From Labia minor (Eukaryota; Arthropoda; Insecta; Dermaptera; Spongiphoridae): a stretch of DNA of 64,000 nucleotides. Position 1 is the first letter of the stretch; every line of letters begins with the position of its first letter. The stretch lies in NCBI GenBank assembly GCA_963082975.1, contig OY720346.1, forward strand, positions 40,761,787 to 40,825,786, given 5' to 3'. Below the pieces are notes generated by a model, which worked only from the letters and a program-made list of their open reading frames with translations, had not been told where the DNA came from and ran no database searches. Shown one piece after another: positions 1 through 64,000 of the stretch. The translations under genes were made by a program, and so were the position numbers.

Positions 1-87
1 AATACAAAATGGAATTTTATATATTTTCTTTATTTATAATTATTTATACGTAATTTTATTTATTTATTTTTATTTATTTTTATTTTT

Positions 88-711
88 ACCGGCCGACGAT
101 AGTAAGGGAGGTATTGTTTTCACACCAAATTTAACATATGGAGATTTTTACATATCTCCACGAATCATGCATTTTCTTTACAGAAATAAGTATTTTTAGC
201 ATGATGTCTGTCCGTCCGTCCGTCCGTCCGTATAGATGTGTACAGCCTGAACGGCTTAACCGATTTTGATGAAATTTGGTATATTTACTTAATGCATCAG
301 TGGGATGAATTAACCGACATTTGGTGCAAATCCGGAAACCGGAAGTGGTAGTATTAGCGATCGACGATAGGAAGGGAAGGGTTATTTTCACACCAAATTT
401 CACATGAAGAGATTTTTTTATATATCATCACGAATCATGCACTTTGCATTGGTTTTATCCTCGAGAAAAATTATCTTTATTAGTTTTTCTTAATTTAAAA
501 TTATATGACGTCATCCAGCCATTCATTCACGTCACAGCCTGGTCTTACATATATATTCTAAATAAAATAAAATTAAAAATATTTATGTTCTATCCATATC
601 TGTTTTTATTACATTAATAGATATATTAAAATTATTTGAAATTGTTTCTCTAGCTGGAAATTAATTTACTTCAAACCGTCGGTCGGTTCGGACCTGGCCA
701 CAGGTCAACTT
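88..711 (+). mobile_element. Helentron-like element, family A, copy A1
   Basis: Non-autonomous repeat present seven times in the window, whole or in part. The 5' end carries a variant of ACCGACCGACG and the 3' end its complement CGTCGGTCGGT. That arm is followed three bases later by a perfect hairpin (stem GACCTG, loop GCCA) and the end CAACTT. A GTCC microsatellite at about 207-231 is followed by a block resembling ACCGATTTTGATGAAATTTGGT. The flanks are T-rich on the left and ATTT on the right with no clear target duplication, as expected of Helentron/HINE elements. It encodes no protein. Family identity is seen directly; assignment to Helentrons rests on architecture and is inferred. Confidence 0.8.
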
Positions 712-1215
712 ATTTATTTAAGGGTTGCATGAGCCACACAGCAAGCGGGTATTCAAAATGATTTTGCCTACGAAAAATAACTATCGCCCCCAAAAGCGTA
801 TAGTCAAATCGTCACTCACTCACTCGCCAGCCCCGCCGGGCTCATTGGGTTAAATTCGGTTTTATACATGGCGACTCTTTTTTTCAGTGGGTCTTTCAAA
901 AAAACAAAATTCTCCTGTAAATAAAGAGTAATTTGATTTTTATATGTTTTAAAAAAATGTTAATTGAATATATATATATTATTTCATTCTTTTAAATTTA
1001 ATTAAATATTGAATTAAATTGAATTAAATTAAATTAAATTATTTGATTATTTTTTAAATTATTTAAATTATTTTAAAATTATTTACTAATTTAATTATCA
1101 AAAATTAAAATGTTTTTCGCGATCAAAATTTTTATGAATATTGATTTTTTGCGGCCAGCCTAAAGTTAATCCTTGTTTGTTTGGCCCAAGTGTACCTATG
1201 AGTTTGACACCCCTG
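712..1215. other. Unassigned stretch ending in one hAT terminus
   Basis: Positions 720-860 are richer in G+C and low-copy here, but no coding frame is recognised. The segment ends at 1215 with a typical hAT right terminus (TTTGACACCCCTG, the complement of CAGGGGTGTCAAA). The matching left end was not found with confidence. A weak candidate, CAGTGGGTCTTTCAAA at 885, lacks a matching 8-bp target duplication. Confidence 0.4.
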
Positions 1216-2551
1216 TTTTAAGTAATTGCTATTTTTTTCTATTTTAATAATCGAAACAATTTATATTTTATTCTATTTTAATCTATAATATCTTAGATAT
1301 TACAGTATTACTAACGATATTCATGCCACAATAAATTTATTATATAAATATATTTTTTTATATATAAAAATAATATATCATGATCATTTTATATAGGCAT
1401 ACATACTATTATTACATGTGCCTTAATTCAGGAATATATTAAATATGTAATTTTCATCTTATTTTAATTTTTAGTTCATTAATTATCTTTTTTAATTTTA
1501 TCATCAATTTATGATAAAAATGAAATTAAAATTTTGTTTATTTTGTTTTAATTCAAATTTTTTATTGTTTGTTTTCTTAAGATAAATTTATTTTATAAAA
1601 AGAAACATATAATATATAGATAAATTATAGAATTTTATTAAATATATACGATTAATATTAAATAACTCCATGGGTTATTTATTTAATTTTTTTCTTGTTT
1701 AAAAATAAAAATAATCTACCCTTAAAACCAATTCACATTCCAATTGTGTTATTTATTATATTTTCGAGCCAAGTATTTTTTAATTAAATCATCTTCATTT
1801 GACATTCTTAAAAAAAATGTTTTTTTCTCATCTTTAATCTTGCTTATATTTTTAAAATTAATATTCTAAGGATGTGAATGTGGGTATGTGAAAAAGAAAA
1901 AAAAAGAAAGAAGAGGGATCTGGTGTAGGGATAAAAAAAATGTTTTTTTTTCTTTTTAATAGAAAAAAATCATGGTATACGAGAGTCCATTTCAGTTGCG
2001 AGTTATGAAGAGATAAATAAGAACGTTATAATAGACATTCAAATGGTTGATGAAAGTTTGGGTCGGGTGAGAGGGGATTGGGAGGAATGGAATGAATGCT
2101 TGGATAAAGGATGAAGCTCAGTTAAATATGTACGCCACCAAAATAATGATGAGAATGAGTATATATTATTTTATTATTTTATTTTTTTTTTTTTACTTTT
2201 ATTTTAATTCCATCGCCCATTCCTATATATTTCATTTTAGGGTAAATGGTTTCTATTTATAATCCGCTTGAGAGATGAATTAAAAATAATTTCTTAATGC
2301 CAGATTAAATGCCATACAATGAATACTCAATTTAAAAATCTAAGTTAAATGGTTAAATGTTTATCTCAATAGCTGTAAGATAGAGTTTATATACTAACAT
2401 GATATTATATTATTATCTATGATCCATTAAAAATTAAGCTGTTTTGTTGTAAATAGGATGTTCATTTTATCTCATTCATTCATTATTATCCGAAATCGAT
2501 ACACGAATATAAATAAATATTAAAATTATTTAGGAATATCTATATGGAAGT
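1216..2551. other. AT-rich spacer
   Basis: Mostly A/T homopolymer-rich sequence. The part from about 1870 to 2130 is less repetitive and purine-rich. I see no coding frame, RNA gene or recognisable repeat. Confidence 0.5.
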
Positions 2552-3129
2552 AGAAGATGTAGTAGCTTACCTAGGGGGGTGCGGTGGGTACGGTCCGCAC
2601 CGGGCGGCATTTATCTTGGGGCGGCATTTTTTATATTTAGTTATTGTTGTAAAAAGCAACTTATTCATTTCATATTTATTTTATTTCTTTCTTGAATAAT
2701 AAATGATTATTATGATTATTATAAGTTTACTATTTGATTTATATAAATTATGATCAACTATATGATTTCGAATATTATTCCTCGGTGTAGGTATATAAAT
2801 GCATTTTAGTGTAAATTTTGAATTCTAATTCCAAGAACAGGATAATAATTTTATTTTATTGTATTCATTAAAATCCGTTGAATTCGTAAACGCATCTTTA
2901 CGATTTTGTTCGGCAATTTTTCCTAACTAAAATTTTTTGATATCAGTTTATAAATGTCATTTCTTTTGAAAAGTTTATATGATTACTTTGAAGTGATATA
3001 CCAATATTTTTTTAAATCATAGATTTTTCTTTTGAAAAGCAGGGCCGGCGGAAAAAATATAAATATAAATTTTGAGAGCATTATACACGATTTTTCTAGT
3101 ATGAAAGCTAGAAGAGTAAATCTATATAT

Positions 3130-3293
3130 TTAATACGATAGTGTCCGTCTGTACGCAAAAAACTCCAGAGCCTAAACTACAAGGAGTAAGGTAACCAAAT
3201 TTTTCTGAGGTGAAGGGTACCTCAAATGATGAAAAATAAAAAAGAAATTAGAATCTTAGGTAACTGCTGAGCTGAGCTGCGGGTGGTCCATTT
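3130..3293 (+). repeat. Helentron-like core block, possible sixth family
   Basis: A short GTCCGTCTGT tract at about 3141-3152 is followed by a block that includes CTCCAGAGCC and AACCAAATTTTTCTGAGG. The order of microsatellite followed by a conserved block resembles families A to C, although the bases differ. The ends are not defined. Only one copy is in the window, so it is a tentative call. Confidence 0.35.
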
Positions 3294-3544
3294 TCCAGAA
3301 ATATATATAAAGGAGAATGTTTGTATGTATGTAATTTGTTTACTTTTTTGCTGTCATAGAAACAGATATATATATAATTAGAACCTCTCTCTCTCTCTAT
3401 TTAAAATTTTAAAAAATGGAGTGTTCTAGCCAAATTAAGAAATTTAAATTCCTTATGCAACATTGATAGGTAAATGAATTGGACTGGAAGAAGAGACATG
3501 TGATTAGAGAAATTGGGGAAAAATCAACCGAAATGTAATTAAAC

Positions 3545-4325
3545 AAAAAAATTCAAGAATTATGCTACGGATACGACTTACATACAATTAACATATAAAA
3601 TGTAGAATTTGAAAAAGTATAAATATTTAAATACTTAAGATCTCTAATCACGAAGGATAATAATATTTGAGAAGAATTTAAATCGACGTTGTAATTGAGT
3701 TACGCCTGTTATTATGAAGTAAAGGGGCTTATCTCATCAAAGAGGATCAAAATTAAAATATATAAAAAAATTATTTTTCATGTTGATCGATGACTAGGGT
3801 GACCATATTTCGAAAACACCAAACCGGGACAAACGGTATTTTTTAGAACTAAATTGAAAAAAATTTGAAAAAAAAATTACGAAATGTCCTAAATATTGAA
3901 AAAACATTTTTGGGACAGAGCACTTAAAGACGGGACGTTTGGTCACCCTATCGATGACTGGGAGACGAGAGTAGATTTGGAGTATTTGTGATATTAATAT
4001 TGTTCGCAGCATTTATAGGCCAAAAGAAGATGAGGTCACAGGGGGATGGTGGAGATGGCATAACAAGATATAATGTCCAGTTAAGGTTATAAAATCAAGA
4101 AGGCTGGGATGGGAAGGGGACGTGGTTGGAATTGGAGAAACTAGAAATTGGGAGAAACCGATTGGGAAACATCCGGTGGAAGACCAAGGACCAAGGTGGG
4201 TGGACAATGAAGGAAGGGACATGGGAGAGATGGGACAGGGTAGGATTTGGTTGTAGCTCAGGATAGGGACGCTTAGAGAAATGTGGATGCTGCGGCTAAG
4301 AACTTTCGAAAACTGTAGACACAGA
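3545..4325 (+). pseudogene. RTE-like LINE reverse transcriptase C-terminal fragment
   Basis: Shifting frames read fragments typical of the region after the reverse transcriptase catalytic core: DNNI..EFKS, LISSKRIKIKIYKKIIFHV and FGVFVILILFAAFIG (family pattern LEVFENRILRRIYG). Then comes the tail region with GRPRTRW-like and AQDRD-like motifs. Several frame changes and stops are present, so it is dead. The fragment lies inside Helitron H1 and is itself interrupted by the 156-bp element at 3795-3950. Its 3' end joins Helitron tail sequence instead of the (GATA)n tract seen in other copies. Confidence 0.75.
3795..3950. mobile_element. Small hAT MITE nested in LINE fragment
   Basis: A 156-bp element with an 11-bp perfect terminal inverted repeat TAGGGTGACCA / TGGTCACCCTA. 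The exact 8-bp target duplication TCGATGAC lies at 3787-3794 and 3951-3958. Removing the element and one duplication restores continuous LINE sequence, which confirms the boundaries. It has no coding capacity and is younger than the LINE fragment it interrupts. Confidence 0.93.
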
Positions 4326-4905
4326 GTTAGATAAATATAACATATACAATAATAATATATAATTAATTTACTGATTAAATTAAAATATATTTTACAAGAA
4401 AACAAATACATGTCTTATCTACTTATACTGATTGAAACAAAATGGATGAAAACCTTTTACATACAGACTTTTTTTCAACCAAATACTATGTATCACTCGG
4501 GGATACAGGGGGCGGAGCCCCCGTCTAGGTGTGAAGAGCGCCGAAGGCGCTCGGAGCAGCTAGTATTATATTAATATGTTTACAAGTGCATACAAATATG
4601 TGTAAAAAAATTTACTCTATGTATTAATTAATATTGATTAACTTAATAATTTATTTATGTGCATTAATATATAAATACCACTATTTGATTGACTTATAAT
4701 GAAAAGGGCGGCAAACTGGAGATCGCCCCGGGCGGCAAAAGTTCTAGGTACGCCACTGAGAAGATGATTATATTAATAAAGTAAATTAAAAAAAAATATA
4801 AAAAAAAACTAAAAACTTGAAAATAAATTAATAAAAAAAAACTTTTTAATATACCCGCTTTTTAATAAAAAATGCTCTAAAAATTAAAAAATAAAATATT
4901 AATTA

Positions 4906-5148
4906 ATCTATCTATCTATCTCTGTGGCTCTACGGAACTCGAAAGTTCTTGGCCGCAGCATTCACAAATCTTCAAGTATCCCTATCCTGAGCCATAACCC
5001 TCCATCTTTCTCACGTCTCTTCCTACATTGTCCACTCACCGCGTCTTCCAAGCGGACGTTTCCCAGCAATATATTTTTCGTCATTCTTTCCTCTCCCATT
5101 CTAGCCACATGCTCTGCCCATCGCAGCCTTCTCGATTTTATAATTCTA
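4906..5148 (-). pseudogene. RTE-like LINE 3' tail, copy L2
   Basis: 5'-truncated LINE end on the minus strand. It begins (reading plus) with a GATA-type tract (TCTATCTATCTATC), the signature end of this family. It then reads in reverse through AAAKNF-like, AQDRD-like, GRPRTRW-like and WAEHVA-like segments of the C-terminal tail. Only about 240 bp are present. It lies just outside the right end of the 2.2-kb hAT. Confidence 0.8.
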
Positions 5149-6076
5149 TATATTTAAATAATAAAGAAGATTAATGAATAATTTTCCAAATTAAATAAAA
5201 ATATTATTTTTGTTATTATTATTAGTTCTAATCTCGTGTGCTTTATTACAATCAGATTTACTTATACCTATATAACAATATTTAATAAAATATTTTGATA
5301 TAAAATATATAACACATCAATAAATTTCTATAAAAGATTTTTATTTTTAATTAAATAATTTGTGTGCCTTAAGTGTTAAAATCTTTGTAATTAGTTAATA
5401 TCTCTAGTGGAATATTGTTTAGTGGGGAGGAAAGATGAAATGAGGGGTTTGATATGATGGATTTTCGTAGAATTCCTAATTAAGAATAATTGAATCGCAC
5501 GCGATATGATTATAATATATAATCAGAATTGACTCAGCCATTACTGGGGAGTTTAAGTAATAATATAAACGTTGCCTTGCCATTCAAACGAGAATATATC
5601 ATTAAACGAAGTAGAAGCGAATATCTATTCAGTGAAGATTGTCAGAAGATGGTTTGATTAGCTTTGCGCTCGCTATTCAGGGCGAACAACGAAGGAAATT
5701 CCAATCTTGGATCATTTTCATAGAGGTGGAGTCAATTGATTAATGGATTTTTAGCATCTTTGGGATTTCATCGTAAAAGAAAAAAAAACAAAACGAAAAT
5801 TTTTCTCAGTTATCAAAGCGGTTGATAGCTACCTCAATTCATTGATTCAATCATTTTTGTGATACTGAATCTACTCTTAACTGTGTGAAAAGGATAATAT
5901 ATAACATAAATTATTTTATTTACAATAAATAATGATTAATGTCATTGAATTAATTTGAATTTAGTCAATACAATTAATTAAAATAGAAAAATACATACAA
6001 TAAGATATATAAATAAAAAAAATATAATAAAATAATACTAAATAATAGAAAAGAGAAAAAATAAAAAAATATAATA
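5149..6076. other. Spacer with a low-copy segment
   Basis: AT-rich at both ends. Positions 5400-5850 are less repetitive and contain no recognised frame or repeat. They could be old unique DNA or a conserved noncoding element; comparison with related genomes would decide. Confidence 0.4.
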
Positions 6077-7073
6077 AAACTTTTTAAAAACACGCTTTTA
6101 TTTAAATGCAGTAAAAACGAGAAAATAATTAAATTAAATAATAATACCACGATTTCCTTACAATTAATCATATCTAGAAAATGAAAGTGTGGACGCACTT
6201 GTTGGAAAATTTTACTTCAAATAGACATAGTTATCAAGAAAATGGAAAATGAAAAAAAAAAAACAGAAAGGTTTGTGCATATACAATGAAATGTCTTTCG
6301 TATTCGTTTTCTTTCCCTGCATGTTTGGCGCCTACGCTTTCATTTTTACCGACCGACGATAGTAAGGGAGGTATTGTTTTCACACCAAATTTCACATGTG
6401 GAGATTTTTACATATCTCCACGAATCATGCATTTTCTAAACAGAAAAAAGTATTTTTACCATGATGTCTGTCCGTCCGTCTGTCCGTCCGTATAGATGTG
6501 TACAGCCTGAACGGCTGAACGGATTTTGATAAAATTTGGTATATTTACTTAATGCATCAGTGGGATGAATTGATCAACTTTTGGTGCAATTCCGGAAACC
6601 GGAAGTGGTAGTATTAGCGATCGACGATAGGAAGGAAAGGGTTATTTTCACACCAAAGGAGATTTTTTTATATATCACCACGAATCATGTACTTTGTATT
6701 GGTTTTATCCTCGAGAAAAATCATATTTATTAGTTTTTTCTTGATTTAAAATTATATGACGTCATCCAGCCATTCATGACGTCACAGCCTGGTCTTGCAT
6801 ATATATTATAAATAAAATAAAATTAAAAATGTTTATATTTATTATTTATGTATCCATATCTGTTTTTTATTACATTAATAGATATATGAAAATTATTTGA
6901 AATTGTTTCTGTAGCTGGGAATTAATTTATTTCAAACCGTCGGTCGGTTCGGACCTGGCCACAGGTCAACTTATTTACATATGATTAATTGTAAGGAAAT
7001 CCTGGTGTATGTGGAGAATTTATTTTCACCTTTTTACTGCATTTAAATAAAAGCGTGTTTTTAAAAAGTTTTT
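6077..7073. repeat. Inverted-repeat (foldback) element interrupted by A2
   Basis: A left arm (6077-6173) and a right arm (6979-7073) are complementary over about 95 bp, most clearly in ATGATTAATTGTAAGGAAAT and ACTGCATTTAAATAAAAGCG. The right arm starts seven bases after family A copy A2. A2 therefore appears to have inserted into the spacer of a foldback element. The AAATAAAAGCGTGT motif recurs at 8041, suggesting a larger related family. Confidence 0.7.
6348..6972 (+). mobile_element. Helentron-like element, family A, copy A2
   Basis: Both ends are intact: ACCGACCGACG at the 5' end, CGTCGGTCGGT plus hairpin GACCTG-GCCA-CAGGTC at the 3' end. The GTCC/GTCT microsatellite is at about 6467-6491. 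It is close to copy A5 (46960-47568); both share the short deletion that turns the second CACACCAAA block directly into GGAGATTTT. This marks a recently active subfamily. Confidence 0.85.
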
Positions 7074-7208
7074 TTTATATTTTATTTATTTCCTAACTTT
7101 TAGTCTTGACAGAAATTTCGCCCGGTTTATGATTTGAGTTTATAGTGTTAAGAATCAATTAATTTATTCATAATTTATAATAATAATATTATTAATTAAT
7201 TAATAATA

Positions 7209-7896
7209 CAGAGGGTGGGGCAGAAAAACCTACCGGATTTCAAATCCCTTTTTCTCAGAAGAGGGAACAGGTAGAGTAGTGGGGTAAAAACCGTTAGAAA
7301 GTCGGTTTTATGCCAATTGTCAGTAGTCAACATGCCTTGGTCTGGTGAACATCGTGCTTTTGTTATTGAGCGGTTTATCGAAAACGGCGGGTCGATAATT
7401 GCTACACAACTTGCTTTTCGAATTCATTTCGGACTCGGACGTCATGATCCTGTTCCACATCACGCTACGATTACAGTGTGGGTGTCAAATTTTCTACAGA
7501 CGGGTTCAGCATTGAAAAAGAAGTGGCCAGGGAAATGTTTCCAGGTCGCCTCATTTCTTGGCTGGCCGCCGCGCTCACCGGATCTCACTCCATGTGACTT
7601 CTTCCTTTGAAGGTTTACCAGCATCGACCAAGGACCCTTCTTGCTTTACGAAGGGAAATTGCTCGAGCAATTGAAGAAATTCCTGTGGAAATGACGGTGA
7701 AAGTCACGGAAAGCTACCGCGAGCGCCTAAATCAGTGTATCCGCTCCCAAGGACGACATTTGAGTGATGTGCTTTTCAAAACTTAAATTTAAAATTGGCA
7801 TAAAATTTGCGATATGTTAATAAAAGAAATTTGTTGACAAGCTGAGTGGTTTTAATTTTATAACGTTTTGAAATCGGATAGGTCTGCCCCACCCTG
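7209..7896 (+). mobile_element. Internally deleted Tc1/mariner-like transposon
   Basis: Terminal inverted repeats of about 35 bp begin CAGAGGGTGGGGCAG (left) and, in complement, CAGGGTGGGGCAG (right). Both continue with a stretch reading ACCTA and ATTTCAAA. A TA target duplication flanks the element (7207-7208, 7897-7898). It carries the two ends of a transposase gene on the plus strand with the middle missing, so it could move only in trans. Confidence 0.85.
7332..7786 (+). pseudogene. Transposase remnant (DUF4817-like N-terminus, DDE C-terminus)
   Basis: The frame opens with MPWSGEHRAFVIERFIENGG, which I recognise as the N-terminal helix-turn-helix region common in invertebrate mariner-like transposases (DUF4817 type). 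At about residue 58 the reading jumps to WPPRSPDLTPCDFF, the segment holding the last catalytic aspartate. The DDE core between them, with the first two catalytic aspartates, is deleted. A stop follows CDFFL. The natural C-terminus continues in another frame from about 7609 (KVYQHRPRTLLALRREIAR to SDVLFKT). Full-length relatives are about 330-350 residues. Confidence 0.8.
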
Positions 7897-8055
7897 TATC
7901 TCCGAGGTCACCTATGATCTGGAATAAACCTGAAAATTGGAGTACACATACGTATACAAAATTTCAGCTCATTCGAACATGTGGAAATGGGTCAAATTCA
8001 CCTCTCGCAAAATTTGACGACAGGACTCGATGTGAAACTAAATAAAAGCGTGTAA
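7897..8055 (-). repeat. Unclassified repeat abutting the mariner-like element
   Basis: On the minus strand it starts ACACGCTTTTATTTAG and contains CTGAAATTTTGTATACG. The ACGCTTTTATTTA motif is shared with the foldback arms at 6077 and 7073. I believe similar sequence is dispersed in invertebrate genomes, but I cannot name the family. It adjoins the mariner-like element directly at its TA. Confidence 0.4.
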
Positions 8056-9988
8056 AAAAAACACAAAGCACAAATTCTGAGAATACTCAAAATTTAGGAA
8101 ATATATTGAAAATTTAAAAAACTAAACAATAATGACACAAAAAGAGAGAAGACAACTAGCAAAAAAAACAAACAAACCAATTGCAAAAAAGCAACAAATT
8201 AACATAAATTTAATGAAAGGAGCAAATCTCTCTGATAATTCCCCTTCATTCTCTTCTTGATGTCAGCACCTCTGTTGAGGTAATTTGGAAGCGAGTTTCA
8301 AAATAAATCACCATTATCCTAACAGATTCCTCTCATTTTGATCCCTTATAGTCATTTCCTAATCAAAATGAATATTCAATTTATAAATCATAATAAATAA
8401 AGTTAAATAATTTTATAAAATACATATTAACTATTAATTAACAATTTACATTTTAATTTTAACGAAATTTAAGATAAATTTTGAACTTTTAAATTAGATC
8501 AAAGGTTGTTTGTAATGAAAGATAAATTTAATAAAATTAAATACGTTATTTGGTTTATTCAAATTATCTGCCATGATTGATACACTGCAGCCACCCTTCC
8601 ACCTAATAGAATATGAATATATATGTAATGCTTTTTAATGCAATCAAATTTACATATAAAGTATCATATACCTATATTATCTTATATATTGTAGATAAAA
8701 AATACGGTTCCATATTTTTTATTATTAATTATCTGCAAATTATTAATATTTCATTTTTATCAAATTTCAAGAAAAATATATTGTATTATTTTACTAAAAT
8801 AAAAATATAAATATTTCAACCTTTTAATTATTTTTTAATAATTAATTGATATTATCATTAATCTATTAAAGCAATCTAGTAAATTGATATATTTTGATAC
8901 ATTTTAAAATTATAATTATAAAATAAATATATAAAATAAATATATTATATTAAATATGTAATTTTGTATCTTATATGAATTTGAAAATTTCTTTTGTTTG
9001 TAAAAGATACGAAGGAAAATTTTAGAAAGTTAGAAAAAACTTGATATAAATTATACAGAATCTTTAATTTAATACAAAATTGTTTATTTATAGTATACAT
9101 ATTATAATTATTTAATATGGAAATTATACAATAAACCTAATACCAAGCAGAATTAAATATGAATTATACATGAGTGTTGTTTCTGTTAACTATTTTGAGG
9201 TGGAGGGGAATAATTAAATATTCTTTATTAATCAAAGATTCATTAATAGTTTAATATAGAAATTGAATACTCTTTGTTTACTGAATGAATAATAGATATT
9301 TGATATGAAAAATTATATATATATACTAGTATATTTATATATTTAGAGAGAGGGAGAGAGAGAGAGAGAGATATTCTTGGTAGTTATTTTTATTTTTCTA
9401 CTCGTCTAATGCAAACAGCCAGGAAATTAAATTTGCTGTCAAGTTGAAAAGTGTAAATATATAAAAGGTAAAGAAGAGAAGAGTGGTTTAGAAAAGAGAG
9501 AGAGAGAGAGAGAGAAGGGTGGGTGGAATGGTGAAGGTTGATGGTGTGGAGTTGAGAATATGTATGTCCGTTGTGTAGCTTGAGTCTTGAAAGGGTTACG
9601 AAAGGCATATTTGAGGTTTTCTATTTCCTGTCACATGTCGCCAAATAGAAAATGACATTCAGGTGAAATGGTAATGGAATCAACCACCTTGTAATATCAA
9701 CAAATTATTATCGAATGTTTTTGACATAGAGATACTATAGAAATGGTATCTACCTAAATATACTATATATAGTTTTAAGTTTTATTAAATCTTAATAATA
9801 ATAATAATAATAATATTAATAATATGTATATTTTCCGATTAGTTTAATGATATTGTTCCCTTTTATTATCGCTATTCCTCCGACTGGGGGGTTGGAGGTG
9901 ATTTCTCTTCTTGACAAAATTACAATCATGAATCAAAAACCACATTGCAGGGAGACTAGGGCAGTTAAAATGAAGAAATTAAAATTTT
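8056..9988. other. AT-rich spacer with AG and AAT microsatellites
   Basis: No gene or mobile element recognised. Simple repeats include (AG)n at about 9344-9370 and 9498-9515, and (AAT)n at about 9793-9815. The stretch 9390-9660 is purine-rich on the plus strand; its apparent ORF is low-complexity serine/leucine and not credible. Confidence 0.5.
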
Positions 9989-10275
9989 GACCTCTATGCG
10001 TCTTCAAACATAATTAGACTCATAAAATCGACAATGTTGCAACAGACAGGACACGTGGCAGTAAAGAGAGGAAGAATGTAAGAGGAAAGACTTGCAAAAA
10101 ATGTGAATTTGTGAAATATTTGTGGGGATAGGTTGGAAGACCATCCAGGATGGGAAGTAAGAGAGATGGGAGAGGGTAGGAGTTGGATGGTTGTGGCTCA
10201 GGATAGAGAAACGTATGGAGAAATGCGCTTGAGCGTCCAAGAACTTTTGAGTTTCGTAGAGCCAACGAGATAGAT
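9989..10275 (+). pseudogene. RTE-like LINE 3' tail, copy L3
   Basis: Reads DLYAS..IIRLIKS, TGHVA, GRSWMVVAQDRET and VEPT in shifting frames, the C-terminal tail of this LINE family. It ends near CCAACGAGATAGAT. It is 5'-truncated and inactive. It lies just outside the left end of the decayed Helentron at 10434. Confidence 0.78.
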
Positions 10276-11335
10276 TTCTATTTACACTTAGAACATGCAG
10301 TCTTCAACAATTTACAATTATTATCTGCCTTTTTTAAGATTACAAATAAATATAAGATGTTTAAAAATAAGTTATTCGCTCTACAATAATAATAATTCAT
10401 TTTACTTGACTAGATTGTATGTTTAACTTTTTTGAAGTGAAACTTCTTTAGCGGCGTCCTGACATTTGGTTGAGAATGGAGAGTGAATTGAAAAATTGAA
10501 ATTTCGTAACGCAAGAGAGAAAGAAGATATAGGTATAACGAGTGAGAATGAGATAGCCTCTATCTGCGTCTCCGTTTTGTGCTGTCTTTCGTTCTAATCC
10601 CCACTCTAGGTCCAAAGTCCATGACGCGCATGCGCGCTAGTTAAGTCATATATAATTAGCTGGAGTGTCTCCACTCGACTATCTCGCAATTTGAATTGGA
10701 TTAAATAACATAATATATTATATTTAAATTAAATTTAATTAATTATAAATTATAAATAATAAATAATCTAATCTTATTATGCTAGCTAAAATTGTATATA
10801 TATATAACCATTGGTTCTCAAAAACCGCTCTAACGATTTTTTTCAAATTCACACTAGATATAGTATTTATAAAGAAAAATTGAGTTTTATTGATCACATC
10901 TCTTGAAACTTACAGCTTCATTATTAATTTCTTAATTGAAAATTATATATGGGTGTGACGTCATCAATTTTACTTCAATATTTTTTTTATATTTAAAATA
11001 TTTTAAAATAAAATAAATTTCGAAATAAAATTAAAAATATTTATTTTTAATAATATATATATATATATATATTTATTAATCTTAATTAATTAATTATTAA
11101 CAAAAAAATACGGTTGGTTGATTCCCGCTTTTTTTTAAATGAATTGTATTAACATTTTTTTATATATTTAAAATATTTTAAAATTCATTATTTAATTTCA
11201 AAATAAAATTAAAAATATTTATTTTTAATAAAATATATATATATATTTATTAATCACTCTCAAAAAAAACAAAAACAAAAACAAAAAAACATCTACGTCT
11301 GCTAAGAGATTAAAAAATGTCGTTTTCATCATCTA

Positions 11336-11426
11336 ACTATTATTAGTCTAATGGGTAGAGCGACTGTTTTGAATAGTCAACTTAGCAGGATCGAAACCGG
11401 CGGGAAAAAATTTTTTTTTTTTTTTT
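11336..11426 (+). pseudogene. tRNA-Gln(TTG)-like sequence, pseudo-tRNA or SINE head
   Basis: An A-box-like TAGTCTAATGGGTAGAGC (11344-11361) is followed by a 5-bp anticodon stem GACTG/TAGTC closing a 7-base loop TTTTGAA, which places anticodon TTG at 11369-11371. A B-box GATCGAAAC lies at 11389-11397. The stretch resembles eukaryotic tRNA-Gln. No acceptor stem pairs convincingly and the T stem has a mismatch, so it is unlikely to be functional. A T-run at about 11411-11426 could act as a pol III terminator. Confidence 0.55.
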
Positions 11427-11995
11427 ATCTATTATTTTATATTTATTTATTCATTGTTCTTTGATTAAATTTAATTTCTTTTATTTTATTTTATTAATTA
11501 AAATGATGCAACATTTAATAATTGTAATATTGTAATAAATTTTATTTTTTTTATTTTATTAATTACTTATTAGTCATTAACTAATAATTTAATATTAATT
11601 CAAATTTTTTTTTTATTTTTTATAAATTTTTATTATTTAATTTTGCTTTTGTTTATATATATATTTTAATTAACTAATCTTATCTTTTAATGACACTCAT
11701 ATTGAAATTTGACTCCCGCCTTTTTTCAAAAGATATTGTTTTAATATTTTTTTTATATTTAAAATATTTTAAAATTTTTTATTTAATTTCGAAATAAAAT
11801 TAAAAATATATATTTTAATAATATTTTATAATTATAAATTACGATATATATTTATCATTCTTCCAATAAAAAAAAAATATTCATGCACTTAGAAACATAT
11901 ATAATAATACATATTTATGTATTATTGAGGACCCCAAGTTCCATGCAATGATGCAACATTTAATAATTGTAATAAATAATTAAAGAATTGTATAT

Positions 11996-12340
11996 CAGCT
12001 CGGTGTCCCAAGTATTAATATTACCAGCCAAACCCAATATAATAATGAATTATTTTTTTTTAACTTAATTACCTAGCCGAGGCTCGGGGTCCCGGTGTGA
12101 TCTTAATATATTGTCAGAATTAGATAAATAATGTAGAGAGAAAAATTATTTAAAAATAGATATTTATTTAAATGAAATAAAATTATTTAATTTACAGAAT
12201 GAAAATGTCTATAATAATGTCTAAACATTTTTTCGAGCGACAGCTCGGTATCCCAGGTATTAATATTACCAGCCAAACCCAATAATAATGAATCATTTTT
12301 TTTAACTTAAGTACCGAGCCGAGGCTCGGGGTCCCGGTAC
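11996..12340 (+). repeat. Direct repeat of about 100 bp with GC-rich palindrome
   Basis: Units at 11996-12096 and 12241-12339 share most bases, from CAGCTCGGT through ACCAGCCAAACCCAAT to GAGGCTCGGGGTCCCGGT, and are separated by about 145 bp. In the second unit CCGAGCC-GA-GGCTCGG (12314-12329) is a perfect hairpin; in the first it is weakened. There is no TG...CA structure. Confidence 0.75.
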
Positions 12341-12693
12341 TAAATATTAAACCAGCGCATGTTTGGCTTTTTGTTGATGGCACCACGTTACGTGTTGGCG
12401 CGTGAGATTTGCAGTGTTAAAAAATTAATTCTGGTAATTTTAGCGAATCAATCAAGCTGAAATTCTATATATAGCAGTTTTATACAATTATTAATCATGT
12501 GAAAAATTATCAAACATATATCTTTATTTTTACGGTCACTTTAGAGGAAAAAAAATCAAAACGTTGTAGGTAATGACCCTCTTCCGGTTGACCTACATTT
12601 CTCAAAAGTTGATAGAAAACTATGAATTTTGAATAATGTCCATGTACCAAATTTCATCATTCTAGCTCAAACCGTTTTTGCGTAATCTTGCCT

Positions 12694-12780
<87 letters not shown>

Positions 12781-13161
12781 GACATTTTTCTCAACCTTAG
12801 TGAAAATGATTCAGGAACCTTCAAAACGTATAAAAACATCAAAATCTCAACATCGAAAATTTTCGTGATCGCAATACTATCTCTGGCGAGATAGTAAAAA
12901 TTGATATTTATATATATATATATATATATATCGTGAAATAATTAAAATTCTCAAGTCAAATATACAGCGTGCACGCATACCGACGCATGTAATTGTGTGT
13001 GTGAACATGGTCGGCGATTCACACGCCAACACATACAGTTATGTGCGTCGATGACCATTCACGTTATTTATCCGAATCTCAACATTACTTTAACACTACT
13101 AAATCAATTTAAAATTATTATTGCATTTAAAACTGCTTTTCTCTACTCCACAGATTTCACT

Positions 13162-13566
13162 ATGCCGAAAAAAAATAACGACCAAAATTTAGACGATATT
13201 ATTTATTTCATACACCGTTCACTACTGGTTTATAGCCACACAGGTGCTAATGCACTTGAACGAGGCGAAGATAAAATCCCTCTAATTCTCGGGGGAGATT
13301 TTAATGTAAATTTTGGATCTGATGATTCGTTGCCGTTGATCAACTTTCTTCAAGAAACATTTGGTCTGCTTATAAATAACGATCCCAAGGAATCAACAAC
13401 AAAATCTGGAACTACAATAGATGCTGTTTTTACACGTTATATAGAAAATATCGAATCACGAACATATATATCTTATTTTAGTTATCACAAGCCATTAATA
13501 TCAGTATTACCAATTGAAGCACCAACCGACAATAGTACAGGCAATGTAGATATGATGATAGAGTAG
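13162..13566 (+). CDS. Endonuclease domain (EEP family), Helentron-type
   Basis: Open frame of 134 residues from ATG at 13162; the frame stays open upstream to 12997, but the sequence there does not look coding. Visible motifs are GGDFNVNF (residues 44-51, catalytic D46 and N48), TTIDAVFTRY (84-93, D87) and SYFSYHKP (104-111, H109). These match the C-terminal half of exonuclease-endonuclease-phosphatase enzymes, which nick DNA. The usual Asp of an SDH motif is Tyr here (SYHKP), which I recall as typical of this invertebrate subgroup. The N-terminal half with the catalytic Glu is absent. It lies just before the 3' end of the Helentron. It could instead come from a LINE, but its motifs differ from the LINE endonuclease at 47.6 kb. 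Confidence 0.6.
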   Translation: MPKKNNDQNLDDIIYFIHRSLLVYSHTGANALERGEDKIPLILGGDFNVNFGSDDSLPLINFLQETFGLLINNDPKESTTKSGTTIDAVFTRYIENIESRTYISYFSYHKPLISVLPIEAPTDNSTGNVDMMIE

Positions 13567-13837
13567 ATAATAATAATAATAAAGCGAATATTTGTTACGA
13601 AAATTTTATACTGTTATATGTCTTTCGAAATGATCCCTTTATTTTTCTCTATTTCTCTCTCACTCACACTCTCAACTAAAATTTATCTTATTCTCTAGAT
13701 TGTAAGAAGTTTCACTTCCGCCACGTGTACGATGCTGCACATTTTGCTTTTTTTTTATTTTCATAATGATGTTGAAAATTTAATTCAAAATCATTGTTCA
13801 AGTTTTATATTTTCAATTTTTTATTATTAAATATATA

Positions 13838-14803
13838 AGGTAAACGTACCAGTGATGGACCACTGTGTCAGTAATTGACCGTTTGATAGATTTTTCATCA
13901 AAATAAGCTTTTTAAAACTCGAGATATTGATAAATATATAGAAGAGCCTCTTCCGGATTGCTTAACAATGAAACAGAGACCAATCACTGCATTTATATTA
14001 TAATTATGAATTTTTTAAAACACGACGTAAGCGTTCTTGCCTTTTAAGGTTAGTTTCTCATGCAAAACGATAAGGATATGCTTCACTTTATTTTCACAAA
14101 ATATTATGTGATTTATTTAATAATAATTACTAACGAAAAGTTTTATTCTATAGTTAATACTACAAATATATTAATCAATTTGAAATATTAATAATTATCA
14201 AGGGAGTGGTACATTTCTGAAACAAATATCACATTTTTTTAGAAATTGACCGGGGTGGTCAATTACTTAAATATTCGTATTAATGTAATAATAAATATCT
14301 TTTATTCAATTTAGGTATTATTTAAATAAGAATATACCAATTTTAGGTTGATTGTCAATTACCGGATCAAAATATGATCAATATAAATTTTGTAGTTGAA
14401 TATACATTAAAAATATTCTTAATGTAGCAATTTTGTTAATTTGAATGGAAAATAGAAAAATTTATCAACGAATAATAAACCATAACTATAAGTCAATTTC
14501 AGCGTCATTTACACATTTTTTCTATTTTATTATGAATAATAACAAAAACATGGATCAAAATATGGGCAATTACTAAAACTTTAGATTTTAAGATGGTCAA
14601 CTACTAAAACAAAAAATACGTTTAGAAAAAAATTTAAAAAAAAATATTTAAATATACATTAACCTATATTTGTATTAGTGATAATTAAAAATAGTTATAC
14701 AATTTGTGTGTGTGTGTGTGTGTTTTGTTGTTATTCTCACTTTTATTACAGAAAAATAGTTTCTTTTTCTCTTAAGGCGGTTTTACGATTGATACGTTTA
14801 CCT
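13838..14803. mobile_element. 966-bp TIR element with TA duplication
   Basis: Terminal inverted repeats AGGTAAACGTA and TACGTTTACCT are flanked by TA on both sides (13836-13837, 14804-14805), suggesting a Tc1/mariner-group or similar transposon. Inside, variants of GGTCAATTACT recur in both orientations near the ends and in the middle (about 13876, 14254, 14349, 14595). No protein is recognised. A second copy, matching from 14026 on, begins at about 63694 and runs off the window. Confidence 0.75.
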
Positions 14804-14805
14804 TA

Positions 14806-16483
14806 ATATTTATTTAAGTGATAGAAATAGTTAATTATATAATCTTTTTTAAATTTTCTACAAACTCGTTCAGTTATTTGTTTATTTATTATTTTTAAAA
14901 AGTATGTAATTGATTCATTATTAATTAGATAAATTTTATTGAATTTAAAGTTAAGTACTAATAAATACTTTTCTCTATTTTTGTAAGACATGAATATGTT
15001 TTCTTTTAAAATAAAAGAGTACATAAATTGAATCAACGGGCCATTAGTTCAGTAGTCGTTGTAAGAATAACTTGTTCTCTCACCGTTTAGAGGTAGAAAC
15101 AGGCGTGTATGCGAGTGGAAGGAAATAGATAGAAGAGGGATGAGGAGAAGCTAGACGTTCAGGTTGGAGGGTGTCTCATGAGGACTGAGGTGCTCACGTG
15201 ACTTGGAACCATGATAACTCGGGGTTCTCTTTTCAAGAAGCGATGGGATAGAGCAGTTCATGGATACCCGAACAAAATTAAAGACAGAAAAGCGAGTCGG
15301 TTCGTCTTCTTTTAATTACAAGAATATGTTGCCAGAGGGGGTGGAGGGAGTTCTTGGAAAAACAATTCATCAAAGGCTCGGAGGGGGTTGACGGCAACAG
15401 CGAAAGGGAAGGAACTATAGAGGGATTTCGTCTCGGCAACGAAGAAGCTTTACAAAGATTACTCTTGTAAATTAATTATTTTTTATTAAATTTTATTTAG
15501 GATGGAATTGCGAACTGGACATTAGCAGAGCATAGTAAGCCACCCTCCATCCCTTTTTTCTTTTAATTAATAATATTTAATCCTATTAAAATCTAAGACC
15601 CTAATAATAATAATGACTCTAACTAATTAGAATATTTAAGTCGGTTTTTGTTACAATTCTTTATTATCATTATTATATATATGTATTATGTACATATATA
15701 ATTCTACAGTATTTCTATTGCTATTAAAAAAAGTATCAATTTTTGGGGATGATTAAAAAAGATGAAAATCATTTTGAACTCGGATTATTACTATATCACT
15801 TCTTTTTTTTGTCATTCAACAAAATTCTCGATTAAATTTTGAAAATGTAACTAAAATGTAATGAATTTTCTCTTTGGAGATTTTCTAGATGAATTATTCA
15901 AAATGGGGATAGGAAATAGAAAGGGCTAAATAGGGAATGATTTTGAGGGAAGAAAGCTGATTAGGGAATTTCAAGGGGCTACTCACTTTCCAAGGGGCTC
16001 TAGACAAACAAATTCGCAAATAAATAATAGAATGGCTGGAATTCATCATTTGGGCCTAATGATATTCGTTTATTATTCAAACCCCTCGGCGGGTTTCCTT
16101 CTCAATTCAGTTAATAAAGACACTTTTGGCTTAGATTGTAGTATCGAAACGCGGTATCCACCCCAGAGGAATTGTTATTAGGTAATATTAGCAGCATTGA
16201 ATTATCTATGAACAAGGCTATTGTAAAATAGGAGAAATTGAAAAGCGAATCTTTTCCTTAAGTCAATTATAAATATTTGCTAATTATTTTTTATTGAAGA
16301 TAAATAAAGAAACTTAAATTCATTTTTACTTTGAATTTCAAATGTCCCCTTATTATTTAGACATTGTTATTATTAATCTATTGTTCTTCTAAAATTATTT
16401 TTTTTATTTTTCATTTTTAGTATACAATCTTCTCTTTTTTCATTTAATTATAATTTAATTCCAAACATATTTTAGAAATAAAG
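14806..16483. other. Spacer with low-copy segments
   Basis: Positions 15030-15470 and 15880-16260 are less AT-rich and not repeated in the window. I see no reading frame with recognisable content. Positions 16030-16210 have the base complexity expected of conserved noncoding DNA. The rest is AT-rich. Confidence 0.4.
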
Positions 16484-16712
16484 TACGAGGGTTGAATGAA
16501 AAGTAATGCCTCCATCTTCATAACTCCCGAACAGATGGCAGCACTGGTTTACGGCAGGTATTGGCTCCTCTACAGTTCCAGTTGGTGAGAAGCCTGAGCG
16601 GTTGGGATTTTAGTGTAAAGATTATTTCAAAGTTTATTATTATTTATTAAAATATTCCCATCCAAACCCAAGTTATGAAGATGGAGGTATCACTTTTCAT
16701 TCAACCCTCGTA
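16484..16712. mobile_element. Mariner MITE
   Basis: A 229-bp element with terminal inverted repeats of about 40 bp starting ACGAGGGTTGAATGAAAAGT, inside flanking TA dinucleotides. The right arm differs from the left by only a few bases. The interior is noncoding. The ACGAGGGT start is typical of mariner-type termini. Confidence 0.9.
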
Positions 16713-19587
16713 TATTATTCAATTTCAAAAGTATAAACAAATATTTTAAACGAAGTAACTTAGGTATATTCTTTATTAATTATTATTTATTATTTAATAT
16801 TCAATTATTTCTATAATACCTATTGTTTAAAATGTCATGAGAAAATTATATTTTTTTTATTCATCAAAATGCTCATAGTTTCTATGTTCTGCAAACCTAG
16901 TTTGACACAGATTGTTCTGCAATTTGTCCAGATATGCATTAAAGACTGCTAGGAGTTGCTTAAGGGGACCAACGACTGAATGCTTTACCCTACATCTATT
17001 TTTACCTAAAAAGAGGATAATGTAATTGAAATTGGAGCGTTTGATGAATGGGACATATTGTTATGAATTCGACATTTTAAAGACTCATAAATTAATTGAG
17101 TTATTGGGAAAGTAGCCAAGGGCTGCTAAAAAGGGTTAAGAGTTATTTTTCCGAATGGAAGGAAGAATGTAAGATTCATTCTTCGGGATGGAGAGGACAG
17201 AGAGACATCATCTCTAAGTGAAACAACAGGCCAGGATCATATCTCGAGTCGAACATAAAGCTGCTACCGAGAGTAGATGTATCATTGAATTCCTGGAAGG
17301 AACCTCCCGGAGAATCAGCACTTGCCTCGCCTTTCTCTGAACTCTATACTAGTAAAAATTAACAGCTAAATGTCGACCCTTTACATAAAATCTATATTTA
17401 TATAAAATTTGATCTACCAATAATATTAAAATTTATTTTATGGTTAATTTCTAAGTTATAATTTCTTATTATACTTATTATAATTGTATTAATTTCTTTC
17501 ATTATTAAATATTAATTATAGTATAATTTAATATTTTATTTTAATCTGAATGAATTCAAATTAACCTCTTCCCTTATCAACCTTCGCTTGATTCACCTTC
17601 ATATTTTCTATTAATAATAAACAGAGTGCTACCAATTAAATTAAAGGTCAATTTTATTAATTTTAAACGCATGTTTTTAATAACCCAACCCATACTAAGC
17701 CTACAATATGCGACAATATATTGATTTGATCATAAAAATATTATAAATAAATAATAACTTTAATTATAAATTTTGTCTTATGGCTTAATAAATTTTGGAC
17801 AAAATAAAATTAAAAAAAAACAAAACAAAGACAATATTAATTTTATCCGTTGATTGTGAAGATTTTAGACTCAAGCAATTATTAATGAACCATCTCGCAG
17901 CCCCTAAACACCAAATCCATTGTGTCTAGTTCCGCTTGAGAATATCTATCTATTCCTGTATCTCTGTCCATTCATTGGATGCCAATACTGCTACAATACA
18001 CCCTAATTTGATGTTCCAAGATTTATTTGATCTGAAAACGGGTATTGTTCATCATCCCTCCCTCCCAATTGCACAAGAATGTTTTATTGAATTTGACTTG
18101 GGGATCATTCCAAATCCCCCACCACCATATATATCTCTCCCCTTTTTCTCTTCTCCTCTTTGTTCACCTAGAACATCTGACTGCCAATTACCAACATGCC
18201 CCCACCCACCACGTTGCACACAAAATTCAAATTTGTACTCTTTAAACTAATTTGCATACATTTCGGGCGTTTAATTGGAAAGCTATAGGGATTTGAATCA
18301 ATAGGTCGTTGGTTGGATGTAAAGAGAACGACGACGTTGCCCCTGGAAGGAGGCTCCAGCACATCCCTTGCCAGATGGGCTTTGTTCACCATCTCGCAAT
18401 GGAAATACACTCCCTATCCATAGAATATCTGCATTCGAAACATTCCAACCATTCAAATAACTCCAATATATCTATATATCTATATTTATATAATTTATTA
18501 ATTTGCTAAGTTTCATCTTTTTCTATTTCTAATAGCTTTCTAGTGATAGATAGTTCTAACAATCGAGCAAATAAAATTCTCTTCTTCAAAATGACATGAA
18601 ATATGATATTTTAATAACTAAAATATTTAACAAAAAATAAAAATACTTTTGCTTAACAATTAAACAACGATTAACTCATTATTTCAGAAATTGTTCTTGA
18701 AAACAATATACTTATTATTTTCTAGGATATTCAATATGTTATATATTTATTTATAATACTTTTTAAAACTAAATCTTCCATTTTGTTATTGAAAAAAAGA
18801 ATATTCTGTCCTCTATTTGCAAAAGTTAAACGGATGCCTTGTATTCAACCGATAACGCCAGATGGTCTTCCATCTTGTCTTTTTCTATATGAAAATAAAC
18901 AAAAAAAAAAATACCAACTTTATTTACATAATATCGGAATATTGTTTAGTTATTTATTATTTATTTATTTTTCTATTTTTATTATTAATTTGCATGATCC
19001 TTGTGAACATTAGACTTTAATTGCATTCGTGTAAATCGGATTCTGTGAAGCTTGCAAGATGGAAACGAAATGGAAATCCCCGGGTCTTGTTTATTTTCCA
19101 TTTTAACCCCCACCCCCCTCCCTCCCACCTCATTTCCCACAAATTCCCCTCTCACCTCCGCTAGAACACCACTCGACACTTTGTAATCTGTTGAATGTAA
19201 ATAAAACCGGAATCTTAATGAAAACCAAACTAAATAACCGGAAAAACAAAGCATTATAATTATATTTTTCAATAAAATGTATTTTATTAAATTAAAATAA
19301 ATAATATAATTTAAATTTATTTGGCAAATAATAATCGCTAAATTTTAAATTTATTGATCAATATGAAAATACAATACACTCAATTCAAATCTTTTTTAAT
19401 TAACATTTATCTTTAATTATATCATTATTTTTAATTATTAAACATATATTAATGTAACGCCCAAAATAATGAACATTCTAAGATAATCATGAATTTAAAG
19501 GGAGGGGGAAAGTTGGAAGACGTAAAACACAACATCTCTGAAAGGGTTGATTTGAAATGTGGATATTGTTTTACAAATAAAAAATAT
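16713..19587. other. Long spacer, mostly low-copy, no gene recognised
   Basis: Segments at 16870-17340, 17870-18460 and 18780-19240 are mixed-composition and unique in the window. Their short ORFs show no family motif, no coding-like continuity and no splice-linked partner. An arm-like AT segment at 17415-17515 resembles part of the palindrome at 22150-22580. Confidence 0.4.
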
Positions 19588-20095
19588 GAGCTGTGGCCAG
19601 GCACAGAACCGACCGACGATTTAAAGTAAATTAATTTCCAAATTCCTAAACATCGTATATTTAAAGTATCAAAAAAAAATATTTTTAAAACTTGAATTAA
19701 AATGACTATATTATATTACTTATCTTAGTTTTTATTTTTAGTTTAATTAATCAATTCTTTATCACTACTATATTTTAAGTGAAATATTTTCTGACAATGA
19801 ATATAAAATTAATACTTTGTAAACTACCACTTCTGGTTTCCGGATGTACACTAAAAGTTAATGAATTCATGCTACTGATGCATTAAATAAATATATCAAA
19901 TGTTATCAAAATCCGTTCAGCCTTTCAAGCAATACACGTCTATACGGACATACAATGGACAGACGGACGGACAGATATCATGCTAAAAATGCTTTTTTCT
20001 GTTAACAAAATGCATGATTTGTGGAAATATGTAAAAATCTACACATGTGAAATTGGGTGTTAAAACAATACCTTCCCTTCCTATCGACGGCCGGT
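19588..20095 (-). mobile_element. Helentron-like element, family A, copy A3 (diverged)
   Basis: Minus-strand copy. The 5' end lies at 20095 (complement ACCGGCCGTCGATAG) and the 3' end near 19588. The GTCC microsatellite is at about 19950-19975. The 3' hairpin stem is decayed and many substitutions separate it from A2 and A5, so it is an old insertion. Confidence 0.8.
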
Positions 20096-20891
20096 AAAAA
20101 GGTGATTGAAAAAAAAATTAATGTATTAATAAAAAATAAATATTTGATATAATTAATATAAATCAATTGAAAATAACTTTAATAAGAAATTATAATCGTA
20201 ACTTAAAATAAACTTTTATTAATTTTTTTTTTTTTTATTTGAAAATTTGAAAAATTATTCTGAATTTGAATTGACATATACTTGCAATAAGTCTGTTCCC
20301 CATGATGAACAAATTGAAACTAACGAATTCCACCCCCCACTAGCTCTTCTCTCTCTTCCTCCTTTTTTCACTCATATTTTTCTGTTTTTACCTCCACTCT
20401 TCTGCAATCCCTTTTAATCATGCAATTCAATCAAGCGCATCATCCCTTTCACCCACCCCTCACATCCCCTCGCTTCACCAATCCAGAACCACTTCAATCA
20501 TCATCCCTATGCAGTTGGCCTAATCATTTTGTTATTAATATGTCCAACCAATCATATTTGTATTTCTGTTTTTGTATCATTTTCAATTATTTATTTATTT
20601 TCTCGACTATCATATTTGCAAATTATTAAATTTTGGTTTAAAAAAAACAACAACAGCATGTCGGGATGATGTCCAAATGACCACCATTTTTTGTTAAACA
20701 ATATTTTTTTTTCCTATTACTATTAACTAATTCTTTATATATAGTATAAATCAGGAGTGATCATTTGTTCATAATCTTTTTATTTGAAAAAATATGATCA
20801 TCAGTAATGTTAAACTAATATTAGAATATTTTTATCGGTGAATTTTCAAAATTTATGATAAAATCAGTTTACAAATTTATAATATTATTTA
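20096..20891. other. AT-rich spacer
   Basis: Positions 20280-20540 are pyrimidine-rich and low-copy; nothing is recognised. The remainder is AT-rich with no repeat or RNA signal seen. Confidence 0.45.
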
Positions 20892-21132
20892 ATATATGTG
20901 TCACTCAGAAGCCAAACCGATTAACTCCAATTTTTAAAATTTTGCTAGTAACGTAATGTAATGTAATCTGCAACATATGAAGTGAATAATGAACTTGATA
21001 ATTTTAATATTGCAATGCAATATACATTTTTCTGTAATCAATTCCCCTGAATGTCCTACAAGCTGTGAACTTTGAGCTTCATTTTCTCAGTTTGTTTATA
21101 TGTGGAGTTTGGCTTCTGAGTGGCACATATAT
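20892..21132. mobile_element. MITE with CACTCAGAAGCC termini
   Basis: Terminal inverted repeats of about 25 bp, ATATATGTGYCACTCAGAAG continuing with CCAAAC, at both ends of a 241-bp noncoding unit. The termini resemble Tc1/mariner-derived MITEs. The target duplication is probably TA within the ATATAT flank and cannot be resolved. Confidence 0.8.
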
Positions 21133-21244
21133 CTGAAATATTTTTGTAAATGTGTTTTAAATTTGATTTTTTAATATATAACTTTCTCTATTTCTTTCAA
21201 AAAGATCTATGCAAGGATAGTGTCTATAAAGTTGGTAATCTTAT

Positions 21245-21465
21245 TTAGGTGTCACATGATCAGTAGAACGGGTCCTATCAACCTTTACCTTGATTTTCTT
21301 GATCGGAGGCTCTACTTTTTTTCAAGTAGCTTCCAAATTTTGATCCTGGAGGCTGGGTTGACTCAGTTTCAGAGAAATTCCTTTGCCAGGCCCGTGACTC
21401 AAACCCGGGAACCCGGAACCACGAGAATATGAGCCATCGATGTTGCCTCTCACCCCAGCCTTCTT
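21245..21465 (-). mobile_element. tRNA-derived SINE, copy S1
   Basis: On the minus strand a pol III B-box, GGTTTGAGTC (complement of 21396-21405), follows a short tRNA-like head. It is followed by a body shared with 33388-33615, including TCAAGAAAATCAAGGTAAAG and GTTGATAGG. Two copies, orientation and B-box support a SINE. The A-box is poorly preserved. The apparent protein ORF across it is an artefact. Confidence 0.75.
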
Positions 21466-22149
21466 CACTATTTCTTTAATTTTATCTAAATCTTGGAACC
21501 TTATGAAGTTTCATTCATTATCCAACCTCCCTACATTATACAATCAAAAATAATTCTACGATCGACTTTTTGATTACCTCTGATATATATACTTATAATA
21601 TTTAAATATTTTAATTTTAATAATATATATCCTTAAATAATAAAATATTTTCCTTATTTTTGCCTATAGAAAATTAATATTTATTATTAAGAAGTTTTTA
21701 ATTTCACTCTGTAATTTCGTTTTTTTAAAAGAAATTTATATGAACCAATATACACATAAAATAAATAAAAAATTGGCTTCCCGCCAAAATCTCTTGCTTA
21801 ATTTAATATTAATATAATAAATAATGTAAAATTAAAGAACTCAATTTATTCATAAAATAATTGTTGTTCACGTTTTGTTTATAATTTTTAATTTAATTGT
21901 TTAAGAATAATTATTTTTCTCCTGTAATTTTGAAATTGTAAGCACGTTCAGAGCGCCATCTGGTTGGTGACTTGGGTCTTATATTAATGATCATTGGTCA
22001 CTTGTCACTGGACACTCGAACAGTGCAGTCGCTTGATAACGATTGCAGAAGTAGCAATCGAAACGTTGTGTATATGTTTGTATTTTTTGAATAAATTTAC
22101 AATAACAAATATCAATATGTGGTTTAATTTACAAAATTCCGTTATAAAT
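21466..22149. other. Spacer containing a candidate retroelement hairpin
   Basis: AT-rich apart from 21940-22130, which contains a GCGCCATCTGGT motif and a 7-bp hairpin ending in GAAACGTTG, described separately. No frame is recognised. Confidence 0.45.
22028..22070 (+). ncRNA. Candidate Penelope-type hairpin or degenerate hammerhead
   Basis: TTGATAA is followed by a perfect stem CGATTGC-AGAAGTA-GCAATCG (22040-22060) and then AAACGTTG. Hammerhead ribozymes have CUGANGA, stem II, then GAAA; here the second block fits and the first departs by two bases. Similar hairpin-GAAACGTTG arrangements occur at termini of Penelope-like retroelements, from memory. Self-cleavage is doubtful. Confidence 0.3.
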
Positions 22150-22580
22150 AAATAAAAAATATTTTTTAATAAAATTAAATACTTACTTAAGATTATTTTA
22201 TATATATAAGTAAATACTTTAATTAAAATATTTAAAAGTAATAATTAATAATACTAAAATAAATGAACATTATTTTATAGTTAATTTTTAAGTTATAATT
22301 TCTCATGATATTTATTATAATTAAATTAATTTCTTTCGTAAATTTGAATTCTTAAGATTAAAAGATATATTAAATAATGATAAAATTAATATTTAATAAT
22401 GAAAGAAATTAATTCAATTATAATAATTATCATGAGAAATTATAACTTAGAAATTAACTATAAAATAAACTTCATTTATTTTAATATTGATTATAACTTT
22501 TAAATATTTTAATTAAAGTATTCACTTATATGTATAAAATAATCTTTAGTAAGTATTTAATTTTATTAAAAAAGATTTTT
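22150..22580. mobile_element. Long AT-rich foldback palindrome
   Basis: Two arms of about 180 bp are near-perfect complements, including AATAAAATTAAATACTTACT at the left and its complement at the right. Further inside, TATAATTTCTCATGATATTT pairs with ATCATGAGAAATTATA. Structure is that of a foldback MITE. The target duplication is uncertain because the flanks are AT-rich. A one-arm relative lies near 17415-17515. Confidence 0.75.
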
Positions 22581-23781
22581 CATTGATCTTTTTTCATCAA
22601 GCATAAAATTACATACAAGAATAACCTTATTTTAACGGTTATTAAAATTAACATATAATTCATTAATCTCCAAAACATTCAACATATTTTACCTTGTGAT
22701 GAGAAAGACAAAAAAAAATGTTTAAAATCGTCGGTCCAAAGGTCTTAAAAGATGAAATGAGGGAGGGGATTGGCCAAGAGAAGATTATAAATGAGATCCT
22801 AAAGCCGTCACATGGAAAAGCAGTACGACAGGAAGAAAATGTTTAGTAGGGTGGGTGGATGAAAAAAAAAATCCTCCCTCTATCCAACCTCCACTCTCTT
22901 TCTCTCTGTTCTCTATGAAGACAAATGAAGCATGAAAAATGAACTCGACCCCGCCATCTTTATGACACAATAATTGCTTCCTAACGTTTACCTAACTCAC
23001 ACAAAGAAAATAAAAACAAAAATAATAAATATTTCATTAAAATCATATTTACGTAGATACATACCAATATATATATATATATATATATATAAAGAAACAT
23101 CTAAAACAAAAAAAAAATCGGTTATTTGGAATTATTGAGATAAATATTATATTTTGTATTTATCCTCAAGGAATAAAATTAAAAAATAAAAAAAAGACAA
23201 TAAAAATTACTGTTAATTATATACAATATGTGTATATGTATATAACATTTATTTCAATTAAGTATTAATAATACATTTTTAAATTTGTATAATTGAATAA
23301 AAATATAATTCATTTTTTTATATCTTTTAATTAATTTTAATTGAATTTTTATTAAGTAAATATTTAAAATATTTGAATTATATAAGTTTAATTGATACAT
23401 CATTCCATCCTTCCTCCCACTCCTTTTCTCTCTCTGTAACCCTGGGGTGGTATTTAGAATTTTTTTTTTGGATATTTCCATTTATTTTATTTTCATCAGA
23501 ATGTTTAAATCTTATATAATATAATTCTTTTCATTTCTTTCTTTTAAATTTAATGAAAAAATTCTTATAAACGTAAGTTTTGGTAATTAATCCAATCCTA
23601 AAAGTTCTTCGTAACAATATATTATATATAGGGCAATTAAACCTATATATCCATTTGAATCACCTAAATCATATGCTCTTTATTTAGACACATTTGGCAT
23701 ATATATAATTCCTATTTACATTTTGAAAATCATTTAATGAAATTATAAAATTACTCAATGCTAATATGTAAATAAGGTAGG
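22581..23781. other. AT-rich spacer
   Basis: Includes (AT)n at about 23070-23090 and a low-copy part at 22730-22990 with no recognised content. Confidence 0.45.
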
Positions 23782-24260
23782 TAGGTTAAGCCCGTGACTT
23801 TTTGGATTTCAGGTCTCTTAAATGAAATGGCAATACTTCTTCTATCAACAGGCACCTATCAGCAGACTCCTGTCGCAATTTGAACCAGCTGGGTCTTTTA
23901 GTTTTTGTTTGACATCCAGCAGACTACCTCGTGATTGGAGAAGAAAATGGAAAAAAGTCAATTTCAATGAAAATCCATGAATCGGGATACGAATTGTCCC
24001 CTTATCCGCCGTATTCTCGGCATTTAGCCCCTAGTGACTATTTTTTGTTTCCATGCCTGAAGATATGGCTCGGCTGAAGGAGATTTGACTCTAACAATGA
24101 AATCATCTCAAACAAATACTTGATGTCCTCGACAAATATTAATTTTTATAAGGAATAAAAAAAATTGGAGAAACGTTGGTCGAAGAGAACTCAAAGGAAA
24201 AATAAAATAATTTTTTATTCAAAAACCTATTTCATTCAAAAGGTCACGGACTTATTGACC
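23782..24260 (+). mobile_element. Mariner remnant with transposase C-terminus
   Basis: Imperfect terminal repeats AGGTTAAGCCCGTGACTTTT (left) and, in complement, AGGTCAATAAGTCCGTGACC (right). Between them the plus strand reads YPPYSRHLAPSDYFLFPCLK, matching mariner PPYSPDLAPSDYFLF; the last catalytic Asp (in APSD) is kept while the SPD motif is changed. It continues to KKLEKRWSKRTQRK with stops at several points. The N-terminal two thirds are absent. A shorter relative without coding lies at 60745-60870. Confidence 0.8.
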
Positions 24261-24451
24261 TTGTTCTCATATGTTTATGGATGGTCTGATTTTTTAAAGA
24301 AAAATTCTAAAATTTGAATAGATTCCTTTCCTTCAACAAGAAAAAATTAGCTACCCATATATTTAACTACAAAATATTTTAATTAATTATTTATAGAAAT
24401 CTGATTTTCAAAATGCAAATGTGAGTTTCCACCTATCGAAGGATGACTTTT

Positions 24452-24746
24452 GGTTTTCCTCTAAAGTGACCATAAAAATAAAGATGTATGATAATTATAT
24501 GATAATTTTTCACATGATTAAAAATTGTATAAAACTGCTATATATGGAATTTCAGCTTAATTGAATCGCTGAAAGTACCGGAATTAATTTTTTAACACTG
24601 CAAATCAACAAAGAGCCGAACATGCGCTGTTTTAATAAATATTATTTATTAATTTTAATTAATAATTAATTAAATTTAATTTAAATATAATATATGTTAT
24701 TAAATCCATTTCAAAATGCGAGATAGACGAGTGGAGACACTCCAGC
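24452..24746 (+). mobile_element. Family B, copy B2, 5'-truncated
   Basis: Starts within the block containing CTCTAAAGTGACC and runs to the 3' end with GCGAGATAG and the hairpin GAGTG-GAGA-CACTC. The microsatellite half is absent. Confidence 0.85.
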
Positions 24747-25952
24747 TTATTTACAATGATATATAAATAAATATGATTTCAAAAAATTAGGTATTTCTTG
24801 ACCTATTAATGTTCAATTCATCCATGCTTTCTTTATAAACGAATGTTAGACTGTTAAATTGCTTTTTAGACTTTTCTATTGGAAAAGATTTTGTGTCAAT
24901 TGGTAATGAATATTATTTTAACTTTTCTATGAAATATTTAAAACAACTTGTATTTATATACTTAGGTATTTATGGTTTCTTACTAAAAATCCTATCGTTA
25001 AATAAAAGAGAAGTTTTTTTTAACTGAAATTATTATTATTATTATTAATATTATTTAAGTAATTTATTTTCTTTTTATTACTTGGCTAAAGTTGTTCAAT
25101 TGCTTTTTAAAACTTATTTTCTTCATAAAATATAATATTATTAATATATATATAAACACAAAATTATTCTAAGATGAGAAGAAACAAGTTGAAAATGATT
25201 TTTCGAATCTAATAAAAATTGAAAGGTAATTTTCCTATTTAGTAAAAATCTCACATTAATTTTTTCAAATTTCCTTTAATAACTTTCTCTACTTTAATAG
25301 TTAACTTAAAATTAAAAATATATAGAAGAAGAATATTTGATCTTATACTGGTGTTGGTTTGAACTAGGTATGATTTTTTATAATTCTAAAAATATATTCA
25401 AGAAATCCTAATATAATTATCTATATAAATATTTATATGTGAATACTAAATGAAAAACTAACAACGTGGAAAGATAATATATATATATATATATGTTCAA
25501 ATCAAAAATTAAATGAGAATTGAGAATAAAAGAAATTGCGATTTGTTATAATAAAGAAATAAATGATTTAAATTTACTGAATTATAAATAATTAGTACCT
25601 TGTTCACTGAGCCGGTCATTAAAATTTAATTAAATTTATTCCTTATTATCGAGTTTGGCTAGTAATATTAATGTATGGCCTATGGATATAACATAATATA
25701 TATTTCGTAATGTGATTACAAAATATTATTAAAATAAATATTAATAATTTTATTTTATTTATAATAATTTATATTTAAGGAATCACTGTCTGGTGCCATT
25801 TTTTTATTATTAAAAGTCCAATTTTAAATTAAGAAAAAACTAACAAAAATTATTTTTCCCGAGGCTGAAACCAATACAGATCGATTTTTCTTTATAAAAA
25901 ATCTAAGGTGTGAATTTCAAAAAAATCCTTAGAGCGGAATAATATCTCAAAA

Positions 25953-25989
<37 letters not shown>
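24747..25989. other. AT-rich spacer
   Basis: Simple AT sequence with (ATT)n near 25030 and (AT)n at 25956-25985. Nothing else recognised. Confidence 0.5.
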
Positions 25990-26503
25990 TACGAGGTGTG
26001 TCTAAAAAGTTCGGTGAATGGTTTGATAAAAACATTAAAAAGAGAATGTTAATTGTAAATACCTTTATTAACCTTCAAAATACTCTCCAATAGCCACAAC
26101 ACACTTCTGACAACGTTCGTATAACGCTTGAAAACGGTTGGAGAAGTCTTGATGTGGCATCGTTCTCAGAGTAGTCGTCACGACGTTCAGGCCGGCAATC
26201 CACAAGCAGAACACCAGAAAACACTGACGAGTTCTAGATATGCTAACAAAAGATCGGCGACTAATATTCGAAGAATTGGGTATTAGCAAAGACACAGTAA
26301 GTAGTGTTTTCTGGTGTCCTGCTTGTGGATTGCCGGCCTGAACGTTGTGACGGCTACTTTGAGAACGATTATACGAACGTTGTCAGAAGTGTGTTGTGGC
26401 TATTGGAGAGTATTTTGAATGTTAATAAAGGTATTTACAATTAACATTCACGTTTTAATGTTTTTATCATACCATTCACCGAACTTTTTAGACACACCTC
26501 GTA
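25990..26503. mobile_element. Mariner foldback element, copy 1
   Basis: Terminal TA dinucleotides enclose ends starting CGAGGTGTGTCTAAAAAGTT. The arms are about 200 bp and nearly identical in inverted orientation, far longer than normal mariner TIRs. Each arm reads outward as the transposase C-terminus (RCQKCVVAIGEYFEG). The centre (from about 26239) reads MLTKDRRLIFEELGISKDTV, a fragment of the transposase N-terminal DNA-binding region. The unit is two 3' ends head to head around an internal piece. The same plan is at 45825-46330. Confidence 0.88.
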
Positions 26504-27509
26504 TATTTATATGTATATACAATTTTACTATGTGATAAGATAAATAAGATAAACCAACGATTTAATTAAATAAAGCATTCTCTAGAAGTTGACGTTTATC
26601 CAAACATATCTTCTATCAACTGAAATATTATAAACATTACAAGGTCTTATTAATTTATTTAATTTTAATTAATTTAATAAATTTAATTCATTTCTACTAA
26701 TATATATATCTATAATATTAGATAATTATTTATATGTTCATGTGTAGAGGAAGATGAGTGGAGATAATCAATTTTCGTTATTGACTATAATAGTTCCTAA
26801 AAAAATAATTTTATAACATTTAATTAATTAAAGAAAAAAATTAATATTATGAAATCTCCGTTATTGTGCATTTTCTTTGACAACGTTTCTTTTTGAAATT
26901 AGCGTTTTAATTAATTGTTCGTTAATATTTTCGATTTAATTGCTAACGTACAATTCAAAGATTCTATCAACAAAATCTTTATCATACTTGAAATTTCTTT
27001 GTCATCCTTATTATAATAGTTTACTGACATATTACTAATTAATAAATAAATTTAATTAGTAATTCTGAATTTTGTTTTCCATCCACCCTTTAAGGATACT
27101 TAAACGCCCCTTCACGAGTCTGATATTAAATATGAATATTAATTAATCAGAGGAAAACGATGACAATAAGTAGCTAATTAATAAGTAAAATTATTTTTTC
27201 TCCCTCTTTAAAATATAGGTAAATGAATCAAAAAAGAAAAATAATTGTTTATAAGCTTAGACTTTATATTGGTTATCTCTATATACATTTTAAAAATTAA
27301 ATATAATTTAACATTATAATCAATTCATTTTTATAGGTTGTTGTATTTTATATAATTTTGAGAAATTATAATATACAATATTAATATATTTTTTTTATAT
27401 TCTATTTGTTTGTTATTTTCCAATACTAATATGTTTGTTTTTAGGTTCCACTCATAAAATTCAATCTTGACATTGTATGAGATATTGTAAGAGAGAAAAT
27501 CTCTCTTTT
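26504..27509. other. AT-rich spacer
   Basis: No repeat, RNA or protein signal recognised; a possibly low-copy part lies at 26870-27150. Confidence 0.45.
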
Positions 27510-28026
27510 TACTATCTCGCCAGTCATTTTCACAAAAGTTGAGAAAAATGTGTGTATGTAGACAAGATTACGCAAAAACGGTTTTAGCTAGAATAATGAA
27601 ATTTGGTACACGGGCATTATTTAAAATTCGTAATTTTATATCAACTTTTGAAAAATATAGCTCATCCGGAAGAGGGTCATTACCTTCCATGGTTTCATTT
27701 TTTTTTCCTATAAACAGTCTATACTGACCGTAAAAATAAAGATATATGTTTGATAGTATTTCAGATGATTAAAAATTGTATAAAACTGCTATATATAGAA
27801 TTTCAGTAATTGAATCGCTGAAAGTACCGGAATTAATTTTTTAACACGTTGACTAGCAATCACGCGCCAGCACGTGACGTGGTGCCATCAACAAAGAGAC
27901 AAATACTCGCTGGTTTAATAACTATTATTTATTAATTGATAATTTATAATTAATTAATTTTAATTTAAATATATTTATTATTTAACCCAATTCAAATTGC
28001 GAGATAGTCGAGTAGAGACACTCCAG
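27510..28026 (+). mobile_element. Family B, copy B3
   Basis: The 5' end ACTATCTCGCCAG is followed by a short internal deletion, a reduced GTGTGTATG tract, and the block CAAAAACGGTTTTAGCTAG leading into ATGAAATTTGGTAC. The 3' end has GCGAGATAGT and a hairpin with loop GAGA, one stem pair lost. An ORF across its centre is noncoding. Confidence 0.88.
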
Positions 28027-31000
28027 ATTTTTTTTGTTGTTAAAATCCGTCCGCCTTTCTCTACTTTGACTGAAAATAAAAATTTTAAACAATTTTCTAT
28101 TTTAAGGAATATTTTGTTTAAGCGAAAATAAGCTAGTTTCCCATTATATTTCTTCTCAGTTCCTGAAATTATCTTAGGATAATTTCCCTTCCCATTTAAT
28201 TCTATAATTAATATAAATATTTATATTCTTAGTATATATATTTTTTTTGTCAATATAATTTCAATATTAAGAAGACATTGGTTCACTTATTTCTCCTTCT
28301 ATAAAATTATTATTAATTCTTTCCTCTCCTTTTCACCTGTTCTGTCCTTATTTCTTTCCTTTTGCTAATTTAGGAAAATTAGCTGGCGTTCAACAGACTT
28401 TCTTTCTATTATCCCTTTTCTCCTTCCTCTTATAAGGGCCGAATGGCAAACTCGTTGGCCAACACCTCCCCCCCTTCCCTTATAATATATTTTTAATAAA
28501 ATTGATTATATTTATTTTTATTATTTATTTTTTATATTAATTAAAAATAAAAATTAATATATATTTTTAATTTTTTATGGTATTTTTTAAGGCTCTCTAC
28601 AACATTAAGAAATCAAAGATAATTTATTAATAGTGAATAATTAAAAATATATATTACTTATCATGTTAACAAGATGCATGCACTTACAATTTAGATGGAA
28701 TTGTATACTCAAAATTTAACTCACCTAATTATAATTAAACAATTGGTTTAAAATTTTGTACTTGTGTTTTGAATGATATTACCTTCCTGAAATTTATTTT
28801 AATATAATAAAATACTTTATTATTTAAATAATAATGTTCAAGACATGGATGCCTTTAAAAATAGAATGAGCTTCCCAAATCTTATTCAACTTGTTATAAA
28901 TCAAAATGTATTATAATTTTTATCATACTTCAATTTTAACGAAAGTGAGAATGGTTTTTTGTCGATAATTTTTTCTTCAATTGTACTAATATAAGTAAAA
29001 AAAATATCTTGTCTTAGATAATCGATTAAAAATAATAAGGTTGGTTACAAAAATATTTAAAAACTAAGTCAATTTCATGAAATATTAAACAATTTTTTTT
29101 TTAATTTTTCTTCTTTTACCAGTAGTTTTTGATGTCCAAATAACTCGCTTTTGTAGGAAAACTTTTTCCCATTTTATGCTGTATTAAATTTGAGTGACTA
29201 CTTTTTTTAGTGATATTAAGGATTTTTAAAAATATTTTTGGATAATTATTTATTAACATATCCACCATTAATTTTATTTTATAATTTTGACAAAGACGAA
29301 TGGCATCTCGTTTTTTTTAATTGTTAGTAGGTATAAACTTATATCTATATTTTTAATTATTTTTTTAATTTTACTCTCTGACTAATATTATATTCAATTC
29401 ATTATTAAAATCAATAAATTTGATTCTTCTTATTTTAATTATTATTTATAAAATTATAATAATTTTATTATTGATATTGAAATATGAATTAAATTATAAA
29501 TTAATTTTATTATATTATTTATTCTTGCTATTTTTTTTATTTAAAGTTTTGATTAATTAAAAGCTTAAACTTCTCGTAACACACCTCTCTGAAGCTTTTG
29601 ACAGATTTTGCATTTAATCATTTAAAAACAGTAAAAATTTAGGAATTTAACAATGTTTCTTTATTAAGTTATTACTTGTTTTTTTTAAATACTTATAAAC
29701 ATTAAAAATTTAAAAAAAAAATCTTATTTGGAAATAATTGAAAAAACTGCAATTAAAAAAAATCTTTCAAAAAAAAAAAAAAATTTTAACCTTTATTTTC
29801 TTCCCTTCATGTTTTATTTTAATTGCTTATTTTGCAATCATCTTCTTTGCTCTGCTGTTAAAAATGTATATACGTTGAATACTTTGAGCCTCTTTTTGTA
29901 TTAGCTTCTTTTATTGTGTGATCGCCATCCTCTTTGCACGATGTTGTCGTTGTTTATTTTCTTTGTTTTCGTTTGTAATTTTTGGTGCCTCATTAAATTT
30001 TCACTCGTTTTTTTTTTTTTTTTATGTATAATTTTTGTTTTTGTTAATTGTCTCGACAACAAAAACAAAATAGGAAAGTAAATATTAATCATTTGTAATA
30101 AGAATATATTTACATATACGATACATATGTGTTATAAAAGCATTATATACAATTTTCATAGAATATATATGCATTGATATAAAATCTATATTATAAAAGG
30201 TAATTAATGAATTCATCTTATCATTGTTAAAAGGTGGTTATATTAAAATCAAACCCCTTAACTTTATGCAACCATTTTTCTAACTGAATTGCATATCCTC
30301 CAGGCGTTGTATAAAATAACACATTTGTTGTGTAAAGATCTATCTCAATAATAATCATAAATTAATATTTGTTTATAAAGTTAGCCAATCAACACTTTAA
30401 GTTCCTAAACATAGTTTTATATTTACTGACCTCTTCACAAACTTAGATATGTATATAATAATAATAATTATTCTTATATTGTTATATACATTATTCAAGG
30501 AATTTTAATAATTTGTCTTCGTACCTTTCCCGCATATTTATATATAATTTTTTAGTCAATAAATTTATTAATTCCAAATAAACACTGATGGAATAAATTG
30601 TATAATAAACATTTGTTAAATCAAATCAATAAAATGGTCATGAACTATTTTCCATATTGGTAACAATTTTCCTAATAATTCTCTTATGGTATTTTTTTCG
30701 TTTGTATATTTTTTTTAAGAAAGCAAGAACTGAGCGTACTCATCAGAGATTGGTTTAAATTAAAATATATACATTTTTGTAACTGGAGTTATTTTAAAAA
30801 TATCTCAAATTTATATAGCTTATATACCAGCTATAACTTCTTCCAAAATGAGTTATAGAACAATATGTCCCTTGCTAGAAGTGTATGCCTAAAATTATTA
30901 TAATAATAAATTAAAATAAAAATAATTTAATAATCCATTAAATCCAAAATTATTTAAATGTCAATAATAAATTAAGTAATTTATTATTTTTTTGATAATT

Positions 31001-32164
31001 TATGGAATATTATTTTATTTTTTTCCTAATATATAAATTATGAATTATAATTACTAATATTAAACTTTTAAAAAATTTATATAATAAAAATTTAGTTAAT
31101 AATATAGTAAAAAAGTATAAATTATTTCCCTACTTTTTAAGTTAATGAATAGTAATCGAGATTTATTTATTTATTATGAGAGATTATGGTTATATATTGG
31201 ATTTATTACACTAAAAAAGAAAGTTCTTCCTATAAAGAAAGTCAAGGACAATTAAAGAAATGGATGGTAGGCGAATGACGGTCATTTGAGTTGGTATATT
31301 CTTTATCATCAAGAATTGTTGTTTTATGACAACAGAAAATGAAGCCATAACGAGAAACTAATTTTCGTAATGGGCGTGAATTATAATTAAATATTTATTC
31401 CTGAAAATCGTTGTCGGAAACAACCAACCATTTGGATTTATTCATCGATGATATATTTATATAGAGAAGATATATATAGGTATAATAAATGACACGAAAT
31501 TACCTCGTGGTAGGAGATAATCACAAGAGAATGGAATTACAAACGAAGGATTTAATAAATAACAAAAAATTTATTTATTGCAAGTAATTTTATTCCAAGT
31601 AATAAGTAATTGAATAATACAATTAAAACGTTTTATGAATATATATATATATATATTTTGTCTTTTTAATATATTGGAATTAATTGAGTTTGTAATTTGT
31701 ATGACTGATTTGGTTGTATAAGAAAAGTGGTCATTATATTTAATTAACTAATATTAATATTAGTATTATATAAGAGAAGGTTGCTATTGATGGGCTATTT
31801 GAAGGAAATTTATAATAAAATCCATGGATAATGTAATACAAATATACGATAGAACATATTTGTTAATGCAATAGATACATTATATTTTGTTTTTCACTCT
31901 AGTAGAAAAGTAATAAATATTCAATGTTAACGAGATATTTCAAAAATAAAAAGCTAGTCATCGAGCAATTTTAGGTGAGTGGTTTCTTAAATTGTACCCT
32001 GTATTCCCCTCTACCCACTTTAAGGGGAAATGAAAACCTGACTTTATTGCTACAATACGAATTTAGAATGAATCTCTTATTAATTTATTATTTCATTAAA
32101 ATGTGAGTTAATTACCATAAATTTAATTGTTAAATTATTATTCATTTAATTATTACTCTTATTA
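28027..32164. other. 4.1-kb AT-rich desert
   Basis: No mobile element, RNA gene or credible frame is recognised. Low-copy pyrimidine-rich sequence at 28310-28490 and a mixed segment at 31190-31480 stand out mildly. The rest is poly-A/T-rich. It is the longest stretch free of recognisable elements in the window. Confidence 0.5.
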
Positions 32165-32172
32165 CTTTAAGT

Positions 32173-32619
32173 CAGAGGTTCTTAAACTGTGGTCCGCGAA
32201 GCCTTTACTGGGGGTCCGCAAAGCCATCGTACAGGTGCACGAGAAAATGATGAGTCGGTTAAAACTTTATTTAATATAAAAGAAGCGATGGCATGGCTTT
32301 GTGAGGAAACAGAGATCAAATACCCAAATTCAACGAAATGTGCAAGAAAACTATTGCTACCGTTTCCATCTTCATATTTAGCAGAATTTTCTTTCTTCAA
32401 TATTATAATTTCTAATAAAATGTGTTCTACAATATGCAAAAAAATCGTTATTCACCAATTACTGTTAGAAATATTCATCATATATCCTTGTTCTTATGAG
32501 ATCGTAAGCCAGAAATTAACTAATAAAATGACGTAAAGTACCTAAAGTTGGAATGGGGTCCGCCAAAAAAATTTTTTTCAAGTGGGGGTCCGCAGAGTAC
32601 ATAAGATTAAGAACTTCTG
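32173..32619 (+). mobile_element. hAT element with transposase fragment
   Basis: Ends CAGAGGTTCTTAA and TTAAGAACTTCTG are flanked by an exact 8-bp duplication CTTTAAGT (32165-32172, 32620-32627). At 447 bp it is far shorter than an autonomous hAT and is internally deleted. It retains a plus-strand piece of transposase from near the C-terminal dimerisation region. Confidence 0.93.
32189..32536 (+). pseudogene. hAT (ZBED-like) transposase fragment
   Basis: The 115-residue frame contains AMAWLCEETEIKYPNST and ARKLLLPFPSSYLAEFSFFN. These resemble the C-terminal part of ZBED/SCAND3-type hAT transposases (pattern LLPFPSSYLAE.GFS). The BED zinc finger and catalytic core are missing; the first 20 residues come from terminal repeat sequence. 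Not functional. Confidence 0.75.
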
Positions 32620-32627
32620 CTTTAAGT

Positions 32628-33387
32628 TATTATACTAAATTAATCTCTATGATTATTTAGTTATTATTATCCAATAGTTTCTTTTTAATTTTGCTACGAT
32701 ACTCGGTAGCTGTGAAAAGACGCGCAGATACATTGGTTCATTTAAGGACACGAGCACGGCATCGCTTAACAAGAGCTAGTTTCAGTTTACAAATAAATTT
32801 ATATTATGAATATGACAAAATCGAATTTTAAAATATTGCCTGTATAATTTAAAATACTATTACAATCTTGTTGAAATACTTCGTTCATTAACACTAGTAA
32901 ATTAGAAGAAAAAGGAGTACTCTTATTGACCATTGAAATACACCTAATTAATATATCTCTACTCTACTCGACTTTGGCCCATCGAGACTCTCAAATATAA
33001 AATTATCAATATTTATTTGGTATATGATCTTTCACAACTAGTAATTTAAACCGCGATTGTCAGCAATATTTGCAATATTTATATCTTTATAAATATTTTT
33101 ACCCTAGGTGCTTATTCTCCCCTCTCCCCTTTTCATCAGTTGACGCCGATGGCACGATCCATGCCTGTAATATCTTAGTTATGCTACGGTTTATAAAAAA
33201 AATAGCTGCCCTAATAATATCCATTGTCTTATTTTAAATTCCAAATTGTCTATCTATTTATTACAATTTACTTACAAAACATTTTGCATAAAACATTAAT
33301 GTATTTTGAAATTAGTAATAAATAAAAAAAAACTCTGACTTTTGTACGTCCTACGCAAGAACAACACCTATCAAGTCGGTTATATCA
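32628..33387. other. Spacer
   Basis: Mixed low-copy sequence at 32690-32790 and 33090-33230 without recognisable frame or repeat; the remainder is AT-rich. Confidence 0.45.
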
Positions 33388-33615
33388 ATTAGGTGTCCTA
33401 TGACCAGTAGAACGAGCCCTATCAACCTTTACCTTGATTTTCTTGATTGGAGGCGCTACTTTTTTATCAGGTAGATTCCCAATTTTGATCCCTGAGGCTG
33501 AATTGACTCCGTTCCATAGACTCCAGATAGAGAAAAATCCCATGCCAGGCCCTGGACTTGAACTCGGGACCACGAGAATATGAAACAGCTACACTATCTC
33601 CTACCCTGTTGTGCC
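33388..33615 (-). mobile_element. tRNA-derived SINE, copy S2
   Basis: Second copy of the SINE at 21245. On the minus strand the B-box is GTTCAAGTCC (complement of 33554-33563), preceded by TATTCTCGTGGTCCC. The body shares TCAAGAAAATCAAGGTAAAG with S1. The flanking target duplication is unclear. Confidence 0.75.
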
Positions 33616-35117
33616 TTCTATTCTTCTTCTTGTTATTTTTTTTTTTAATTTTTACAATTGAACATGCCATTATGAACCTTCGTATAGGCTCCAGCCTGGG
33701 GCCTCAAAATCAAGAGGGACCTTCCTTTGAATTAAAAAAATTAATAATTCAACAATATAACTTATTAACATATTTACACGTTCATAGATATATTACATTG
33801 ATTTTTAACTCATTTTATATATTTCTTGAGAGAGAATAAGTAACTAAATGATTTAATTAAATCTAATAATGTTATAATTTATTTTTTTGTTATTTAAAGT
33901 TAAATATCAAATAATACAAATAATTATATTATTAATATAAATTATACTAATCACAATATATACATATGTAACAACATATATATGCATTTAAACATATATT
34001 TCCTTCTATTTAAGTGATTTTATTTGAATAAAAGAAAATGTGAAAAAGATTAGGGCCGATTTTAATCAAAATCCAACCTTCATATATAGATGTATGTAAA
34101 TAACAAATGTAAATTATATCAATTGAAGATTCAAATAAAATTATTTTATTAAATATAGAATTAGTATTACTAAAATAACTAAAAATGTAGATTTTATCTT
34201 TTATAATCATTTTTAGTGAATTTTAATTAATAACTTGACAAATATTTAGATTATTGCTAAAATGTTTTGGTAAAAGTACATTTATATAATATGATTATAC
34301 TCTTAATAATGTTATTATTTTATTTATTAATATATTAATTGAATTAAAATAAAAACTCTAAACTATATATATATGTATATATAAATTTAATATAAATGAA
34401 TGTTCATAATTTTTTAATATGAATTATATTATATTATTTAACTTTCACCTATGTTAGGTAATGAATAATTGATTGTGACATAATATCTTATCCATTCGTT
34501 AATCAATCTGTTTTCATTGATGTTAACGCCAATTGAGGACTTTCATTTAAGTACAAATAAGCAAGTCGAGGTCGATCTGATCCTCGAGACTCAACGCCCC
34601 CCGCCTCTGCCCACCCCACACCTCAACACATTCACCAATATGCGCCCTCCATCGTTGCACCCTCTGCAAGTCAACTCACGTCCGATGAAAGAGGTTCATA
34701 GAATCGTAAAACCGTCCTGGGGGTTGCAACCCTGAACAGAAACGCTACCAACTTTTCTTCCTTGTGCTTAGAGAAAGAAGTCGTATTCGGCAAAATTAAT
34801 TTATATTATAGAAAAAAAAACTTCTACCTCTCCACCATCCTTCATGACCTTCTTCTAATTTCATCTTCTATTCCCTACTCTTTCTTTCAGGTTCTCTATC
34901 CCTCCAATCCAAGTTAATACATCTATTTTCTATATCATTAAAGATAATAGTTGAATATGTGTGGTAGTCCACATATGACTTTTCAATTGATACATACAGT
35001 AGTTTAAATATATTTCTTTTTCTCTTTCTTCTTTTTCTTTTTCTTATTCTCTTTCTAAATATGTTTTAAACATTAAAATATTAAATATTTTAAAAAAGTA
35101 TATCGGAATAAAAAAAT
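33616..35117. other. Spacer with one GC-richer island
   Basis: AT-rich overall. Positions 34550-34760 are markedly GC-rich and unique here; the 72-codon frame through them has no recognised motif. This could be an exon or regulatory DNA, with no further support. Confidence 0.4.
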
Positions 35118-35741
35118 CTGGAGAGTCTCTACTCGACTATCTCGCAAATTTGAATTGGATTAATTAACATACATTATATTTAAAATAAAAATTTAATTAA
35201 TTATAAATTATAAATTAAAATTAATAAATAAATAATATTTATTAAACCAGTGCGTATTTGACTCTTTGTTGATGGCTCCACGTGCCACGTTGAAGTGTTA
35301 AAAAATTAATTCTGGTACTTTCAGCGATTCAATCAAGCTGAAATTCTATATATAGCAGTTTTATACAATTATTAATCATGTGAAAAATTATCAAACATAT
35401 CTTTATTTTTACGGTCAGTTTAGAGGAAACAATATAAATATAAAAAAATTTTATAAAATAACGTTTTTCTCATGGATTAAAAAGAATAAAATAATTTTTC
35501 TATAAGCCTGACAAAGTTTATGGATGAATTGCTTCATATTCAACTAAAAACATTGAACGCTTTTAGTTTTCATTTGCTTTCTATTTTATTTCTATGCAAT
35601 TAAATTCCTTTATAGGGCTATAATTTATATATATACTTTCCTACCACACTAAAATGACTCAGGGATCTTCAAAATGGATAAAAACATCAAAATCTCGACA
35701 TCGAAATTCGTGATATCAATACTATCTCTGGCGAGATAGTA
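35118..35741 (-). mobile_element. Family B, copy B4
   Basis: Both ends are recognisable (GCGAGATAGT arm at 35731-35740, hairpin end at 35118). The hairpin stem is decayed. The microsatellite and core block are replaced by about 200 bp of unrelated AT-rich sequence (35430-35640). Confidence 0.85.
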
Positions 35742-37266
35742 AAATTTAATTTAATATGATTTAAGTTTCTAAAAATTGAAAAAGAAAATTTTAAAATTAA
35801 ATAAAATGAAAAAGAAAATCACAAAAACAAACATACTTCAACGTTTTTGTAATCAGAATGACCTGAAACGTGGAGATCTGTGAAAATAACGCATACCAGG
35901 AATGAATCGTTAATACAAGCACTTCATAAGCTGCCTGGTACTGGTATTCCGTTGATGAAATTTGACTCTTCTTGTACTTGAGCATTTATTGATGAGAAGG
36001 ATGCTTCTTTAGTAACAATTGTTAGACTAAGTAATATTGACGGAGGTTACCTTGGGAACCTTATTGTTTGGGATTTACTTGATTAACAATTTATATATTA
36101 GTTTAAATAAATTTTAAGTAAATCGATTTTAAATCAGAAGCAAATAAATATTTAAATATAACCTAGTAATATAAAAGTGTACATTTTGAACATTGATTAA
36201 TAAATAATTTTTCTAATATATACTTTTAAATTATACCAGAATTTCTTCCACAAATTTCCAACTTTTTTCTTTTTAGTAAGTTGACAAAAGTTGACAAAGG
36301 GGGGAGGGCATCTTTCAATTTTGACCTATCCGAATAAATTGTATTTGCTTCCATATTGCATGTTTCCATGTGATTAGGTTTTCTATCGAACAAATGTTGT
36401 TCCATTGATAATCTTCGTGCGAAAGGGGCGGCCACCCTAAAAGTTTCGGACCCTTCTTACTTCCCATGACCGGTCCATCACTAATATTGTTAATGAAACG
36501 GGTGTCTCAGATCGGCTAATTAACTGGCACGGATCTGTCATCACAATCGGACATTGATCTAAGAAAGAGGGCACTATCAGTGCGCAGTCATGGAAATTAA
36601 TTTGCTTCCAGGTCCAGTGAAGAAAAATCCAATCGAATTAATTAACAAGGATGACTCAAGCGCTCTCATTTATCATCGCCCTTCAGACAAATCCGATTTT
36701 CTTATCATTGGCGATCTATTGTAATTATTAATTAAAGGACGAAATATCTTACAAGGGTTTAATATAATACGCCTTATAAAGGTAGGGATTAGGTTTTGAT
36801 CATATTAGGTTTTGGATTAAAATTAAAATCATTGGAGAATATTTCTTCTGTCTTATCCTGTAACAAAATAAATTGGATATTCAATAGTTTTTTTATTTTG
36901 ATGATACAGATGATTCAACTACCAGACGATACAATACAATCTACATTCAAATTTTAACGTATTTTGAAATTAATTTTTAAAAAATTTATTCATCATAAAA
37001 ATCGGTTATATTAAAAAGTTATATTAAAAAAAAATGCTTAAAAAAACTTTGTAGTTATTATATGGTAAAAATAAAAGTTTTTATCATGTCTTTAAATAAT
37101 GAAAAAAACATATTCCCTCTCCATCTTCTTTACAATTAAAACACCCTCCAAATAGTATATTTAAATAATTTGATAACTAATTTTCAAAATTATTTCTCAG
37201 TTAATCGAATAGAAAATAGATGGAGTGTTAAATTTGAACTTATTTCTCAATCCCATCGCATATACT
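35742..37266. other. Spacer with a 550-bp complex segment
   Basis: Positions 36220-36770 are low-copy and compositionally balanced, with no open frame of interest. Several TAATTAA/AATTAATT motifs are embedded in unique sequence. They stand out from the AT-rich surroundings as candidate regulatory DNA. Confidence 0.4.
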
Positions 37267-37274
37267 CTTTAAAT

Positions 37275-37582
37275 CAGAGGTTCCCAAAGTGGTATATATC
37301 GACCCCAAGGGGTCTACGGCAGCGAATAAAAAATTTGGGGGTCCATGAAATGAAAATGGGGCTCTATGATAGTGGATCTCAAGCCTATACAATCTTACAA
37401 TTCAATATGGCTCTAAAAAAAAATAAATTGTTTTTCCGACATGGTTCTTAAAACATTTTTGATTTCAATCAGGCTCTTAAAAAAAGGTAAAATTTTTTTA
37501 CAAAAAATCAATATAGCGGGTCTACCCAAAACCGAAAAACATGGCGTGGGGTCTACGACACAAAAATGTTTGGGAACCTATG
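37275..37582. mobile_element. hAT MITE
   Basis: Ends CAGAGGTTCCCAAAGTGG and TTTGGGAACCTATG (complement CATAGGTTCCCAAA) are flanked by an exact 8-bp duplication CTTTAAAT (37267-37274, 37583-37590). The 308-bp interior is noncoding. Its last 79 bases plus flank reappear at 40101-40194. Confidence 0.93.
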
Positions 37583-37598
37583 CTTTAAATTAAATTAG

Positions 37599-38173
37599 CT
37601 GGAGTGTCTCCACTCGACTATCTGGCAAATTTGAATTAGATTAAATAACATAATATATTATATTTAAATTAAATTTAATTAATTATAAATTATAAATAAT
37701 AAATATTAAACCAGCGCATGTTTGGCTTTTTATTGATGGCACCACGTAACGTGTTGAAGCGTGAGATTTGCAATGTTAAAAAATTAATTCTGGTAATTTC
37801 AGCGAATCAATCAAGCTGAAAAATTCTATATATAGCAGTTTTATACAATTATTAATCATGTGAAAAATTACCAAACATATATCTTTATTTTTACGGTCAC
37901 TTTAGAGGAAAAAAACTCAAAACGTTGTAAGTAATGACCCTCTTCCGGTTGAGCTACATTTCTCAAAAGTTGATAGAAAACTATGAATTTTGAATAATGC
38001 CCATGTACCAAATTTCATCATTCTAGCTCAATCTTGGTTACATACATACACACACACAGACATTTTTCTCAACCTTAGTGAAAATGATTCAGGAACCTTC
38101 AAAACGTATAAAAACATCAAAATCTCAACATCGAAAATTTTCGTGATCGCAATACTATCTCTTACGAGATAGT
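37599..38173 (-). mobile_element. Family B, copy B5
   Basis: Nearly full-length copy with both arms and the GAGTG-GAGA-CACTC hairpin at the left edge. The CA microsatellite is short (about 38045-38058). It starts 16 bases beyond the hAT MITE and shares private variants with copy B7. Confidence 0.9.
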
Positions 38174-39177
38174 AAAAAAACAAATTTATACCTTTAAAAT
38201 ATTTATTATTATTATTATTATTATTATTAAAAAATGCTATTATATTTTATGCTTATCTCATTATTTTTAATTAACTTAAAATTAATCTCTAAATGACTTG
38301 TTCAAATTTATTATAAACAATTTTTTTTCTTTTTATATCTATTATATACAATATATATATATATATAATTATATATATAAATTGTCAACCATTAATCCCA
38401 GTAACTCATTATCTTTTTTTGTTTCCCTCTCTCTCTCTCTCTCTCTTTATCTTCATTCACTTCATATTATTATTAAATTTTGATATGATGATCAAATCAG
38501 TTTATATTTAGCGGAAAGTGAATCGATTCTGGATTAATTTCCTAATGGCAACAAACTCTCCCCTCCCCCTTCACCTTCTGATGCCACCCTCCTACTTGCA
38601 TTATCTTAACGTAATCGGCACCACGGTGCTCATCTGTCGCCTTGTAAAGGAAACATCAAATGTCACTCCAAAGGTAAATATTATTGTACTTAAGCTTATT
38701 ATCGCATTCTCCCGTGCCCAACTACCCCTTGAACGAATTTCACTCATTCCCTTATTGACGAAATCTCTATTTTCATTTGAACAAAAATTTAAGAAGATTA
38801 ATTAAATGAATTATAAGATAAGGAGAAGTGATGGACAAAGGACAATCTCTTTAGTAGCATTAATGACCTTGTTATATTCTCCTAATAATAGGATAATACT
38901 TAAAATTAATATTTCTAGGCCGCAACAACCGCGTTCACTCATCCTTTCTGATCCAGTTATTAAATATAATGGAATTTATTTATCCTTATTTTTGTATTTA
39001 TTTGTTTAATAAAATTCATATTAAGATATTATATATTAATGATCGATTTTAACCTGAATTTTAATTCAAATTCTTGGGTGGCAGTTTCAAACTCACACAA
39101 AGTTTCATTATCTTGCATTGTTCAAATAATATTGTAAAACGGTCTTATGAAAGGTTCAATTTTTTGGAAATAAAAAT
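38174..39177. other. Spacer
   Basis: (ATT)n at 38203-38228 and (CT)n near 38425-38446. Positions 38515-38960 are low-copy; a 95-codon frame there has no recognised motif. It contains a GTAAAT splice-donor-like sequence, too little to call an exon. Confidence 0.4.
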
Positions 39178-39217
39178 CGGGAGTGTCCTCCCCTAGACTT
39201 TCCCGCATATAAATAGG
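39178..39217 (-). mobile_element. Family C 3' end fragment, C2
   Basis: On the minus strand reads TATGCGGGAAAGTCTAGGGG and then the hairpin GGGAG-GACA-CTCCC, identical to the 3' end of C1. The rest of the element is absent. It is 68 bp from the 3' end of family A copy A4, in the same orientation. Confidence 0.8.
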
Positions 39218-39284
39218 TAATTGGGTTATTATTATGATGTTTTAACAACAATAAAAATAAACAAACTAATTAATTCAAATTACA

Positions 39285-39848
39285 AAGTTGACCTGTGGCC
39301 AGGTCCGAACCGACCGACGGTTTGAAGTAAATTAATTTCCAGCTACAGAAACAATTTCAAATAATTTTAATATATCTATTAATGTAATAAAAAACAGATA
39401 TGGATACATAAATAATAAATATAAACATTTTTAATTTTATTTTATTTATAATATATATGCAAGACCAGGCTGTGACGTCATGAATGGTTGGATGACGTCA
39501 TATAATTTTAAATTAAGAAAAAATTAATAAAGATGATTTTTCTCGAGGATAAAACCAATACAAAGTGCATGTGGTGATATGTAAAAAATCTCCTCATGTT
39601 AAATTTGGTGTGAAAATAACCCTTCCCTTCCTATCGTCAATCGCTAATACTACCACTTCCGGTTTCCGGATTTGCACCAAAAGTTGATCAATTCATACCA
39701 CTGATGCATTAAGTAAATATACCAAATTTCATCGAAATCCGTTCAGCTGTTTAGGCTGTACACATCTATACGGACGGACGGACGGACGGACAGACATCAT
39801 GCTAAAAATATTTTTTTCTGTTAAGAAAATGCACTATCGTCGGTCGGT
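39285..39848 (-). mobile_element. Family A, copy A4
   Basis: Complete at both ends with a perfect GACCTG-GCCA-CAGGTC hairpin. It has an internal deletion of about 80-100 bp just after the 5' arm. The GTCC microsatellite is at about 39771-39792. Confidence 0.88.
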
Positions 39849-39891
39849 AAAAACATAAAAAATTGAAAAAACGTTATTTTTTTAAAAAAAT

Positions 39892-40100
39892 CTGGAGTGT
39901 CTTCACTCGACTATTAAATTTGAATTGGATTAATTAACTTATATTATATTCAAATTTAATTTAATTAATTAAATTATGAATTTAAAATTAATAAATAATA
40001 TTTATTAAACCAGCGCGTGTTTGCCACTTTGTTGATGGCTCTACGTCACGTGTTGGCGCGTGATAAACGGATTAAAACATTAATTCCGGTACTTTCAGCC
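39892..40100 (-). mobile_element. Family B, copy B6, truncated
   Basis: Begins with the 3' hairpin end (loop AAGA) and breaks off within GGTACTTTCAGC, where hAT-derived sequence starts. Confidence 0.85.
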
Positions 40101-40194
40101 AAATCAATATAGCGGGTCTACCCAAAACCGAAAAACATGGCGTGGGGTCTACGACACAAAAATGTTTGGGAACCTATGCTTTAAATTAAATTAG
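40101..40194. repeat. Duplicated hAT end plus flank
   Basis: Matches 37504-37598 essentially base for base: the last 79 bases of the hAT MITE, its target duplication CTTTAAAT and eight further bases. It is attached to the 3' end of copy B7 exactly as at B5. Confidence 0.9.
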
Positions 40195-40550
40195 CTGGAG
40201 TGTCTCCACTCGACTATTTCGCAAATTTGAATTAGATTAAATAACATTTATTATATTTAAATTAAATTATAAATTAAAATTAATAAATCATATTTATTAA
40301 ACCAGCGCATGTTTGGCTCTTTGTTGATGGCACCACGTAACGTGTTGAAGCGTGAGATTTGCAGTGTTAAAAAATTAATTCTGGTAATTTCAGCGAATCA
40401 ATCAAACTGAAATTCTATATATAGCAGTTTTATACAATTTTTAATCATGTGAAAAACTATCAAACATATATCTTTATTTTTACAGTCACTTTAGAGGAAA
40501 TTGCTTAATCTTGTCTACATACACACACACAAACATTTTTCTCAACCTCA
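40195..40550 (-). mobile_element. Family B, copy B7, 5'-truncated
   Basis: Shares with B5 the GAATTAGATT variant and ACGTAACGTGTTGAAGCGTG. It lacks the segment between the CTTTAGAGG block and the short CA tract, and ends inside the CTCAACCT block. Read with the hAT-derived flank, it looks like a copy of B5 or its parent. Confidence 0.88.
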
Positions 40551-42093
40551 CATATAAACCTTATTCAAATTACAATTAAGAAATAAAACAATAAACAAAA
40601 AAATAATTAGCGGGAGATTTCGACCAAACACTAATTAATTATGGTCTTAGAAATTTTGATTCCTCCTTTTTGATTTGGAAAATTTCGTTGATAAGATCCC
40701 AAATTTTCCATAAAAAAAAATATTTTTGAGTAAAAAATATATATATTTCTCATCCAAGTGATATTAACACTATATTAAAATAAATAAATAATAATTAATA
40801 ATAAATTTACTAAAGTTTACTAAAGAGACTATTATTAAAAAAAATATTAATACATATTTATCTTAGTATAATGATGTCGATCATATATTCTAAATTATTA
40901 CTTAATTAATGATTAATATTTATATTTAACAAATCCACCCTCCTTATCTTCTGTGTCTTGCTTTTTGAGCTGGCTGGAGGCATCTGGTATTAAAACTGAT
41001 GTGTCTGATTTGGTCTTTGTTCATCAAGTATGATAAACGTTTTCAAATATGTCACCCACTCAATAAACATTATTTATTCGTTTAGGTATTTCAAAGGGCC
41101 ACAACCCATTTGGTAAGACACGCACGCGCAACCTACATCATCCCCGCATCCCCTTCCCTTCCTCTTTAACCAGCTACGTTTTACAAGCTTTCTAATGGTT
41201 CAAAAGTTTATAAACGTGTGGCATATCATTGCCATGACATTAATAATATCCCGTTGGCTTCGTCAAGGATTAATTGATGATAATAATTTAAAATGTCAGT
41301 ATTTTGTACCTCGGAGGGTTACAATCAAGAAACCAACAAATGCAAAATATTACTAAAATAAAAGATGTTCGTCACATAAATTACTAAGACAGGAATAATT
41401 ATTTATCGAATGACCCACATTCTTATTCATTCCCCTCAAGCAAACATAGATTTAAAAAAATACAAATAAATTTATTTAAATAAATAATCTATAAATGGCG
41501 GATAGATACCGTAATAGGATACTATATACATTAAATATGATATGCAATAATTTTTCATTATTTATTTTATTTTTTTTTATTTTATTTTATTTTATTTTAT
41601 ATATTTATGCTTAGATGACAGTAGTTTCAATTGATATATATTAATTAGTTTTTTTTTTAAAATAAAAATCATTTCCTTTATAAAATTTGTGAAATATATA
41701 TTCTTTTTATTCTTTAAGAATCAAACTCATCTCCTATCATTTAATATTTCTTAATCCCAGACATCCCTACAAAAGTTTCCACCAAAAGTTGCCCTAATTA
41801 TTGTTATTTTTATTATTATTATTATTATTATCTGATCACACTAGAGAATATAAAATAATTAATTATAAAAATTTAAAAAATTACTATAAAAAGTATTGTT
41901 AAGGGAATAGATGGTTTATCAGGTACTTGTCATATTTAAAATCTAAATATATTACTTTTGACATAATTTTTTTAATTTATTTTTACTTTTATTTCATTTT
42001 AAAATTATATACCTATATTATCAATCAAATAACATTACCTATATATGACACGGGAAGGATTGACAGATTGAGACCTCATTCTTGATTGGGTTG
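40551..42093. other. Spacer with low-copy segment
   Basis: Positions 40940-41340 are unique and complex (for example CATATCATTGCCATGACATT) and may be conserved noncoding DNA. Repeats of TTTTA lie at about 41570-41602 and (ATT)n near 41810. No gene seen. Confidence 0.4.
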
Positions 42094-42101
42094 GTGGGGA
42101 T

Positions 42102-43308
42102 TAGAGGGTAATTTTTCCCGGATTATTTTCGTTCCCGGGAACCGGGAAATTTTAAAATATACTAAATTTGCGGTGGAAATTGTAAAATTTTTACGAAAAA
42201 GTTAAATAAATGTTGTTTTTGCAAAAAATAAAATAAATCTAATTCAAAAATAATAAAAAAATACAGTAAGATATAATATATAATCATCAAAATATAACAC
42301 AAACATAATTATTTTCTTTTACTTGTTTAGAAAAAAACATTTTAGAAAAGAGAGGCAATCAATGGAGATGTCGCCTATAACTGAGATATTGGAGGAGTAA
42401 CGATTAGTTATTCCTTTTCATTTTTTTTTCTTTCTTTGTGTTTTTTATGTTCGATTTATTTTTATTTTTATTTTTTTTGCATTGTTTTTCTTATTTTGGT
42501 TTTGCTTTACTGTATATATCTAAAAAGATGGAAAACTGATACTATGAGTCCCTCAATTAAAGACATTTATGATCGTTGATTACAGAGTGTTAGTTATTAT
42601 GTAAATATGTTTTCCTTTTTTTTGTTCTTGTTTGCTTTTGGAATCTTTTGCCATTATTTTTTTTAATAATAATATTTATTTATTTATCATAAAATATAAT
42701 TATGTCTTTACCTTACTCTCTCTCAACGACATCTTATTTATATTAATTTAAGTTAAGGGGTAGTTGATGAAGAGGGGTTAATTTCAAGTGTGTGAGGAGA
42801 ATTACTATCTTTCCAAATGGTCAAGTACAATAGTGTATTTTATTATTGTTACCTGTTCAAGGGCTATTTTATTTAGAACCCTTACCAAGGTATGGTAATT
42901 TAATCAGACCCAAGCTTGTGAAATCAAATTTTAAGTCTAAAGTTGAATGATAGTTATAAATTACGCCAATTTCTATTACAAGTGCAGACATATAACTATA
43001 TATATACAAAGTTAAATACAAAATAATTTATCCATAGTTCATTGTAAAAAAACTCAAAAAATAGAAAAATTATAAAGAAAAATTAAAGGGAGAGAAAGAA
43101 AGAAAAGGAAAAAATAATTATAACAAAAGACAAATATATATGTATGTACACTTATATTTCAATTAACAAACAAAGATTTCGCTATCGGCACCATAATCAG
43201 CATGAAAAATAATTTGTTTTTTTCCTGGGAAATGTTTCGGTTTTTTTCCCGGGAAACGGGGAATAAAATTAAAGAATTTTCCCGGGAATTCCCGGGAATA
43301 ACCCTCTA
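42102..43308. mobile_element. 1.2-kb hAT-like element
   Basis: Terminal inverted repeats TAGAGGGT / ACCCTCTA are followed by CCCGGGAA-rich subterminal sequence on both sides. The 8-bp target duplication is GTGGGGAT (42094-42101) versus GTGGTGAT (43309-43316), one mismatch. The interior is AT-rich with no transposase recognised. Confidence 0.85.
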
Positions 43309-43316
43309 GTGGTGAT

Positions 43317-44500
43317 GGATGACCATTCTTAGTGGTTGCCTAGTTAATTCCGATAACGAACGAGAGCCATTACCTATATAAAAATAATTTTTAAATTATT
43401 TGATATTGATATTCCAACAAACAGGCTATTTTTAACAAATATAGCTCAAATATTTTGTCAATATTATTATTATTATTAACATATTCATTTAAATACCAAT
43501 AAATTATTCTTAATATATTTCACATTAATTAATTTTTTTTTTTAATAAACTTCTTTATTTATTTATTCTGCATGCCCTCTCTCATCCCTATATTGATTTG
43601 AATTCCAGCAAAACAGAGAAAGAACCAAACTCAGTGGATTGATTTTTCAGGTAAAAAATAAATTTGATTTCTTTGTAAATTGCAATTATATTAATATCTA
43701 GAAGAATAAATTCGAATAAAGGATAAGGATAAGAGGAAATATATTATAGATAGTATACTGTAAAGAATGTCTTAAGAATGAATGAATGCAACGATCTGAA
43801 GTTGATTCCTTCCACTTTGTGATGCGCTTCTCTTTCTACAAATGTATATATCTATATCCATTCACACATTCACAAAATATACCTATATATTCTTTCCCGT
43901 GAATTTTGATTACATATTCCGAATGGTTTTGTATGCTTTCTGTGATGGAATGGGATAATGTGATGGTGTGTTAGTGGAGTTGATGGTGTTTTCAGAAGCG
44001 TTGACTGTATGTGTGGGTGATGGGTGGTGGGTGGTGGGGAAGGGTGGCGAAGGGGAGTATAGGAATGAGGGAGTTCAACGAGGAGGGGGTTGACGAAATA
44101 TTCCCTTCATGTTTTCTACCAACGACTCCATTCACCCGCACCAAGGTTCAGCCTTTTGTAATTCTAATTAGTTTCCAAAATACTAGACACTCGCAGAAAT
44201 TTTATCAAAATTACCATTTCTACCCATCGAAATTCTAATTCATGTCGGCTATTGAAAAATCCTTTGATAACATGGTCAACAAATGCTAATTTTGTTAAAA
44301 GAAACGTAAAAGAGGAAATATAATAGTAGTGGAGGGAAATGAAGTATTAATTTAAAAAAAAAATGATCAGTCATTAGAATGGAAAATGTGGGAAATTTAT
44401 TCTTTTAATTTTCCTTTTCATTAAGATAAAATTATTAAATAATTTATTAATAAGGAATTAGATAAAAACAATAAAACAAAACATAATCTTATATATATAT
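43317..44500. other. Spacer
   Basis: Positions 43560-44240 are low-copy. A G-rich segment (43920-44090) carries a 75-codon frame of low complexity. No recognised gene or repeat. Confidence 0.4.
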
Positions 44501-44508
44501 ATATATAC

Positions 44509-44862
44509 CAGGGGTGACCAAACTTTTTATATACCCTTCAGCTTGATTGAATCGGTGAAAGTACAGGAATTAATTTTTTAAATGTTTTAACACAATGAAT
44601 ACCAATCACGTGCCAGCACGTGACCTGGTGACATCAACAAAGAGCCAAACGCGCTGGTTTAATAAATATTTTTTATTAATTTTAATTTATAATTTATAAT
44701 TAATTAAATTTAAATTAAATAATCCAATTCAAATTTGCGAGATAGTCGAATGAAGATATTCCAGATTTTTTATTTAAAACATTAATTTTTACATTTTTTT
44801 TTTTTTTTAATTAATGACAATGGTCCAAAATTGGGGCACTCCCTGAAGTTTGCGCACCTCTG
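44509..44862. mobile_element. hAT MITE containing a family B fragment
   Basis: Ends CAGGGGTGACCAAACTT and GTTTGCGCACCTCTG are hAT-type inverted repeats. The target duplication is ATATATAC (44501-44508) versus ATGTATAC (44863-44870). Family B sequence fills 44537-44764, so the hAT was hit by B and little original interior remains. Confidence 0.85.
44537..44764 (+). mobile_element. Family B, copy B8, 5'-truncated, nested in hAT
   Basis: Starts at TTCAGCTTGATTGAATCG and ends with the GCGAGATAGT arm. The hairpin GAATG-AAGA-TATTC differs in bases from consensus but still pairs (one G-T), a possible compensatory change. Confidence 0.85.
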
Positions 44863-44886
44863 ATGTATACAAAAATAATAATATTG

Positions 44887-44917
<31 letters not shown>

Positions 44918-45474
44918 TGCACTGAATAAGAAAACTTTTCTCAATTTTAGTTATAAAAAAAGTAAAAGAAAAAACAAATTAAGATATATTTTCCAAAATT
45001 CTTAAATTAAGCATTTATTTTCTATTTATTGCCATTTGATAATGTTATAATAATATTATATAATATATTATATGTTGTGTTCGGTTAGTAAGTAAACATT
45101 TTACTAAAATAGTGTTTTCATTATTGAAACGTTATTTGATCTAGTATGATTTCATATTTGAAGTCCAGTGGCTGCCTGTTTCAATATTTGTACTTAAGTA
45201 TAGACCGAGTATTTATCGGCCAACAATCAACGATACTTATCAATTCATGACTCTTGACAATTCACCGAATTAGTAATAGTATTAGATTTTATTAATTTCT
45301 ACCTGTGCAATAATTTTAACTTATACTTTCTCTATACTATTGGTAGATTGAATGAACAAAGTGGTCTACTATAAATATCACAATATATAATTAGATCTTC
45401 ATGGAAATGTATTATGAATGGGTTGTTATATTTATATCTATCTATCTATCGGTGGCTCTACGGATGTTTATCCC

Positions 45475-45824
45475 GGTCTTTTGAGTCATATACTTTACTA
45501 AAATCTAGAAATAATTAGTTAACAGAAATATTGAATTCGCGTTTTTTCTAGTATCTGTCTTAGCGACATAATTTGAACCAATATTGATCGATATATTTCT
45601 GCATATGTCCGTAATTTTATTAAGACAATTTTACAGGATGTCACCAAAAGATAAATTTCCCTGTAGTTATTGCAGTCGGTTCTATTTTCTTTTTTGAAAA
45701 GTTGGATTATTACTACCGCCTGCCATCTAAAGGAATCTTTTCCTTATGCCAAATTGACAGAACTAACTTGTGTATACACCCTAATAAAGGTTTCCCATTC
45801 TATTTAACTAATACTGCCCAAATA
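45475..45824 (-). pseudogene. LINE reverse transcriptase N-terminal part
   Basis: Minus-strand frames read LVLSIWHKEKIPLDGRR, then FKKENRTDCNNYREIYLL, matching the pattern IW..E.IP.DW...IPLFKKGDRTDCNNYRGISLL at the start of LINE reverse transcriptases. At least one frame change is present. The catalytic YADD region is not present. Confidence 0.78.
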
Positions 45825-46330
45825 TAAGAGGTGTGTTTAAAAAGTTCGGTGAATGGTATGATAAAAACATAAAAAGAGAATGTTGATTGTAAATACTCTC
45901 CACTTGCCACAACCCACTTCTGACAACGTTCGTATAATCGTTCTCAAAGTAGCCGTCACAACGTTCAGGCCGGCAATCCACAAGCAGGACACCAGAAAAC
46001 ACTGAACGTGTACGAGAGATGCTAACAAAAGATCGGCGATTGACTCTGCGACTAATATTCGAAGAATTGGGTATTAGCAAAGACACAGTAAGTAGTGTTT
46101 TCTGGTGTCCTTCTTGTGGATTGCTGGCCTGAACGTTGTGACGGCTACTCAGAGAACGATTCCACATCAAGACTTCTCCAACAGTTTTCAAGCGTTATAC
46201 GAACGTTGTCCCAAGTGTGTTGTGGCTATTGGAGAGTATTTTGAAGGTTAATAAAGGTATTTTTACAATTAACATTCTCTTTTTATGTTTTTATCATACC
46301 ATTCATCGAATTTTTTAGACACACTTCGTA
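45825..46330. mobile_element. Mariner foldback element, copy 2
   Basis: Same design as 25990-26503: inverted arms containing the transposase C-terminus, around a central MLTKDRRLTLRLIFEELGIS fragment. The centre is slightly longer here and keeps LTLRLI, missing in copy 1. The left arm has lost the AATACCTTTATTAACC segment. It is inserted in the LINE reverse transcriptase region. Confidence 0.88.
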
Positions 46331-46334
46331 TATA

Positions 46335-46950
46335 TTCCCGGTGTTTTATTTTGTTTAAATTTACTCATTATGATTTCCACCTCATGTAACATTGGATCTT
46401 CGAGATTAATTTCTGCTGAGTCTACCGATATGGTTTCTGTTCTATTACTTAGAATTTAATAATTTTTCAAAATATTTCCTTATAAATTTTTAATATTACA
46501 CTTGTCTGTTTTAAAATTATTATTATCATCTCTAATTAAGTCTAACCGTTCTAGATAACCCTTTTTAATATTTTTAATTCTTGTTGTGACCACTTTCCTT
46601 AATGTTTTATTGTTTTATTTTATAGAATTTTTCTTTTTTGTTTTTAATGACTTTGGTTACTATTTTCCTATTATTAATTTATTGTAACCTATCCAATTCG
46701 CGTTTACTACTAATACTTTTCCTATATTTATTATTAATTCTAAACCTTCCTCAACGAACCTTACTTTTTGTTGATTTTAAAACCTATACTATTTGAATCT
46801 GCCGTTTTAATATGTATCTTATTTTGTCCCATATTTCTTCGGGGTTTTTCATCTCGTCATTTCCTTCAAGATTCAAAATACTAAATCTATTTTTAATTTC
46901 GATTTGAAATTTTAATTTATGTTTCTCGTTTTTAAACCTATCTAAATTGT
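46335..46950 (-). pseudogene. LINE linker between endonuclease and reverse transcriptase
   Basis: Reads YNLDRFKNEKHKLKFQIEIK, then NRFSILNLEGNDEMKNPEEI, IVTKVIKNKKEKFYKIK and MLHEVEIIMSKFKQNKTPG. These are typical of the linker and the start of the reverse transcriptase domain in CFDP2-like/RTE LINE proteins. Stops and frame changes are frequent. Confidence 0.78.
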
Positions 46951-46959
46951 ACCATTTTT

Positions 46960-47568
46960 ACCGACCGACGATAGTAAGGGAGGTATTGTTTTCACACCAA
47001 ATTTCACATGTGGAGATTTTTACATATCTCCACGAATCATGCATTTTCTAAACAGAAAAAAGTATTTTTAGCATGATGTCTGTCAGTCCGTCTGTCCGTC
47101 CGTCCGTATAGATGTGTACAGCCTGAACGGCTCAACCGATTTTGATGAAATTTGGTATATTTACTTAATGCATCAGTGGGATGAATTGATCAACTTTTGG
47201 TGCAATTCCGGAAACCGGAAGTGGTAGTATTTGCGATCGACATAGGAAGGAAAGGGTTATTTTCACACCAAAGGAGATTTTTTTATATATCACCACGAAT
47301 CATGCACTTTGTATTGGTTTTATCCTCGAGAAAAATCATATTTATTAGTTTTTTCTTGATTTAAAATTATATGACGTCATCCAGCCATTCATGACGTCAC
47401 ATTATAAATAAAATAAAATTAAAAATGTTTATATTTATTATTTATGTATCCATATCTGTTTTTTATTACATTAATAGATATATGAAAATTATTTGAAATT
47501 GTTTCTGTAGCTGGAAATTAATTTATTTCAAACCGTCGGTCGGTTCGGACCTGGCCACAGGTCAACTT
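46960..47568 (+). mobile_element. Family A, copy A5, nested in LINE
   Basis: Intact ends, GTCC microsatellite at about 47090-47106, perfect GACCTG-GCCA-CAGGTC hairpin. It is very similar to A2. It splits the LINE between endonuclease and linker and lies opposite to the LINE's direction. A short stretch with GCCTGGTCTTGC is missing relative to A2. Confidence 0.9.
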
Positions 47569-47579
47569 ATTTGTTATAT

Positions 47580-48010
47580 AGTACTTCTAGATTTATATTA
47601 CAAGTCGAGAGCAGTTCTCTCAATTTTATTTCAACCAACTAATGATCGGAATCACAGTCTGCCCCTCTACATACCCTGATGTCCAGAATATTAGTATGTC
47701 GTCTCCTATCTACCAGAACATGATCAATTTTATTACATGTTTTACCGACTGGCGAGTTCCATGTGCCCTTATGTATATCTCTATGTCTAAAAGATGTCCT
47801 TTTAATTATTAAATCTTTTGCTGTCATGAAACTTATTACTCTAACCCCTTAGTTTCATGGGGATTCTCTTTTCCTATATATGGTCGAAATATTTCCTCTT
47901 TCCCAATTTTGGTATTAAAATCACCTAATATAATTTTATTATTATAATTTTGACCTGATCTATTATGGCTTCAAATTCCTCATAAAGTTTATCTTTAAGT
48001 TCCCCCTCAT
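47580..48010 (-). pseudogene. LINE apurinic-like endonuclease
   Basis: The frame 47639-47827 reads MTAKDLIIKRTSFRHRDIHK, then GTWNSPVGKTCNKIDHVLVD and NILDIRVCRGADCDSDH. These are the TSF.H..IHK.TW, IDHVL and DSDH motifs of the EEP endonuclease of CFDP2-like (RTE) LINEs; D and H of DSDH are catalytic. Upstream, in other frames, a degraded GDFN..IGKE region is visible near 47900. The gene is disrupted by stops and frame changes. Confidence 0.82.
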
Positions 48011-48130
48011 TATTCTCTGTGTTATTTTTATCTAATACTTTTTATAGGAATTCACATATTTATTAATATTATCTTTTTTTTCTTGTGTTAATGTTCCTGT
48101 TAATTTAATTAAAATATGAAGTTAAATAGA

Positions 48131-49362
48131 CCTTTGTCATTTTGGTTAGGTCTAATAAACAATAAATTGCGGATCCCTCTCGGGTTCGTTAATGTGAGTA
48201 ATAAATAACATATAGTGAAACAAAATCAACAACAAGGTATATTCTTCATTTTTCTAAAAGAAAGTGTTAATTAATTTGTAAATTAAAAGAAATGACAATG
48301 AATGATAGTAAATGATGATGGTCTGCTAAAAATCATAATTGAATCTTATTCTTTTTCGAAACCATTTGGTGGGCGTAATGTTTTTTTTAAATATGTGTAG
48401 TTGATTCTATTTGTAAATTAATAAATCATTATTTAAAATACAATCTTTAAATTTAATTTTTATTGATGGTGTTCAATCTATTTAATGATATTTGATCACT
48501 TTAAGCAATTGTATATTATTATTATAAAAAAATGAATCTTATTATCCGAGACTTGACTAAATCCAAATTCATGGTTTTTTAAATAGTAAGAACTTTATGG
48601 TTATGAAGAGGTGGCCCTTATAATTAATGAATCTATACTAAGTCAAAAGATCTAATCCAAACACTCTTAATTAAAATTTAAAATAAGTGGTGGTTGATTG
48701 TGCTTACTATAAACTAAATAAAATTATTCTTATATATTTATACATCCCAATTTTGCTGGGGGAAATCTTTATTATTAGTTTGAAAAATTAGAACGCTCTC
48801 ATCGATCTTTTATAGAGTTATTTTTAATTTTGTCTGTGCAATGAAGTATAGGACTCGTATTGTTAAATGCTTAGATGCTTTGCCATTTTTTCCCTCTTAT
48901 TTGCTTCTTTTTCATACTGAAGAATCTCCCCTAGGTCTAAGAAAAAAATAATTATGTTCTAAAAAATTGATATTCAAGAAATAAATAAATTAAAATTTTT
49001 TAGCAGTGTAGAAATCCAGTAAAGTATATACTGTATTGTTAATTCTATTTGTGTATTAATATTATTCCTAGTCATAAATATCAATTGTCAGAAATGACAA
49101 AGTAGATTTGTTTGCAAACAAGGTCTTTTAAGAAGGAAATTCAAACACATATTTACTTATGGGATAATGTTAGATAAATTAATAATAATAATAATAAATA
49201 TAAAGAAGTACTCTAATATGCAAAAAGGTCTTATTTTTTCAATTAGCCATAATTTTGAAAAAGTATAAAATATAGAAAATAGACATGCAAAAACTCCCGC
49301 ATACCTTTATAGAATTATTACAAATACCTACACCTTTTGAGAATGTTTATATGGTAATTGAT
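48131..49362. other. AT-rich spacer
   Basis: No recognised feature. A short CTCCCGCATAC near 49299 recalls the family C 5' arm but is too short to call. Confidence 0.45.
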
Positions 49363-49363
49363 C

Positions 49364-49993
49364 ATTATCTCGCCAGAGATAGTATTGCGATCACGAAAAT
49401 TTTCGATGTCGAGATTTTGTTGTTTTTATACGTTTTGAAGGTCCCTGAGTAATTTTCACTAAGGTTAAGAAAAATGTCTGTCTGTCTCTCTCCTTCTCTC
49501 TCTCTCTCTGTGTGTGTGTGGGGGGGGGGTGTAGACAGGATTACTCAAAAACGGTTTGAGCTAGAATAATGAAATTTGGTACATGGGCATTATTCAAAAT
49601 TCGTAGTTTTCTATTAACTTTTGAGAAATGTACCTTAATCGGAAGAGCTACCAAGTTTTCATTTTTTTCCACTAGTGACCGTAAAAATAAAGATATATGT
49701 TTGATAGTTTTTCCACATGATTAAAAATTGTATAAAACTGCTATTTATAGAATTTCAGCTTGATTGAATCGCTGAAAGTACAGGAATAAATTTTTTAAAT
49801 TTTTAACATATTGACTGCAAATCACGCGCCAGCACGTGACATGGTACCATCAACAAAGAGCCAAACACGCGCTTGTTTTTAATATATATTTATTAATTTT
49901 AATTTATAATTTTAATTAAATTTAATTTAAATATAATATAAGTTAATTAATCCAATTCAAATTTACGAGATAGTCAAGTGGAGGCACACAGGA
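49364..49993 (+). mobile_element. Family B, copy B9
   Basis: Nearly complete. The 5' arm ATTATCTCGCCAG precedes AGATAGTATTGCGATC. The microsatellite is mixed (GTCT, CT, GT, G-run, 49479-49530), followed by CTCAAAAACGGTTTGAGCTA and GAAATTTGGTAC. The 3' hairpin has decayed. Confidence 0.9.
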
Positions 49994-51957
49994 GATTTTT
50001 TTAAAGTTATTCGGTAGTTGACTTCATTATATGTTAGAGGCTTTGTTAAATTATTTTTAAACTTAAAAACAATTTATTTGATACTTTTCTTAATTCAAAG
50101 TAAATAAATAAATGTTTTTTTTTAATTATAAATACTTAAATGGGATGAGCTATTATTCTAAAGAGTATCCCTAAAAGGATTTATTCTACTTTCAATAAAA
50201 ATTCAATATATGAATGTGGGATTGGCAATTTTAATAAGAATTTGAATTTCCTTTTCCTTACCTAATCATGTATATGTAATGTATATTACCTTGGGGGTAA
50301 GAACGGTACCAAAAAAAAAACAACTTAAATGTTGCTATAGAGAATGGAAAAGAGGGAGGAAGAATACTATACAGTATACATTTAAAATGAATTTTAATTA
50401 ATATTTCCATTGTCTATTATCATGATTGGGGGAACCGAAATAAAAACAAACAAATAAACTAAAATAATATTTATATGTAAATTGTTGTTTTTCCAATCTC
50501 TGAACGGTTCAGTCCTTTTCGAAGAGATTCTTCTCCAATTTTTTGGATGTTTTTTGGACTCGGCCCCTCGCATTGAATATTCCGCAGCATTCGCCTCATA
50601 TCTGAATTGTCGTGTTGCCCCGGGTTGAGATTGAGAGGGGTGGAGGATTGCACCAACCCTCCTACCTCACCCCCAAGGGGACTGACACAGATGTGATCTG
50701 AGCCAACGCCTCTCTTAGCAGTCGCATAAAATTAGAACTTTGACAAGCAGCTCTGTATTTTGGCGAATGTATGTGTGTGTGTGTGAATGTGTATGTATGT
50801 GTATGTATGTCGGTGCCTGTCTGCGTTGGGTGGTGTTTTTCGAGGGGTAACCAAGACGGCCGGGGTGAATATATAATCATTTTTATTATATGATAATTTT
50901 AAAATCTCGCCAGGTTGATCTATATTCTCATATCCGACATTCATTGTTAGTCATAAAAAAAAAGTCGGAATGGAAATAATTCTAACTAGATATTTGTAAT
51001 AGGGAAAGCTTCCCGGAGAAAATAACATACATTTACATTAATCTTCTTTTCTTATCTATTTGAATGCACCCTCCCCTTCCACCATCTCCACCATTTCTTT
51101 GGACTAATTTTTTTATTATTATTTTATAAGTTTAAATTTTAAAGTTAATCCGACTTAAATAACAAATTATAGGTGTAATATTAATCCCTGAAATTAAAGT
51201 AAAATTTATTTAAATTAAATCCTTCATGAGACAGCTAGAATAGTTTATATATAATACTCAAATAAATTTTCCATTTTTTCATTTAGTATGAAATTATTAA
51301 TTATTTAATTTTATCTTCAAAAACATTTTATTTAAAGTTATTAAACTTGGAAGATTCTAACTGATTTCTTTTCATTTACAATTTAAAAAATCGAAAACAA
51401 AATAGAAGAATTAATTTTGCAGAATTATTAATAATAACAAATTTTGAGAGACATGAAGCTTCATTTCGAATGAATCAAACGAAAGATTCGTAATTGACCA
51501 AGAGACAAACAAAACAACAAACCATAAACAAATATTTTACCTTAAAATACAATATATATATTTATATATAATCTAATATATATTTGGGATCTAATACATT
51601 TTTTTAATTTATGACTCTTAAAATTACTATTGAGATTAATAGTAGTAAAATTAACTTAATAAATGTTGCAAGTTATATCACTGTACGATTATTGATTTGC
51701 CAACAGACGAACACACCTAAAAATTAAAATTGGTACGCATTCTTTTTTCCTGATTATTTAGTGTTGAAAGTTATACAGTAAATAAATTATAAATGCATTA
51801 TAATTGAAGGAAATAGTCAAGTAGAAAGTGGAAAAAAAAAAACGTTTGAATAAGGGTATTGCAGTAGGAGGAGGAGATTGATTACTTTAAAGAAGACAAA
51901 ATAAATTTGGAAGAATAAATAAATTCTTGGTGAATAATTGAAAACGTCTTCTTTCTT
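49994..51957. other. Spacer with a GC-richer segment
   Basis: AT-rich except 50480-50870. That part is unique and GC-richer, and carries a GT-type microsatellite at 50765-50810. Minus-strand frames (HDNSDMRRMLRNIQCEGPSP; MRLLREALAQITSVSVPLG) have balanced composition but no recognised family. They could be real exons or chance. Confidence 0.35.
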
Positions 51958-51960
51958 TTT

Positions 51961-51992
51961 ACCGACCGACGATAGGAAGGGAAGGTATTGTT
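51961..51992 (+). mobile_element. Family A 5' terminus only, A7
   Basis: Only the first 32 bases of family A, starting ACCGACCGACGATAGGAAGG, are present, after a T-run. The rest is missing or replaced by unrelated sequence. Confidence 0.75.
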
Positions 51993-52039
51993 GATCATTG
52001 AATAATATTTCGTTGACATCTCATATATTACAGAATTGA

Positions 52040-52672
52040 GAACTTACTTAGAAACAGTATTAACACACAAAGTCTTGACATTCAAAACATAAAATTTGAA
52101 AATGTAGAAAAATTTAAATACTTAGGATAATAATATTCGAGAAGAATTTAAATCGAGGTTGAAATCGGGTAACGCCTGTAAAGGGGCTTATCTCGTCAAA
52201 ATTATTATCAAGAGGCAATCAAAATTAAAATATATAAAACAATTATTTTTCGGGTTGTATTATACGAGAGTAGATTGGAGTATTTGAAAATAGGATTCTT
52301 AGCAGCATTTATGGGCTAAAAAAGATGATCGCCGAGGAATGACAGGGACTACATAATGAGGAATTGTGTCACCTCTATGAATCTCTAGACATAGTTAGGG
52401 TTATAAAATCGCGAAGGCTGCGATGGGCAGGATACGTGGCTTGAATGGGAGAAGAAATAACTGCGAAAAATATATTGGTGGGGATATCGATTGGGAAACG
52501 TCCGCTTGGAAGACCAAGGACGCGGTGGGTGAAGAATATAGCAAGGGACGTGAGAGACATGGAAGAGGATAGGGATTGGAGGGTTGTGGCTCAGAATAGG
52601 GATACTTGGAGTAATGTGGTTGCTGCGGCCAAGAACTTTTGAGTTTCCTAGAGTCAAAGAGATAGATAGATA
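52040..52672 (+). pseudogene. RTE-like LINE reverse transcriptase C-terminal region, copy L5
   Basis: Degraded frames read DNNIREEFKSRLKSGNACKG, then HLYESLDIVRVIKSRRLRWA. From 52445 a clean frame runs to 52642: GKRPLGRPRTRWVKNIARD, RDWRVVAQNRDTWSNVVAAA and KNF, the C-terminal tail of the family. It ends with AGAGTC and a GATA tract (52658-52672). This is the best-preserved tail in the window. Confidence 0.85.
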
Positions 52673-53770
52673 GTACTTACTTAGAATAGGTATATTGCTT
52701 TTATATCGTTGTATAAGCTTAATATATTTTGTTAATTATTAAGGGAATTTTTATTAAAAGACCACTTTATTTATATAAAATTATTTATTAAGTTGTGGTC
52801 TTTTAATAATAATAATTATCAAAATAACCACAAAAGCTTTAATAAATTATTATATTGTTGTTATTAAATGTAAAATAATTCAATTGATAACTCAAATCAA
52901 TATTCTATTTATTACATTTGTTGCATAAAAAACTAATTTAGATTTTTAATTTTACTGATTGTCAAAGCGATTATTTTTCTGAGATTTTTCCCAAAAAATT
53001 TTCTTAATGTTTCAAATCTAAATCATCCCTACATTTTCATTCTATTATTTATTTATGTTTTTATTATATTATATTTTTGTTTTTTCTATTTAATTTATAA
53101 ATTCTATATTATATTTTTAAATGTATAGTATATAAATAAGTTTATCTTGTTATATAAATCAACTAGAATTTTCTACATTAATATATATATCTTCGCTTTT
53201 CATGTTTATTACACACCATTCAAGCCTATAACTTTTCTCACTGGTAATATTTTAAAATAGGTAGCTAACTCTTACTAGGAACCCGATTTATGATGATGGA
53301 ATTTCGTAGAAAATTAAACTTCAGTTGACCCCTCACCACTATACACAAATAAATCCTCTATTTTGTTTTGGTTTTCACTTTTGTTTTATGACGAATTGAT
53401 AACTAAACACAACGCAAATTTTGTTTATTTCATAATATACTGGTAAAGAATCACATTCTTCGTCCTCTTTTTCCCATCCCTGGCTTGCAAAACACACACA
53501 CACACATTCTTCTATCGACAATCTTTTAACCAATCCATCCATCATCGTTAGACTACCATTACTAAATTATCAGCGATTGAGGTGGTGAAGGGTAAAAAAA
53601 AAAGTTAAGCGAATATATAGTTAAATAAATATACATCAAAGCCTACCCTTTCCTCTCTCTCTTTCACCTTTGAAAGTTCATTTCTTTCACCAAAAATCTG
53701 CAACATTTATCAAAAACTAATTCTTTATAACAAAAATTAAAAATACTATTTATATAAATTTACTATTCCA

Positions 53771-53811
<41 letters not shown>

Positions 53812-53934
53812 ATAATTAAATTAATGATAACAACAATTTTTGCTATCTCTTCTTTAAAGAATATTGTTTAATAGGTTGTAATTAAATTATAATTTATCCA
53901 CTTATTATTTAAATTATTATATAACTAGCTACTC
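52673..53934. other. AT-rich spacer with one perfect hairpin
   Basis: ATTAAAAGACCAC (52753-52765) and its exact complement (52795-52807) form a 13-bp stem around 29 AT bases; this may be a tiny foldback MITE. (AT)n lies at 53774-53807. No gene seen. Confidence 0.5.
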
Positions 53935-54294
53935 AGACCGTCTTCGGCGTTCTTTACACCTCTGCCCCTTGTACACCCGAAGTAATACATAGTATTTGGT
54001 TGAAAGTTTATATGTAAAAGGTTTTCATCCATTTTGTTTCAATCAGTATATTACATAAAAAATATATTTGTTTTTGTGTCATTATATAAAATATATTTTA
54101 ATTTAATCAATAAATTAATTATATATTATTATTGTATATGTTATATCTATCAATCTATCTCTGTGGCTCTACGGTACTTGAAAGTTATTGGTCGCAACAA
54201 CCATATTTCTCCAAGTATCCCTATCCGGAGCTATAACCATCTAACTCTTACCCTGCCCCATTCTCTAACCCTTCCTACATTGTCCACCCATATT
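53935..54294 (-). mobile_element. Helitron tail with LINE sequence, copy H2
   Basis: Complement of the H1 tail: CTAG at 53935-53938, then a partly decayed hairpin, the stretch with ATCCATTTTGTTTCAATCAG, and the same junction to LINE sequence near 54150. The LINE portion stops at about 54294. The 5' part of the Helitron is missing. Confidence 0.8.
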
Positions 54295-54499
54295 AAAAAC
54301 TTACGTGAAAATTCAATTAAAATACAGATCAAAATGAAAATTATTTATTCATATAAAAATTAAAAGAAATAATATAGTCGCAATGTGAATGTTTTCAGCA
54401 TGTTAAATAAGTTAAAAAGGCCAATATGATCAATTGAAATATTGTAAATATTAGAAAAATAAAAATATTATAAACATTCTTTATATTGTATTCTTTGCG

Positions 54500-54770
54500 C
54501 TGCTGAATGACAACATGTACATATCAAATTTTAAAAATTAATTTCTGCAATTATTAATCAAATTTATATACTATGTTCAAATAGAGATATGTGAAAATAT
54601 TGTGATGTAATTTCATCGAAATCGGTTTAGCCAATTTTAACTATATAACATATTTTCGGACAGACAGACATGAAAAATTCTAAAGTCACTTTTGGATTCT
54701 AAAAGTCATGAAACGCGCGAAGATATGCAAAAAAAATTTTAAATTCTTAGCAATGTGCAAACAAAAACCT
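54500..54770 (-). repeat. Helentron-like core block, fourth family
   Basis: On the minus strand a GTCTGTCTGTCC tract is followed by GCTAAACCGATTTCGATGAA and ATTACATC. The preceding segment reads GCGCGTTTCATGACTTTTAG. This is the same order as in families A-C. Its ends are not resolved; it directly abuts the start of family C copy C1. Confidence 0.5.
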
Positions 54771-54774
54771 TTTT

Positions 54775-54937
54775 ACTTTCCCGCATACTTCGTATAAGGG
54801 AAGTATTGGAATCGTCAAAAATTTCGACTTCGAGATTTCGATAGATCTTGACGTTTTAGAACTCCCTGAGTCGGAAAATACCATTTTTGGAATTATGTCT
54901 GTGTGTGTGTATGTATGTATGTATGTATGTATGTATG

Positions 54938-54968
<31 letters not shown>

Positions 54969-55896
54969 TGTCTGTAAGCAAATTTACTCAAAAACTAATC
55001 AAGCTAGGACTTCGAAATTTGGTACACCGATATTATTCACAGTTTGTAGATTTCTATCAAAATTTCGTCAAAATCGGTTAACCGGAAGTGGTACTTTACC
55101 TACAATGGTTGCGTTTACCTTTCAAGTAAAGTACCAGTTTGCTTCGAGATATTTGCTTCATATTTTGTATATAGATTTAAAAATATGAAAAAAATTCAGA
55201 TACCAAATTTCATCATGATCTGACTACCGGAAGTGACATTTTACCTATACAAGTAGCGTTTCCTTTTTACCGACCGACGATAGTAAGAGAGGTATTGTTT
55301 TCACACCAAATTTCACCTGTTGATATTTTTAGGTACATATCTCCACCAATCATGCATTTTCTTAACAGAAAAAAGTATTTTTAGCATGATGTCTGTCCGT
55401 CCGTCCGCTGTGTGTCCGTAGTGATGTGTACAGCTTGAACGGCTCAACGGATTTTGATGAAATTTGGTATATTTACTTAATGCATCAGTATGATGAATTG
55501 ATCAACTTTTGGTGCAAATCCGGAAACCGGAAGTGCTAGTATTGCCGATCGAAGGGATGAAGTGAAGGGTTATTTTCATATCAAATTTCACGTGAAGGCA
55601 TATCTCCACGTGTTATGCACTTTGTATTGGTTTATCCTCGAGAAAAATCATCTTCATTAGTTTTTTCTTAATTTAAAATTATATGGAGTCACCCAGCACT
55701 TCATGACGTCACAGCCAGCCCTTATATATTATAAATAAAATAAAATTAAAAATATTTATATTATATCCATATCTGTTTTTTTTACATTTAAAATATCAGT
55801 TAACCGGAAGTAGCACTTTATTACATTCTAAATATTCATTCACAACTCTTTATACCTATTTATATGCGGGAAAGTCTAGGGGAGGACACTCCCGCT
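54775..55896 (+). mobile_element. Helentron-like element, family C, copy C1, containing A6
   Basis: The 5' arm ACTTTCCCGCATA (54775-54787) is complementary over 12 of 13 bases or better to TATGCGGGAAAGT (55863-55875). Four bases later is the perfect hairpin GGGAG-GACA-CTCCC (55880-55893). A (GTAT)n microsatellite lies at about 54907-54966, followed by CTCAAAAACTAATCAAGCTA and GAAATTTGGTACACC. Family A sequence starts abruptly at 55269 and returns to C-type sequence (GTTAACCGGAAGTAGCAC) near 55790. ORFs across the microsatellite are artefacts. Confidence 0.85.
55269..55785 (+). mobile_element. Family A, copy A6, 3'-truncated, inside C1
   Basis: Begins with an intact ACCGACCGACG arm and runs through the microsatellite and core block. 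It ends around CCATATCTGTTTTTTTTACA without the 3' arm or hairpin. Confidence 0.82.
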
Positions 55897-56479
55897 TATT
55901 TTTATAGTTTTTATGATGACTGTAAGTAACTCTCCTCAAAATATCTTGAGGTGATAGACATACAAATAAGCTTTTAATAATTTACTTCTCTCATGGCATT
56001 AAAATAATAATATTTTACAATATTTTATTTTTTTAATATATTGAATATTACATAAAAATTCTCTATTTAAGAGAAATATTTTTACTTTTTATTTTAATTT
56101 TATTATATGTCAACACCTAACACCTATCATAAAACAAACCATTAGCATTTTTGTTTTCATTTTACACAATATATTTAAATATCTACATATATATAGTTAT
56201 ATACATATATATTTAATTTAATCTAATATGAACTATTTTCAAAATGGGAATGATTAAAAAAAATATCATTTTGCAATAAACTGAGTAGTGAATAATTTAA
56301 GCTTTATGTTTTTTTCATTATCACACTTACAAACATGCAATAAGAAAAAATAATAAAATAAAAATTTATAATGTTTTTAGTAGGTGGTTAGACTCACCAA
56401 GCTATTACTACTTTTCTAAAATTTTCTATGATCATGAACTCCGTTAAGATATTAATATTTAGTGAGGTAAACCATTTTT
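55897..56479. other. AT-rich spacer
   Basis: Nothing recognised. Confidence 0.5.
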
Positions 56480-56789
56480 TAGGAATTGCATGACCTCTAT
56501 GCATCGCAAGAAATAGTTAGGGTTATAAAATCGAGAAGAATGCAATGCAGGTCACGTGGCTAGAATGGGATAGGAAAGAATGGCGAAAAATATATAGTAT
56601 TAGTTAGACCGATTGGGAAATGTCTGCTTGGAAGACTAAGGACGCGGTGGGCGAACAATGTAGGAAGGATCGTGAGAGAGATGGGAAAGGGTAGGAGTTG
56701 GATGGTTGTGGCTCACGATAGGAACCTTGGAGAAATGTGGTTGCCAAGAAGTTTCGAGTTCCGTAGAGACACAGACATAGATAGATAGT
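56480..56789 (+). pseudogene. RTE-like LINE 3' tail, copy L7
   Basis: 5'-truncated tail. It reads LHDLYASQEIVRVIKSRRMQ and, in other frames, GRLRTRW and GRSWMVVAHDRNLGE-like segments. It ends with AGACACAGACATAGATAGAT, the family signature. Several frame changes. Confidence 0.8.
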
Positions 56790-57644
56790 TAGAATTTTTA
56801 ATTAATTTTGCTTAATTAAATATATCTATATATTTTTATATATAAAATCCTTTAATTTTATAATATTCAAGTATATATATTTATATTTTTATATATATAC
56901 CGATTGTTTTATATATATGTATATACTGAAAATTTCTTAATATATTTTTATCTTCCTTTTTTTTATTTCTTCATTATATAACAAAATAAATTAAATTTTA
57001 ATTTTTTTTTTATATGTCGATCCAAATATTCAGTTTTTATTAAAAGAACGAGATTGTGGAATGTCAAGGTATGAGTTGGTTGGTTGTCAAGAGGGAAGCC
57101 ATACTTTCAATTTTCCACTAGATATAATGATATTAATGTCTACTTTGCCTATTATGCCCCCTCTCTATCAGCTCCCCCTGAACTGTCCGTAAACTTTCCC
57201 AAACCCTAAAAATGGTTGGATGCTTTGATCTCATCTCTTGTCTGCCAGTTGAAAAAGTTCAATTCGTTCATTGAACGGAGGGCAAACTAATTTGTTGGAT
57301 GATTTCAACAATGATTCATTATCCCCTGATGGAGAATTAACATCCTCCATTAACATGATTTAACCGTTTTTATTAAATTTTCAAAATAGTGAAATAAATT
57401 CAAACAAATTTTATTAAAAATTCTAAAACAAAATATTTTTGATTATTTTGAGATTTATCATAAAATTTTTATAATTTTAAAAAGTAAAATCAAAACTGCA
57501 AAAAAAAATGTTCAGGATAATGATGATAAAATCTATATTTAGAGGAAATTTCTTATAAATATATAAGAAAACAGTATCTTGTTAATCAGCGAATTTAGAA
57601 ATATTTAAAAACGATATAAAAATTTTATATAGAAATAAAAAAAT
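56790..57644. other. Spacer with low-copy segment
   Basis: Positions 57040-57370 are complex and unique in the window, without a frame of interest; candidate conserved noncoding DNA. The rest is AT-rich. Confidence 0.4.
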
Positions 57645-58197
57645 CTGGAATGTCTTCACTCGACTATATCGAAAATTTGAATTGGATTAATTAACATATA
57701 TTATATTTAAATTAAATTAAATTAATTAAATTATAAATTAAAATTAATAAATAATATTTATTAAACAAGCGCGCGTGTTTGGCTCTTTGTTGAGGACACC
57801 ACATCACGCGCTGGCGTGTGATTGGCAGTCAACGTGTTAAAAAATCTAAAAAATTAATTCCGGTACTTTCAGTGATTCAATCAAGCTGAAATTCTATATA
57901 TAGCAGTTTTATATAATTTTTAATCATGTGAAAAACTATCAAACATATATCTTTATTTTTACGGTTAACTTAGAGAAAATTGAAAACGTGGTAGGGGTAA
58001 TGACCCTCTTCCGGATTAGCTACGTTTCTCAAAATAGAAAACTACGAATTTTGAATAACGAAATTTCCTTATTTTAGCTTAATGCGTAATCTTGTCTACA
58101 TACACACATTTTTCTCAACCTTAGGGAAAATGACTCAAGAACCTTCAAAACGTATAAAAACATCAAAATCTCGACATCGAAAATTTTCGTTATAGTA
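57645..58197 (-). mobile_element. Family B, copy B10
   Basis: Both ends are present but worn: hairpin GAGTG-AAGA-CATTC (one G-T pair), right end truncated at TATAGTA. The CA microsatellite is reduced to CACACA. The copy retains CACGCGCTGGCGTGTGATTG, a near-palindromic segment common to B. Confidence 0.85.
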
Positions 58198-58880
58198 AAA
58201 ATATTATACGAAAGAAAATAACATGAACCTGGATTTTGATTAATTTCACTATATACGTAGGTAATTTTTTTTTTTTTTTTTTTTGAAAAACAATAATAAA
58301 ATCTATTTTGTTCGTAAAAGAAAATAAATAAAGAAAAAAGACAATAATAATTCAAGGTAAATGGTTTAGAAGAAAAATATCGTTGAACTATTCAAGAAGT
58401 GTAATAAATTGTGACGGCCTTGCAGAATGGGAAAACAGTTCATGGGTAGAGACAAGAGGGGAAAGCCAGAGAGAAGCTTAAAAAAACTTTGATGACATAA
58501 TTGGACAATGTATCAGAAATTTCAATGAATCTTAGGACTTAAGTAATATTTATGATATTATGTGAGTACTTAGATTTCTCTACTTATGATCCTATATCAA
58601 GTCCACTTTAGTTCATACTAGAACAGAAATGTTGTGTTGAATTTGTTTGTAAGTAAAAATATTATAATCAAGGATTTATATGTTATTATTTTTTCATAAA
58701 GGACGATGCAATTTAAATGAGTACAGACTCAGTCTTTTCAATTCGCTCTTATAGTGACAATGGATGTATCTCCCCTTTAAGGGTGCGGCAATTTAATCTC
58801 GTTAATTATCCAATGCAAACTAATTATATAGATTGCTAGAGCAAGACAACTAAATAACACAAACCCTCTCTCTTTCTCTT

Positions 58881-58911
<31 letters not shown>

Positions 58912-59390
58912 GGAAACGGGTCGATTTATATATTTTGGAGTTTGATTTGGCCAATGATGCTGAAGTATTACCGCGTGGGGTGGGATCATTTGTATCTAAA
59001 GACTGGGTGGAAATTTTGATTAAAGTTAAACGATGCGACTGTGACCGGCCTGGTCATCATCCCCTTTCAGACCCTAAATGTCAACACCCCCTCACTTTAC
59101 TATCCCTTTCAATAGGACTAATTCAAATCATTTTTATTCTCCCTTTGACTCATTTCAAATTCTACAATTGAATTAAATAAGTTACGATATATATATAATG
59201 TATACATTAAGAATATGAAAAAATTGTTTAGTTACTCGGGGAAAAAAGATAAAAGCCTTTTCGCCTCTATGATAAATTAATTTACTTTTTTATATTTTTA
59301 ATAGTTGAATTAAAAAAAAATAATAACCAAAGTTCAATGAAATTAAGTTTAAATCTCATTAGAAAAAAAAAATTTATATAGATATGTAAA
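58198..59390. other. Spacer
   Basis: (CT)n then (AT)n at 58866-58911. Positions 58380-58480 and 58930-59130 are low-copy; a 78-codon frame at 58935-59171 has no recognised motif. Confidence 0.4.
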
Positions 59391-59886
59391 TACGAGGGTC
59401 ATTCAATAAGTAAAGCGACAAATATCTACAGCTCAAAAAAGGTTTAATTGATCCTTACAAAATTCAGGTTATTTTTCAACATAATCCCCCCTCCCAAAGT
59501 TATGCAGTTATTTTATCTTTCTTGCAGATTCCTAAGCTGACCCGTGATGAGCTTCAAAAATTGGGTTTGGGGTCTTACCTCATCCTGCCTACAGTCCCGA
59601 CCTCGCCCCATCTGATTTTTACTTGTTTGGATCACTCAAAGACGCCCTACGTGGAAAAGATTTGCTAACAATGAGGAAGTTAAGGAAGCCGTACAAAAGG
59701 GGCTTCGGAGTAAATTAAAAGAATTCTTAGGGACTTAGGAAGCTGCAAGAAAGATGGGACAAGGACATAACTTTGAGAAGGGGGGGGGATGATTATGATG
59801 AAAAATAACCTGAATTTTGTAAGGATCAAATAAACCCTTTTTGAGCTATAGATATTTGTCGCTTTACTTATTGAATGACCCTCGTA
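59391..59886 (+). mobile_element. Mariner deletion derivative with long TIRs
   Basis: TA-flanked element whose ends, starting ACGAGGGTCATTCAATAAGT, match in inverted orientation for roughly 85 bases or more. The interior keeps the transposase C-terminus: LPHPAYSPDLAPSDFYLFGS, then LKDALRGK, including the last catalytic Asp (APSD). A frame change then leads to LQERWDKD. The N-terminal two thirds are missing. The close match of the arms suggests fairly recent movement. Confidence 0.9.
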
Positions 59887-60744
59887 TGTATATAATAGTA
59901 ATGTATATATATATAATGAACGTCAAATATAGGCTAAGATCACAAATAGCTTTGAAAAAAATCTGATAAATTACAAGCATTTAATTTACAAATAACAATT
60001 ACATAAATCGTATTAAATTCATATTAAATATATAATACATGGGATGGTAAAAGAATTCGAAAACAAATCGAAAACGGCCCCTTTGGCTGATGCTGTGAAT
60101 GGTTGGAGCATTCTCTTATTATGGAGGGTTCTCTTATTATGTCGATGGTTGACATAGGAAATGACTGGGTCCAATTCACAACGAATTCAATTTTCTCAAA
60201 TGTCACAAGCTGCACTCCGTTTAGCACCTTGTCACCCCATCTAGGCTACCCTCTATCAAGTTATTTACACGTCTTTTCATTCGGCAACGAAGGAGAAGAG
60301 GAGGTTTTTTCTTGCTCGTGTTTTGCTTGTTATGCGTTCTTCTTTCCTTCCTCACTCTTAGATCCCCAGTCCATCTTTTCTACCACAATGTCTATTTGCT
60401 CATGTCGATCAACAACTTTATCAACTTTTGTATGCAAGCCAATAAAATAATCGGCATAAATTATACATACATCGATTGCTTTCGAATTTAAATTCAGTTC
60501 CACAAAATGTCAATTTGGCAAACTTGAAGAGAAACTTGATTATGACTCAATTTATCTGTTTGCACCCTTACAAGAGGGAGGGATTTTTTTTAAAATGTAC
60601 CATTAAAATACCCAATAATACTATAATACAATTTACAAGGAGAAAATTCAGCTTTTAAAATAAATATTTTAAATACTCAGAAATTTATTTAAATAAGTAG
60701 CAATGCATAAAATATAAATATATCTTTATTTATAGTTCGAGGGC
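59887..60744. other. Spacer
   Basis: Positions 60040-60450 are low-copy with overlapping frames on both strands. None is recognised, and a GAGGGTTCTCTTATTATG-type duplication (about 60112-60140) makes a coding role unlikely. Confidence 0.4.
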
Positions 60745-60870
60745 AGGTCAATAATTCCTTGACTTTTTAAATGAATCACAGGTTTTTGGAAAAAAAATAT
60801 TTTATTTGTGTGCAGTGTTTTCCATTTGATTCAAGTGACGGGAAATTCAAAAAGTCACGGACTTATTGAT
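60745..60870. mobile_element. Mariner MITE related to 23782
   Basis: Left AGGTCAATAATTCCTTGACT and right complement ATCAATAAGTCCGTGACTTT form terminal inverted repeats of about 28 bp around 70 noncoding bases. The ends match the mariner remnant at 23782-24260, so this is a deletion derivative of the same family. Confidence 0.8.
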
Positions 60871-61052
60871 AATATATGATTTTGCCTTACACTAAGACTC
60901 GGATTATTTTCCAAATGAATCTCTCATTAATAAACTTTTCAAAAATGTATCCCCCATCTAATCATAATCTTTTTTAGAATTTTAGTAAGAAGTATAATTT
61001 CTATCTTTGAGATATTTTTTATATTTTTTTTCTTTGAATTTTTATTTTATAA

Positions 61053-61338
61053 CTAGCTACTCAGAGCGCCTTCGGCGCTCTTCACACCTAGACGGGGGCT
61101 CCGCCCCCTATACCCCCGAGTGGTACATAGTATTTGGTTGAAAGTCTGTATGTAAAAGGTTTTCATCCATTTTGTTTCAATCACTATAAGTAGATACGAC
61201 ATTTATTTTTTTCTAGTAAAATATATTTTAATTTAATCAGTAAATTAATTATTTATTATTATTGTATATGTTATATTTATCTAACTCTGTGTCTCTACAG
61301 TTTTCGAAAGTTCTTAGCCGCAGCATCCACATTTCTCA
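61053..61338 (-). mobile_element. Helitron tail with LINE sequence, copy H3
   Basis: Starts (complement) at CTAG 61053-61056 with intact hairpins GAGCGCC-GAA-GGCGCTC and GGGGGC-GGA-GCCCCC. It contains the same LINE junction as H1 and stops after about 75 bases of LINE sequence at 61338. Close similarity to H1 implies recent copies. Confidence 0.82.
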
Positions 61339-61362
61339 TTTTTTATTTTTTTTAATCAATTA

Positions 61363-61414
<52 letters not shown>

Positions 61415-62719
61415 ATATTCAAATAAGATTAGAAAAATTATATACATACTGTCTCTGGACTGTCTATTGACTTCCCATCGTATATACAAAAATGTGCACT
61501 TTAAAGAATAACAACGAATAATGCATAAAAGGAGAATAAATAAAGAATTATATTACAAATTAAAAGTATGTATACAATTAAAATACGATTGAATATTCTA
61601 ACATTAGAATTATATAATATATATAATGTAACATTTCTATAATATATTTATTAATAATGATAAGTATAGAAATAAATATTAAATTTAAATTCTTTTAATA
61701 AAAGCCATCTCTTAGGATAAATAATTAATAAAAAACATAAAAAAAAAAAAAATTAAATGATTTTTTTTTCAAGTGGAAGGCTCAAAATTGAAATACACGT
61801 TACAGGATTTTTAATAAATATAACTCATATTTCATATTTTATTTACATTTTCTGGTTATGAAATAAGTACCATTTGAAAGATCAAAGATAGTGTACTTCA
61901 TCAGTCATTTCTCTCTCTCTCTCTCTTGCGAATTCTGTTTATTAGTAGAATAATTAGTTCAAATATTGAAAATAGTCAACTTATTAAAATAAAAATTCAA
62001 TTTATGCTTTATGAAAGGTTACATTAAAATTTATTAAAGTTCTTTCTTTTAATTGGAAATAGGATGAGGAAAAGTTTGAGATTGGATAAAGAGAATATTA
62101 ATAAAAATATTTCCCCAAAAGAGTAATAATAATTTAAAAATTAAAAAACAAAAGAAAATTTATTTTCTATTAAATTTATTACATATATTCATATTTTAAA
62201 TTTTTATAAATAAATTAATAAAGACAATTCGAATTATTTGAATTATTTTAAGCCTGTGAGGATGGTGTGGGTGTGGTCACAGAGGTAATTTCATGTATTC
62301 AACTCCTGACTCATCTTATCAGATTGGTTGTCGAGTAGTGGGACATTATCAGTCGCACTTTCCAAAATTCATCTTCGTCTTGCGTCTCGTTATTCGGTTT
62401 CTGAATTGGTATTCACCTCCACAGTTTGCAGATACCAACCAAACAGAGTAGCCCAAGTGGAATACAATCCAATTGTCTGTCCTTCCTCCACTTACAAGTT
62501 GCCATTTATATTGGATAAAGAAGTTGTTTTTTTCAAATTCAAACGTTATCAGCCTTAAAAATATCTAATTTCAATTTACCTTTTTTTTATTTGCTATTCT
62601 ATCTAAATATATATTCTATACATACGTTTATTTATTTAATAGAGGAGATTTTAAAGATTTACATATCATTATCCCCTCCCCTCTTAGAAATATATATATA
62701 TATATATAGATATGGTTTT
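61339..62719. other. Spacer with AT microsatellite and one GC-richer segment
   Basis: (AT)n at about 61369-61412 and (CT)n at 61911-61926. Positions 62250-62560 are GC-richer and unique. The frame through them lacks an ATG and any recognised motif. Confidence 0.4.
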
Positions 62720-62905
62720 TATCTGGAGAATTCAAATATGACTTTAGAATTGTTAATGTGTATCTGAATGTATGTATGTCTATATGAGAAATTGTATACT
62801 CAATGTTTGCTGGGCCGATTACTATGAAATTTCATCACAAGATTTTTATATAGTCCTATTTGAACATAGACTATAAATTTTCTCAATATTTAATCAAAAA
62901 ATCCA
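62720..62905 (+). repeat. Helentron-like core block, fifth family
   Basis: ATGTATGTATGTC (about 62770-62782) is followed by GCTGGGCCGATTACTATGAA and ATTTCATCAC. Same order as in the other families, with different flanks. Ends not resolved and only one copy in the window. Confidence 0.4.
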
Positions 62906-63304
62906 GAAATAAATTTTTAAATATTTATATCAAGCTCCGTAAAGCCAAAAACGTTATAAAAAAATATTATTCAAATTCAATTATCTTTATTTATTGGTTT
63001 TTATTTTAATTACTCAATTATTAATTTACTTGTAAAAAAAGGTTTAAATATAAAAATTAATATTTTGGAATTAAAAAAAAAAAAATAATAATTTAGACAA
63101 ATTTTATAAATTTTTATAGAAAATATATTTATTTAAATGTTTCGATTTCATTATGGTGTTTTAATAAATTCTCTTTTGTGATTTTAATTTAGTAGAAAAT
63201 AATATTAAATCTTCTATAAATTGAAAAAAATAATATTTTAATTGGTTTAAATTTTAAAACAAATAATCAATTAAATGAAATTTAAATATGTATTTATAAT
63301 ATAT
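62906..63304. other. AT-rich spacer
   Basis: Nothing recognised. Confidence 0.5.
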
Positions 63305-63530
63305 TGCCATAGGCGGATCAACTGGATATGAAGAGAGGAAAAACAGCTAGCCAATAATTGTGTGTGGGAAGACCATTTGAGAAACGATCGGTTAGTAGAC
63401 CAAAGTCGCGGTAAGCAGAAAGTATAAAAGAATTGGGAGAGAATAGATGTTATATGGAGGTGGCTAGAAATGGATAGAAATGGTTGTAGAAAGTTAAATT
63501 AACAGCTTAGAAATATATAGATAGATAATT
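63305..63530 (+). pseudogene. RTE-like LINE 3' tail, copy L9 (old)
   Basis: Heavily decayed tail, recognised by spacing and by fragments GGATCAACTGGA, GACCATTTGAGAAACG and AGTCGCGGTAAGC, and the terminal ATAGATAGATA at 63517-63527. Older than L5. Confidence 0.6.
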
Positions 63531-63693
63531 TTCCCCTAAGGAGCAAAAAAATAAATGAATTAATTTAAATTAAAATTATTATATATATATTGAGTGTTTA
63601 TCTTTTACGTTTTATATATCATTAAAAAATTTAGTTTTAGTTTTATAAAATATTTCATGTTTCTGATCATCTTTAGATTTTCTTATATATATT

Positions 63694-64000
63694 AGTAAGC
63701 GTTCTTGCATTTAAAGGTTACTTTCTTATGCAAAACGTTAAGGATATAATTTCAAACCAAAAGTTCAATTCAATAGTTAATACTACAAATTATATTAATC
63801 AATTTGAAATATTTTCTTAATGTAAACATTAACAATTATCAAGAGGGAGGTACATTTCTGAACAAATATCACATTTTTTTTAGAAATTGATCGGGGGTGG
63901 TCAATTACTTAAATATTCGTATTAATATAATTATAAATATCTTTGATTAAATTTATGTATATTTATTTAAATAAGAAAAAAAGAAAGAATAATTAGAAAA
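63694..64000 (+). mobile_element. Partial second copy of the 966-bp TIR element
   Basis: Matches 14026-14335, with GTAAGCGTTCTTGC at the left and GGTCAATTACTTAAATATTC further on, about 90% by eye apart from indels. It lacks the left end and runs beyond the window. Confidence 0.8.

Follow-up and report, generated by a model that had tools for sequence, protein, structure and literature searches.

Three HINE families in Labia minor and the G..A-closed loops of their 3' hairpins

A 64,000-nucleotide stretch of the genome of Labia minor (the window, analysed here as a whole) carries three families of small repeats, A, B and C, each ending in a short hairpin whose four-base loop usually begins with G and ends with A (GNNA). 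A preliminary description of this DNA regarded the families as unrelated, with ends that share no sequence, and raised the possibility that the loop marks a recognition feature for the replication protein. The question posed by this locus is whether the loops are a signal, a coincidence or an inheritance, and to which class of element the three families belong. The copies in the window are collected in Table 1.

Table 1. Copies of families A, B and C in the window, with associated features
Feature	Position	Strand	Remarks
A, full length	88..713	+	5' arm ACCGGCCGACG; 3' arm 677-687
Hairpin of A 88..713	691-706	+	GACCTG-GCCA-CAGGTC
A, full length	6348..6974	+	hairpin 6952-6967, loop GCCA; GTCY microsatellite in left module
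A, full length	46960..47570	+	hairpin 47548-47563, loop GCCA
A, about 65 bp deleted after 5' arm	39283..39848	-	hairpin 39290-39305, loop GCCA
A2 subfamily copy	19586..20095	-	5' arm ACCGGCCGTCG; best 3' fold CTGTG-CCTGGC-CACAG, 6-nt loop
A left part within C element (composite)	55264..55788	+	without 3' arm and hairpin of A
A-like 5' end only	51956..51992	+	followed by sequence unlike A
B element	27511..28028	+	3' arm 27999-28008; computed loop AGAGAC
B element	49364..49992	+	5' inverted repeat with GCCA loop; 3' hairpin degenerate (GAGG)
B element, interrupted at about 10768-12344	10658..12895	-	3' hairpin 10663-10676, loop GAGA
5' inverted repeat of B 10658..12895		-	ACTATCTC-GCCA-GAGATAGT
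B element	35113..35740	-	5' inverted repeat loop GCCA; 3' hairpin degenerate
B element	37594..38173	-	5' inverted repeat loop GTAA; 3' hairpin 37602-37615, loop GAGA
B 3' part	40190..40500	-	hairpin 40198-40211, loop GAGA
B 3' part	39884..40108	-	loop AAGA
B 3' part	24455..24746	+	hairpin 24729-24742, loop GAGA
B 3' part	44537..44765	+	stem GAATG/TATTC, both bases of one pair changed to give A-T; loop AAGA
B element, 5' end degenerate	57640..58204	-	loop region AAGA
C element carrying A left part	54775..55898	+	5' inverted repeat ACTTTCCC../GGGAAGT
TATG microsatellite of C 54775..55898	54894-54976	+	
3' end of C 54775..55898	55863-55875 (arm); 55880-55893 (hairpin)	+	GGGAG-GACA-CTCCC
C 3' end only	39170..39219	-	hairpin 39179-39192, loop GACA
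Endonuclease-like stop-to-stop frame, 206 aa	12946..13566	+	Exo_endo_phos_2, E 0.0021, below family cut-off

Arms, hairpins and kinship of the families

All three families have subterminal inverted repeats (subTIRs), with the 5' arm close to the end and the 3' arm internal, and their ends read ACC/ACT.. and CTTATT or similar. The A-arm was matched 11 times in the window at up to one mismatch (shuffle mean 0.07) and the B-arm 15 times (shuffle mean 1.02), two of the latter, at 17889 and 18388, being judged by context not to be B ends; the C-arm was matched four times at up to two mismatches (shuffle mean 1.07), a count reached by one of 100 shuffles, and three of these four matches are C ends. 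The 3' arm is followed after three (A), one (B) or four (C) bases by a hairpin of 5-6 bp, which is the placement originally described, one to four bases ahead of the hairpin. Scanning for an arm, its inverted copy and a hairpin returned six matches in the window and none in 40 simulated sequences; five of the six are A, B or C, and the sixth (45646/44635) has its palindrome within a B copy. Left modules contain microsatellites of GTCY in A, of TG in those B copies that keep one, and of TATG in C. A 5' inverted repeat that can pair with part of the 5' subTIR is present in four of five B copies (8 bp long in three) and absent from the fifth; it is present in interrupted form in the one C copy, and is weak in A, where it reaches -1.4 to -1.7 kcal/mol in four of seven copies and is not folded in three. 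The junction from C to A in the composite copy recurs at three other places.

Alignment of the left modules, using one copy per family, gave scores of 333 for A-B, 319 for A-C and 570 for B-C; the highest scores among 500 shuffles were 290, 253 and 326, respectively. The 604 Mb genome has 37,267 occurrences of a core pattern common to the three families, and none of its reversed control. Past the 3' arm, the score of the B-C tails was reached by none of 5,000 shuffles, most of the tail being common to both, and that of the A-B tails by five of 5,000, with the register kept as TG-GNNA-CA; the likeness of the A-C tails was not significant (448 of 5,000 shuffles reach the score). These comparisons overturn the picture of three unrelated families whose ends share no sequence, since left modules are alike in every pair and 3' tails in two, and on sequence grounds A, B and C are one lineage of related families and not independent ones. 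Beyond this genome, neither the A and B patterns nor a Drosophila-like 5' pattern had a match in scans of IMG/VR. Core pattern matches in one viral contig, in phage-like coding DNA, and in 11 prokaryote contigs were taken as chance, the latter given the size of the collection.

Loop sequences and their interpretation

Among the A ends in the window the loop is GCCA in four of five, the best fold of the remaining one having a 6-nt loop, and both C ends have GACA. The ten B ends are more varied: GAGA in four, AAGA in three, GAGA beside a mismatch in one, and GAGG and AGAG in one each; for the AAGA copy at 57672 the computed fold favoured a 3-bp GACA hairpin. With the stem held fixed, 3' ends were found at 17,723 places for A, 21,268 for B (control 1) and 2,915 for C, so that intact-stem hairpin ends of the three families together number about 42,000 in the genome. 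Among the first 100 places listed per family the commonest loop was GCCA in A (95), GAGA in B (95) and GACA in C (94), and 97, 96 and 98 loops, respectively, were GNNA. The loops named in the preliminary description are thus the commonest genome-wide, among the places listed, and the AAGA variant it had noticed in B accounts for three of ten copies in the window. The regularity itself fares less well, as the families are of one lineage and other loops occur at several sites. The 3' end pattern of A2, present at 1,209 places genome-wide, folds best with a 6-nt loop, a 3-bp CTG-GCCA-CAG fold still being possible, and two of 18 A ends have 7-nt loops, at different sites. B can also fold as TGGAG-ACA-CTCCA, with an ACA triloop, at about -2.9 against -3.6 kcal/mol.

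No convincing fourth family with such ends was found in the window and the other loci (343.7 kb of own-genome sequence, overlaps included), where other arm/hairpin coincidences were mostly repeats of A's interior. Besides the A and B ends, four hairpins stand ahead of a T-rich tail (at loci L050, L051 and L019 and at window position 18860); a short arm pair accompanies the one at L019 and none the other three. A CGAGC-NNNN-GCTCG repeat (12234, L062, L048) was set aside, its conserved part beginning rather than ending at the hairpin. Because A, B and C are related, B has the triloop fold, A2 the 6-nt loop and no fourth family came to light, GNNA is not established as a rule for Helentron 3' ends. 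The likeness of the loops is real, and inheritance is the more likely explanation than a new recognition signal: the GNNA loops would descend from a common 3' end, a mild stability advantage of G..A-closed DNA loops perhaps helping to retain them, and selection on the loop may add to descent.

Chance or generic hairpin stability, G..A being a favoured closing mismatch in DNA tetraloops, is a doubtful explanation of the regularity. With DNA energy parameters 64 of the 256 loops share the lowest energy whichever of the stems is used, and they fall into four closing classes, G..A among them; stability alone, however, does not pick G..A over the other three, A..A, C..A and G..G. Composition predicts 4.7% GNNA, and other tetraloop hairpins in 210.5 kb have it in five of 36 orientations, three of these five being one repeat. 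It should be noted that an effect of chance or stability is compatible with descent.

We consider it unlikely that the GNNA tetraloop is a recognition determinant for the Helentron Rep/helicase, with G..A kept by selection as stems and arms drift. The loop is near-constant in the listed places of all three families while stems and arms differ between them, A and B align in register, GCCA closes the 5' inverted repeat of B in three of five copies (GTAA in one), and GNNA is found in just the five of 36 other orientations given above. Three related families, however, are not three independent cases, and base changes in the 300 listed copies fall on loop ends (9) about as on the middle (8), although dead copies drift anyway; the A2 and 7-nt loops and the B triloop also speak against it. 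The loops of Drosophila DINE-1 are not known to be GNNA. An analogy that keeps loop recognition alive comes from the Helraiser study (PMC4778049), where swapping the stem with the loop kept left about 90% of activity, and changing the loop (plus the closing pair) had the same effect as deleting the hairpin; the loop of Helraiser itself, however, is ATT.

Also unlikely is a loop-based terminator code, in which the Rep-helicase would read a G..A-closed tetraloop, in B that of the 5' inverted repeat too, leaving arms and stems to drift. Under such a code one enzyme could serve families with unlike arms, and in related families the stems would shift by compensatory substitution with the loop register unchanged; the loop as the recognised part, hinted at for Helitrons by the Helraiser mutants (PMC4778049), would explain the free divergence of arms and stems. 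No report of a GNNA loop in Helentrons was found in the open-access literature searched, among the matches listed.

Autonomous relatives, insertion sites and element class

One locus (L067) encodes a 2,181-aa frame with matches to PIF1 helicase (1.9e-31), Helitron_like_N (1.3e-23) and Exo_endo_phos_2 (0.0013, below the Pfam cut-off), and by its predicted domains it has the make-up of a Helentron, with Rep, PIF1-type helicase and endonuclease in one protein. A B 3' end, 97.8% identical to that of the window over 46 bp, lies 1.25 kb downstream of the frame. A second copy, at L071, matches over the end of the frame and then over 249 bp at 99.2%, and the match breaks off at this B 3' end. None of L068, L072 and L073 extended to the 5' end of the element, and the partnership with B is seen at the 3' end. 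The search for autonomous partners with matching ends, as proposed earlier, thus succeeded for the 3' end of B, in two copies, and found none for A or C. Over 76 aa the endonuclease-like frame of Table 1 has 37% identity with the endonuclease portion of this B-type Helentron; it adjoins B and may be separate from it.

Long frames with Rep and PIF1 helicase, candidates for autonomous elements, were also found at L061/L062 and L063/L064; scans of 1,625 of 1,652 and 1,971 of 2,039 aa, respectively, gave no endonuclease match, and the frames were read as canonical-Helitron-type proteins. The picture is not tidy: 3.3 kb upstream of the L061 frame an exact B 5' arm follows a T run (position 1796), and the B 3' end found 2 kb downstream is part of a short, rearranged B copy that has an arm of its own. 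No usable end came from L065/L066 or L069, and at L070 a second endonuclease relative is followed by what by eye is an apparent retroelement.

Empty sites were surveyed for 20 complete elements with a filter demanding TT on the 5' side; spanning matches were obtained for three and a clean site for one, a C within B at L030 (21 spanning matches, the best two of which, L042 and L043, are one place). Compared with uninterrupted B this site is a T run with only T ambiguity, and contains no duplication longer than TT, TT itself being ambiguous so that a 2-bp TT duplication is possible. Because the anatomy matches that of DINE-1/HINE, the empty site is a T run and the B 3' end accompanies a Rep-PIF1 frame, all three are HINE families, i.e., DINE-1-like Helentron derivatives of a known kind. 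The Helentron-like ends first proposed are supported by this evidence. A canonical Helitron was rejected, as 5'-TC, 3'-CTRR, an A/T target and a lack of inverted end repeats do not describe these elements, which have subTIRs. That they are TIR transposons (MITEs) with an incidental hairpin is hardly credible, as short inverted arms and high copy number would suit such elements but the right arm is subterminal with the hairpin beyond it, the empty site has no duplication longer than TT and a Rep-helicase element bears the B 3' end.

A, B and C are thus very probably related non-autonomous HINEs whose ends are served by a Helentron Rep-helicase-endonuclease and whose GNNA loops are shared by descent. 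By analogy, the nuclease would nick the 5' subTIR within its T run, a rolling-circle process would displace or copy one strand as far as the 3' hairpin, which would mark the stop, and the copy would go into another T run.

Comparison with known elements and implications

DINE-1/INE-1 of Drosophila (Yang & Barbash, 2008; PMC2374699) shares the subTIRs, the inverted repeat that pairs in part with the 5' subTIR, the GTCY-rich microsatellite in the left block, the TT insertion preference and the stem-loop a few bases past the 3' subTIR; it differs in its arm and stem sequences, in stems of 7-11 bp against 5-6 here, and in having GTCY where B and C have TG or TATG. HINEs and Helentrons of mite and insects (Thomas et al., 2014; PMC4067079) are likewise non-autonomous elements with termini as in a Rep/helicase/endonuclease element, flanked by T runs and with no target-site modification; here the termini in common are confined to the B partner, at its 3' end, and no partner was found for A or C. 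Cg_HINE of the Pacific oyster (PMC7492417) resembles our families in its subTIR of 11-12 bp, inverted repeat of 7-12 bp, microsatellite and 3' palindrome, but has satellite-like tandem arrays, of which none were seen in the A, B and C copies of the window. Helraiser/Helibat1 (PMC4778049) also uses a 3' hairpin as terminator with an important loop, but is a canonical Helitron with 5'-TC, CTRR-3', an AT target, no inverted end repeats and the ATT loop.

These results place three very abundant repeat families of a 604 Mb genome into one HINE lineage. They also tie the 3' end of B to a specific Helentron, so that trans-mobilisation and end recognition become testable with defined ends.

Ends, anatomy and insertion sites of the three families

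The arms of families A and B, that is, their subterminal inverted repeats (subTIRs), have far more matches in the window, C4:40761787-40825786, than in shuffled sequence, while those of C stand only weakly above the shuffles. Read in element orientation, every 3' arm in the window has a hairpin of 5-6 bp beyond it, at a distance of 3 bases in A, 1 in B and 4 in C; the loop there is GCCA in four of five A ends, GACA in both C ends, and GAGA (4/10), AAGA (3/10) or another loop (3/10) in B. Fixed-stem patterns, which are blind to copies with an altered stem, found 17,723 A, 21,268 B (reversed-pattern control, 1) and 2,915 C 3' ends in the genome (604 Mb, 71 contigs); among the matches listed, 100 for each family, the loop was GCCA in 95 A ends, GAGA in 95 B ends and GACA in 94 C ends. 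Near-consensus ends in the window and the compared loci, chosen for few mismatches to the consensus arm and 5' stem, carried GCCA in 15/18 (A), GAGA in 20/24 (B) and GACA in 4/4 (C); this filter drops degraded ends such as those at 39910 and 57672 of the window, both AAGA. The arms, spacing, consensus loops and occasional AAGA loops of B reported in the preliminary description were thus all recovered. Two A ends at different sites, L037 1906 (-) and L040 1899 (+), have the 7-nt loop GTCAACA on an intact stem.

The three families are built like DINE-1 and HINE elements, for which published accounts give subTIRs, an inverted repeat with its first half in the 5' subTIR, a left microsatellite, a 3' stem-loop and T runs (PMC2374699, PMC4067079, PMC7492417). 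The 5' inverted repeat is ACTATCTC-GCCA-GAGATAGT in B and ACTTTCCC..GGGAAGT in C, each with its first half inside the 5' subTIR, and is weak in A; the left-module microsatellites are GTCY (A), TG (B) and TATG (C), and T runs occur at the insertion point. A survey of 20 complete elements, with a filter that demanded TT at the 5' side, gave matches spanning the joined flanks for three, one of them clean: a C element inside B (L030), inserted in a T run with the ambiguity confined to TT. Of the matches to this clean site, the best two, L042 and L043, come from a single place; the L024 match is a diverged repeat allowing no exact reading, and that of L048 lies in low-complexity sequence. Upstream of the L067 Helentron, in L073 (C1:47871401-47873400), an A element that has lost its 3' end is inserted among repeats, and a T-run target is visible in a similar uninterrupted repeat nearby.

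Kinship of the families and a composite element

The preliminary description had the ends of the three families sharing no sequence, which is wrong. Alignment of the left modules of one copy each, with arms excluded and microsatellites removed, scored 333 (A-B), 319 (A-C) and 570 (B-C), reached by 0/500 shuffles for every pair, and a single core pattern common to A, B and C matched 37,267 genome places (reversed, 0). The 3' tails of B and C have most letters in common (0/5,000 shuffles reach the score), and those of A and B, less alike (5/5,000), keep the loop and its surroundings in register; the tails of A and C share only CTTATTT (448/5,000). GTATTG directly follows the 5' inverted repeat in intact copies of all three. 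Judged from these alignments, A, B and C are related families.

The window also holds a composite of C and A, listed below with other features. Its C-to-A junction recurs at three further places (L024/L025, L030-L033 and L034/L035) with long pieces at 93-97% identity, which indicates that it was copied as a unit. Two of these three places have a different stretch between the A part and the 3' end of C. The composite is consistent with, though no proof of, a need to lose the internal terminator in order to move.

Selected features of the window
Feature	Position	Remarks
DUF4817 helix-turn-helix frame, 111 aa	7275-7610	match 2.5e-6
Endonuclease-like open frame, 206 aa	12946-13566	beside B 5' end
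Copy of A2, a subfamily of A	19586-20095	different 3' stem, best-fold 6-nt loop
Composite: C with A left part inside	54775-55898	3' arm and hairpin of A missing

The DUF4817 frame is perhaps a DNA-transposon remnant. At 51956-51992 an A-type 5' end is joined to other sequence, to the eye rather like the last part of a LINE-type reading frame; the junction may reflect either capture or a later insertion. A repeat beginning with the hairpin CGAGC-NNNN-GCTCG was seen at window 12234-12290, L062 711 and L048 6381 (-), its loops varying (GACA, GATA, GGTA); at two of the three places related sequence follows, ending near ..CCAGGTATTA..CAGCCAAACCC.

Rep-helicase and endonuclease coding sequences

Genome-wide, 104 matches to PF14214, the Rep family, were counted. 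At one such locus, L067, an open frame of 2,181 aa has Rep, PIF1 helicase and, below the cut-off, an endonuclease-like match; its C-terminus is possibly Ulp1-protease-like, with no Pfam match reported for that domain. Downstream of the frame, at a distance of 1.25 kb, is a B 3' end. In a second copy (L071) a stretch of 249 bp at 99.2% identity leads directly from the frame end to this B end, and there the match breaks off. The L067 element has Helentron architecture and, on the one side where its end was reached, the 3' terminus of B. Among the Rep-helicase loci examined, a partner sharing the 3' end was found for B, and none for A or C. The endonuclease match was absent from the scanned parts of the long Rep-helicase frames of L061/L062 and L063/L064. 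At L061 1796 an exact B 5' arm follows a T run; the Rep-helicase frame there, 1,652 aa long, lies 3.3 kb downstream of this arm, and beyond the frame (L062 1413-2060) comes a short rearranged copy of B that includes a 3' end of B. This may be coincidence, or these may be the ends of a larger element; the 5' arm very slightly lowers our confidence in the main reading of A, B and C.

The 206-aa frame of the window is 37% identical to the L067 endonuclease domain over 76 aa. With the L067 C-terminus as query at least 119 matches were found in the genome, more than 100 of them weak hits in the endonuclease part; many of these lie in frames likewise 206 aa long, which suggests a high-copy repeat carrying a Helentron-type endonuclease piece.

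The GNNA loop and the standing of the families

That a GNNA tetraloop (G first, A last) is a recognition feature of Helentrons is a hypothesis worth testing, though we consider it improbable. It draws on the GNNA consensus loops of all three families, the register of the A-B tails, the closing of the B 5' repeat by GCCA (3) or GTAA (1) in four of five copies, and the stem-swap and loop-swap results that the Helraiser study (PMC4778049) gives for that canonical Helitron. Common descent of A, B and C weighs against it, since among related families the agreement of the three loops cannot be counted as three separate observations. The best-fold loop of A2 has 6 nt; its 3' end pattern, which tests just the last letters of the arm, matches 1,209 places, and CCTGGC occurs in 60 of 100 among the matches listed, although a 3-bp CTG-GCCA-CAG fold is still possible. 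Loops of 7 nt occur in 2/18 A ends, B can fold alternatively with an ACA triloop about 0.7 kcal/mol weaker, and base changes fall 9 times on the loop ends and 8 times on the middle in 100 places per family among the matches listed. In DNA energy parameters G..A is one of four equally favoured classes, covering 64/256 loops. Composition predicts 4.7% GNNA; other hairpins had it in 5/36 orientations in 210.5 kb, three of the five from one repeat, and no fourth family appeared in the 343.7 kb scanned, overlaps included.

The end design that these elements share is already established knowledge; A, B and C are new HINE families, and one Helentron shares the 3' end of B.
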